A stretch of 64,000 nt of DNA, from contig JAHLJZ010000097.1 in the NCBI GenBank assembly GCA_025602915.1, positions 23,363 to 87,362 on the forward strand. Direction: 5' to 3'. Origin of the DNA: Paraphysoderma sedebokerense (taxonomy: Eukaryota > Blastocladiomycota > Physodermatomycetes > Physodermatales > Physodermataceae). Every line of letters begins with the position of its first letter. Positions within the stretch are counted from its first letter, which is position 1. Below, piece after piece: positions 1 through 64,000 of the stretch. The position numbers were made by a program, and so were the translations under genes. The notes under the pieces are model-generated. The model did not search any database. It was not told where the DNA came from and worked only from the letters and a program-made list of their open reading frames with translations.

Positions 1-1358
1 CTGGGTGTGGGCGTCCTTCTAAATTCGTGTTCTCTTTTCGCCACGTACAATTAGCAACGACAACTCTCGTTGACTCTTCTTTTTATCGGACTCCAATCTA
101 TCCTGAGTTACAAGTCTTCTTATTCAATACGTATCACAATCAATCACATCGATGGGGAGTCTCGCCGTTCCATTCGTATTTCACGGAACACCTGCCTAAA
201 CTGTTAATGGCCGCTCTACCATTAGCTATGTATGCCATCTGCAAAGGATCCAGTAATCGTGGACTTCGAATCGATTCAAACTTAAGTTTGGTAAATGCAA
301 GCTCAGTTGATGGTGTCGTATCCAAATTCAAGAACTCCGATGAAAATGTAAGTGGCGGAGAAACAGACACGAACATTTTGAAAACCGCAAAGACTGGTCC
401 CGAGATGAGTCAAGTCAGTCAACAGACGGCCATTGTCCGAAAATTGGCATTTGTCGCTTCTTGTTTTGTGATGTTGTACAGTTTCCTGGGACATAAGGAG
501 TGGCGGTTTATTGTATATATCGTCCCTTGGTTTAACTTAATTGCAGCAGTCGGATGGCAATCTCTGTAAGTTAGCATTTCGTCCGCCTCTAACGTTTAGC
601 GATATAGGCAGTCAGTAACCCAATGCGTTCTAATAGGTCGCACCGAAAACGACTTCTGAGAAACCTAATCGTTGGGTCATTAATCATTGCTTCGTTCGCC
701 TCCTCGGCCTTAATGGCATATATCTCGTCACATAACTATCCGGGAGGCGCCGCATTATCTGAGCTGCATAATGTTCTCCATAATAATAAACAGTTCTATT
801 CAAACGGTATGCGTTCTTTCTTACATGAAGTTATCTGATCACGGCACTAACGCTTACTCTGTAAATCCATGTACTCGTTTAGTGCCTGTTCATTTAGATA
901 CATACACCTCACAGACCGGAGCTTCCTTATTTGGTCAATTATCTCCGACAGTATCATACACTCGTCTTGAAACGGCAAAAGCACCCGAAGATCCAAACGA
1001 TCCAACGGAACATGAGTATCTGGATAAAGTATACTTTGGACAGTTTGATTATATAGTCACATCAACTCCGAACGATAAAAGTCATGAAGAATTCGAAATA
1101 GTGAGTTGGGTCAACGGATTAAGCGGGGTAAAGTCGAATTTCGGACAGCTAACAAGATGGGGCGGTCTCAAAAAAAGGCTCATAGAATCCTTTAGTTGGT
1201 GGAAATGCACTATCGAGAAAGTTTGGCGCAAAGACTTCAATCATTGCGACGAAGAGAACGAAGAGACGCCGAAAACCGTTATAGATCTATGCGCTATCCA
1301 AGTGCAGACAGATAAAAAGATAGCAATTATGAGAAAAAAGGCAGTCAGCACCCTGTAA
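1..1358 (+). CDS. ALG12: Dol-P-Man:alpha-1,6-mannosyltransferase ALG12, C-terminal part (5' truncated)
   Basis: GT22-family ER mannosyltransferase that adds the eighth mannose to the lipid-linked N-glycan precursor, using dolichol-phosphate-mannose in the ER lumen. The gene starts upstream of the window; reading frame 3 is open from the first bases. Exons are 3-565, 637-806 and 883-1358; both introns are GT-AG and the phases fit. Family motifs seen are LVDSSFY, WGVSPFHSYFT (luminal loop), GHKEWRFIVYIVP, HNYPGG and VPVHLDTYTSQTG, in the order found in ALG12. Hydrophobic segments around residues 60-70 and 140-165 of the visible part and after the second splice are membrane helices. The C-terminal soluble tail (YLDKVYFGQFDY and on) is poorly conserved in the family. 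The stop lies only 59 bp from the stop of convergent RBM48. Identification is firm; only the C-terminal part is present. Confidence 0.92.
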
Positions 1359-1417
1359 AAATCAAAAACACAATAAACTCACTTCTTAATCGTAAAGTTT
1401 GCTCAATTAAGACCTTT

Positions 1418-2159
1418 TCAAAAGCGTTTAGGCCTTTTGCTTTTTTCGTCTTGTACTTCATTATGTCTTTTCAGACCAGGATTGCTTGCCTTGGAATCGC
1501 CTGTTTTTGTCTTTCGCCTTTGTCTTTGGTCAGAGAGAACTATAAGGGAATTGGTCAGAATTTGGATCTCTTCAATCGCATCAACATGCAAAATATCAAT
1601 AAAAAATCAAACCTTGCAGTCGATTGAAAACATTATCTTTCCTTTCCCTTAACTTCTCCCTTAAGTCTTCTACTGACTCTTCATCTGGAGCATACTTCAT
1701 ATTCAGCATAGTACCAAAGAACGACTTTTCTTTCAGTTTACGCTTCGAAATTCTAACAAAATGTTCAGTTTTTTAGAAGTTTACATTCCTCAAAAATTTC
1801 AAGCAAACCTAGCAGAATAGATTTCCCGATAAGAAATGAGATACGAGTCACAAAATTCTTCAGTATTTGGATGATCTTTCAGTTTTTCGTATCTATTTGT
1901 TCACTGTGAGTAGATTACTTCGAAGTCTTTATGAAGCTGCCGAAAAGAATGTTACCGTTCAATTTCCCCATACTCCTCCAGTTTGAGGATTAACTCTTTC
2001 TCGATGTTGATACGTGGGACGTTGTTAATTAAGACATGTCTGATTGTCAGAAGTTAGACCATTAATTTTGTGGTCACATCGAGAAGAGCCGATCTAGAAT
2101 CTCAAGCTCCCAACAGACCTTGATTCTTGATTAATCGTATAAACTTTTGGTGCTGACAT
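1418..2159 (-). CDS. RBM48: RBM48-like RNA-binding protein (minor spliceosome factor)
   Basis: Five small exons on the minus strand, all too short to show as long open frames: 2159-2119, 2039-1956, 1892-1809, 1752-1613 and 1539-1418. Phases close to 156 residues. The translation begins MSAPKVYTINQES, then HVLINNVPRINIEKEL (first RRM strand and helix), YGEIERYEKL, FCDSYLIS, then ISKRKLKEKSFFGTML and YAPDEESVEDLREKLRERK. These match the RBM48 hallmark of an RRM followed by a KR-K-x5-SFFG segment and a YAPE-x4-E block. RBM48 in other eukaryotes pairs with ARMC7 and works in U12-type intron splicing; that role is transferred by homology. The tail is short and basic, ending KRPKRF. It converges on ALG12 and lies 150 bp downstream of the BRCC36 stop. 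Confidence 0.85.
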
Positions 2160-2309
2160 TTATGTGACTAGTGTTGTTCAAATACTAGATAAATTTTGGA
2201 AAGGAAGAGTTGGGGATCGCAAGGTCTGGCGCGGTCCTAAAGGCCTGAAGTCCTTCCTTGAAATGACACGTGCATTCACACATAGCAATTCATAAAGTTG
2301 GCTAATTTA

Positions 2310-4119
2310 TTACGACAAATCTATAAGCATCATCGCATCGCGCTTCTTCCTTTCACTTTCCTCGTTATCATTATTTCTGGATATACTACCAGAAGTACTC
2401 GAACCACCAGACCCAGAACCCAGACCGCCAATCAATATACTGTTAAACATCTCTGAGTTAGAGGCAGAACTTGGATTTTGATGTGAACTTGAATTATTCA
2501 TAAAGGACTGTGAGTCAAAGTCTAAATTCGCTATTGCGTCAGACAAGGAGAACGCCAAGGAAGATGATACAGAAGGGGTTCGGGATGATGTTCTAGCGGG
2601 CGGTGTGGACGGTGAGATTGAGGATGGGTTTGATAGAATGTCTAAAAGACGAGTCTTTTCGGATTGAAGATAAGCAAGCTACAGAAGACATGGAATATTG
2701 GAAACAGCCAGAATATGGTTTCATACAAAAAGCAGAAAATCAAAAAAGTTATATGTCGACTCTTAGAAAAAATAAGGCGAAGTTTAAAGCACAAACCGAC
2801 GCTTCATTTTCCTTTTGCTTCTCCTTCATCATGACAATCAACGGCCCCAATATTTTATCAACTATGTGCATCAATCCAGTTAAATAAGTGCACGAATAAT
2901 ACAGCATGCTTGTTTTCGGCAATCCAATATCGCTGGTCAATTTTTCAACCTCGCTAAAGGAAGGCGACAGGAGCGACGACTGCGACGACAAAAATGGCTG
3001 TGACAAGCTACTCGGCGATCCAAAATTAATGAAATCTGAATAATCGCTATGTGGTGACGTCGGGATTTGAGTAGGGATAGCTGTACGATTCGCAGTATTG
3101 TCGAATCCTGTAACCCCTAAATCAACCAAGGTTCCTTCGCTCCTTTTCCTGGTGCCAGTAATCCCTGGTGTATTCCCATCAACGTTGATCCCGCAGGCTC
3201 TAAGGAATGCATTCCTTGCTTCCCAGAATAATATTTCAGGTATTGAGACAAGAGTTTCCAGAGATTGCTTGACTAAAGTCGCTGATGGGATGATTTGAAT
3301 GGGAACTTCTAAGTGAGTATACGGCGGCATTGACGTAGATTGGAAGGCAGTTAACTGGAGACGCTGGGACTACGGATGAGTGGAGGTTAATTGTGGTCGG
3401 GAAATCATAAACCATTTAGTATAGCCGATCTTAAAACAACATGTAGCATACGTTATCGGCATTCCTATTAAAGCAACTAAATATTATACCAAAGAAACGG
3501 GAATCCATCATCTGCTGATCTGCCTGTGTTTTTACATCTATCAAGGAGCGAGTCAGATATTATGTTACCACCGGCGGATATGAGTTAACGCACCAACATG
3601 TGAGGGAAATACAGTTATATTAGGATGCGAATGATACTATACATTTTCAACATTTAGTACGGCAACCAGTATGATAAATGTAACTACACTTCAACATACC
3701 CATCCAATAATTCCTGTGGGCCTTCCCGTTTCTTTTGAAATGCGCTATTTGTAATACAATAATTCAAACGTTGGGCATAGTTATATAAGTGGATTATGAT
3801 AATTGCGAAACATACTTCAGCATGTTGAGTTGCTTCGATCAACTGCTCCGGTGCAATTTCGACACGGTCTTGCCTTTTATCGAGGCGAGTTAGGAGGAGT
3901 AAAGACGTCACTTCGGCAATGTAAGCTGTGGGTGTGGAGGAAAGCTACATATATCTTTTGTCAACTTGGCACATTCAGGCTTGCTGATGACTAAAATAGA
4001 GTCACCTTCCACTCCCCTAAGAGCAATCCCATTATTTCCTCCTTGGATGTGGTCAGAGCATGGGATAGGCACACAAAATAAACGTCAGTGGGAATATGGA
4101 CAGCTGTGAGATTGTACAT
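2310..4119 (-). CDS. BRCC3: BRCC36-type JAMM/MPN+ K63-specific deubiquitinase
   Basis: Seven exons: 4119-4006, 3944-3816, 3744-3700, 3636-3594, 3537-3452, 3369-2797 and 2678-2310. All phases fit, giving 452 residues. The start codon opens MYNLTAVHIPTDVYF. The MPN domain carries the upstream catalytic Glu in LTTSKEEIMGLLLGE, then DKRQDRVEIAPEQL, TGRPTGIIGW and YHSHPNITVFPSHVD. That is an intact JAMM motif (HxH-x10-D) with the last Asp coded across a splice junction. The C-terminal half keeps the BRCC36 pattern LEVPIQIIPS, then SLETLVSIPEILFWEARNAF, and ends in a coiled coil (YLQSEKTRLLDIL) with a Ser-rich tail. BRCC36 cleaves K63-linked ubiquitin in BRISC/ARISC complexes, usually with an Abraxas-type partner, none of which is seen here. 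It sits next to the ubiquitin fusion gene, which may be chance. Confidence 0.9.
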
Positions 4120-4409
4120 TCTGGAAACTCGTCAGGGTATACTAGTGGAAACGGAAGGACAAGGCTTTGTTGAGGTTACTCAGCTATTCCGCGAGAGTAG
4201 AATGGCGCGAAGAAAGCTTCCAGGTAAAAGTCATTTAAGTCGACTGCTATGGAGAGGTGAAAGCAATATCAAGAACCGGTATTTGTATTGAATCAAACAC
4301 TTTGCACAAGACATTGGCAAGTTCAATTGTGATTTTGAGTGATATCCACATTTATTCAGGAACCACACTTATTCATTAGACAAGTAGAGAAGCCTTATTA
4401 CAAAGACAT

Positions 4410-5252
<843 letters not shown>

Positions 5253-6411
5253 TTTCACTATAAAGACGATCGAATAAGAAGAGCGAACGGTTAACTTTTC
5301 AGATAATAGCGGGAATGACAAGCTAATCTAAATCTTTCGCAGTAATAGATTGAGATGTCCTCACCTGTCAGCTAGAAAGAACGTCAGACAGTGACCAGCG
5401 ATTAAAGAAGGAACGGAAAAAAAATGTGCACGTGAAATATTGCTATGGCAATCGATTCACGTTCATCAATCGACGTTGGAAAGATATGTACATGCTGGTG
5501 TACAAATTTACGGAATGAGTAATCGAAAAGTTAATTCTATGAGAAAATTGCATATACATTTATTTTACTAATCAGGTCAGATTTTTTGTTGATATGAGTG
5601 CGCGGGCTATTACTTGCCGCTCAGCGCCGGCATTGCTTCATAATCGGAATATTGCCGAAGACCAAATATGCCGTTTTCCCAATTGATCTAGAAATTATAT
5701 ATTAACATTGTAATCTATTTGTAAACTTGTGGTGTCTTCACCTCGGTGTATCGCTTTGCTCAAAAGACAAAGTGGTAATGACCAGGGGGAGGTTAATATT
5801 CCGGAACGAAGCGTCTTTATTCGTTTGTTATGACCGCTAACAGTGACAATTAAACCAGTATTTGTCATGATGATCAAAGTCGGATATTTGCCAAGAGGGG
5901 CTGAGGATTGTTGGAAATTCTTCTGAGGTGTCGGTATTTACGAAACAATCAAACAAGCGAAGCATGCCATAAGAATATTAATTGATTCCAGCTACACTGA
6001 TTCGAGCTTAATAAGGTTTTACTTGAACATACAATGGTTATGTTGTGAAAGTAAACCCATTCCGAGAAACACTTAACTCCTCTAACACAGGCTGAGAATT
6101 GGCTGACAGGCTGAGCTTTCAACCGAAAGTGGACGAAATTGGCATTTTAGAATACAATATAACAGTTGTTGTTTTGTCTGAGTGTGGTGGCTAAAAATGA
6201 TAATGCGGTAATTGATCATGAAATGGCAGGGAGGCTGTTGGCTCCGCGCAGACAATCGTAATGCCGACCACAAATTCCACGCGAACGAGCTTACAGCTTC
6301 TAATCAATTGCATAAGCTGTGATTTCAATTTTCAAACACATAAATAGCAGATGTCCCCACAAATATTCTTACAGTCTAGCGTCAATATTGCACACCGTAA
6401 AATTTTGTAAG
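5253..6411. other. Intergenic region, no gene recognised
   Basis: About 1.16 kb between the divergently placed RPS27A and the secreted repeat protein. It must hold the RPS27A promoter at its left end. Short open frames on either strand (for example near 5695-5877 and 6082-6273) have no recognisable domain and no consistent splice continuation. Nothing else was seen. Confidence 0.5.
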
Positions 6412-7190
6412 ATGTTGCTTTCTTCCCGCACTTCAAAGATTTTTGTATTCTTCGCACTCGCTTTGTTGCAGATTGCCACACACAATCATGGTACGTTAGG
6501 TGACGCTTTCTTTGTGCTACGAATGATAATATTCTAAATTTTTTTTGGATTGCAGGACTAGCAACTGCTGCAGTAGTGGTTCGACGGGACGAGCATATGT
6601 CTGCTAGCCAGTTTGATTTCGGTGCCCTTGATGCAGCTGGTGACAATGCGGCGAAAAAAGCAGCAGGGCAAAAGGGGGCTAATGGTGGGGCGAATGGTGG
6701 AGCAAACGGAGGAGCAAACGGAGGAGCAAACGGAGGTGGTAATGGAGGAACACCCACGACTCCACCCAAAAATACCACTCCTCCTGCCAAACAGGCACCA
6801 GGGAAAACACCTCCCGCAACAGGTACAACACCTCCCGCAAGAGCACCAGCCACCGGTAACAACTCCACAGCTCCTGGGGCCGGCACTGGCGGCGGTACAA
6901 ATACGACGAGACCTGCTCCTGCACCTGGAGCTGGTGGATCTAATAGCACGACACCTGCTCCTGCTCCGGGAGCTGGAGGCAACAACGGCACGGCTCCTGC
7001 GCCTGTTCCTGCTCCTGCTCCTGGTGCTGGTGCCGGAACACCACCGCCTAAAAATCCAGGCCAGAAAGACGTCACTTCGCTAATTTTGAACGCCGTTCAA
7101 TCCCTTAATCAAGTTACCAGCACCTTGAACAATATGTTGGTACAGGCAGTGCAGGGAAGTAAACCAGCTAGTGATGGACAACAAGAGTGA
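6412..7190 (+). CDS. Secreted Gly/Pro/Ala-rich repeat protein
   Basis: Two exons, 6412-6490 and 6556-7190, giving 237 residues. The first exon codes a hydrophobic signal sequence (IFVFFALALLQIA). After the splice comes LATAAVVVRRDEH, where RR could be a processing site. Residues about 60-85 are tandem GGAN units, followed by Thr/Pro-rich sequence and then several PAPGAGG units with N-x-T/S sequons. The C-terminal 45 residues (DVTSLILNAVQSLNQVTSTLNN) form a helical amphipathic segment. No catalytic domain is visible. A cell-wall, matrix or adhesive role is possible but not shown. Simpler start sites further downstream would remove the signal peptide, so the spliced model is preferred. Confidence 0.7.
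6676..6745 (+). repeat. Tandem 12-bp coding repeat (GGAN units)
   Basis: Near-identical copies of a 12-bp unit like GGAGCAAACGGA inside the secreted protein gene, coding GGAN/GGNG. The central copies are almost identical at DNA level, which suggests recent slippage and likely copy-number variation. Confidence 0.8.
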
Positions 7191-7892
7191 AGAAAGCTGT
7201 CTTAATTAAAATAATTTCAATTCTGTACATACGCCCATAACATTTTTTGTCCGCCCAGTATTCAGGGATATCAAAGAAATATATTACAAAGTAATGAGAG
7301 ATGTCTGATTGTATTTTAAATACTTACATCATATATCACTGTCAATACAGCATGAATGAAAACGATAGCAATTTTCAAGAATTGAACATAACTGGACCAG
7401 AAGTCTCTAATGCAAGGTGCGTAACAAGCAACAAAGAAACAATTCAATGCGCTACTTCTGCAATAATATTTTGAGGAACAACTGGCGGAATTGTTGGTGA
7501 GAGAGTGTGATTCGTGATGGCCGGTGTACGTCGGACGTGGGGAATGTGAGCAGCTGATTGTTCTGATCTGATGTTCGTTCAGTATTTTTGCCGTGCTCCT
7601 CAGACTCTCCTAAATTTTACTCTCTATCTAGGGAGGGAAATGTGCAATCCCGCTCTTCCGGAATAAATTGGCAATGATTGACAACGCGATGCGCGACACG
7701 AATCTGTTTACTTCTCTCGACCCGCAACTAGGATACTGTCTCTCTGCTTTGTTTCTCTACATAGACTTTTCGCAATCACTTATATTATATTGACGTACTC
7801 AGTCAGAAGCATTCCAAGCTCCATCTACAGAAGCCCTTCGGGGGGAACACTCGATTGGCGGCACCTCAGCAAGTCTTTGGGTCGTTTTAAAG
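7191..7892. other. Intergenic region before CatSper2
   Basis: About 700 bp with no open frame of note. It should contain the terminator of the secreted repeat protein and the CatSper2 promoter. I see no clear core promoter element. Confidence 0.45.
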
Positions 7893-10391
7893 ATGGATCT
7901 GGTGAATTCTGAATTCACAGAAGAGATTGACAACGCATTTCATGATTTGTCGGCAAGGTCAACTATCTTTAGAACCAAATTGATTGAGGAGTTTCAGCTG
8001 CTTGATAATTTGGCTTGGAGCGGTGGTGCGACATATCCACCCCAATACAATTCTCGTGACATCAAAGGTGACTATAGTTTTTCCTTTATGACAATTGATC
8101 AATTGAGACATACCAAGATTGGTTCATTTACGAGATTGAATAAAGAATCCCTCCAGATACTTCAAATTAACGCAACATTTCACTCCCAGATACGGCTACC
8201 CTGCAAAAGATCCTAGCCGATAACCCTTATGAGCTCATAAAGTTTCAAGCGTTCAAGCGGACAAAGGATACACAAAAGGTGGATAGAAGGCTGACAAGGA
8301 TAAAGAATGCCAATTCTGTGCCTCTGGGGGCCTGGGCAGGGTATGTATCTTCAAATTTAGGGACTTAGATAGATCTGCTAACGGATGATTGGTTTGCACT
8401 AAGGTGGGTGGTCAAATGTATGTTTCTTACCATTGGATTATATCAGACAATCCGCTGACCGAATTTGCGTCTTATAGCCCGCACTTTCCAAACCATGATA
8501 TTACTTCTTATCCTAGTTAATGCTGTACTAGTCGGAATTGCTGCAGGTAGAATTGACTTGTCGTATTGAAAATCACATCTCACACTTCGCTTATCTACTT
8601 TTATTGATTATTCAGATTATCATGACCACATGGCAAATGATCCACTACTCCTCGAGATTATAAATCTAATCGATATCATTTCTCTCCTAATATTTTACAT
8701 CGACATCGGGTTGCGTTGGGCAGATAACTTTAGCAACTTTTGGTCTGACGGATGGAATGTCTTCGATTTTCTAATTACGATTGGAGTATGCAGATGTTGG
8801 TTGTCTTAGTCATTCATTGGCTGCTGACCGATTTATTCATGAATAGACAACGATACCCCAAATAATCAACTTAATCACAGGGAGCAACACGAGTTTTTCA
8901 AAAGTGGTTTCAGACATTCGAACATTTCGCATATTGCAAACTTTGAAGGCTGTACGTAGAGTATTTAAAAGTCCTTTGCCACCTCAAGAATTCATAATCA
9001 TCAATCCGTGACATAGGCTGTATGGTTTGGCAACCTGCGGATTATCATAATCACAATCCTAGAGGCATTTCGGTCAATGGCTTTTATCATGGTGTTATTA
9101 TTGATGGTCACCTATATATTTGCTATCATCGGGATATATGGATTTGAATCGTACACTGCAGTTGAGGGACATGATTTTCGGTTCAGTGATAGTTTCGCGT
9201 AAGGAACTATTTGATACATTGTTTATCTGTGCCCCCGACCGACAACCTTACTATCATGTTACTCACGAAATAGCGACCTAGCCATGGCTCTGCAAACATT
9301 GTTTCAATTTTTAACACTGGACAATTGGCGAGAAATTCACGAAGAAATGGTTCAAGCCGCAGACCCAGTTTTCACAACAGTGTATGTCGTAATGTGGGTT
9401 TGGATTGGGGCTTTCATCTTTCGCAATATATTTGTCGGTGTAATGGGTAGGCATTTGTACAGATTATAAGTAAGTTTTCCCTTCGTTGTCATTTCGACTA
9501 ACTTGTTTGTCATTTTTAAACAGTCAACAATTTCAGTCGAATCAGCGAGGTCTTAAAAGAGAAAAGACAGGTATACATCAAAAACAAGAAATTTGAAAGA
9601 ATGAGGCGAAGACTGAGAAAGGAATTGTTGGTCGTAAAATCGACAATACAAAAGTCAATGTACAGACCGTCCCCATTTCAACCTTCGATATTGCATCACG
9701 CTATATTTAGCCTGACATATGATCACCTCCGAAATATGAAGGGACGATCTCTCACATGCTGTTGATACAGAAAAGACTACAGAATCAAAGACTGCATTAA
9801 ATGAACTTTCAGCTGAGGAGAACAGCATAAAAGATTTCCGTAGGATGTATCAGTCAAAGGAACGGTATGGTGATACGAATGACCTCAGATCGTGTTCCAC
9901 TTCATGACATCTGCGCCATTTTGATAGAAACGGGCAAGTGGATGAATCGGACGATTTGCTGAACAATATTCAGAAAATGTTGTCTTCGTCGCAAGGTGAA
10001 CAGAAAGGTACGTGCACTCCTAATCCGCACATAATTTAGAATGATTAACCCGTTATCTGTTCTGGCCGTATTTAGGTTGGGAATTGACAGTAGAACGAAC
10101 ACTTGCTGCTTTAACCGTTAAATTGGAGGAGACATTGTGGCCGAGGGACACTTTATTTAAGTATTTTCAACTAATGGAGAGTTTACAGGTTTGTTCAAAT
10201 TCATCATCGTATTTAGTCCGTCATTGCAATCCCCATTTACTTTTCACTTATCGTGGACAGGAGAATATGAGGGAATATCAAGAACTTCAAACACTAGCGA
10301 GTACGTTCACTTTCATATAATTTGCTCTTTATCGGCTGTTAACTTCGGTCACATGGAAGATTTAATGTTACTAGATATGAACGACACATGA
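7893..10391 (+). CDS. CATSPER2: CatSper2-type voltage-gated Ca2+ channel alpha subunit
   Basis: Fourteen exons close in phase to 533 residues: 7893-8121, 8190-8340, 8404-8417, 8478-8546, 8616-8785, 8847-8951, 9017-9198, 9274-9446, 9524-9659, 9742-9864, 9928-10007, 10076-10188, 10261-10300 and 10375-10391. The protein has one six-helix channel domain: S1 (TMILLLILVNAVLVGIAA), S2 (IIDLIDIISLLIFYIDI-like), S3 (GWNVFDFLITIG), an S4 with sparse arginines (VSDIRTFRILQTLKA), S5, and a pore helix with the CatSper signature T-x-D-x-W in FQFLTLDNWREI. S6 is followed by FRNIFVGVMVNNF. The C-terminus has WELTVERTL...ETLWPRDTLFKYFQLMESLQ, which is diagnostic of CatSper2. Length is close to animal CatSper2 (about 530). 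CatSper channels are flagellar, alkalinisation-gated Ca2+ channels; here a zoospore or gamete flagellum is inferred. The first donor (8122) is weak and 8069 is an alternative in the same phase. Confidence 0.88.
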
Positions 10392-10549
10392 TGTAGATAC
10401 CAGCTTCTTTGTACTGTGTTAAAAGGCAATGAATCAAAAATGTGATATGTTTCGACGGTTATCATTGGTTCCATTTAATTTCATCTAATATTGAAGAAAC
10501 AAATAATACAATTTTAATATTATCTGACAAATAGGTATTGTAATCACAG

Positions 10550-11684
10550 TTAGGCCGTGCTTCCACTTGCAGCTTTAGTCTCCTGCACACCTTTCACGAT
10601 CTCTAACAGTTTATCAAACTCAAATTCTGTCGGTCGTTCATTCAAACATCGAACCATATCCTTAAACTCTGTGCCACCCGTGATATAAAACACTTTCAAC
10701 CATTCAACCAAATTAGCTGCATCACTTGTCGTTATTCTGTCGGTATCAACGTCACCCCGCATTAACACCAGTCCATGCGACTCTATCAAATCTGTGTAAA
10801 ATGTTAATGAAAGATGAGGAGATGCTTCTGTAGTGTGGAGTTTGTAGTCTAACAGAGTCGTGAAAAACGTTTGGTGCCCTTGAAATTGGAGATAATACGT
10901 TTCGATTCCCGCCGGACGAAGAAGCGGAAGAACAAACTGCAACTTATTTTAGCAAAATATTCAGACGAAACTTAAGAAATGATCTAATTACCAGTGGGCA
11001 CTCTTTGGATGTTTTTAGCAAATCAAGATAAACATCTTTAGGCACAACTGCAGAGACACAATCTTTAGTTTTATGATATTCAATCCAGAGTGACTCGATT
11101 GTTTCCGGTGATTGTGATTGAACTTTATCAAGTTTGAGAATTGAAGACAACGGTCTCACATGAGGTGGTAAATTGTTGGTTGGATTATCTAGTGGCTCTG
11201 GCGAGGCCAGTTTTTCATCGACCACAGGCTCAGAAGTCTGTTGAGATGAAACCGTCCTTTCTTTGTACGATTCAACGAGTTGGTCGACCGATTCGAAACC
11301 CTCACTAGGAAAAAGCAATTTTTCTGTTATGATCCCAATAGAATTACAAATTGTAGCCATAATATTTGGTATTGTGAAGCCACTTAAACTGTAATCCTTT
11401 CACTTACTCTTCGCACTTTTTCCGCAACTTCTGCGCATATTTAGCGTAGTAATTTGGGGCGGTGGCAGTGCTGGACTTAAGTATTGAGTCAAAGACTACA
11501 AATTCAAATCAAAGCAATTTTATCAGTCACACTATTTTGTCCAAAATAATTAAAATATCGCACCTATTGATGTGGAAGAGAAAGAGGCATACTGCCTGGT
11601 CAAAGACGTTCGAAATGATGATGAGGATTGAATCGAGCGAACGATATTATTTACTCTGCTAGGTATTATTATTTTAGACCACAT
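10550..11684 (-). CDS. ATP11: F1-ATPase assembly factor ATP11/ATPAF1
   Basis: Four exons: 11684-11564, 11495-11408, 11304-10992 and 10936-10550, giving 302 residues. The first exon (MWSKIIPSRVNNIVRSIQ, then FRTSLTRQYASFSS) is a basic, Ser-rich mitochondrial presequence. Next come NYYAKYAQKLRKKCEDEGFE and the ATP11 core: PLSSILKLDKVQ, ESLWIEYHKTKD, CPLFVLPLLRPAGIE, then GLVLMRGDVDTD and CLNERPTEFEFDKLLEIV. ATP11 is a matrix chaperone that binds free F1-beta before assembly of the alpha/beta hexamer. A longer single frame starting MATICNSI at 11360 is an artefact: those residues are intron, and the real upstream exons restore the conserved N-terminus. It converges on CatSper2 (158 bp between stops). 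Confidence 0.92.
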
Positions 11685-11971
11685 TCTGTGTATCACTGAT
11701 ACTAGAATTTGCTTGATGTAGAGAAGTTGGGTTTTGGCCGGCGATTCCCAATTTTTGTTTACTAGATATACACCGTGTGCAGATCAACCAAGCACCACAG
11801 AAGCGGTCCTCGATCAAGTGACATGAATGCGGAAAAAATTCATACAGTTCATTACTTTATGTCTTTAATCATACAACTCAATTATATCTACAATATATTA
11901 CAGTATGCATTATTCTGATTTTTCAGCCGTCTCGATTTGGGCACCTTCAATCGTACTCCTTGAGATACGTT

Positions 11972-13964
11972 TTAAGTAAACTCAAAACATCCGTCTTCTA
12001 TGTCCCTTGCCACAAGTTCAAAATCCTTGTAGATCCTTTGAAATAACCATAGCAACTCTTCTCCAGAGATTCCTTCTACTTCAACAAGATCGGCATTTGT
12101 TTCTTGATGCAATTTTCCATTTAAAACTTGATCCACATCCATGGGGTCACCGTCGACCAAAGATTTTACACGTACATCGTCGATTTTTTTTTTCTTGAAT
12201 ACAAACTTTTTCAATTTTCCGTTGAAATCCCATAGTTGTTGCACCAAACGGTTCCTTGCTGTGTCGAAATCACGGAATAACGAATCCCGCGACAGTGCTA
12301 TGTCAAACATGGACAATGGGGCAACGTTTTGAATGAATTTGATTAAATGTAAATATAATTGTCGGTCATTTGATGAAGAAAGTTTGATCTTCAGGCGTGG
12401 TGAGGGCGGTCCTCTTCCATTAATTACGTCAGCAGAAGGAGATGTCTGCGGATATTTGAGCTCAATTTGTATGTCGTCCGGGTGCGAGATAAATGTTGTA
12501 CTGTGTTTCTGCTGTTTGGAATTCCGTTTAGTACAAGTGATTATTCTGAACCTTGAATTTGCAACGTACCTCTTCAGACCTTACACAAGAAGTAATCCGA
12601 AAATATTGTCGTATGAGTAAGGGAATACTGCCAGAACGTTGGGATAAAGAGTTAAGGGGATTGAAAGCAAAGTTGGCGTCTATTTCCGAAATGCGAGGTG
12701 TGAGGTAGAAACTGATAGAAGACATGAAGTGCGTAGGCAATAAATTCGTAGAAAACTGATAAGGTATATTTCCTGAAGCAAAACCATGTCAATACATTCA
12801 GTTAACTTGGAATGAGCCACGGTAACCTTACGCGATGTCGATGGAATATCCTGAGCATCCAACAGTCCAATAAACATCCATTGTTTTTTGAATCTTTCAC
12901 ATTCAAAAGATTCTAACTCAGCCAGCAAATACTCTTCGTTTTCATTATAGTCTACAATATCTTCTGATTCGTTCATATCTTGATCCCATGAAAGATATAA
13001 TGATAAGGACCAATTTCTCAAAAGGAAAGATAAGGATGTACTGAGTGTGGTAGCCGAGGATAAATTGATAGTGACATTAGGCGGAACGTATGAAACGACG
13101 TTCTTTCGACTATGGGAATGTTGAGGCATAGGATGAACAAAGGTAGAGATATGGATATTGCGCAAAGGTGTCTGACTGCTATTCACTATTGTTGCTGAGG
13201 TGACGAGTTTGGAATCCGCCTCTTCCCACACCGATGACAATGACTCGACCTTGACCTTTGGAGAACATATGTCTCCAGTATCTGACAATTTTACTTCTGG
13301 ATCAACTTTGTCTGGAATGGCCGAAGACGTCTCTGAGTTATCGCTGAAGAGATCTACAAGGCCTTTACAGTACGAATTGTACGTCTTAATTCGGCGCGAG
13401 GTGACGGGTTCGCTAGTTTCTGAAATAGCGTCTTCCGATTGTGGGAAGTGTTGGCCAGATTTCAAAATGCATTGGGGCCTATCTGCAAAGTTGCTGCATG
13501 CGTTCTGAACATTGAGGCGATCCAGTAGGTACGACAACGACGAGTGAAACAAGCTCGTTTTCTCTTGTACCTGATGAAGCAATAAGTAAGGATTAAAACA
13601 AGAACATAACCAGTTATCATGCAAACAGCATATACCAGTGATTCCAATTCAACATTAGAGCTTTCTAGTTTGATTGTCTGCTCGTACAGAGACTTAGTCA
13701 AAGTTGAGAGATGTGGGTTCTGGACGAAGGGTGGATTCTCGTGATCGTCTTTGGCTAAACCGACTTCTGCTTCCGCAATATCAGTGCCAAATTGAAGTTT
13801 ATGATCTGGCGAAGATGGAATCATGAATGTATTCTCCCCATCGACAGCATGTGTTGACCACACAGTGAGAAACCATGGATACCAGTCTACTTCTTTACGT
13901 ATCTATGGCAATCATTCACGTGATAATAATTAAGGTGTTAGACACCAAATTCAGGCCTTGTCAT
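11972..13964 (-). CDS. Unidentified 589-residue protein, acidic with coiled coil
   Basis: I do not recognise this gene. Five exons fit in phase: 13964-13944, 13902-13636, 13570-12832, 12772-12570 and 12511-11972. The start exon is short and its donor (GTCTAAC) is non-optimal, so the N-terminus is uncertain; ATG codons further in could be used. Visible features are a WYPWFLTVW segment near the N-terminus, a likely coiled coil around residues 75-115 (LTKSLYEQTIKLESSNVELE), a long Ser/Thr-rich acidic middle, an acidic stretch NESEDIVDYNENEEYLLAEL, and a C-terminal third with conserved-looking hydrophobic helices (QLYLHLIKFIQNVAPLSMFD) and a Lys cluster FVFKKKKIDD. The composition suggests a nuclear or scaffold protein, but no domain is identified. 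Its start lies 31 bp from the divergent DUF2462 gene. Confidence 0.6.
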
Positions 13965-13995
13965 TTAGATTACCATTGTGGTATTATAAGTGAAC

Positions 13996-14407
13996 ATGGT
14001 ACAAGGAGCTGTTAAGAAATCAAAAGTTGGTGCTTCATTATTGAAGAGCGTTCAAAAGAGAGGTAGGTTTTACTGATTACCTCACTTCGTCGTTGAGCAA
14101 AGTGTCGTAACATTAGTGGTTGAATTTAACAGGTAAAATTGCTGCGCCCAAGAAGAAAGCTCTAGTCAAACAACAGAATCTTCAAAAGGTATTGTGTACA
14201 ATGGTTTCTGTCTGACGCTTCCTATTATTTCAAGCTCACTCGTTTGATTCATTACAGAAACTGCAAGGAAAGTCGATCCAATCAATTGAGCAAATCATGG
14301 CCGCGAAAGCAGGTGCTGTCGGAAAGTTAACTATCATGAAAAAGGTCGGTGAAGAAGGGCAGAAAGTATTGGATGAACAGAGTAGCAAGAAAAAGCGAAA
14401 GTATTAG
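13996..14407 (+). CDS. UPF0390 / DUF2462 small basic protein
   Basis: Three exons: 13996-14062, 14133-14188 and 14258-14407, giving 90 residues. It begins MVQGAVKKSKVGASLL and has QKRGKIAAPKKKALVKQQNLQKKL, split over a splice, then a Lys-rich C-terminus (SSKKKRKY). This is the pattern of the UPF0390 family (Leydig cell tumour 10-kDa protein homologue): an MxQG start, a RG-x3-APKK core and a helical basic tail. These proteins are small, highly basic and probably nucleolar; their biochemical role is not established. It is divergent from the unidentified gene on the left. Confidence 0.8.
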
Positions 14408-14584
14408 ATTCCCTGCACGCTTACATACAACTGCTCTGTAAATATCGATGATGCCGGGTAATGTAAATAAAAATGGCTACAAGGGATGTCGAAGATTCTT
14501 AAACAATAAGTTTACGCTTGATGAAATGAGACTCGGTACATGGATGTAAATGAGCTGCATATGGGATTTTGGTTATATTCACAT

Positions 14585-15901
14585 CTAAAAGTCGTACAGC
14601 CACTTTTTATAGTATTCACAGTTCCTCGGATTAACAGGTCCACTCTCACTGCAAAAACTTAGAACCGGACACCTACCACAAGGTACCTCATGCCAATAAT
14701 TTAATACGCTTGAGTCCCTTACAGCCTTATAACACCATACGTCGGATCCGCCGGATGGATAATCATCTCTTTCGTCTTCATCTTCCATCTCCTCGCTAGA
14801 AGAATTATAGGCTATACTGACGGACTTCCGTATCTTTTGCACCTTTCCGTCGTAAGCTAATGTGTCAAGGACTAAAGTGATGTCTTCAATCGACAATTCA
14901 ACAGTGGATATTTTTGCATCTTTGATGAATGTATGGACTTTCGTAGCAGTTGGGTATTTCGAGTAATTAGGGGGGTATATTGCACTCGGATCGTGGCGAG
15001 GAATGGACTGTAAGGGGAAAAAGATGAATATTAGATACCAACACCGCAAATCAATTGAACGTAATCGCTCACTTGAGATATAATATAGCGATGGCATTGT
15101 TTCGCAATCTGTTCAATAAAATCTACGTCGAACTCCTGTTCCGTAAACCAAGGACCTCCAGTAATATCGACCGATGGAGTCAATTCAGCCAACATATACA
15201 TCTTCCGTGTCGGATACTACAGAATTGCGATTAATGTATGGTAAAGCACGGCCGATTGAGGATCCTTGAAACAAACCTTCACACTTTTGATACTCTTAAT
15301 ATGTCCTCTCTGCTCCAAACTTTTTACACATTTTTGTACAACACCTTGATGCAAGTTGGTCTTTGCTTTCAATGTTTTAATCCATAATCCTTCATTTCCG
15401 CTAGCTTTGATATGATCATATACTAACTTCTCATCCTGATCCAAAGATTTCACCCTACGAAGAATGAGTGTGAGAAGACGTCGGAGAGGGATTATTTATT
15501 GGGCAAATCTATACTTCGATGCCTCATCAGGCTGTACTGCCGAAAAAACAGTTTGAGTCCCTTTTCGACCAAGTGCTAATAATCCCTATATTAAAGGTCG
15601 TCTTAGACGGTTGCTTCCACTTCGTTTCTTAAAAGGCAAAGCCGTACCTTCTTCAACAACGAATTGAACGTATCAACTAATTCTTCAGTCTCATATTCTG
15701 GCAGTTGATTTAATATTTCAGCCTGAGTTCCACCCTGTAATTATGTTTAAAAATATTACATAATTGTGAGAATGTATGATAACCTGAATTAAATCAGCTC
15801 ACCTCCTGAAGTTTTTCGACTGCTTTAAATAATTCGAGTTCTTGAGGTGACAAATCAGTTAGATTGACTTTTGATTTTCCTTTCCTAACTTTCGGAGGCA
15901 T
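14585..15901 (-). CDS. RPC34: RNA polymerase III subunit RPC6 (RPC34)
   Basis: Six exons: 15901-15803, 15734-15648, 15585-15515, 15454-15277, 15216-15073 and 15007-14585, giving 333 residues. The three winged-helix domains are evident: LSPQELELFKAVEKL; DEKLVYDHIKASGNEGLWIKT with NLHQGVVQKCVKSL; and STVELSIEDITLVLDTLAYDGK. The motif YPTRKMYMLAELTPSVDITGG between them is typical of RPC34. The C-terminus keeps the four cysteines of the RPC6 iron-sulphur site (PCGRCPVLSFC then NCEYYKKW). RPC34 is part of the RPC82/34/31 subcomplex, contacts TFIIIB and opens Pol III promoters. Length is normal for the family. Confidence 0.93.
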
Positions 15902-17277
15902 TACTGATTCAATGTCGACAACCGTTCAATAGTGATAATCACCCACAACTTCTGGAACTGGTTGCTCGGCGAACCTTGCCTTTGTTTTGTTGGAAACCAC
16001 CGCGTGCCTAAATTAGGCATAGCGAGAATTATGAGATCGTTACATCTAACGATAATACAATGTTACATACAGTTGTTACTCTTGCCAAATTTTGGGTGCG
16101 ATAATTACATGTGGAACCTCAGGATTATATTATTTCCTCTGTCGATTGCCCAATTAGTGAGAGTTGGTGGTGTTTGCCAACTCTTGAAGACGCTTAATGA
16201 ATCAAGAACATCAGACATATCAAAGTTGAGAAAGTATTTCAATAGCTATTCTTCTACGCAGCTGCTTGTACAGTTCTTTAAGCTCTTTATGACATTCGGA
16301 GAACACTTCACCAGAAATTGGGTTTGGATGTGCTTGAAAAAATTCTGTGAAAAGGCAGGACCATGATTTTAGCCATAGCGATCTGGCAACTAGTTGGATA
16401 CAGAACGTCAGGAACATAATCTTGACTAAATTGTTGACATCCTGTTGTAAATTTTAAGTTGGATTTTGCCCACTTAATTTAAGTCTCTTTCTGCCTTCTG
16501 AATCCGGAGAAATGAGGAAATTCTGTTGGAAGTGGCCTCTCTGAAACATTATGCGATGTTGGGAAGTTTAAGCAATTTCTCAGAGCACAATACAGATAAT
16601 CAGATGCTCTGAAAAATAAGAGAATTAGTTTCGGCTGCGGATTCACTAATCTAAGTATCAACGCATTTGCGGAAGTCATCCAAAGTCGCCCAGCGGTACC
16701 CTAGGCATTGAATCACGAAATCTTTTATTCCATTCACTTTTGCAGTTCTGTAGCTCGATTATGCTTATGCTACTCGTTGCTGAACATTTTTCTTTTGGTA
16801 TTGCTATTCTCTCTAATTAAAGTAAAGCAGTGGTGACCAAATCAATGATAAATCCCATCAAAATCCTATGCTGTTCCAATGATCTGCCTTTAGCGCCATT
16901 CACGAAAAGTGTTTTGTCGGTCACCGCCGTTAATTAAAAATCAACTCTTTCAATCCAATCTGAACTGAGTTTCCAGCAAATATAAGCTCGTTTATACGTG
17001 CTGCGAATCGTAATGTTTGTTGAACATTTGCGACCCGCAACAAATTCATTTTTCGACTTTTATTTGACAAGTTACATGTGCTTGATTATGCGTCCCTGCC
17101 TCTGACTGCCAAAAAGACTGCCAAAAACGGGCGCTTTAAAAAAATTTGAATATATATAGAATACAAGGAGACAACTAGTAATATATGTTTACAAAATCAT
17201 CTGAATTATTATAATCAATGAATCTGAAATGCAAGCCGTGGAAAAACTTGGTTATTACTATTACGAGTTTTTCCCTT
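15902..17277. other. Coding-like debris on the minus strand, possible decayed gene
   Basis: The minus strand between about 16690 and 16150 reads like protein in pieces that switch frame: YLYCALRNCLNFPTSHNVS (about 16610-16490), then QDYVPDVLYPTSCQIAM (about 16430-16360), then FFQAHPNPISGEVFSECHKE (about 16345-16280) with LYKQLRRRIAIEILSQL. Stops or frame changes separate the pieces and I could not find splice sites that join them all. It could be a pseudogene or a gene with unusual introns. I do not recognise the family. The rest up to 17277 (A+T-rich) shows nothing. Confidence 0.3.
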
Positions 17278-18379
17278 TTATGACGCTTTTGGCGTCCCTT
17301 GAGTTTCACTCACAAGCGTCCATGTCGGCACACCATCCTGGAAACTCATAGTTTCGTATTTAAACTTAGTTTTTGTTACATAAACTTTCTTCGCAATTGT
17401 TTCAAACCGTTGACCATTTCCCTTTTTGGCGATCAAAAAGTATTCCGCCACTATGTTAGTGGGAGACCCGTTTGTTTTCGCATATCGTAACATTGTGTGA
17501 GACGAAAATTCAATATTGTTATCGTCTGTAATCACGCCAGCATTAACAAGCTCGGTCTTGATAGTTTTGAACAAGGGCGCGGTAACTTGAGGTTTTGATA
17601 TATCCCAAATCTTCATGTATGAGTTCTTGATGTATCGGAACACATCATCGTTAGAATTTTTCCACGCTTCAAGATTCGTGGGTGTAAGCCGTCTTCGAAA
17701 CTGAGTCTCAAAAGCGGCACCGGCGTCAAACCATTTTGTAGCGTATGCGTAGTACGAAGTGAGATCAGGTTTACTCATTTGTAAAGATTGGGAAAACGAC
17801 TTCAAAGTTGCAAGTGAATGAATCGGCATGAACGATTCGAATTCCTTACTGTAAGGAACAAAATGTTTGTAGTGATCTGCCGTGTAGTACAATCTGTCAT
17901 TTTCAATGTCAAGAACTAAGCGCTCAACATCATCAGTAGCGAGGACTGCCGGTAAATGTAGCTCTGAAAGCATTCATGGCTGTTAATATGAATACTTGAC
18001 AGACCGGCACAGTATTTTAAAATGATTTACCGATGAAACGACCATCCTTTGGTTTTAGTCTTCTGATTCCAAAGATCTCTTCGTTCCGCCAAACGATCCC
18101 ATCATTCGCTTTCGGCGTCAACACCATTCTAGTCTTGAGAATATCAATGGGGCCTTGCAGGTTACGCTTGGTAGAACTAACAGAGAAAACTTCATCGCTT
18201 TCAAGAATTGCTGCAGTTTGCAGATTGGGTGTTGTCTGTGCTGGAATGATTCTCTCTAAGGAATCTGCTATGTCGTCGATAGGTACATCGGCATTCGGGG
18301 TGAATTGAGAAACTACGATTTGGAAGCAGATTGCAAAGAACAAAAATTCAATCAAGCTCTTAATTGCCATCTTTGTCAT
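17278..18379 (-). CDS. Secreted protein of unknown function
   Basis: Two exons, 18379-18031 and 17963-17278, giving 344 residues; the 67-nt intron is GT-AG and in phase. The N-terminus (IKSLIEFLFFAICFQIVVSQ) is a strong signal peptide, with MTKM or the second Met as start. The mature part has an acidic propeptide-like stretch (ADVPIDDIADSLERIIP), a KR site (SSTKRNLQ) and a globular C-terminal domain of about 230 residues: KPDLTSYYAYATKWFDAG, FRYIKNSYMKIWDISKP and a final beta-rich segment. There are no membrane helices after the signal and almost no cysteines. I do not recognise the domain; it could be a secreted effector-like or hydrolase-inactive protein. Long A+T-rich regions flank it on both sides. 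Confidence 0.72.
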
Positions 18380-19632
18380 TTCGTCAGTTGAGAGTCTCAG
18401 TTAGAGTTCACGCTCTTAAATAACTTATCGTCTGCACTGATTGGTTTCAAAATGCAAACTGTTGATCACTACAGCATTGATTGTTCAAGATGGTAAGATT
18501 GTTCTGGTGAAACCAAGGCAGTAATAAGCAATACGGAAACGTCAGAAAAGTACAACCTGCATTATATGTCAGAGATTGCTGAACGAATGGATGCTATCTC
18601 CGTATCGCACCTAAAAAAAATTCTCAACGCGGGACTCTGCTGTGACTACGAGCCAATTGTGAGGTGCATCAAAAGGAGCGCGCTAACCTGATCCGTTGCT
18701 AATTCGGAACAATTGATATATTGTCCCTTCAAGGGATCAAGATGTTCGGCATTTGGTGCGTTTCCGTTGCAACCCAGAGACAGGTCCCAATGAGACGCTT
18801 TGGTGCTATCGTATCGAGCATCCTTCTTCCCGCTCAATCGTTTTATTTCTGACTTCCCCCGATTAATTACTTTTTTACTTTTGCGCCAATTGCTTGCTGA
18901 AAATTGCCACTGCTTCAGTAGATACTGTCACTTTTCCCAAGAAGCCTTTTGAATGTTTATTATCTCTTATACCATTGCATGTTGCTTGGTGTTTCTTGCT
19001 CTCCTTGCTTATTAGAGAACTAGGGGTTCATACACAAGAGCAACGATGATGTCTTCATCATGATTGTGTTATAAAGGACAGGTTTTCATTGAATCCTCAA
19101 ACATGCTTTCAAATAGCATTAAGGGATATATAAAATTTTCTTTTTCATTTGCTTAACGCGGTCAATAAGAGTTTTAGCATTTGTCCCTCCGTTAAGTCAA
19201 TCGTGGTTGCACAACTCCATTCCAACAAGCAAAACTTGTTCATGATAAGCATCAAATGTTCGATTTATATGTCTCACCAACAATGTAATCTTGTCCGCTA
19301 CAATTCACCGCCCATTTTTGCTAAGGATATAACAAGGCAGAACCTTTTTCTTTGCTTTTCGCTATGAGTGCGAAAAAGCGGACGGCGTTTGAGAGCAGAG
19401 TTACAAGGAACAGAGACTCTAAAATATGGTGAGTAAATCCAGTGAATGATGCTTGCTGAAATCTTTCTCCCTAATCGATATTGTAAGGCCGTAAATATAT
19501 CAAGATCTTCACGAATGTGAAAGCAAACGCAGCCATTGGCGCATCAAAGTTCTATTAACCCATTAAATAATGAGACCCGTTCGTTTCATTCCACGCTATT
19601 TCATGGAAAATTATAAACTATAGAGTTCTAGT
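18380..19632. other. Intergenic region, no gene recognised
   Basis: About 1.25 kb. Short open frames (18646-18837 minus, 19149-19367 plus) look like chance frames. A 22-codon basic start at about 19364 (MSAKKRTAFESRV) is followed by a good GTGAGT donor, but no in-frame acceptor continues it. Nothing is supported. Confidence 0.4.
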
Positions 19633-20989
<1,357 letters not shown>

Positions 20990-23031
20990 TATTATATTTT
21001 AGCGATAAATAGTATGAACGGAAGAGATATTATGAAATGGCGGGTGTAGCAATAGAGATTGAATAGAGGATGCGGCTGTTGGTTCCTGGGAGAAACTTAG
21101 TGCTCTCGGTAGCAAGAAAATTCCAATTCCTTGCGAGCTGACCGCTGGAGTTATCATCCAGTCTTTAAGTACGAATCAAGTCAAATCATCAACATAATAC
21201 TAATAACCTAATGTCAGAAAACCTTTGTGGACAAAGGTTATATACTTCTTGAGTTTTAATGTTTTCAACTATTTATATTGCAGTGACCAGGTCTTCGTTA
21301 ACAAGGAAGGATATGGAGGCGAGCGGTCAAAAAATCACGGTCTCCACTTTTGCTTTCATATACCTGAATCAGAATCACTTACTCTTAATCGTTATTTTTT
21401 TTTTAATAGGAATCAAATGGCTGCTTGGCATCTGTCGGCTGTTGTACTCATTGCAAATAATATTCAAAACTTATATTCTTTGACAGCAATTTCTTGGTAG
21501 TTTGCTGCACCGATATAGAATTTATCAATAATTGCGTGAAATGTTTTGCACACTGTTAAAAGTGGTAGCGTCGATACGCATATTAGTCTGGACTTATTGG
21601 ATCGTCGCCTCCAGTTGCCCAGCGCGGGGAACCGAAGATGACACACCAAGTAATTCTGTCCACAAAATTCTCCCACAAAAAAACAACAAAGCAACCTTTA
21701 AAATGTGGAAACAACAAAAATGCGCAACATCATATGCGATACACAAATGTTAAGATAGACCCTCGAAAGTTTCGTAAACGTCTTAACTGACAGCGCGGGA
21801 ATTTAAGCAGATACCTCATGTTTTTTTTATTCACCCCAGGCAGAACAAACCCGCCGCAGTTCTCTAATCGTATGTGTTTCGCTCGATAATAGAATATGGC
21901 TATTGTATCCAGTCTTACGAAATGACTGGATATGTTCCTATAAAATCTCTAATCGAGACAAATTCAAGCAGACGAGGTAAGAGGGCGGACCTGAATACAA
22001 ATATGTACTGCGGAAGTAACGAAAACCTGGACCATAAAATATAGGGTCCAATATACAATCCGCTGTGTATCAATCGAAGAATTATGAAATGAGCAAAAAA
22101 TAACGGATCGTGTAGCTTGCACATTCTCATTTTTAGGGAACTGATTCAATCGAGGAAGCAGCGGTGAATAAGAGTTAGAGTGAGTTCAATTAGTGCGAAA
22201 CAATATGAGCCGCCGCTTTTGGTCGTACAGATTTGGCTTTACGATTGAAATCAATGGTTGAAAGTCAACAAAATATCGAATTCGGATTAAGATACATCGG
22301 ACGACTTGCATTATTGAGCGGCGAATGTAACACTGTTATTGTCCTGCGGAGCGCTTGCTCCCTTGCATGCGAGACGACATGTGAAGCGAGTTTCGTAAGA
22401 TTTGTAGACCGTACCAAAGTGCTGAGTGTGTATTAGTTTTGAATTGACTGCGCCCGAGTGAAGGAGAGTAACGAGTATAAGGCTGAAAGATTTTGGAATG
22501 AGTGGAAATTGTGTAATTGATTCAACCGGCAATCATGATTTAAAAGTTTTCATTCGTGCGTTAGGATACTTTATGTTGTGATATCCTAAGCACTAAATTA
22601 AGGTACAGGATGTGTATTGTGTATATCCAGGCAGTGACGCCGCCGATTGCTCAACAACAATTTGCGTATCTAAAACTTTATTGGAACTTAAGTCTACTGT
22701 CTACTGGTCGCGCAAATTTATATGTGACAGCTTGATGTAGCAGATGAAGAGGAATCACCAAATTTTATCACAAATTGATATAATGCGACAACGAAATGTC
22801 CCGCTTGAGGCATCTATCAACACATTCTCATCTACTGTATGTCGTTGTTGGTGTTCCAGTCGGGCGATCCGCGATGTGATGTTCGCATTAAACGAATCAT
22901 CTCTTCGCGGTCGCGTTCGAGAGACAGCTTCGAAGACATTTTGTCTGAATTAGAAACTTCATCTATCCCACCTCAAGCAACTACCTATTCATTCAGCTGA
23001 CTTGCTTCTGACTGACAACCAAGCCGACACC
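20990..23031. other. About 2 kb without a recognisable gene
   Basis: Several short open frames on both strands. A plus-strand stretch at about 21072-21190 reads like protein (WEKLSALGSKKIPIPCELTA) and one at about 21290-21410 has a hydrophobic helix, but I could not link them into one gene or identify them. No tRNA-like cloverleaf was noticed. The right end must hold the promoter of the cyclin-like gene. Confidence 0.35.
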
Positions 23032-25083
23032 ATGACACCAACTGCTGAACTCAAACTATATCAGCAGCAGCTGCTCTGTAAGTCTAAACTCTCTTCCATC
23101 AGATCTGAAGAAATCTCGTTTCGATCAATCTGAATAACATCCATATCTACTCATTTTTACAGGGTTTCTCTTCCAAGTCTTTGTGCACTTATTCCCCTCC
23201 GCAAACGATGCTGATTTTCTCGGTTGGATGCACTGGATGGTTGATACCCTCCAAATCCACCCTAGAATCATTGAACATTCTGCCGTCTTACTTTTGCGTA
23301 TCATTCGATACCAAAAAGTTCAACTACCCCCACCCCATTGGTCTTGCACCTGGTTAGTCTCGATTTTCGCAATCGCAGACAGAAATACCCTCAACACCGT
23401 TCCCTTCGCTTTTTGGCCCCACATTTCACAAATGGATGAGGTTTTATTAATCGACGGAATCAGAAGTCTTGAATACTTCCTGGGAAATCATGTGCAGTTT
23501 GACAACCACGCAGTTATGGATCTACAAAATATCTTTAATGTCATAAAATATAATGTTGGAAATCACCCATTCTCCCATTCGGATGGGCAGTCGGAGCATC
23601 TCCCATTTCCGGCGGCGACGATCGTCGAAATCGACGAAAATCTCGAACATAATATCGAAACTGGGTCTAAAATATTCTCTTTCAGTCAATAATTACCTAT
23701 CAGTTACAGCTAATGCTTCTATTATCCCTGTAGATCCATTAAAATTGATGGATTAGGCTTTATCCGACCCGCATCACCTCCATTACCTGAAAACCCTTGT
23801 CGTGCATTGATACTTCACCCTCAAAAGGCAAACAAAATTCAAGCAGGTATTGTAAAAAGCAGCGGGCTTCAATGGTTGGTACTACTGCTTCTTGGCATGG
23901 AGGCTCTACTCAATCTGACTGACGTCTATATTATTGTGCGTCAACGTAATTGACATCATAATCAGTCAAGTCATTTGCTCAAAGAAAATTATCTCCTGGG
24001 AGGAAATAATTGCATGGTATGAGCGATTAGAAAATTTGGAAACGGAAGGGTACGTGTCATCAGCATTTCTACTAGCTTATCAGTCTCCAGTTATTTTGGA
24101 TAGTAGCTCTGAGCTTTTGTCTCTGACTCCTACGATTTCATCATGATCAATAGGGAAATGACGGGTAGAGCTGTCGCAGTAGACGCAATCCATGCGACAA
24201 ACGCTTTTGATTATGAGCGTTTAGGTCCATGCTCCCCACTCAGTCTTGCCTGCAGCGAGGGGTCTGATGACCGCTCGGGCATGTCAGCTTTACCCGCTGA
24301 TGAAGATAAGACTAGAGTTTCAAATCTTGTTCCAGAAGGAGCACAGAAAGCGCTTCAAGCAGAGGAATCGAGGGAATCTCATATCCCCTTAGTTGCAGAG
24401 GCAGTATGCAACGAGAATATCAAGCAGGAACACTCCCTCGCCGTTGAGACGAATTCCGATAATTTTGTCGAGTACGTATTTGGTATTCTCTTCCATTAAC
24501 TTTTGCATTCGCCGTTGATGCTCTGTTTCCTGCACAGTTCTAATACTGATAACAGGAGTTGTGAAGAGAGCCGATCCATCTCATCGGGTTCGTCTGTCGA
24601 TGGCTACATTAATACTAAAAGAGCTTCGAACGCCACGATTGATTATGAAGTGGTAAACGAAGTGAATACCCGAGAGATGTCATCAAAGTCAGTACCGTCC
24701 TTGATCTCGTCGTCTTCTTTAGTCTGAATTCTGACAATTTAATCACAAAAAGGCCCGCCGGCGCTATTGCCAGTGCGCATATGAAAAATTATATATTGAC
24801 TTGTCCAACGGAACAACTGGTGACCAAAGAGACCGCCAAATTTGTAACGGCGACTGTGGCCACAGACTCCTCAGCTCAGTTTGCGGCGGATAATGAAACA
24901 TCAAAAAGAATAACCACCGACAGTTCACACGTCTCGACGGAGAAATCAACACAAAAGAATAGCTACCAAACTGCGGAAACGGCGAATGAAGTGAAAGGTG
25001 TGGTCTCTTTTATACCGTCGTTAGCAGAGTCCTCTCTGACGCGCTCCTTCAACAGTGTTGCAGGATGTCAAAAGGTCGAATAA
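23032..25083 (+). CDS. Cyclin-like protein with long Ser/Thr-rich tail
   Basis: Seven exons fit in phase to 547 residues: 23032-23077, 23163-23664, 23734-23935, 23985-24049, 24154-24471, 24538-24687 and 24723-25083. The N-terminal about 150 residues look like a fungal cyclin box: DFLGWMHWMVDTLQIHPRII, a helix HSAVLLLRIIRYQKVQL, WLVSIFAIADRNTLNT, then WPHIS and a helix before FLGNHVQFD. These correspond to the helices around the Lys/Asp positions of PCL/CLN-type cyclins, although the usual Lys is replaced. After that is IKIDGLGFIRPASPPLPENP and a low-complexity, acidic, Ser/Thr-rich tail of over 250 residues. The last intron is only 35 nt. The family call rests on pattern, not on a search; the second half of the gene is less certain. 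Confidence 0.55.
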
Positions 25084-25661
25084 GGCGAAACAAAGCAGGA
25101 TTGGACATTTGAAATGGCTGCGGTATTTATCAACATTACATTCACTTTAAAATTAAATATAATTAATAACACATGTTTGAGTAGCAAATTCTATGGAAAG
25201 GAAGACAAATTACAGCGAGCTACGGCATGTAAAGTGACAAGGTACGTCTGGAGATATTATTATTCCATGAATTTGACGACTGACATCAAAAAAATAGCAA
25301 TCACATAAATAGGAGCAAGAAGAATGTGGTAAATGATAATGTGAAAGCTGTGGAGTGCAGGCAAAATTCAACGAGCGGGTTGGACGAGGAAAGGACTGAG
25401 AGCAGCATGATATCATTCTTGCAAAAAGTTGTTGGGTTCGTGAAATTGACAAAACGCAAATTCTGAGGAATGCAAAGCTTGTGCGTTCGTACATATTGTT
25501 TAAGTAATTTTGTTAAAATAATGTTGCACTTATTTGTACAACCCAGCACGACAGTAGTTTGTTATACGGTTTAGTCATCTACCGACTGAATAGTTCTGAT
25601 TTTCTTCTTGTATTAAATAAACTTCGTTTTTACTTGTCGTGCTACATGGTTTGGGATATTT
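25084..25661. other. Short intergenic region between convergent genes
   Basis: About 580 bp between the stops of the cyclin-like gene and P2X. A+T-rich, no supported gene; it should hold both polyadenylation regions. Confidence 0.45.
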
Positions 25662-27424
25662 TTACATTCGTCCGTTACTTCTTTGAATCATTTCGAGATT
25701 TTGAATTCTAGCATTCAGGGTATCGATCACCACACGTTCTGGTATCTCCTCTTCACTTAATTTCAGTTTATCTCTAAGATCAGAGAAATCCTCTGTCACA
25801 GTATACTTATACTTGGCGTAAAATTCTGTTGTAATCGCAGAAACACAGAGGATAAGTAAAGCTTCCAAATCTCTTGCATGATTGAGATAAACGTACCTTT
25901 CTGCGGTAAAAATCTTAACATCAGTTGTTCCACAATTAACTGTGCCACCTTAAACAGCGCAATCGCGCCAGCTAAGTATGAGAGCAAAGCCATGAAATCA
26001 AATTCGCCGATCGTACCTAATATAACTGTTTGTTAAAGTATTCCGCGAAATTACCGCTGAAAATTTTTTTTACCTGTTTGAATGAATTTTATCCGAACAC
26101 CATGCCGATTAAGTTGAACATAGTTTCCAAGCGAAACGTCATAAATGACTTCAACGATTTTGCCTTCTGCCTTTTGTATGGAGCCGGGCAGATATTTGTA
26201 AGTGAGTTCAGTGTAGTTTGATTCACTGTTAGAGTAATCTTCAGAGTGAATGAATAATTGTCAGTGAGAGACATTTTGAAGATTGCAAAAGGGTGGAAGC
26301 AGATTAGTGCAGTACCAATAAACATGATGAGAACAATTCCGCTACTCCGAAGAGATTCATTTGGTCCTGCACCGGGCGCCGAAGAAATAGAATCCAAATT
26401 TATATCCGCGGCATCTAGAATATCACCGACTGCACGAGAATGAATGTGAGTGCCGGCTAACATCACAGGTAGAATAATAATAGGATAATTCACCTGAAAT
26501 GATATCACCGGGGACATCTGCGGGGCGAGGTGACTCACCAGAATATGACGGAGAGAATTTCTTCGATGGTTTCCAAGACGAGAACACTAGTTCCCCTTTC
26601 ATGTCTGAATTCACAACAGACTTCTTCACGTTCTTCCCTCTAAATTCGATCATGCATTAATATAGGCCATTGTATCTTGATTGAAACTTAGACTCACTTT
26701 ACGGTATGTTCGATCATCAAGGTATAATCTTCAATATTAGCAACATGATAGGTTACTGACTCACTCTTATTGAATTTCAAGGCACAATCTGCGCTTGGAC
26801 TGACAATGGGACTACAGCCGGTGAAGTGCGGTGCAGAATTGTATGTAATCGTAACACGAGTTGTCAGGAAGACAGCGCCATCCTCTTGTGCAGGTGATGT
26901 CTATATAAGGATGAGTGAAAGGTATACATGTAAACATAGATAGAGAAACCTTCGTTATTTTACAAGCAGCAAAGCCATACCACAAGTTCCGGCGGCCAGT
27001 ATACGCATGGTGTTGTTTGATTGCAATACTTGGGTGTCGATGTATTTACCGGTCGAGCTAAATTCGTACGGATCGAGCCTGCAAAATTGAAACAACGAAA
27101 AGAACGATTGGATTTATACAACATTATAAGTGCGGTCGCAATCTCAGAACACATACCTGCAGTCACAGGTTCTCTGCGCAAGTACAACTGCCCTTGTATG
27201 ATTGATATAACAATGTACAGTACTATGAATATTGAGAAGAGATAATGCAGTAATCCTAATCGTCTATCTCGTACTCGTACAGTTTTAAAAGTTTCGTATC
27301 TTTTGTGGCAGAAAGGCTTAGACTTCGGCGGATCTTTATAATTCATGAGTCAAATATGTTGACTCAACACTTACGCAAAGAAGTCGTCCCAGTCCGTTGT
27401 TCTCAGTCTGCCTAAAATATTCAT
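25662..27424 (-). CDS. P2X-type ATP-gated cation channel
   Basis: Nine exons: 27424-27375, 27299-27157, 27078-26981, 26900-26698, 26639-26539, 26429-26316, 26238-26074, 26016-25897 and 25825-25662, giving 385 residues, the family length. The N-terminus WDDFFAYETFKTVRV holds the P2X T-x-K motif before TM1 (LGLLHYLFSIFIVLYIVISII). The ectodomain has EDGAVFLTTRVTITYN, IEDYTLMIEHTV, VGDILDAADI, then NYTELTYKYLPGSI and NRHGVRIKFIQTG leading into TM2 (FDFMALLSYLAGAIALFKVAQ). After TM2, EFYAKYKYTVTED carries the YxxxK trafficking motif. Ectodomain cysteines are few (KYCNQTTPC; GCSPIVSPSADC), as in protist P2X. Exon 5 could instead extend to 26494 in the same phase. P2X trimers open to ATP, outside the cell or in contractile vacuoles; which one applies here is unknown. 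Confidence 0.88.
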
Positions 27425-28126
27425 GATGAGGAACTGCTATAGCCTGGTGCTCTTATGAACAAGACTGCAGCTGTCTTGAGCTATTGTTGACGAACTGGTT
27501 TTAAAGTTTCGTAAATATACCGGCTTCAATAGAGGTTGTGATGCAGACGGGTCGGTCTCGTACTGGATAGACAACGGTTATATATGCTTTTCAGGAAGAT
27601 TCATTCGCTTGGTATGATGGTATCGCTTATGTTTAATTGGGATCGATGAACAGTTCATGCATCTAAAAATAGAACAATGAAGTGGCAGAAACGGCCTTGA
27701 AGTCGCCATCACCGCTTCTAGTCAATTGATATCACTTGAACATCAATCACCTTTGACTCGTGAATTACGATGGCAATAAATCAATGTAAAGTCACTTCAT
27801 TTCTATTGCTAGTGCTAAAGACCGAACGATCCATCTTTTGGTCAAGGCCGAGATAGTGTCGCGAAACGGAAATCCACAAGTTGATTTCTAACCTGAAAAT
27901 ACAATGTCATGAGCATGATTGAACAACCATTGAGCCATGAGATGGAAAGATATATATCATGTATAATGAGAATGGAGTGTTATCTATTAGGCAACCGTAA
28001 TGTGATCAGCAATGCGATTCACAATCAGGTCCACTCACCACTTTTAAGGCGTTCCCTGTTCACCACTTTCTCTGTGTGCACAACATTTATTTCTGATTTA
28101 CTCAATTCCCAATTTTCGGCCATATA
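27425..28126. promoter_or_regulatory. Divergent intergenic region, P2X and WDR34 promoters
   Basis: About 700 bp between the start codons of P2X (-) and WDR34 (+); it must contain both promoters. The short plus frame at 27909 has no recognisable product. No clear binding sites were identified. Confidence 0.45.
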
Positions 28127-30526
28127 ATGTTTTCAGATTCAACGACATCTGTCAAGTTTTCGGATTCTCCATCCGGTTCGAACGTGGTAAACATCCCATC
28201 AACCTGGCCTTCGAATAGGCCTTCCAAAACAGAACTGTCAGTGCAGACGGATTATATTTCGATTTCAGAGAAGGAGGTTCAATCCGCATTCAGAAGTGAT
28301 GCTAAGGTGAAAATATACCGTTTAATCGGACTATGACCAAAACTTATATCACTGTGCTCCTTTAGGTGCAAACCGATCCCGACCCTACTGATTTATCGAG
28401 TTCTATCAATCAACTTAATGTTCTTGACTCCACCGACAAATTATTATCACGGAATGAAACCCTCAGCTTAAATCAGTTTTTATCCACTATTGAGTCTACC
28501 GTGTCAAACTTGCTGATCCAAAACGTCAGGTCGAGAGCGTTTGATGGTATCCCTTGTCACACTTTATATATGCGCAGGAAATGAGGGACCTTGGGGTCGG
28601 CGATTTCAAATAAAACTTGCTGACTAGTTTTATGTTTAATTTAATGAATAGAGTTCTCCTCTCAGTTCGAATATATGAAGTCCCTTTTCAACCCGAATGT
28701 CGGCGACGCTAAGGATATAATCGAAACGCTATACGAACTGTCCGACGAATCCATCCTTCACAATGATTTAAGTCTAGAAACAATAGCAATTGATTGGAGT
28801 AAAACTGGTCAGTCGGTGGGGATATTGTAAGTTATGACTGTTAGTCGGCGAGCGAGATTACTTGTGCTGTGGGTTCTAACATCTTTTGAGTTCAGATATG
28901 GAAGCAAAGGAGGAAGTGTTTGGGGAACTCAAAGGGGATATTTCTGTTCATGGAATTTAGCGTCGAAACAATTAAATCCACGGAAAGCAGATATCACGGT
29001 GGAAATTCCGGTTCGTACGACATTCGTTGGAAACCGGCAGGCAGACAAATCAATTAAAATTAATCCCAATATCGATATAGTCGAGCCCTATGCATCTGGC
29101 CTACCATCCAGATCTTCCAAATTTAATCATTGTCTCCACTTTTACTGGGTCTCTTCATTTAATTGATACAGCCGCCCTGCTATCCTCTTCTGAAAGTTCA
29201 TACATTGTCGCTTCGTCAGAAAACGACAATCACTCACATCATGAACCAGTGTCTTCCGTCGTGTGGATATCGGCTCGATCGCTTAACCTGAACCCTCAAG
29301 TAAAGAAAAAAATTCAGCATATTGGCCAATATTTCATATTGTCTGCAGGGAACGACGGAAATTTGCTTATTTATGGGCTTATCATGCGGCCGGACGGATC
29401 TAGTCTGAGTCCTGTCCTAAAGTAAGTTTCCCCAATATTCACAAAGTCATAACACGAAGTTAATGTCGTCGTGCAATGATTGAAATAGCTCCCAATTGTT
29501 AGCAAGTCATGTACCGCAGCACCTGAGGACGACTGGAATACTAAGTAAATCTGAAATTATGGACGGAATGAGCGATCTTAAGCCGGATGTTCCTCTTGGA
29601 AGTTTGTATCGTCTGTCTGTCGTCATAGTTCCTCTCTAGCCACACTTACGCTTTCTATTGGTTCTATTGGTTCGGTCGCCGTCATGAAGTCTCTCACACC
29701 GCCCTCCCTCCGTCAAATCTGTACCCATCGTCGCCATCATTTCTCGTCGGAACCGAATCGGGCTATTTATTTTCTTCCTCATTAGACCGGTTCAGCCAAC
29801 TTAACCACACAGAACTCTATTCCGCACAGAGAGCAACTACATCTGCTGTTGCTTCGACTAGCCCAATCTTGTTCTGTTACAAATCGAATTTAACATCATT
29901 CGTGCAAGTCAAGTATAATCCGTCTATCAAACATACTTTCATCACGATCGGTGGGACTGAGATTCGAATTTATGAGCTATTGAACGAATCACCCAAACTT
30001 GTGCTTGATCCAAGTGCGATTGGGAATATCTCGTGTCTTTTCTCTTGCGGCGATGTGAATCGCAATGGGTCAATTCTGCTTGCCGCAACGAATGAAGGAA
30101 ATCTAATTGCGTACAATCTTGAGGTATGCGCTGCCACTGGTTGCTGATATTGGGGTGTTTTGTTCATGAAAATCTCAGTCTCTGTAACGTTTCTATTCGA
30201 ATGTATGACGAAATTGACGTACCTTCTTATCCTTTTCTTACCTTCTATGAAATGTGAAACTTCTACTATGACAGTACTCGACAGCAACGCCGCTCTTTGT
30301 TCTACCGCTTTCTGCCATATCTTCCTCACACTCCTCCTCTTTCCCTAAGCCATCTCAGCTGACGTCCCTCTCATTCAACACAAAGGGAGAATCATCCTAT
30401 GATATCGTCGCAGGCGGCATGGCCGATGGCAGATGTGTGATATGGAAGGTTCGAGCAGTTGGGACTGAGGCTGGCAATGGCAGGACAGGAAATTCTAATA
30501 TAGCGAAAGCGTTGAAAGTTGGTTAA
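28127..30526 (+). CDS. WDR34: WDR34/DYNC2I2-like IFT-dynein (dynein-2) intermediate chain
   Basis: Eight exons: 28127-28306, 28366-28546, 28652-28826, 28896-29010, 29081-29421, 29489-29588, 29629-30123 and 30275-30526, giving 612 residues. The N-terminal region has two LC8-type motifs, LSVQTDY and KVQTDP (the second begins at a splice). Then comes a helix (LSLNQFLSTIESTVSNLLI), followed by WD repeats: IAIDWSKTGQSVGI, TQRGYFCSWNL, MHLAYHPDLPNLIIVSTFTG, FLVGTESGYLF, VKYNPSIKHTFITIGGTEIRIY, then DIVAGGMADGRCVIWKV at the end. This order matches WDR34, which drives retrograde intraflagellar transport. Homology is to the dynein-2 chain rather than axonemal or cytoplasmic-1 chains because of the short helical N-terminus. 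The exon 6/7 junction uses a weak donor (GTTCCT) and 29629-29730 is the least certain stretch. Confidence 0.8.
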
Positions 30527-30643
30527 ACTAGTATATATAAGAATGTACTTTATTGAATAGGAGCGTCTAAATGTAGCAAGCATGTAATTGCCATCTTAAA
30601 ACACGCCGACATTATCTTCAACATCCACTTTTTGTCAACCTTT

Positions 30644-31731
30644 TCACTGTCCAATAGGTTCTTGTGTTTTCTGTTGTTCCAAAATGCTATCCGCCTGCGG
30701 CTTCTTATACTCCATTTTTGCAATCTTCACTTCATCATCAATAAGTTGATACACATACAACGTCATACTAGTATCCTGAAGATCCAACAGCACAAATGAA
30801 GGTGTACTATATGGCCCGATTTTTCGTAACGACGCAGAATCATCATCCGCTGCTGCCTGCTTTTCACTATCATTCTTGCCATCTGTCGCCTCGCTATCGA
30901 AATTTGCTTTATTATCCTTCGAGATATGAATTCTGCTAGCGTCTTCAACACCGGGCTTCCAAGCTCCTGTCACACTGCCAGGGTTCACGTACATCCGCCC
31001 TTCATACTCAAAACATTCGACAAAGCATGTAAACCCAGTGCATAGTACATCGACGTCGCCTAGCCTGCGTGCTGTTAATGCTAGAGTCTCGGTATCCAGA
31101 GTCGGTATCAGTTGGTGGCCGTGAATTAAACCTATCTTGATTGGCCCATGGGTGATTACTCGTGTGGAGGGCATGTTAACCTATAATCATTTAAAAGCAT
31201 TTTAAATATATTGTATTTGATAAATACATTACGACATGGGAAAAAGGAAAAGTTAATAAGTATGTTCAGACTCAAGACGATAATGAAGAGAATGGTAAAG
31301 ATCAGGATTGAATTGTTTACATCGTCGTAATCTCCTTTAACAACTTGGACATCGGGTGCAACACTTCTTAACCAATCTAATGTCGAGCTATCAGTTAAAT
31401 TACCTGTACATAATATCTGTTGAATCTTTCCTGGTACCTATATGAGACAGGATATGTTTGACCAAATTACCAATTCAGTTGAGAAGCCTGGGTCAGTCAT
31501 GGTACATCGCCAATTAGATTACTTATTAGGATGTGCGATACACACCAGTAATTTCTTAAACTTTGTTGGAATATCGTACGCTCTCTGGGGAATGAAGAAA
31601 TCGCCAATCACAAGAACCAACTATAAATTTCGCAGTGTCCGAAACCAAACACATTGTTAATGGCGAATGCAGTAAACAATAAATCTCCAATATCCGCTCT
31701 TAGTATCTATGAATTCAAACATAATTACCAT
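30644..31731 (-). CDS. VPS29: Retromer subunit VPS29
   Basis: Four exons: 31731-31729 (start codon only), 31620-31546, 31437-31321 and 31180-30644, giving 243 residues. The calcineurin-like fold of VPS29 is clear: MLVLVIGDFFIPQR, VPGKIQQILCTGNLTD, VVKGDYDD, then IKIGLIHGHQLIP, FEYEGRMYVNPGSVTGAW, PSFVLLDLQDTSMTLYVYQL and VKIAKMEYKKP. VPS29 is normally about 182-190 residues; the extra length is an acidic Asp/Lys/Ser insertion (SEATDGKNDSEKQ and on) between the PGS motif and PSFVLLD. The GHTH motif of phosphodiesterase relatives reads GFTC here. VPS29 is a non-catalytic scaffold that binds VPS35 in the retromer and recruits TBC1D5-like partners. It converges on WDR34. Confidence 0.93.
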
Positions 31732-33015
31732 TTTCTGGAAGTGCTGTCAATGCTGTTATTGTGCTGTCGTATATTTACAGAGTCAGCAAAGAAAATCTCG
31801 CACGCTTTTGGAGTTGGCAAGTGGAATAAACTGAGTTGCAAGGAAAATGTCGGCGCGAAGATTTGGAATTTACGAAAATTGAGTAGCGCATAACAGTATG
31901 AGAATGCACTTTGATAGTACCAACTACCTCGATTATTTTAATTGGGATGAGTATTCAGTGATACTCCAATTATAAGTTTGCACAGGGTACACTCAACGGT
32001 ACATGGCTCAGAAGAAGCAAGGCCACTTTCTGAGCGAGGTTAGAGACTAACACAGTATTGCAATCACCCCATTACAGGGGCACACCAGCATATTCTAAGA
32101 AATAATGATTTATTACGAAATAAGGCAAAACGTGAGTGGTGCTGGACCTAGACTGGAATGCTTTTGCTCGGCACTCCATCGGCCGCACTTGTCCGTCCGA
32201 TGGGTATTCGTCATTGTAAATGACTCCCCAAATTGTGAATTAGATTAGGGAAAGAAATTCGATATTAGTAGCATCAGGAATCTACATCAATATACCTTGA
32301 ATGAGGTTGCAATTTGAGGATCGAATTGATCGACCGGAGGCGGTTGAACGACAGATTATAGTGTGTAACTCACTTTCGACTGGCTCCAAGGATACTTGAT
32401 TTGAATTCTTTGTCCCGATTCTACGACTTCCTCAGTCCTCATGGATCTCAGTATTCTGCCGAACCGTCTCAATTACAATCATACAATGACATCAGTTTGT
32501 TTAGGTCTAAACGACAGGCTGTCATTTTACTTACACCAAAGTGTGCCTCTCATGACGTAACAGAGTGATGTGGTGGTTGATGTTTTATTAACGGGATCCA
32601 ATGACTCTTGTACTCGGGAAAATTCGAAAGTATGAGAAAGTCTGTTTGCTGCGGGATTTATATACTCATTTACATTCAATTAGTAATTAGAACCCCTTTC
32701 TGCATCGGAGGCGATTTGCAGTTTTTGTGCGCACATTGCATTTCGAGCGGTATCGATGGCTTTGCGGTATTACTAGTCATCGCAATTAGCAATTTTTCCA
32801 TCCTCATCCATTCTTAGATACTTTGTGAAGCTCCGCAATCGCAAATCCTTCACTTGGCAGTGCTCAAATTGACTCGAGCAAGAGAAAAGTGATATACCCC
32901 AATATAGCAACTCCAATCCAGCACAATCGATAATATTCGAACACATTCGATCTTTGGGATTATTGAACTCAACTGATCAATATATCCTCCTCGGATTAGT
33001 CATACACTTGGTACT
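31732..33015. other. Intergenic region, no gene recognised
   Basis: About 1.28 kb between divergent VPS29 and the kinase gene. It contains short frames (for example 32608-32817) with hydrophobic but unrecognised translations. Nothing else is supported. Confidence 0.4.
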
Positions 33016-35625
33016 ATGTTTTTGTTGCCCTCGCTTCCCGACAGAACGACTGGCCCAAAAACTTTTCATTTACCCATTGCACTAAAGAACGAATCATCCG
33101 ACATTTCCCCCAAAGTTTTTACTGTATCCCCAGAAGCGAAAGTTGAGACAGAAGAAAATCCAGCTCAGTTCACTGACATGGTTGCAACATCCGATCACCA
33201 CCATCTGTCTTCGGCACAGATCACCGGTACAGCCGGGTCAGGAGAGAAAAAGACTGGAGCCTCGAATCCAGCATCTCCTTCTGTAAAGAAATCCACTCTC
33301 GCAAATTCAATTCCAGCTAGTGGAAAACCAAAATCACCATCCCCGCCGGCGGCTGCATCAGAATGTCAGCATAGAGGGATCTGGCGGCGAATCCTGACGT
33401 CGTAAGTATTTCGTGATAGATGACAATATCTGTCGGCTTGATTTGTGTACTTACGTTTTCTTAGGCACCATATGACACAATTTGACGATTCAGGAGGGTT
33501 ATCTCGTTCGTCTAATAACAATGAACCCATAATTCTGATGTCAAAGAGGGGTTCAGGCATGCTCGACGATAAACTTGAATTGAGGAGTAACGTCAATTAT
33601 GATCCGGAAATATTGGAATCTCCATTGGAGTTATTTTCTAAGCAACCGGAGACGGTTAATCCATATGAAACTTACAGCAATCAAAAGGAATTGTTGTCAC
33701 CTCCCACTCCTCCTTCACCGGCGCGCGAAAAAAGCAAACCGCTAAACAGACAAAAGGTCGAAGAAATTCGAAATTCTTTGCTCTCATCTGGTATTAGATC
33801 GGACAAGCGACCTTCAATGACATTTAGACGATCCTCTGGAGTTCTTGATAGGGATATATCGCAGAGTTTCATAAAACCACCCGCTTTAATAACACCTCCG
33901 TCCCCTCCCTCCAGTCCCCCGATATCACATCCCCAGCCACAAACGTTTTCTTCTCTCGCCGGTCAACATGCTTCCAAAGAGGAAAGACGGAATTTACACA
34001 CTCATCATTTATCACCTCATCAACTCACTCCAATTAACAACAAAAATCATAACATGCAGCAACAGGACCAGCACCCACATGGCCTTGCCTACTTAAAAGA
34101 GCTGATATGGCATTCCAATCAGAACGTGAATGGTGTGAAGCGATCAGTTAGTGAGGCCGCTCTTCAGAATAAGTATGGAAAAGTACAAGAAGTAGTGGGC
34201 AAAGGAGCTGGAGGTGTGGTGAAGCTGGCGCATAAGAGTGAGGGCGCAATAGAAAAGCTGTTTGCGGTAAAGGTAATGATACAATCAGTGTCAAACTCTG
34301 TTCCACTTCTGCTCACTGTTACATATTTGTAGGAATTCCGTAAACGCGCTAAAAACGAATCGGAGAAGGATTACGTAAAGCGACTTGTGAATGAATACTG
34401 TATATCTTCGTCTCTTCATCATCCTCATATTGTTGAAACGATCGACTTGTTGCAAGACGATCAGCGCCACTGGGTCGAGGTGCGTAGTATTTTCTTTCGC
34501 TGCCATCGTTCATTATGTATTAATTTTTCACATAGGTCATGGAATATTGCCAAGGTGGTGATCTATACAGTGTCATCCACGACCATGGTCCACTGAATCT
34601 CTCGGAGGCCAATTGTTTATGGAAGCAATTGATTTATGGTGTTGCATACTTGCATTCTATGGGGGTTGCGCATAAAGATTTAAAGCCAGGTAGAGTTCCA
34701 AAAATTATTCGATTCGAATTGACAGAAATCTAACATTTGCTACTCAGAAAATCTCGTTTTAGACAGTTCAGGTTGTTTGAAAATCACTGATTTTGGATCG
34801 TCAGAAGTTGTAAAGACAGCGTTTGAGAGAGTGAGTTCTTTCTGGATATTGGACTTCATAAACATCTAATTCTAAACACCCAATTCTCATGCTTTTGTCG
34901 ATTATTAACGAGTAGGAAGCTCACAAATCTCGCGGAGTCTGCGGTAGTACCCCTTACATCGCACCCGAAGAATGGAGAAATGTAGAATTTGATGCAAGGA
35001 AAGCGGACATTTGGTCTTGCGGTTTGTTATGATTTATTGCTTTTCATGATCGACGGACTTGTCTCATTCTTCTCCATCGATAGGCATTATCTATTTTGTC
35101 ATGATTTACAGCCGTATCCCTTGGCGCATTGCCACAGCCCAAGATGCGAATTACCGATACTTCTTGTCCCATCGCAGAGGTAAATTCTCACCAATTGACA
35201 AATTGAAGAAAGAAATGAGTCAATTGCTAAATGCAATTTTGGAACCTGATGAAAATAAGGTATTTTTTGCGTATTATTCTTTTATTGTTGCGACTTCCCA
35301 TTTGAGTAATGTTGGAATTGTTTTGAAATAGCGTATTTTCATATCCGATATTCTTGAGAATTCGTACTTCAAATCGCTTCAAACATGTCACTCCTGTGAT
35401 CAGCATGATTCATTCGCAGAGTTTGCTGGCTCTTCGTCGTCTTTGAGGTCTTCTTCCCCGCTAGACTCATCTACGATAATTTCATCTACATATTCTGACG
35501 ACTACGAAAGCAATCAGGGAGGAAATTATAAGACTATCGAAACAGCGAAAAAATATAACAGTATAACAAAGTTTGCAAATGAAGCAAAGAAGAAATTGGG
35601 ACAAAGAGGGGTTGGGAAAGTGTGA
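33016..35625 (+). CDS. Ser/Thr protein kinase, HAL4/5-NPR1-like fungal group
   Basis: Eight exons: 33016-33401, 33465-34272, 34333-34479, 34536-34689, 34748-34830, 34916-35021, 35084-35259 and 35332-35625, giving 717 residues. The first about 395 residues are low complexity, rich in Ser, Pro, His and Gln. The kinase domain follows: YGKVQEVVGKGAGGVVKL (Gly loop), LFAVK, LVNEYCISSSLHHPHIV, MEYCQGGDLYSVI, AHKDLKPENLVLD (catalytic loop), LKITDFGSSEVV, GSTPYIAPEEW and ADIWSCGIIYFVMIYSRIPW. All catalytic residues are present. The EFRKR segment between the VAIK-like Lys and helix C and the CGS-x-PYIAPE form resemble the fungal HAL/NPR (transporter-regulating) kinases. Substrate is unknown. It converges on receptor A. 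Confidence 0.85.
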
Positions 35626-36004
35626 GATGTCATTTTAATAACGAATGAATTTCGAGTACAAACTTTTCATTTGGATGTGTTCTCGTAGACGATGACATAT
35701 TGATTGGATACCATTTTGTGTATGATGTTTCGTATGGGCGTTCTAAGGCGTTTAAAGTGTTGTAGTTATAATAAATTGACTTTTGTTTGACAATTTTTAT
35801 TTTTGTGCTTAAATTTCTTAAGACCCGAAATAGAGGAGAATATTGTGCGACAATTACCCCTAATGATTTCAGAGGTATTGAATAAAAATTTAGGTCCGTA
35901 AATCGACAAAGCCATTTAAAGAAATGTAAATTTATTTGACTGCAGTGCTTGTTCTAAGACCTACAGTATCGCGTGACATATCGTTCTCTACTTTTTGAAT
36001 ACGT
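35626..36004. other. Intergenic region between convergent kinase and receptor A
   Basis: About 380 bp, A+T-rich, presumably the two 3' ends. No gene seen. Confidence 0.5.
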
Positions 36005-39000
36005 TCAGCCTCCAATCAAAGCCCTAGTGGAAGCAGTGACGAGCATGTTCTGACTTCCCTCTTTTTTGCTTTTACGCATCTCGTTTAGTCCAGCCCGAAC
36101 TTTCCGTTGAATTTCGTAAACAGAAGTACCAATCACAGCCGCTATAAACGCGAGCACAAGAAATAGCATGAAAAGCATAAGCACCAGTTCACTATTTCTT
36201 TGTAACTTATCGACATGGAATGGCAACGCGAGACCTAAAATTGACATTGATGCCATAGTGGAGGCGACCTCGAAATGGTTGAGAAGCGGATATTTATAGG
36301 GTTGATATTTAAGGTGGAGAACAAGCGACAGCAGCAACACAGTCTGGCTGAGAATGACTTGCAACCCTGGAAGCCTTTGGTATGAAATTTCAATGCAAAT
36401 GTTAGTATTTTAATAGGCCAAAGATGTCACCGAACTTTAAAATACAGACCTGGTAAAATACATGCTGGTAGATATCAACGCAAGCTTTTGGAACAGCTGA
36501 ATTAAGATAAAGTGCTGGTTTTCATCCTTGTAAATGTGGTCGAAATCCATGATCTTTGAAACAATCGCTCTCCTCTTCTCCCACCGTGAGGCATCATATT
36601 TCTTCTGATACATGACGAATAACATGATTGAAAAGTAAAGCGGAATTCCGATAACGTAAATAGCAATGCCGCTGAGAGCATACGGCAAGTCGCGGTACCA
36701 TTCTTCGCTGTAACACCTGACTGAATAATCTGCATCCAAATACATTAGGCCATCTTCTTCTAATGTGCAGTCAAGTATACTACTCGGAAAATGGAAATTA
36801 TGAGTCAGAGTCGGCAAAATTATCAGCACGAATGCAAACCTTAATGCCTTCGTACTGACTGTTGCAAATACGATCGATAGAATTGAATTAAAAATGCGGA
36901 GTGACGTTAGAAATAAGCTTGTCTGTTGGGGTTCGTGATTGTACAATTTTGGGCGAGACTTCTTGCATCTGGCGCGTATCTTTTTGTTGATGCTAACGAT
37001 CACACCAAACAAGATAACAAGCACTAACAAAGCTAATGGAATGGCGAGTGTGAACCGCATTTTTGTGCCGTAATCCAATCGCTGATTTATCACACATTCA
37101 GGACTCGTCAACTCGATATTAAAATTAATGAAGGATAGAGAGTTCAATATGTTCATAAATTCTGGCGGCCTACAGAGCAAAGAAGTTAACAAACTTGTTT
37201 CAGAAGCATGATTGCCGCTGATAGTCATCAATTTACCAATTCAGCTGCAACTCCCGTATGATGAGAATATATTGGATAAAGTTAATCAAAATGTTGACCA
37301 ATCCATAACTGAACGAATACGAAACGTTAACTATCACTTTTCGATGCTCGAAAAATATCTATAACGGTTACTCACTGTAAGCCTCTTCCAATAACCCTCA
37401 AAAAACCGATCATCGCGAGAGATCCAAAAAGGACGGACAGTACGATTAAAACAAGCTGCCATGAAGTTTCCTCTCGGCATAACACACAGCGGTTGTTTAA
37501 GCGATAATAATTTGCCGCACATGATCCGCAACCTAGAGAGAAGTTAATCCAATCGTTCGCTCAACGATCGATGTCACCAAAATATTACGTACGGTTGCCC
37601 GTATATCCAGCGGCACATTGGTTAATTCCACCCGGGCAAGATTCGGGTGGAAAGCATGGAAGGAATGTCGAACTGTTCTCGCTTTGCCAGTAGCCAAACC
37701 GTGGTCTGGGAGCAATACTGCCGTCTTGACTGTTGGTTTCAAAGTAATTGTTTATAAAATGCATATAAGAGCTAGGACATAATTGTGGAATTTACCTGCA
37801 TTCAGCTCCTATATCGTTCAAGAATTTGATAGAGGTTCAAGGAATGTTGTCAGTCAGGTCAACACAACCAAATGTTGTTAGAGAATAGAAATTTTACCCT
37901 CTAGACACGGAGCACAAATTGGACCCTTGCTAAAAATATTGCTGTATCTCCCTATCATGCAAATATGAAGGATAGGGGTCAGTGTTTTACGAAAAAAATT
38001 GCATCTGTAAGAAAATTATCTACATACCTGGTGGACAAGTTAATCTAAACACGAATGTACATATATCTGAAACTGCCCCACCATTGTCGAATGCATAAAT
38101 AGAGAAATTGCCAAAAGGAAACATGCTGCCGCTAAAATTCGGATAGAACATAATTGTTTGAGATCGGAAAATGCTACCAGCTACCAGCGGTACAGAATCA
38201 TTGAGATAACCTCTTGAGGGGGCTGTCACCAAAACAAATTGCAGCGAGGAATCATCGACATCTGCTGCATCCAGCTTAATCTGGTAGGAAGGATCTATAC
38301 CCAAGAGCACTTCAGGAGATAAGACTACCTCTTCAGGACAGTGAAGGATAGGTGGATCATTTACAGGGAGGACCGAGAATTCAATTCTTTGCAAGCGTGT
38401 CACAGTGCCGTCTGTGTAAGAGACAGTGAATTTTTGATCGCTTTGATTAAAACTACTATAAAAATCTGGAGTCGGAACAAAAAATATTTTGTACGGTGGT
38501 CCTGGGATTACGGAATCCTCGCCTATAACCAACAGACTTCGTGTCTCTGTCTGATTTTCGGTTCTCAGTAGCGTTCCATTGATATGGATATCTCTGATTT
38601 TAACCACTACAGTGTCAAGTGGATCTATATCGCTAATATTTAGGTATATGAGTGATTCTTGGTCTTCGTACGCAGTTATATTTTCGATTGATGTTAATTC
38701 AAACGTCGGAAGATCTAGTCGTAAAAATAATCAATTAGCCATCGTTAGTTCAATTTCGATGAAAATAGGATAGCATAAAAACCATTGACAGGCCGCACTA
38801 CAAATGTTATGGTGCCGTTAATCACACTGTCTAATAAACCATCACTGGCTTTAAAATTAAATGACGCATATGGATCGCCGAAGTCATTATCAATCGGTCG
38901 AAACAGTAACGTCGAATTGACCTGCGCCAGATCGTAGGGAGTAGTAGTGATTTGATCCCATGGTGTAGTAACATCGCCAGCATTTTGAATATACAACACT

Positions 39001-42000
39001 CCCCGTGTTGGAAGCGATAGAATAGAAAACATCATCATATTTTGCCCTGAAGATTGGTTGTCTGGATCAGTGGCAGTCAAGGTAAATGTAGTATTCGTGT
39101 CCTCCTCAAGAGATACGAGGGTCGATTGGGGTGCAGGAGGATCCGGTAATGGAATAATCGTAATTTGAATGCTTTGTATTATCGATTCTAGATGATGCCA
39201 ACGCAAATTGATTAAATGGTTGACCTATTATTTCAGCATATTGTTCAAAATAAGCTACCTGCTCCTAGGCCATCTCTGGCCTTGAATAAAAAAGAATCGG
39301 TTCCGTAAAAGTCGGGCTTTGGAACGTAAATCAATCGATCCATCGCATTTGTTACCAGAATTGCTTGTTCAAGCGTGGCATTAATTAATATCCCTCTATT
39401 ATCATTAAGAGTAGCTTGATATAGAAGCCCGTTTTCAGGTACAGAAACAATGAATAAGTCCAACATAGAGTTCTCGTCAGGGTCCAAAGCTTTGAGCTCA
39501 ATGATTAGGAATTGGTCTTCATAAGTTACGAGTGAAGACGCTAGAGCAAGAGGGGGGTTGTTTTGATTGAATGTATGAAATCTAGTGTTATCAGTCATAA
39601 TGCTGGATTGATTTCCGATTGTGACTGACACGTTGAAAGTAGACATGGGAAGAAGAGGCGTATTGCAAGCGAAGGTACTGCAAACCATTCAATGCTTTCG
39701 TCAGACAAGCAAAAATTAATCGGTCTCAAGTAATAGCATACCATTGCAATTCTTCATGTGATATTCCAGTAATGAGACAAGTAGAAGATTGAAGAGTATT
39801 CAAGTCGGTAAAGGACACCACAGCCCGGCTGATTAAGTTACCAAAATTGGTTCCCACCAGGGTAACAGTCTAAAAAGCGAGTCTAAGTCACATACCGCCC
39901 GCAACTTACAATCTTGATATTGACTAACTTACCGGTGTTTGGGAGAGGGAATATTGTGGATACACCGCCGCAACTCTTGGTGGAAAGTATGAATATACTA
40001 ATGAGCCTGTGCTATTCTGGCCTGCGACGTTAACTAATACAATGTTGTTGGCCCCGCTTCTGGCAGGAACAACGCATGTAGCATCGGTATCATTAAAAAA
40101 TGTTACTTGTTCACATTGTCGGTCGCCGATTTGAATGGAGGAATAGTTAAACACGCATGGAGATTCATTGCAAGGACCGAAATTTTTGCCGCTATAAGGG
40201 GTTCGGCAATCAGGCGACAATAATCATCATTATCATCGGAAGACAATACGTACCGTATTTTCAAGAGATTTCGTCCATTGGTTTGTCCACTGGTGGGTGT
40301 TACGTCGTAGAGCGATGGGGGTTCATAAGAAATCTTGATCGCCTCAGTTGTATTTGATTGTGGCCCGACCGAAACCGTCACCTGGATATCACGACCCACA
40401 CCTAATCATACTCGTTTAAACGAATTGATCAAAAAACATCATGAAGTCAAATTGTACAAACCTGGAGGCACTGAGCATTGGACTGCGGTTTGGTTCAGTC
40501 GAATGACGTCAGAGCACGGTTGGAACTCATATCCTAGGGTCACAACAACAGGATCCACCCCTGGAGAACCGAGATAATCAACAAGCAATGTAATGTTGAA
40601 GCCGGCTAGCATAAATAAATGGGGATTTAACATTACAGCATAACCGATACTCATTTGAGGGCCACTTACTGGTTGGTCCAACCCGAGGCTGAATATCTTT
40701 AAGGACTGGAACATACACTAATTGGGCCTTCTTTGTCGTTATACCTTCGATATCAGGATACTCAAATCGAACAATAAGGTCATAAGGTCCTTAATAGTAT
40801 TTGAAAGATCAGCTTTGTTATTAACTCCTCGTTTGTGTAGTCGTCCAGTTGGTGAAGAAAGGCTAAGTATACAAACCTCCAAATCCGGGTGGTATTCTCG
40901 CATTCAGAGACGATCCGTTCCATTGCACGTTGGAACATGGAATACCATGGAAGGTAACGTTGGGAATGCTATATAATCCACCAGGGAGAAATGAGAAGTT
41001 GATTTGAACAATTTCGTTCTCGAATGCTCTACCAGGCCCTTTAGATGTCAGGATATCAATATTAATGTATGCGTAGTATATAATGAACCATTCTCTTGGG
41101 TTTGTCGTTGACCACGGATTAGTAAAATCCCCATCAGTTGTGCCGATTAAGATAATATCTTTTCCTTTGGCAAATATCCGTGTGGCGTTATCTTGCTTTA
41201 CTGTTGTAATGACGAACCGAGATTGTAACGTCAAATTGGAATTGTATTCTGCTAGTATTATTTCGGTCTGTCCCAACCCGGTACTCGTACTATTAGATGT
41301 AACTGCAAGATTGATATGATTCGATGTCGATATGGCCAGGTCATAATTTGAATTATTGTAGGGAAAACTGAAGGATACTGGCAAAACCGATGAAAGAGTA
41401 TTATTATAACTTGAGTTAAATTTTTGAAGAACAAATTGATCGAGATATGCATTCGGATGAGCAAAAAATATACTGTCTCCAAGTTCATTTATGCCGAAAG
41501 CTGGCTGAAAATTTAAGGAGTCTAATGCTGAGCCCACTGAATATGTTTGAAGCAACCCGGTATTTGATAATTGATATACCCGGATCCTTTTAGATGCGGT
41601 CCAGATGCAAACAAGACTTGCATTTTGACGGCAACCGAACTCGACATGTAGGGCCTGCTCATCCGTTCTGGAAGCATGGAAAGCATGGTCCATATTGCTG
41701 CTCTTCATATTGGCAATGAAGAAGCCTTTATTCGGAGCGGATGCAGTTGGATTATTGTAGTGAACCACATAATTTGCCTGAGGGTCCGAGTAGAGTGAGA
41801 GCCGCCTTAAATATTTTTACCATTTACAAACACAATTATGATTTATGAATCGATAATGTCAATATATTAAATTAGAATATCAGCAATCCAAAAGATAATT
41901 ATGTTACTCACGGATTCTTGTATGGATTTTGAAAATATGGTTTTCCGTAAATGGGCCAATCATACAAAGTGCTACCTTGGACACCTGTATAAGGGACCTT

Positions 42001-42613
42001 GAATCTGTATACGTCCATCCTTGAGTTGGTTGAACTGTATGTACTGTTTTTAGATAAACAAAAATTGAGAAAGAAAACATAATGTTTTATTATCAAACTG
42101 TTTGCAAACAGTAGTTATCCCGAAGAGAAGATTGAATGGAGCCAAAGCATAAATTGGGTGACTTACGCCAAGTATACTCTATCATCGTATTTGTTATAGT
42201 GTAATGCGACTGCTTTATCGGACCTACATAAGGTTGTGTAAGAAACGATGAATAATGACTCTCAAGAATGTCGATATCCTTCACGTTTCCACTCACCTCC
42301 AAACAGCCCAGTCATTGCAGCATATACCACTACCGAGACTAGAGAGGTCATAATTTCCAAGCGTTCCCAATTCTCCCGTCGCGGATGCAACCGTGAAAAC
42401 GAAGAGACGAAATTGTTGGTCAAGCGCAAAAATATGTGACGAGTTGGAAATTACGTCAATTATAGGTTCTGAATGCGGAAAGTGTGTTTCGTACTTAGAG
42501 TGCCATGGGGGAATGGGGGTAGACACTACGCTGTTGATTCGAACGGTACAAAACGACAGTAACACAACCAGGCCGATGATTGGAACGAAGGTAAATTTGA
42601 CAAGGGCCGACAT
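36005..42613 (-). CDS. Giant multidomain membrane protein (receptor A): IPT/TIG, cadherin-like, Cys-rich, polytopic C-terminus
   Basis: About 18 exons on the minus strand from the start at 42613 to the stop at 36005, roughly 1,700 residues. Domains in order: signal peptide (FVPIIGLVVLLSFCTV), a propeller-like N-terminal region (42.6-40.9 kb; FALDQQFRLFVF, GICCNDWAVW, FHASRTDEQALHVEFGCRQ), several IPT/TIG repeats (40.9-39.7 kb; GKNFGPCNESPCVF, TVTLVGTNFGN), cadherin-like repeats with the VTYEDQ/EEDT motif (39.7-38.0 kb), a Cys-rich juxtamembrane part (GPICAPCLEG, GCGSCAANYYRL) and a C-terminal domain with about seven hydrophobic helices (VLIVLSVLFGSLAMIGFL, NILINFIQYILII, FAFVLIILPTL, IAIYVIGIPLYFSIML, VLLLSLVLHLKYQPYKYPLL). 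Many N-x-S/T sequons support an extracellular N-part. It is paralogous throughout to receptor B at 55.9 kb. A surface receptor, adhesin or channel is plausible; no family name is certain. Confidence 0.75.
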
Positions 42614-43789
42614 TGTTCGGCTTACTTTCTTGAATGTATTAAGTGATGTATGGAATGAGAGAACTAATTCTTAAGCTTGCAATTTCTGGTTGAAATCAGG
42701 CTTTTTGCATCCCACAGAGATTTGCTCAGGTTGTCATTTGCTCCCTATCTAGTCCCTATCTGCTCAAAGGAAAATGCGATTGACGAGGATTGACGACAAG
42801 GTTCTGAAATCATATGAGATCCTTGACACCAATCACTGATTTCGAATTAGATACAGCAACTGAAGTATAATACTCAAGTCTTCGAATGCTTGCATAATTA
42901 ACGACGCATCAGGGCCGTGGCATAATACCATAAATATCGTAAATACCCCACTTAAAATGACGAATCACTGAAAAGCGGATTTCCATGAAGCAAATGATTG
43001 ACTTGCAGAGAAATAGAATTAAACTTAAATTTGCTCAATTGGGCACTGGGCAGTGGGATGGGAGAACACAGGAGAACACTGGAAGAACGTCCCCCAAGAG
43101 GGAGGCTAGGGCCTAGGAGGCTAGGACCTATTAGGGGCATGGGCGTCGCCGTGTCACAACTCACAGTGCCATTTCTAGTGAAAGTGTGACCCATGGTTGA
43201 AAATATGAATTGTTTAGTAAGTCTAGAATCTAAATCAACTGTATGCATCTCTGATGACTGATCACCGATATTACACAGTTTTTGGTCGTAGCAATTTAAC
43301 ATTAAGCCATTGCATGGGAATTTTATATTCGATGCATATGGTGACACACAATACACATCTCTGCTGGTAGCATGCTTTCAATTTATTCCAAGATAAATAA
43401 GATATTATGTGGAACGTACTTGTGTGCTGGTGATTATCAGTGTGACTTCCGTATCACCCTTGCAGTATTGCTTCAAAATTGAAACGGCCTATGCCAGTAG
43501 AAAAGGGGGGTGACTACAAGTTATCATTCAATAGGCATTCTAAAGCAAGCGTAAAAATCTATTGACAATATTTCAGTATTTACAAGATATCTAAGGTATT
43601 CTGGATGCGCAAACATCATTAAAGAGTGCGCAACAAAAATTAGGCTAATATAAGATAAAAATGGTCTATCTGATTATATAGATGTAATTCAAGAAAATAG
43701 CCAAAAAGGCTGATCATTTGGAGTTCAATCGGATATAAAAACAGAGAAATTCTATGTATGTACAAAAATCTTAAACTTTTTTGAAATCC
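42614..43789. other. Intergenic region between receptor A and the F-box gene
   Basis: About 1.18 kb. The minus frame at 42952-43356 has no recognisable domain and is probably fortuitous. Around 43090-43140 there are short imperfect repeats of GGAGGCTAGG. The right part is very A+T-rich. It must include the receptor A promoter. Confidence 0.4.
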
Positions 43790-45862
43790 TCACAATTCAT
43801 CATCGGATACATGCATCATTTCGGAAGTTTGATTTGCATTTCTCCTTCGATCATTCGACGTCGTAACTCTGCTGAACCCTTCGACCGCATCATCTCGATG
43901 TTGGGTGTCAGCAGTTGTTGGGTTCAGATGAGTGTTTGAAGTTTTCATTAATGAACCAAACATGTCACCCCACATGACTATTTTCGCCCTCTCGTTCTTG
44001 GGTAACCCAGTCAACTCTTTTTGAAGTCGTTCCTCGTGGTTGGTTAACATTGCGTTTTCTTGTTCCTTGAATAACGTTTTTTTGTACGGGGAATGAGAGT
44101 GCGGGTTACCTGAGTAAGATTGCCAATCATTGCTATTGGAGTGACGGGAGGGTGAAGCGGAGAAGTTGGATGACGTCCGCACTGTGTCTTCGAATTCTTT
44201 GGGTAGTCGACGTAGGGAAGGGATAGTGTAGAGTGTGGAGAGGAGGGCAGAGTGGGTTTGCTGGAGATAATATAATGCTGTATTCGGTGAAGTAAATCCA
44301 GAGATGGTAGAGGCATGCAAAGGATGAGAAGAAGAAGACGCTGAAAAAGAAGAGAAAGTTGACCGATAAGGGTTATTGAGGATGACTGTTGGTGTACTGC
44401 CTACGATTTTCGTAATGTCTTGTGGCAAACCTAACGGTGACACTGAATCCAACGTTCCAGGAAGCAGAGTAGAACGACAAGAGGCGGAAGATACGTAGGA
44501 ATGGTATGACGGATGCAAAGCTACCAAAGCTGCTTCAAACTGGGAATATTTGTCAACAATTTTAGCCCATGTGTGAGCGTCTATCCAAGCCGTTACTGCC
44601 TTTTCCCTATTTCCCTCAATGTCATTATTTCCGGTCCGCACGGAATCACCCTTTTCAATCGGGAAGTCAGCTCGCGGAACTACCCTTTTCAGTCTTCGAA
44701 TCTTAACTTCAATGACCACCTTCACATCTGTGACAAAACGAGCCGTATCGATTCCGCCGGTTAGTTCTTTCACAAATTCTATTTGATATTCGTACAAATT
44801 GAAGCAAGATTCACAGATGGTGGGCTTTGGTTTCACTGAAGTTGAGGTTTTAGAGGGAGAGAAAAAGTTGGGCGAAGAGGGTACGAGCGGGAGGGACGAA
44901 GGGAAAAAGGGATGAGTCGTTGACGAAGGGTTATAGTGACACATAGAGCAGTATTTCTTTGAAATCTGTGATTTGTAGAATGTTTGACGGAGGAGGTCTG
45001 TTGTTGTTGGTGCTGCTGCAGTTTGAACAGATGTTTCGTTACTCTGGTTTGAAATCAACTCTGAACTGTTACATTGATTTGGATCGTGGTTATTGCTTGA
45101 AGACTGAATCGGCGAAGAAAACGGATTATGATCCATCGGTTTGATAGATGCAGATGCGATAGGAGCATACGATGAAGCTGCTGTAGAACTGAATGGTGAA
45201 TTTGGTAAAGATGAAGAGGATTTCAAGATATCCCGTGGTGCATTTTCGGGCATTGTAAAGGCAACTTTCGGTGCTTTCGATTCTTTCCCTGTGAATTGAG
45301 ATCCATCAATATCCCCAAACAATCGCCTCCTGCAACTTCGAACGCTTTTGGAAGGGGTATCAGTCAATTCGGTTGTAATTTCTGTATGACTTTTACGGGA
45401 AGATGACCGAGGGGTAATTTTAGTTGCATTTCCAGGAGTTTTGGAGGATTTAGACGACCGACGGAGTTCCAATGCTCCTGCATAAGGCGAAGTTCGGCAT
45501 CTCTTGATTTTTCTTTCGTCGTCTTCGTAAACATCGTGGCTTTGGCTGCCAGGACTTTGAAAGAGTTTAGTCTTTCTATTGGATTTTGGTGTAACGGATC
45601 CAGGTCCACACATGGATTTCCTTTTCCTCGGAGTTCTGTTCTTTCGGGGTGTACATAACTTAATCTGTTTTTTCTTGATGAAACTCTCAATATGATTGTT
45701 ACATAGGTGGTACAAGAGGGAGCAGGTTCTGGAGAGGTTGAACAATGATTTTGGGTCAAGATAAGGGAGAATAGACGAGATGAGGATTTCGGTAGGTAGA
45801 GTATTGAGGGACGGTATTAGATGGCTGTTTTGAAGGGAGGAAAATGAGGAATCGGACGACAT
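43790..45862 (-). CDS. F-box protein with zinc-ribbon-like CxxC pairs
   Basis: A single exon of 690 residues, unusual here where most genes have introns. The F-box is near the N-terminus: LPTEILISSILPYLDPKSLF then LSRTCSLLYHLC (residues about 21-55). It is followed by a basic, Ser/Pro-rich region (CTPRKNRTPRKRKS) with many possible phosphosites. At about residues 300-350 two cysteine pairs (YCSMCHYN and TICESCFNLYEY) could bind zinc, with a domain of about 100 residues after them. The C-terminal half is Ser-rich with a coiled segment (NHEERLQKELTGLPKNERAK). F-box proteins recruit substrates to SCF ubiquitin ligases via SKP1; the substrate here is unknown. Confidence 0.8.
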   Translation of the reverse strand: MSSDSSFSSLQNSHLIPSLNTLPTEILISSILPYLDPKSLFNLSRTCSLLYHLCNNHIESFIKKKQIKLCTPRKNRTPRKRKSMCGPGSVTPKSNRKTKLFQSPGSQSHDVYEDDERKIKRCRTSPYAGALELRRSSKSSKTPGNATKITPRSSSRKSHTEITTELTDTPSKSVRSCRRRLFGDIDGSQFTGKESKAPKVAFTMPENAPRDILKSSSSLPNSPFSSTAASSYAPIASASIKPMDHNPFSSPIQSSSNNHDPNQCNSSELISNQSNETSVQTAAAPTTTDLLRQTFYKSQISKKYCSMCHYNPSSTTHPFFPSSLPLVPSSPNFFSPSKTSTSVKPKPTICESCFNLYEYQIEFVKELTGGIDTARFVTDVKVVIEVKIRRLKRVVPRADFPIEKGDSVRTGNNDIEGNREKAVTAWIDAHTWAKIVDKYSQFEAALVALHPSYHSYVSSASCRSTLLPGTLDSVSPLGLPQDITKIVGSTPTVILNNPYRSTFSSFSASSSSHPLHASTISGFTSPNTALYYLQQTHSALLSTLYTIPSLRRLPKEFEDTVRTSSNFSASPSRHSNSNDWQSYSGNPHSHSPYKKTLFKEQENAMLTNHEERLQKELTGLPKNERAKIVMWGDMFGSLMKTSNTHLNPTTADTQHRDDAVEGFSRVTTSNDRRRNANQTSEMMHVSDDEL

Positions 45863-47399
45863 TGCGGAAACACACGGCAGGACAGCGAATGAAGGTGGGT
45901 GCTGAGATGCAAAGCGGATATGGTGTAGATTTGTCTAATGCCTTCTGAAAGCGAGTTAGACAGATGCAGATAGCATATTTTCAGAGTTGATACAGCAGAT
46001 GCGATGATACTCACTTTGCAGAGTGTATTTCAGATTTCAATTTTCGACCGCATACAGCGCATACAGACTGGTCCAAAATGACGCCCAAAATTGTCTTGCT
46101 TGTTTCACTTCTCTACGCGTCTGTGCGCGCTCCACTCGGTCTGCGACTCTGCGTGCTTTCGCGTTTCTTAATCTTCACCGACTCACTTGATCGTTAGATG
46201 TCAACCCTCACCAATTCTTTTGGCCAGCAGATCCTGTAGTACATCCAATAACTAACTACTTGTCATAGTTTAAAATAATCAGTATCCAGGAATAAAGCCG
46301 CGGATCCAATTTCGAATGAAAACAAATGTACTATCTATATTGTATCCTTCTTCCGTATATTTTGATTACAACCCTGATTCCTGTAACATCCACTCACTAA
46401 TATTTTGGAAGTCTAAATCCCCTCGACACCGTTGCCTTCTTTGAATCATCTCCTGCGAAGAAATGTTTTGTCGTCGTTATTTATCTATAGAGGTATTTAT
46501 TTGCTAGTAGTATTCCACTATAATCGCACAGGGAGGAGCGCAATAAAAACAATCTTGATGGTATGTATTGATAAAACATATTTACAAAATCATGACAAAC
46601 AGCAGAAATTAAACCTTTCACCACATAATGGGAGTACAAACTTAATCAGATATATCCAAAAACTACTATAGCTACACACATCAACATTTTAGCAGCCTGG
46701 ACCTTCCTGACTTTCCCTACCCCTTCCTCGGGGCTCGACATTGGTGGTTCGCCTATATAGTGTCATATTCTTCGGAATTTCTGGGCTCTCGCCTCTCAGT
46801 CCAGGTAGAAATTGAGGATATTCCAGGCTGTTTAAGAAACTTAGGCCCGCTGAGATCAATATGTTTATTACTGGTTCCTGGCCGAACAGGGGAAAAAAAA
46901 AATCCCTCGGATTCTACAAATTTGTGAACTGTTGTGAGGTTGATTGACGAATTCAATCCTACACCCGCATGAGAGTGCTGCTGACTCCAATTATGTTGTC
47001 ATTTAGTATTTACACTATAGTAGCTACTACCAACATCCAACTTGCTAGGGTTTATGCACGCGTCAAGTTGACGAACAAGAGAAGTATCTGTATATAATTC
47101 TATTCGGTATAAGGGTTTTGATCGTAGAGGGAGTCTGTCGTAGAATAATCTAAAAGGCGGTATTATTTGAAAAGGAAAAAGTTATGTAATCTGTCGCCGG
47201 TCGCGTGAATGAGTGAGTGACTCAGCGAGAGAGGTCATTGAGTAATGTTATACATAAATGATATTGTTCAAGTTCACTTCATTCTTAAGTGTTTTTTTGT
47301 ACACTAACAACGACCACGTTACGGGGATATATCAACAATACAGTTCTTTTTTCTTTTATAATCTAATTGTATCAAAACATCCAATTAAAATTTCTGACG
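45863..47399. other. Intergenic region, no gene recognised
   Basis: About 1.5 kb upstream of the F-box gene and downstream of the integrase-like gene. It is A+T-rich with short frames (46432-46671, 46753-46956) lacking domains. The left end should hold the F-box promoter. Confidence 0.4.
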
Positions 47400-48916
47400 T
47401 TACTCATAATCGTCATCGCTGCTACTGAAATCACTGCGATCACTTTTCTCCAACAATGTTTCTAACTGATCCACATCGAATTTTTCGAATCCCTTCAACA
47501 AAACATGATAAACTTTCCAAACCTCTACTAAATTCATTCTACCAGTATTGACACTTTTTCCGTACGTTTCGATTAATATCCTGTTACACTCACCCGCGAA
47601 TAACCTGTGCCAAGGTTCCAGTTCCCTTCGACACCGAACCCTCAAATTAGATAACTCTCTTGTAATAGATTTTTTGTCGTCTTTGGTGAGGGGGATTAAC
47701 ATTTCGTTGCCACCGTGTCGTTCGGGGAAATGGTAAATGTCGAAGGGGGTACAGCCGGTGGGGAGTGGTGATTTGGGTTGACGTTTGAGGTATCGGTTGT
47801 TGGCCATTTCGAGGGCTGCGTCGAGACGGGATTGAAGGTAGGGTAAGAATACGAAGAGGAAGGTTTGGCTATGAATGGAAATTTGAATTAAAAAAAGTGA
47901 AAAGTGAGACCAGATGGAGAGAAAGTATCGCGACGTAATAATAAAGGAAACGAGGAAATGAGTGGTTACCGTTCCAAATCATCGTTTGGATTATAATCTC
48001 TTATCACCTCCACATGACTTTTAATATTATCGTATACACCATTCAAATCATTTTCTAACCTCCTCCACCAGTTATACCCTACCGCCGGGTTACGGATTGA
48101 ACCGACATAAACGTGACTCTCGAATTCACCGCACGAATCATTATCGTCATCGGCATCGTTATTGTCCCGTCTTTTGGTTAAATTGTCGAATAATTTTCGT
48201 TGCCATTTCGCGGCAGATTCATTCTGATCTCCGCAGTTACTCATCGTGATTTGTGGGATACCTGTGAATTCAGAATTGTGATCACCCAAACCGATAATTC
48301 ATAAATTAATAATTCATTCAACTCCAAATTTCTAAGTCCAAAAAATTAATTTTAGAAAATGATGGGGTACCTTTTAATTTTATCACCGTCTCCAAATAAT
48401 AAGTCGCAATCAGATCAGGACTGTCATTCGTGACTCCGACGTTCAACCAATGCAGATATTTTGAATATAAATCCATTCCGCCATGAATGGCTAGTAATAG
48501 TAAGGTAAATCGAACCCAAAAACATATAAGAAATACTTGTTAGTACGGTGAAAAAAACCACAGGAGGAGGTGAAGTAAAGTTTGAATGTTGTAGAAGTTG
48601 TTTTATATTTGATTTTACCTATCCCGTATCGAAGAAACTTGTCGCACCCGTCAAAACAAAGGATATCGTTCGGACCCAAGGGTACCAACGGGCGGTCTTG
48701 GTTCTCCATTTTTCGTACTTTTTCTATTTCTATCTCTTTTTGAAGTAAATCCAACCGATCAAAAACAATGGAAAGGAAACCCCTTTTTGGGGATTTTTCC
48801 GAAAACGAGTGTAGACGAGTGAGGTGGTGGAAAGTAGAGGATTTTTGAAGGTGAGACTTGAGGATCGGTGGGATTGGGATAGACTGGGATGTTGTTTTTT
48901 CGGGGGCCTTGGTAGG
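47400..48916 (-). CDS. Integrase-core (RNase H fold)-derived protein, probably domesticated, 5' end uncertain
   Basis: Exons: (48916 or later)-48619, 48490-48371, 48261-47970 and 47868-47400; phases fit. An ATG at 48709 is the first in frame, but coding-like sequence in the same frame continues to about 48916, just after a splice-acceptor-like TAG, so an upstream exon is likely. The core reads DILCFDGCDKFLRYG, then IHGGMDLYSKYLHWL, GIPQITMSNCGDQNE, VYVGSIRNPAVGYNWWRRLE, FLFVFLPYLQSRLDAALEM and YLKRQPKSPLPTGCTPFDI. It is collinear with the integrase-type proteins that carry IHGG-D-YSR, RSD-G-EN and R-x-E-R-x-W blocks. The first Asp is kept, but the second is Asn (SNCG) and the third acidic residue is missing, so strand transfer is unlikely. 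It has an acidic Asp/Asn insertion and an acidic tail (SSSDDDYE). No terminal repeats are seen around it. Confidence 0.7.
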
Positions 48917-49583
48917 CTACTAGGCTTTCCGCCTTGGTTCACACTTTCATGACTTTGAAAGGTCTTGGCGAAAAAAATCTGAAAACTGGGAAATGAAATT
49001 TTTTTACGCGTTTTCTATTCGGACTATATATATATAGTAGGTTTTGTTTAGATCTTTATTACATTATTTTGTTTAGCTGGATTGAATAGTTTCTGAATAG
49101 CTTGTACAGGTATGCATGGGTTGTCGACTTATCAGTCGTGGTTTGGATTGACAGTGAGAATGAATGAAACTGGTTTGGACTTTGGAGAACTAGCGGTTCG
49201 TGGAGCAAGATTACAAGTACATCTATTCTGTATAGTCTGTGTTTGCTATACCTATTATACTCAATTTTTGAGTTTACATCCACGAACCGTGGGATGATCA
49301 GTGGTGGTTTGTGAGTGCGGATATGAGGGGTTTCGCTGGGTGTCACGTGGAAGACGGTTGCCGGAGTGTCGATCCGATCGATCCCAGTGGTGCAGCTGAG
49401 TGTGGATGACAATTTGAGGATTTGACATTTGCAGGGAGTAATCAGTAAAGGAGGTGAGTGGATGCATTCCTTGGATAAGTCGATGCGTTTGTGACACTCG
49501 CTGACTGGATTATCCCAAAGGAGTTGAACAGTTATTCACTCAATTTTCTCTATTTTCATACCCATCTGCCCGCTCCAATCTCC
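48917..49583. promoter_or_regulatory. Divergent intergenic region before the SDR gene
   Basis: About 670 bp between the integrase-like gene (-) and the SDR gene (+). It includes an alternating TA palindrome at about 49023-49038 (ACTATATATATATAGT) that could act as a TATA-like or cruciform element. No gene is supported. Confidence 0.4.
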
Positions 49584-50777
49584 ATGTCTGTCGCTATCGT
49601 CACAGGTGGTGGACGTGGACTCGGTTCCGCCCTCGTTTCCACACTTTTACAAAAAACCTCACTCAATGTCATCGCCACGGCTCGATCTCCCGACACCGCA
49701 ACCACCCATTTAAATTCCTACTTACGAACACAAAAGGTTTCTCCCCAATCCATCCAATCCCGACTTACCGTTCTTCCCTTGGATTTGTCGTCTCCGGGGA
49801 GTATCGTTGATGTATCCAAGGAAATCAGAAAACGGTATGGAGAAGGAAGCGTGAAACTGTTGGTGAATAATTCTGGGATGTTGGAACCAGAGAAAACGGT
49901 CAAAGGGTTGAGTTATGATCGGTTTTTGGAAACGGTTAAAGTGAATACGATTGGTCCCATCATGTTGGTTGGGGAATTGGTGAGAGAGAATTTGTTGAAT
50001 GTTAAGAAAGGAAGTGGGGGTGGACAAGGTGGTGCTGGTGGGTGGAAAGACGATGTTGCGGCTGTGATTGCGAATATCTCTGCCAGAACGGGGAGTATCG
50101 GTGATAACCGATTGGGTAAATTTGGCTAGTTTTTTCTTCAGATCTTTGCTGGCTTTTCTGTTTGGAATTTGGTTCTGTTTTGTTTTATTGAATTTATGTT
50201 TCCCTGTGTATTTTGTGGCTCATTTTCTATTTCCATCATCTGTGGGTTCAACAATCAAACATAGGAGGCTGGTACTCGTACCGATGCTCGAAAGCAGGTT
50301 TGAATCAAGGGACCAAGACACTTGGATTAGAGTTGGGGAGGAAGGGGATTGTGGTGGTCAGTTTACATCCTGGAACTGTGAAAACAGAGATGAGTGCCCC
50401 CTTTCAGGGCAACGTTCCCCCCGGTAAATTATTTGAAAAAGAGAAATCGGCAGGGTATGTATAACTATTGTGTATTGTGTTTTTAGGTATTGAGAATGGA
50501 ATGGCGGTGGAATTTCTTTTTTCTTTCGCCTGGGCTGGAGTTTGAGTTTCCACGCCGTTATCTTTTTGTGTTTTTTACATGACAATAGGCAAGTGATGGC
50601 AAAATAGATGGCGACTGACACTGCAGCATTTTGCGGTATTTTTTTTCATTTTTCTTCATCTGGCCTGATCTGGCTCAATGATTTTAATTTAGGCACTTGT
50701 ATGATGTGATATTGGGGCTAGGGGAGAAGGACAATGGCAAGTTTTACGATTACGCGGGCAAGGAGGTTGTGTGGTGA
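49584..50777 (+). CDS. Short-chain dehydrogenase/reductase (C-factor/sniffer-like)
   Basis: Three exons: 49584-50115, 50265-50454 and 50693-50777, giving 268 residues, the classical SDR length. It has the cofactor motif VTGGGRGLG near the N-terminus (NADP-type with a following ATARS), a D-L-S motif (LPLDLSS), LVNNSG, the active-site Ser in ISARTGSIGDN, and Tyr/Lys in YSYRCSKAGLN split from the Ser by the first intron. LHPGTVKTEM and the C-terminal YDYAGKEVVW resemble the C-factor/sniffer (carbonyl reductase-like) subgroup. It is a cytosolic NAD(P)H-dependent oxidoreductase; the substrate is unknown. Confidence 0.88.
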
Positions 50778-51248
50778 TGTGTTTGAAGGAGGGATGTGTG
50801 GAGCAGTAGGTTGAGAGTGTGTTGGTTGAGAGTGTAATCAATGGAGAGTGCGAATGAATACATACATATAGAGTATACGTGGGAGTCTGACTTGTCAGCA
50901 GTGCAAGAGTCAGTGGAGAAGGTAGATTGTGTCCCTGGGAGTGATGGAAAGTGGGAGATGGACAGCGTGAGAGTGTGACGCGAAGGGAACGAGCAGAGCG
51001 CAGACTGCAGAGGGAGTTTGCCGTTTGTTGATTGAGTTTTGCTTGTTGGCTGCTTGGTGTTTGGCGTCACTTTGTGTTTGCCGGTTGATTCATCAGTTGT
51101 GTGTTGCTTGCTGCCGGTTGCCTTTGCTTGGGTTGCATTCTGCCTACCACTGCTACTTGCTACACACTACATCCACTGCATACTACATCCACTGCCACCA
51201 CTACTACCACCACCACCACTACATCCACACTGCCTACCACCTCCCTAG
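50778..51248 (+). promoter_or_regulatory. TUP1 upstream region with (CCA)n tract
   Basis: About 470 bp between SDR and TUP1. The left part is G+T/GA-rich. The last 60 bases before the TUP1 start are a pyrimidine-rich (CCA/CTA)n run, probably 5' UTR. Two near-identical copies of CTACATCCACTGC at about 51170-51200 form a small direct repeat. Confidence 0.5.
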
Positions 51249-54200
51249 ATGGCGTCGCAGTACCCGCCTCCGCACCCACACAGACCCCCTCCCCCCTCTG
51301 GCCCTCCTCCTCCAAACCAACCCCCTCCCCCCCTCACCCCCTCCGCCGCTCAAATCCCCCAATCCATCCCCCCTCCCGGTCAAGGGCCCCCTCCCCCGCA
51401 CTCGCTCACTCCACACCCCCATCTCACCTCAAGACTCGCAGAGCTCCTCGATGCAGTCAAACAAGAAGTCGAAAATATACTCAACGACGCTCACGGTCAG
51501 AAACTACAGAGAGACGATTTGGAAATAAAGAGTACATTGTCCTTTTTCTCTACTTCTTCCTCCTTTACTGCAATGTTTGAGCTCCCGGGCGAAAACTGAA
51601 ATTATGAATGCTGCTCCGCTCCCTCCCCATCATCATCCATCAACACGCTCCCTACGTCCATCCACCCTCTTGATTACACTTTGTTTGATTCGAGATTCGG
51701 ATGCGGAGGACCACGATGATGCAGCAGCAATGACTCCAAGCACCACCCTGTTCGGTTCTCGGCGGCAGTTTGTGTACACATGATTTTTGAAAACTAACAA
51801 TGAATTTATGTGTTATCTTGTTTTTGTTGACTATTTCATTTGTGTTGACATCATTTCGTTCCTCCCTCTCGGAATCCAACGTAATGTTATATCCAATTCT
51901 TGACATCCCACCTGACCCTCAGTTCAACAACAAATCGCCGAAATGAACGACATGCAGCAACACGTATACGACTTGCAGAGAACTCATATGAGGATAAAAG
52001 CCAGGTAACCGTGTGAACGATAAATACCTTGAAACTGATCCCCGGGAGGAATACTTTGGAGACTGACTTGAATGCCACTTCTCTTTTCTTTGTTGTCCGT
52101 GTCCCCATGTTCGCTTGTGACCTCTCCTACTCAGTTACGATGACGAAATCCGTGCCTTACAGTCAGAGTTAAGCCGTTACCGGTCGTCAAACCCGAACGC
52201 ACCCCCTCCACAAACTCCCACCAGCGCACATCCGCCTCCACCTTCTTTGCCAGCTCCTAATATGAGTCAATCCATGTTTGCAAACTCTAATTTGCCGCAA
52301 GGTAGCCTTTGTTTTCCTATCAAGTTTAAATTTTGACCTAGAAAAAGTTGGATGACAATTCCTCTATTTGCTATTGAAAAGGTTCAATGATGGGAGGTCC
52401 ACCAAAGCGAGGGAGACCGGAGGATGCGATGAATCCGTACGCTGGCGGACAACCTCAAGGGAGGCCGGGTCCAAATTCGATGCCTCCAAATGGACCTCCA
52501 CCTCCTCATTCTCAGCACCAACGTCCTCCTCCATCTTCCATGTCCCATCCTCATCCCCCTCCATACGGACATCCGTCTCAACATGCACAACAGCAGCAGC
52601 ATCCACACCAGCGATATCCCAACCAAGGACCCGTTCCATCGGGACCAGGCCATCAGCAAATGCCTCCTCAACAGTCTCGAATGGGTCCTGGCGGTCCCCC
52701 TCCCGGTCCGGGAGGTCCACCACCACATCATATGCAACCCTCTACCCCCATGAGTCAAAATCCAACTCAATCAGTATCGTACCAATCCGGAAACGGCGCG
52801 GTATCTCAACCGATTGAAGTGTTGGGTTTGGTGGTCGATAATTTGGATCATATCCCTTCTGGATACAAAAAAGAAGGATCTTCGTGGTTTGCTGTGTATG
52901 TCAATCATTTATGTCATATTAGGGTTCTCCCACAAAAGCACCCGTCTCACTGTTTCTATCCCACCTTTAGCTATAACCCTAGTATTCCCCGTGAACTCAA
53001 CGTGGATCTGGCACACAATCTTAAGCACGCTTCGGTTGTCTGCTCTGTTAAATTTTCCCCAGATGGTCAATATGTCGCCACTGGATGCAATCGATGTGCG
53101 GTAGTATGGTCCGTCCAGACTGGAGCCAAGGTGGCCACGTTGAATGACATGACTGATAAAGACGGCGACTTTTATATTCGAACTGTTTGCTTCACACCAG
53201 ATAGTAAATTGCTGGCAACCGGTGGTGAAGTAATTGTGGTACGTATCGGCGTCATAAGTTGATGTTCACTCTCTGTTGAATTGGACCCAGAGTAACGCCG
53301 TTCGACCAAATGATTGTTCTAGTTATGGGATTACACCACTTCAACAGCCATACGAACATTTATGGGGCACGAATCAGACATCTATTCTATTGATTTCTCA
53401 CTCAACGGACGATACCTTGTCTCTGGTTCCGGGGACCGAACAGCCCGAGTATGGGATGTAGAATCCGGAGAATGTTTATTTAAATTTGATCACAACGAAT
53501 ACGCCAAAGTGGACGCCGGTGTCACCAGTGTTTGCTTCCATCCTGATTCGAGGGTACTCGTCACAGGCAGTCTGGACAAAATTGTTCGAGTATTTGACGT
53601 CGTTACCGGAAAGTTGTTGGAGAGATTGGAAGGCCATAAAGATAGTGTTTATAGTGTCGTGTTTAGTCCTGATGGTATGGTTTGAGTTTTGTTGCAAGTG
53701 GCGAATAGCATACAATCGTCGTTAACCAATCCTGTCTGCGGACTGTAGGTAAACAAATTGCCTCCGGATCTCTCGACAAGACTGTCAGAATTTGGGACGT
53801 TGCTAATTACTTGCCGGACAATAACAGTAATAATTTGATTATTGACAGGAAGAGTAGCTGCAGAATGGTTCTCAAAGGACATAAGGTTCGTTTCCTCAAT
53901 AGAATTTATTGGTCATGTAATGGTCGAGTTAATTTCTCGTGTGATTTATTTTTTCGAATGCAGGATTTTGTTCTCTCTGTTGCGTTTTCTCCTGATGGAC
54001 TGTGGATCGTATCAGGATCCAAAGATCGAGGCGTACAATTTTGGGATGCACGAACAGGTCAAACTCAGTTTGTATTGCAAGGACATCGAAACAGTGGTAT
54101 GTTTTCCAATTCAGTTTTCATTCTGTTTCGTGCTCAATTAAGTGTGGGACAATATTTTAATAATTTTCGTTATAGTTATTTCTGTCTCAATATCACCACA

Positions 54201-54741
54201 ACACATGTACTTTGCTACCGGGTCTGGTGATCAAAAAGCACGAATCTGGAAGTATACTTCTATCCACCAACAAGCAATTGAACATCATCCTCCACCACAA
54301 TCCACCCACCCAGCCCAAATCACCTCTTCTAATCAAAACCATCAATACACCAACGGAAACGACAAAACCAAATCTCCAACCGAGAAAATCTCCCCAATCT
54401 CCGCGGGACGCGCATCTAGCAAATCACCGAGTGACGCTTCTGCCCCTAGACAATCGTCTCCGGCTGCTAACCCGGTTTCAGGTTCAGCTTCGGTATCCTC
54501 GGCGTCCACGTCGAACCAAATCTCAAACCTCACGACACCGGCTCAAGATGACGCTGAAAAGGATAAAGAAGATGGAGAATTGAGTAAACTCGAGAGTATG
54601 AATGACGAGTTACAGAGTACCGTATCCAACAAGAGCAATGAAATCGATAATGAAGTAAGCTCCAAGGGAAGCGGAAATGGTAATGGGGGTGAAGCCGAAG
54701 AAGAAGGTGAAGAAACTGAAGATGTCGTGATGGAGGGTTAA
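51249..54741 (+). CDS. TUP1: Transcriptional corepressor TUP1
   Basis: Nine exons: 51249-51531, 51923-52004, 52135-52301, 52382-52895, 52971-53238, 53323-53674, 53749-53885, 53964-54096 and 54176-54741, giving 833 residues. A Pro-rich start is followed by the tetramerisation helix ([17 protein letters not shown], then [18 protein letters not shown]), a long Pro/Gln/His/Gly linker and seven WD40 blades. The blade entry is [18 protein letters not shown]; later motifs include [50 protein letters not shown] and [15 protein letters not shown]1 with CYC8/SSN6 represses many fungal genes through sequence-specific factors and histone tails. The C-terminus has an added about 170-residue Ser/Gln-rich tail ending in an acidic run ([11 protein letters not shown]), not present in yeast TUP1. 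The linker coding at 51280-51420 and 52440-52740 is highly repetitive. Confidence 0.95.
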
Positions 54742-55925
54742 AAACAAGTTCAAATGTGGTGTTTATTTAGTTTTCAAGTTACCGTTTGTTTCTAGTATTT
54801 TATAGTCCATCATAGTGAATTTCTTTTGGTTTTTTTACTTTGTTGCTTTGGGTTTTATTATTCAGATATTCAGATTTTATTAAATCTATTCATCTATTGT
54901 TGGAGTGACATATACCTTAACCCCGAAAAATGCAATACGGAAACGAAGAATCAAACTGGTAACATAGGCAGTGATAACATATGGTTCGGTAGTTCAACCT
55001 TGGAAACGTAAAACGCAATGGAGATTGGAAACTTATTTGGTCTTTCTCCATTCTCAACCTTGTTCGGTGTTTGTAGTTTGTTAATTTGTTTTATATCAAT
55101 ACGTAGAAGTTCCTTGTCTTCCTTTTCTTCTTTTTTTTTTTTCCTACTAGTTTTTCTTTGACTCCGCTTTACGGTGTGTGGTATCTTTCTGATATGGTTG
55201 GTGGTGAAAGGTGGTTGTGTGTTTTGGTTGTTTTTTGTTTGTGTTGTTTTGTTTGTTATTGGCGAGAAATGATAAAGATAAAAATTATAGTTGTGCATGA
55301 ATTGGTAATTTCGTTTAGAAAAAGATTGAAAAGGGATGGTTGCCACTTTTGGAATTTTTTTAATTATGACATTGACAAGAATTTGCAATACCGGGATGTA
55401 TGTATCCTGAGTGATGAATACCCTCGGATGAGAAACGAGAATCAATAAGTGGATAGATCCACAGTACACAGAAGGCAATGACTAATTTATCATTCTTCAT
55501 TAATCACGTAAGACTTGCAACATGGTAATATCCGAAAGGACAGAAAACACATGACACATTTATTAAAAAAAATTTGAAAGGATTTGGTCCGCCCTGATTC
55601 CTGAATCCGTAGCCAGTAGCCACGGCCCGGCCGACCCGACGCGAAAAGAAAAGAAAAAATTTTGAACGGTTTTTTGATTTTTTTAAAAATATTTTTTTGC
55701 AATTGAAGTCTGGACTAGTCTGGATATGAAAGCTGCAAAATAAGTAAGTATACACATGTGTTATTTACTACCGGACACCGACTACCGAATACTGAGGACC
55801 GACTAAACCGAAATCAAGATAAACCGAAAAACGAGTATTCTGACGCGGTGCAAGAAACAGCTACCGTTACCAGTTATCCAGTTTTTATTCAACCATTCCA
55901 ACGACCCAATTATTCGTTTTCAACA
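54742..55925. other. Intergenic region between TUP1 and receptor B
   Basis: About 1.18 kb, T-rich on the plus strand with poly-A/T runs. Frames on both strands (for example 54951-55478 minus) are low complexity and have no domains. It must contain the receptor B promoter. A small G+C-rich island (GGCCCGGCCGACCCGACGCG, about 55626-55645) stands out. Confidence 0.4.
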
Positions 55926-58900
55926 ATGAATTCAATACTATTATTTATTATTTTACTCGTTTACTGTTCCTTCTTTACACCCGTTACCACGACCCCGGTT
56001 TTATCCGGCGTGACTACACCATGGTACCTCAAAACTCGATACACAATCCCCGCAGTCTCAAATACTAGTACCCTCGTTGACGTCGTCAATAATTCGACGC
56101 ATTTGTTTGTTCTTGATGATTGGTTTAGATTGTATTTTTTTAAGATATTGACACAAGGACAGACAGGACAGACAGGACAGTTGGAGTTGGTGGGGCAGTA
56201 CGATATCGCGGGATGGATTGGGGATGATGTTTGTTGTGGGAATTGGTTTACCTCGAGAAATGATAAAGTTGCGGTGTTGAGTTATAACCCTTTTAATGAT
56301 TGTTTATATTTAACGTAAGTCTATTCACCAAATTTTTTTTCTTTTGGGTTATTACTATGATTATTACTGAGATTTTCTTTCGCGTTTTTTTAGAAAATAT
56401 ACACCGGTTGGAAGTCTACGGTTGGAAGTGTTTCAGTTTCAGGTACCGTATACCGGTGTGATTCGCTATAATGGGTACGACTGGGGTTGGTGGGGTGTAC
56501 CTTATTATCAAGTCGCTTATAGCAACCCGTAAGTTTATCATTCATGTTTTTGAACTGGTTAACGTTGTTTGAGTCGTTTTTGGAAATGATGAAATGATGG
56601 ATTACACTGACTTACCCCGACTTTGGGGAATATGATTTCGTAGTCGTTTGTTGGTGCAGATAGAACCCAGAGACATGTTTTTCGCTCATTACAATGAACC
56701 AACGGAAACGTCGCCGCAAAATGGATTTTTTATCGGTAGAATGAACCATGATTTTTCGCATTACGCCGAAGTATTCCGAACGGATGAACAAGCGGTTTAT
56801 ATCGAATTTAAATGTAGATGGGGTCAATATATCTGTGTTTGGACTGATTCTCAGAAAATATACGTTTACGAACCGTTGTATTTGACTTTAATCGAAACTG
56901 TTTCCGCTCCGAGTATTTCCACCGCGTTCAGTTTTGACCCAAAAATCGTTCGACACGCCAATGATGTTCGATTTTATGGTGCTCGAAAACCAACCGATTG
57001 GAAGACATTCTCAGTCGGTAAATTTGATTCCACGTATTCAGTATTAGCGGCGGCTGAGTTACCGTATATTTTTGAGTTTCCTTATAATGGGACAAATTAC
57101 GATATGAAAAGTACTTTGGCCGGTCGTTTAATCGTTGGAATGACGACAAATGCTTCCGTTGGACTTGGGGATACAGATATCGTTGTAGCCAGATTTGACG
57201 GCGATTTGAAATTGAACTCGAGATTGATGTTTTCAACTGTCAAGCAAGATAATCTTTCTGCTATTGCTGTCCAGAATGAAGCTGATTTAATCTTAATCGG
57301 GACCACGGACGGCAACGTTTCCGACCCGTTACAAACTGACCAACAAAGACAATTGTTCCTTTCTTATTATGCTTATTTGGTTATTACAAACGTTACGTCG
57401 TCAAAGCCGAATGGTGTGGTTTGGGGGGACGTGATAGAGATTTCGTTTGAATCGTTACCCGTTGAAGCATTCTCGGCGTACCCATTGGTAACGTTTCATG
57501 AACAAGCTTGTACGGATGTTTCTTGGACTGGACAAAAATTGCTAGCCACCATTCCATCCGGTGTCGGAGGTAACATTTTGGATGTTTTCTTCATGATTTA
57601 TAGCAATGTTACTAATCAACCACATTTATAGGGCCTTACATTCTTTTTGTTGATTTTCAACACCTACAGTACAGTAATGACTCTTCGAGCACCATTTTCT
57701 GGTTATCTTATGTTCCTGTGATTCGGGATATACAACCAACAGAAGGTCCATCTGGTAAGTTAAAAACCACTTGAACGAATACTGTTGCGTCTGATACTGA
57801 TTTTTGTTTTCTCCAGTCGGATTTGAAATTATCATTCAAGCAGATTACCTTGGAACTCCGGAGATAGATCCACTAGAAGTCACCATTGGTAAAACTAAAT
57901 GTTTGAATATAGTTCAATTGAACGAAACAACTATTAGCTGCAATGTCCCACAAGGTTGAGAAAGTTTCTGCTCCGTCGAACGCAAAGGGATTGTTAACTA
58001 ATTATTCTTCTAACCTTATGAAGGCGTCGGGCGTAATCATGGGGTAACGATATCATTAGGCCCAACATCGAACAGTACAGAGCCGTTCGTTGTCTCTTAT
58101 GAACCTCCAACTGTGTTTGATATTATGCCAATAAACGGCAGTACAAAAGGCGAAAATACAATTGAAATCATGTAAGTCTGAGATTTAATCGGCGTTATTT
58201 TTTGTCGTACACGTTGACTAAACAGGTAATGGATAGGGGCAAAAATTTCGGATTTTGCCAATCTTCCCCATGCGATTCGAGTCAACATAATGTTACCGTT
58301 CAGATTGGAAGTCAACCATGCAGCTCCGTATTACTGTACAACGACAGTTATGTGACTTGTACCGCACCATTGGGAAGTGGAGCGAATCAAACCGTCAGTG
58401 TTGTAGTTGCAGGCCAGATTAGCATGGACGCTGTAAGATATTCTTACAATCCACCTGAAATCACTTCCATTCTTCCGCCTTTTCTCGTTTCTGCTAACCC
58501 TGTATGTATATTCTGTCTTTTTCCCCAATGTACGGAGCTATATTCATTGTTTTCTCTCATAGACTGTCTTCATTGACGGAGCGAATTTTGGGAATTCTTC
58601 AGATACACGTTCGGTGATATTCACTGATACAAGTAGTGCGCGAAAATAACACATGTCCTTCTCTCATATGGTTATCACAAGAAAGATTGCGATGGTAACA
58701 TCATCCATATTGGTTGCATTTGAGTTTTGATTTTGACCTTTGTTGGCATCTACAGTAATTTTAGCACGACCAGTCTACCGCTTCTGTCAACTTTTAACAT
58801 TTCAGTTATTGTCACTGCTCAAAGTAGCCTGCCATCCTCTACTGCGCAGTTTTTCACTTTTACGCCCAATAAGAACCCGATTGCTATGCCTTACAATACT

Positions 58901-61900
58901 ACGACCTACGAAGATCAGTTTATCACAATTGAGTTGACAGCCACCGACCCTGATGTCGGGGATACCATTCAATTATTTATTGTGTCGATGCCAAGTAATG
59001 GCACTTTGTACCAGGTTACTTCAACCGACACCAAAGGGGCGTTAGTCAATACAACATTTGGTCGTGTCGCGCTCACAAATTCTCAGAATAAGATTATGTA
59101 TACTCCAGACCAAGATTTTTTTGGCATTGACTCGTTCAATTTCATAGCCCAAGATAGTCAAAACGCAGACTCGTTGACCCAGACAGCTACTATAACCCTC
59201 CTACCACTGGATGATCCCCCCAAGGTCCAAAATATGGTTGTCATGCTTGACGAGGACACCAATACTTCGTTCGTCCTTCCAGTGGTTGACCCTGACACCC
59301 CTGGTTTAACTTCAAGCATTCAGTTGACAATATTATCCCTCCCGAGTAAAGGAAACTTATATATTCAGAATACGGCTAATCAAACCTTTGATTTGATTGA
59401 AGCTATTCCATATGTGTTGGAGGTGAGCAATCGAACTGTGATGTTCAGTCCAAACGTTAATGCATTCGGCAACCCATATACCACATTTACCTTTAAGGCT
59501 AATGATGGAACTTCGGACTCAATAATCAATGCAACCGTAACGCTAGTGGTCAATCCTGTGAATGGTATGTATGATATTGTCTGTGACGTTTGTCTTGAGA
59601 TAACGGGGACTAAATTCTTTGATTCAGATGCTCCAATCTTCAATACAACTTTGGTTCAAAATCTCACCGTATACGAAGATACCGATGTGATTATACCGCT
59701 TGATATCACTGATGTCGATATTTCAGATACATTGGTTGTTAAGATTACCAATATTCGCCTTAATGGAACTCTATTCCGGGTCGATAGGTCAACTGGCTCA
59801 CGCACTTCGCAGACGGTTGGAGAAGGAAGTGAAATACCCGGACCGCCATACCAATTATATTTCGTCCCGGCCCGTAATTATTACACGCGATCCTCAGATC
59901 TTGATCAGAGGTTTAATGTTACCTACAGCGATGGCAAAGTAACTTTCTCCAAAAGCATCGAGTTTGCAGTACTTCCAGTAAACGATCCACCCTCCTTGGT
60001 TTGCACCAGCAACGTATTATTGCCTTCAGATGTGTTGGTTGGGATTAGCTCCTTCCATTTTATTCAATTACAGGCTTCTGATGTAGATGATTTGAATCTG
60101 GAGTATCATCTACTTGCTGCCCCAGAGAAAGGTTACCTTAACGCTAGTGTCCCACTAACGTCTGGCAGTATATTCACGACAACCAATCTTACATTCTATC
60201 CTAATGACACTGGAGGGGCGTATCCTTACGGAAATTTCACAGTCTTCGCAAAAGACAAAAATGGGGGAATTTCAAACCATTGTACCTTCTCGTTTCGATT
60301 CAGTTGTCCGCCAGGTGAGCTAGAAGAAACTATATTTTAAAGGGCTAATAGTCGCTAATATATAAATTGCCTTAACTAGCAAAATATAATAATATCTACA
60401 GTAATGGTACCGGCCCCATTTGTGCAGCTTGCTTAGACGGTGAGTAATTGTAGCGACGGTGTTCTATATGCGTAATACATTCCTTGATCATGCTGATTTA
60501 CAACATTCATTTCAATTCAATGCTCCATAGGCGCCGACTGCAGGTGTGATTCTTATATTTTTTTCCCGCTTTAGTTATCTATGTCCTAATTGATTCATTA
60601 ATAGCCAAGATGGAAGTATCCCACCGAGACCTCGCTATGGTTACTGGCAGAGTAGCATTTCCACTTTCCTTCCATGCTTCCCAGCCGAAGCATGCACAGG
60701 TGGAGAGAATCGTTGCGCGACCGGATACTCCGGCGATCGTGAGTATATTGCGAGCCTTTCCATTTCGTTCGTTCAATCATTAACTACCATTATTTGAAGG
60801 GTGTGGATCGTGTGCAAACAAATATTATCGGCTAAATAATGCGTGCAATCCATGCCCTGATGATCGTACCACTCGAATAGTGGTCATTGTGATTTGCTTA
60901 TTGATCGGTACCTTAATGATGTTCGGCGTGATGAGACTTGTTGGGAAAGGTCCTAAGTATGTAGATAATTGCGAGATCTCATCAGTTCAATTACTGACAA
61001 TTTTTAACAGTTACGGTCTTGCGAACATTTTAATTAACTTCATACAGTATATTCTTATATTGAGAGAGCTACGATTGAACTGGTTGGTTCTCAGATTACC
61101 TGAGAAGGGTTGACATTCTCTAACTATCTCATTTCCCAGGCCACCAGAGTTTCACATTATATTAAACGCGATTTCATTCATAAACTTTAACATTGAATTA
61201 ACAAGCCCGGAGTGTCTCTTAGAAACCGATTTGAACTATGGAATGAAAATGAAGTTAACGTTGGCAATTCCAATTGTCCTTGCTGCTGACCTATTTCTCT
61301 TCCGACTCATCGGTGTAATGTATTCTAATATCAAGAAATGCTTTGGCCAACCTGCTGGGAGTCTTGTTATTCGAAAATCAAACGACCCAAAGAAAACTAG
61401 TGCGTTTTTGGTCGCTGTTCGCGTCTACAACTCTTTACTTTCGATTGTTTTCGCAACCGTCACGACGAAGGCCCTAGGGTAAATAGTTTATTTAATACTT
61501 TTCTAACTTCTAAACTAATTTTAGAACTACTAGTCTGTTTGATTGTACTCTCGAGGACGATGGATTCTACTACCTTGATGCAGACAATTCGGTCAAATGC
61601 TATACCGACGATTGGTACAAAGAAGTTCCTTACGCTATAGCGGGAATTATGGTTTATGTCGTCGGAATTCCGCTTTACTTTTCAATTATGCTATATCTAT
61701 TATATCAAAAAAAGAATGACGGTCTGAAGTGGAAGAATGCTAAAAAAGTTGTATCCAACGTCATGGATTATGATCGTATCTATAAGGAGGAACAACAGAC
61801 ATTCGTCGTTGTTCAACTGTTCCAGAAGTTATCTCTCATTGTCATTAGCATGTTTTTCACACGGTAACCTACATACATCTAGTTCCACATTTTTGGAAGG

Positions 61901-62311
61901 AATCTGATATCTTTTCTTATATTTTATATTAGGCACACGGGACTTCAAGTAGTTCTCACCCAGACAGTACTTCTCATTTCGCTGATGCTTTACCTTAAAT
62001 ATAAACCGTACAATTATCCCATCCTTAATATCCTCGAAATAAGTTCCGCTGTATGCAGTGTCTTGGTACTCGGTTTAGGGCTTCCATTTCACGTGGATAG
62101 GGCTAAAATTTCAGGTCAAACTGGATTGATTATTGCTATGTTGTTTTTGATTTTCGCATTTATTTTTGCAGTAATATGTGCTTCTGTTTATGAAATCCAA
62201 AGCAAAGTGAGGGAGAGAGTGAAATCGTTTCGAGTTATGAAAAGAAACGGAGATGAGAATAATTACGAAAACGGGGGACGTAATAACAGAATGTCGGAGA
62301 TATTATTATGA
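55926..62311 (+). CDS. Giant multidomain membrane protein (receptor B), paralogue of receptor A
   Basis: About 19 exons: 55926-56314, 56394-56528, 56644-57569, 57632-57754, 57817-57954, 58024-58171, 58237-58501, 58563-58632 and 58682-58694 (uncertain), 58756-59564, 59628-60314, 60380-60439, 60531-60543, 60605-60738, 60800-60956, 61011-61082, 61140-61478, 61525-61863 and 61933-62311. This gives about 1,731 residues. Architecture matches receptor A: signal peptide (ILLFIILLVYCSFF), propeller-like region (FVLDDWFRLYFF, CCGNWFTSRNDKVAVL), IPT/TIG repeats (VPVIRDIQPTEGPSV), cadherin-like repeats (TTTYEDQFITIEL, MLDEDTNTSFVL, LTVYEDTDV), a Cys-rich part (GPICAACLDG, CGSCANKYYRL, CNPCPDDRT) and a C-terminal polytopic domain (IVVIVICLLIGTLMMFG, NILINFIQYILIL, VVGIPLYFSIMLYLLY, LYLKYKPYNYPIL). 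It ends in a short basic, Asn-rich cytoplasmic tail. Sequon-rich ectodomain. Ligand and function unknown. Confidence 0.75.
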
Positions 62312-62760
62312 AAGTGTCCTTGTAATCGATACCCAGGCAATTTATGCCTGTCGGATTTGCTTGATATCTTTAATTTAGGAGCTGATCAATTGTACCATAC
62401 TTGTGTAATTGTTATCTGTGCACTTTGAATATAAGTATCGCAGCCATTTGAAACGATGCAGGGTGTGTACTGTGCAGGTGTCAGATAGAACATTGACACA
62501 AGGAGCGCATACGCGGGCATGGGAGGCATCTACAATATATCCATAACCCCTCATAACCCGTATGTCGAAGAACTTATAATCCTATGTGCAGTTTCCAATA
62601 TCTATCCGCATGCACTGTATATTTCTCCATCCACATTCCCACATTCTCGAACTGCTCATTCTTCAATCCTCATGATATCCTCAATTCCTCATAGTAACCT
62701 CATTCCACATGATTAAAATTTATGACGGGCGGAGAGCTCCGCGGATTTGATGTTCCACTG
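62312..62760. other. Intergenic region flanking the transposon
   Basis: About 450 bp between receptor B and the putative transposon end. The stretch 62540-62710 repeats short CTCAT/CCACAT words. No gene seen. Confidence 0.45.
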
Positions 62761-62851
62761 CAGTGTTCTATTCCGGGACCACCGGATTAATTTCATTATT
62801 CCCGGCAATTCCCGGATGTCACGGGATTGATCCGGATTGGTTCCGGATTGT
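62761..62851. repeat. Putative hAT terminal/subterminal repeats
   Basis: Several copies of short CCGGATT/TTCCGG/CCCGG words are packed into about 90 bp (CCGGGACCACCGGATT, CCCGGCAATTCCCGG, ATCCGGATTGGTTCCGG). Clustered short repeats next to the terminus are typical transposase-binding sites of hAT elements. The function is inferred. Confidence 0.5.
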
Positions 62852-62956
62852 AAAAGGCTTCTTTTTTGTCAACTGCAACTGAAAATTGCAAGAAACTGAA
62901 TTAAGTAATACTATTAGCTCAAATCAACTAAGGATAACATATAATTCTAAATACTG

Positions 62957-64000
62957 TCACAAAAACTCTGCCGGTTTCGGCAAATCAACTCTAAAAAGCT
63001 GTCCCAACGCGATTTTGCAAGCTGGATCTACTGATGGATGCATGTTATTCCTCCAGCCGCGAATGTTCTGAGGGCTGTCCCAAGATACAGAGACCTCTAC
63101 CTCCTCATTCACTGAATCATCGGTATCAAGATTGGTAATCCTAGATTCTAGATCATAGAGTGCATCATCATCATCACTCTCTTCCTCTCCGTCCAACATT
63201 TCCATCCATTCATGTGATAAATTGGTCCATTCGTCGCTACTGACTCCCAGAAGATCATCTGAATTAGCGTCATCAGCTCCGTCTATATTGACCTGGGATG
63301 CATTTTCTGCATCATCACTTGGTCCCCATAATTTTTCAGCTTCCATTCGCAATAGCTCTTTCTGTCTTTTCCTCTCTGCGATGATTTTTGAATGCTCTTT
63401 TTGAACCTTCATTCGAATTTGAGTGATACCAACTAGCTTATCATTGCCTAAGCGATTACGACGATCATCTTGAATCCACTTAAAACTAGAAAACATCCGC
63501 TCAACTGCTGCCGAGGATATAGTGATAGAGAATATGCGGACAGCGAGGCGTGAAAGCTGTGGAACCACTTCTTTAACATGATTCCAGAACGCCAGGACTG
63601 GCTTTGTTTCGTACCGAGACCATTCTTCTCCATCAAAAATACCTTCATTGTCACGGTAAAGATTAAGCTGTCCCTCTAAATCTTCATCTCGCCCTGGCGA
63701 CTGACCAAAGAACATCTTGTAATAATTGTATGCCCATTTGCTGATGGTCGGCCTGTTAACAACAGCTGGATTCATTGGGTAGTTCTTTGAACGAGGATGC
63801 AAAAAATAAGCCAAAAGAAGAATAGGATGCTCCCATGTTTTCCATCGAGCTTCTATGCGAGCAACTATACCCAATCGGATGTCAATGGGGATATCTTGAA
63901 TGTAGCGAGGAAAGGGTTGTTGCGTGAAAAGTTGGATAATGCGTCCATAGTAATACACGACATGATAGAGCCGTGCCGAGTTCTTCTGCAATGTGTTGAG
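62957..64000 (-). CDS. hAT transposase, C-terminal part (5' truncated by window edge)
   Basis: The frame is open from the right window edge to the stop at 62957 (about 347 residues). It shows the RNase H-like C-terminal part of hAT transposases: IARIEARWKTWEHPILLLAY, NYYKMFFGQSP, PVLAFWNHVKEVVPQLSRLA and the hATC dimerisation motif SSAAVERMFSSFKWIQ, DRRNRLGNDKLVGI. The tail is acidic. The catalytic Asp residues and the BED zinc finger lie outside the window. The frame shows no breaks in this part, so the copy may be recent. Confidence 0.85.
   Translation of the reverse strand, partial: LNTLQKNSARLYHVVYYYGRIIQLFTQQPFPRYIQDIPIDIRLGIVARIEARWKTWEHPILLLAYFLHPRSKNYPMNPAVVNRPTISKWAYNYYKMFFGQSPGRDEDLEGQLNLYRDNEGIFDGEEWSRYETKPVLAFWNHVKEVVPQLSRLAVRIFSITISSAAVERMFSSFKWIQDDRRNRLGNDKLVGITQIRMKVQKEHSKIIAERKRQKELLRMEAEKLWGPSDDAENASQVNIDGADDANSDDLLGVSSDEWTNLSHEWMEMLDGEEESDDDDALYDLESRITNLDTDDSVNEEVEVSVSWDSPQNIRGWRNNMHPSVDPACKIALGQLFRVDLPKPAEFL

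Follow-up and report, generated by a model that had tools for sequence, protein, structure and literature searches.

Cysteine repeat modular proteins (CRMPs) occur in apicomplexans and ciliates. In the passages of PMC9815656 drawn on here they are described as a receptor type specific to apicomplexans, with a large variable ectodomain and a conserved core made up of two EGF-like domains and transmembrane domains, nine transmembrane segments in all. The ectodomain modules named there are EGF, ephrin-receptor-like, kringle, lectin, furin-like and beta-helix modules, together with one putative Ig-like fold (He_PIG); CRMPA and CRMPB are predicted to heterodimerise, and predictions resembling CRMPs in their nine helices are reported from Dictyostelium (PMC9815656). 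Excerpts of a second paper place CRMPs on the cell surface with their N-termini outside and their C-termini cytoplasmic, name them conserved exocytosis regulators on the basis of a Tetrahymena screen, and assign them a role in contact-triggered exocytosis, as they are needed for rhoptry secretion in Toxoplasma (PMC9670195). In apicomplexans both paralogues are required for secretion upon host contact (PMC9815656, PMC9670195). Tetrahymena CRMPs are predicted to contain five transmembrane segments, as against nine in the apicomplexan members (PMC9670195).

The locus compared here with CRMPs lies in a 64,000-base stretch of DNA (41% GC, no N), referred to as the window, and consists of two large genes, A and B, in opposite orientation (Table 1). 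An earlier note on this DNA had described them as divergent full-length paralogues that share most intron positions and arose by duplication and inversion. When stop-to-stop frames of the two regions were compared by tblastn, colinear blocks were obtained from about 42.6 to 36.0 kb on the minus strand against 55.9 to 62.3 kb on the plus strand. Spliced models were then built using a small splice-aware gene finder with a homology bonus; the start ATG of both genes, one intron of A (36839-36780) and one of B (59565-59627) were set by hand, the last of these also being recovered by the finder without homology help. All introns are 46-132 nt long and have GT donors, with branch and acceptor signals of fungal type. 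A single blastp alignment joined A12-1719 to B4-1705 (46% identity, E = 0.0, 1563 bits), whereas reversed B scored no more than 23.9 bits against A; 804 of 1,680 aligned residues are identical (48%), and a second alignment gave 809 of 1,675. Blocks, models and alignment together bear out the full-length paralogy.

Sixteen of the 19 introns of A coincide in position and phase with introns of B, two of these matches resting on the hand-set introns, which were placed with the paralogue in view. One further intron is displaced by 1 nt, at the damaged exon of B discussed below, and the remaining two, after A residues 105 and 881, are missing from B. Because homology runs over the full length and introns are common to both, a duplication with opposite orientation, as the earlier note had it, is well supported by the gene models, and inversion of one copy is the simple reading. 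Comparison of the flanks, about 1.2-2 kb on each side of both genes, gave no match longer than 16 nt. A third paralogue was sought in the window and was not found, the single match outside the pair having E = 0.28, and scans of viral and prokaryotic contig collections, uninformative as to eukaryotes, gave 0 relatives.

Table 1. Features of the A/B locus, in coordinates of the window
Feature	Coordinates	Strand	Details
Gene A	36005..42613 (also 42613-36005)	-	20 exons, 1,732 aa; spliced model built with homology to B as guide
Gene A exons	42613-42297, 42223-42167, 42034-41912, 41805-40877, 40789-40670, 40605-40462, 40401-40254, 40191-39933, 39869-39742, 39677-39259, 39187-38783, 38714-38028, 37951-37898, 37808-37796, 37729-37593, 37532-37376, 37308-37237, 37169-36840, 36779-36450, 36374-36005	-	
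A signal-peptide-like start	42527..42613	-	hydrophobic aa 4-22, mean 2.34
A N-terminal region	41031..42526	-	without supported Pfam match
A four TIG-type domains	39566..41030	-	Pfam TIG in 4/4 pieces
A about four cadherin-like/bacterial-Ig repeats	38062..39565	-	Pfam, piecewise
A Cys-rich collar	37468..38061	-	12 Cys, 12/12 matched in B
A nine-segment membrane core	36131..37455	-	hydropathy, charge bias
A basic tail, predicted cytoplasmic	36008..36130	-	41 aa; stop codon follows
Gene B	55926..62311	+	18 exons in model, 1,721 aa; spliced model with homology help
B signal-peptide-like start	55926..55994	+	hydrophobic aa 4-22, mean 2.22
B N-terminal region	55995..57415	+	without supported Pfam match
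B TIG-type region	57416..58864	+	domains 2 and 3 from Pfam; 1 and 4 assigned from homology to A; domain 4 interrupted
B exon matching A 39869-39742	58563..58694	+	stop in matching frame, frame change
B cadherin-like/bacterial-Ig repeats	58865..60280	+	Pfam on whole protein
B Cys-rich collar	60281..60864	+	12 Cys
B nine-segment membrane core	60877..62182	+	hydropathy, charge bias
B basic tail, predicted cytoplasmic	62183..62308	+	42 aa; stop codon follows
F-box-like gene	43790..45862	-	PF12937, 2.9e-07 on open frame 43790-45934; start taken as first Met of frame
Weak gene model	46753..48244	-	without Pfam domain
Short-chain dehydrogenase	49532..50681	+	PF00106, 4.8e-18; model approximate
Tup1-type WD40 repressor	51249..54741	+	Tup_N domain, E = 1.5e-14

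For the ectodomain, hydropathy, Pfam matches and conserved cysteines support the signal-peptide-like start, the TIG and cadherin-like modules and the Cys-rich segment that the earlier note had recognised. Full-length Pfam scans placed TIG, Cadherin_4, Big_9 and Ig_SibA above cut-off in both proteins. Scanned singly, the four TIG pieces of A scored 21.6, 26.6, 42.1 and 21.6 bits against a cut-off of 20.9, and the one TIG piece of B scanned alone scored 40.8 bits. In the cadherin-type stretch of A the first piece matched Big_9 (36.7 bits) and the second Cadherin_4 (27.1 bits), both above cut-off, while pieces three and four fell under it; the whole B protein scored 61.5 bits for Cadherin_4 and 43.1 bits for Big_9, and its last cadherin-type repeat, scanned alone against Pfam, gave nothing above cut-off.

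The propeller-like fold proposed for the N-terminal region did not gain comparable support. No Pfam match was obtained with the N-terminal 400 residues of A, and the matches in B were weak (M157_N_1, E = 0.027; Beta-prop_RIC1_2nd, E = 0.18, 11.6 bits against a cut-off of 150). When the main exon of this region was modelled by AlphaFold from an alignment of A and B, the result was strand-rich, with a pLDDT of 37.4 and a pTM of 0.29. With this failed model and the lack of a supported Pfam match, the propeller is a guess. Searches of the N-terminal regions against PHROGs returned 0 families at E<=0.01, and the sema model gave no match at E<=10 when these regions were scanned alone.

Tandem TIG domains, above cut-off in all four pieces of A, are also a feature of plexins and MET, and phmmer with A as query picked up the MET chain 5lsp_A across residues 592-748 of A (E = 0.0003). 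However, at E<=1 neither protein matched a model for sema, PSI, a kinase or the plexin cytoplasmic domain, and the core is polytopic; membership of the plexin/MET family is not supported by these searches.

Between the adhesive modules and the membrane lies the Cys-rich collar. Scanned on its own, it matched DUF7630 with E = 0.0018 (18.8 bits) in A and E = 0.019 (15.6 bits) in B, both under the curated cut-off of 27 bits, and EGF_laminin with E = 0.16 in A and E = 0.0053 in B, again under the curated cut-off; in the full-length scan neither match appeared at E<=1. None of ten shuffles with fixed cysteines matched either model. Nearly the whole 45-position DUF7630 model is covered by the collar of A and by that of B, but the scores stay under the cut-off and the model has no function attached, nor was any mention of DUF7630 found in the literature searched. 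A lambda record and 14 control genomes yielded no DUF7630 match, an outcome of no information value for this family. An NCBIfam scan of collar and core returned 0 families at E<=0.01.

About seven C-terminal helices had been counted previously; hydropathy, the sole basis of the present count, instead gave nine segments above threshold in each protein, at corresponding positions. Three of these are weak in one of the two proteins (1.36 for helix 2 of B; 1.38 and 1.47 for helices 6 and 8 of A) but score at least 1.67 in the counterpart, so that nine is a prediction, although a firmer one than either protein would give alone. Three extra peaks of 1.34-1.46 in the ectodomain of B have no partner in A and were left uncounted. 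Lysine and arginine make up 28 of 121 residues in the predicted inner loops of A versus 14 of 131 in the outer loops, and 27 of 121 versus 14 of 140 in B, the outer counts taking in 30 residues ahead of helix 1. This charge bias and the signal-like start fit an ectodomain outside and a tail inside the cell. Within the core, predicted outer loop 2 contains one cysteine matched between the two proteins and predicted outer loop 4 contains two. Conservation of the tail is low, with 9 of 26 aligned residues identical, so A and B have no common signalling motif there.

No Pfam family reached its cut-off on the C-terminus of A or B. DUF3084 (E = 0.012, A core) and DUF2339 (E = 0.0054, B core) were rejected, as reversed cores reached E = 0.007 (Claudin_2) and E = 0.031 (DUF6594). 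PDB profile searches of the core returned no meaningful relative by sequence, and a chain named 'Major capsid protein P5' (E = 0.47 and 0.069) was taken as a chance match. Thus the earlier view that no named fungal receptor corresponds to these proteins stands within the searches made (none with this layout among the literature matches listed, no family model at cut-off, no PDB relative), though the CRMP layout is a precedent.

Collar and core are better conserved between A and B than the outer parts: the two proteins are 38.9% identical in the N-terminal region (161 of 414 residues, signal peptide counted in), 44.3% in the TIG region, 49.1% in the cadherin-like repeats, 64.6% in the Cys-rich collar and 57.8% in the membrane core. 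Such a contrast is typical of a conserved core bearing a faster-evolving predicted recognition part. In the five regions counted, A and B differ at 63-67% of third codon positions and at 16-36% of second positions, which is the pattern of purifying selection. Their sequences thus show a genuine and largely preserved pair of paralogues, predicted to be large surface proteins.

With CRMPs, the best parallel among known systems, this pair has in common a variable ectodomain, a Cys-rich segment beside the membrane (perhaps EGF-like in A and B), nine C-terminal helices as in the apicomplexan members (predicted from hydrophobic segments in A and B), the two-paralogue state and, by prediction for A and B, an outside N-terminus and a cytoplasmic tail. 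The pair differs in its organism, probably a fungus, and in its TIG and cadherin-like modules, neither of which is named among CRMP modules in the passages of PMC9815656 drawn on here. As the comparison is one of layout and description alone, convergence could also account for the nine helices and the Cys-rich collar. We tentatively propose, by analogy and with no claim of family membership, that A and B may be cell-surface contact receptors that work like CRMPs, perhaps as a heterodimer. A reading in which each supplies one half of a heterodimeric contact sensor of CRMP type, at work in a zoosporic fungus, is possible but doubtful.

The gene models directly show that A and B are paralogues, in what order their domains lie, that each has nine hydrophobic segments, and that cysteines are conserved and charge is biased; the mechanism they would serve can be outlined as follows. 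The signal peptide would direct A and B into the secretory route, and the long adhesive ectodomain (N-terminal region, TIG-type and cadherin-like modules) would be displayed on the Cys-rich collar, with the nine-helix core in the membrane and the basic tail facing the cytoplasm. The faster-diverging outer part may bind a surface or another cell, and binding could be relayed via the collar to the conserved core. A and B may pair through that core, as predicted for CRMPA/CRMPB, and a response such as secretion or zoospore encystment might then be triggered.

A heterophilic adhesion pair, in which each protein recognises a partner on another cell through its TIG domains and the core is mainly an anchor, would also account for divergent TIG-bearing paralogues whose N-terminal part is the most diverged. 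TgrB1/TgrC1 of Dictyostelium are such a case: TIG-bearing surface proteins encoded by a divergent gene pair with a common promoter of 523 bp (PMC5288501, PMC12324515). Of these features the TIG ectodomain is present in A and B and the common promoter is not, since 13.3 kb of DNA containing other genes separates their starts. Tgr proteins have a single transmembrane segment, whereas nine are predicted for A and B, in a core that is better conserved than the ectodomain and would be costly as an anchor; we therefore consider this explanation rather unlikely.

Alternatively, A and B could serve as passive adhesins of the wall or surface and have no signalling role, B being in decay since the duplication; bacterial-type cadherin and Ig repeats are common adhesin modules. 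The evidence for decay is one frame interruption, in the fourth TIG exon of B, which is 132 nt long compared with 128 nt in A: the exon follows the reading of A at first, then meets a stop, and then resumes the reading of A in another frame. The B model bypasses this exon by a 131-nt splice (58506-58636), at the cost of roughly 25 residues from TIG domain four. The interruption may be a sequence error, an altered or real splice, or a real lesion, and B could accordingly be non-intact. Against decay and passivity are the third-position bias found in all five regions (5/5) and the conservation of the core above the ectodomain. That the B model is open throughout is a weak sign, because the gene finder avoids stops by construction, and the matching exon borders are a better one. 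We regard passive adhesins as unlikely.

An adhesion-GPCR-like receptor, with a large ectodomain coupled to G proteins, would combine an adhesive ectodomain with a polytopic C-terminus as A and B do. TIG domains are known in such an arrangement from choanoflagellate adhesion GPCRs, those of Salpingoeca rosetta, in the excerpts of PMC3251606, and CRMPa is termed GPCR-like in those of PMC9670195. But neither A nor B matches a 7tm (including 7tm_2) or GPS/GAIN Pfam model at E<=1, both have nine hydrophobic segments (three of them weak in one paralogue) and not seven, and a PDB search with a collar-and-core profile returned no GPCR at E<=10, which makes this reading quite unlikely.

Fungal TRP-like proteins have a luminal domain and about nine transmembrane segments. 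Kinship of A and B with such (Flc/Pkd2-type) proteins of ion or lipid handling is very unlikely, because the match of PF06011 (TRP) to the last four segments of B (11.4 bits, E = 0.14; E = 0.27 on the core alone) is equalled or outscored by matches of reversed control cores to other families and was rejected as chance level, lies under the cut-off of 28.5 bits, has no counterpart in A and is accompanied by no ML-like domain match at E<=1.

To our knowledge, the molecular basis of surface sensing and encystment by chytrid-type zoospores is unexplained, and a duplicated pair with adhesive ectodomains and a CRMP-like core offers two defined genes for its study. Should A and B indeed be contact receptors of the CRMP kind, the apicomplexan rhoptry-firing machine would represent an ancient eukaryotic means of contact-triggered secretion, fungal zoospores would use a CRMP-type device in attachment and encystment, and recognition modules, here TIG and cadherin-like, would be exchangeable on a conserved nine-helix core. 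Confirmation would extend a receptor type of malaria-type parasites to fungi, which would be unexpected.

The interval between A and B was said to hold four unrelated genes, and the same number was obtained with one gene modelled in each of four chosen intervals: an F-box-like gene, a weak domainless model, a short-chain dehydrogenase and a Tup1-type repressor. The repressor matched 1erj, which we take to be the yeast TUP1 structure, with E = 2.2e-64, seventh of 248 distinct PDB sequences at E<=1e-30 (among the matches listed, the best 60 of 248). A dynein-2 intermediate chain 2 homologue is also encoded in the window (at E<=0.001 it matched two PDB sequences, each with about 3e-16). Together, the genes for Tup1 and dynein-2 intermediate chain 2 in the window point to a ciliated fungus, probably one with swimming spores, and the organism probably makes ciliated cells. 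The window further contains ubiquitin-S27a, recognised by eye in its model, an adenylate-kinase-type enzyme and a piece of Rpc34.

The presence of a dynein-2 intermediate chain 2 / WDR34 homologue in the window suggests, from sequence, that the source organism builds cilia. The other features recognised are collected with it in the table below; in the Rpc34 gene model, the PF05158 match covers residues 1–180.

Features recognised in the window, with strand and basis of assignment
Feature	Position	Strand	Basis
BRCC36 C-terminal helical domain match in open frame	2752-3369	minus	PF18110, 7.8e-07
Ubiquitin-ribosomal protein S27a fusion	4410-5553	minus	by-eye recognition in the gene model's sequence
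Long, overlapping open frames in Gly/Ala/Pro-rich low-complexity stretch	6335-7190	both	
Rpc34 (RNA polymerase III) match in gene model	12528-15195	minus	PF05158, 2.1e-33
Dynein-2 intermediate chain 2 / WDR34 homologue	28675-30744	plus	
Frame interruption, fourth TIG exon of gene B	58563-58694	plus	
hAT-type transposase C-terminal dimerisation region	62960-64000	minus	PF05699, 2.2e-10

In gene B, the plus-strand copy of the two giant membrane-protein paralogues, the interruption of the fourth TIG exon could be avoided by an alternative splice of 131 nt. The hAT-type transposase region lies ~650 bases beyond the end of this gene.
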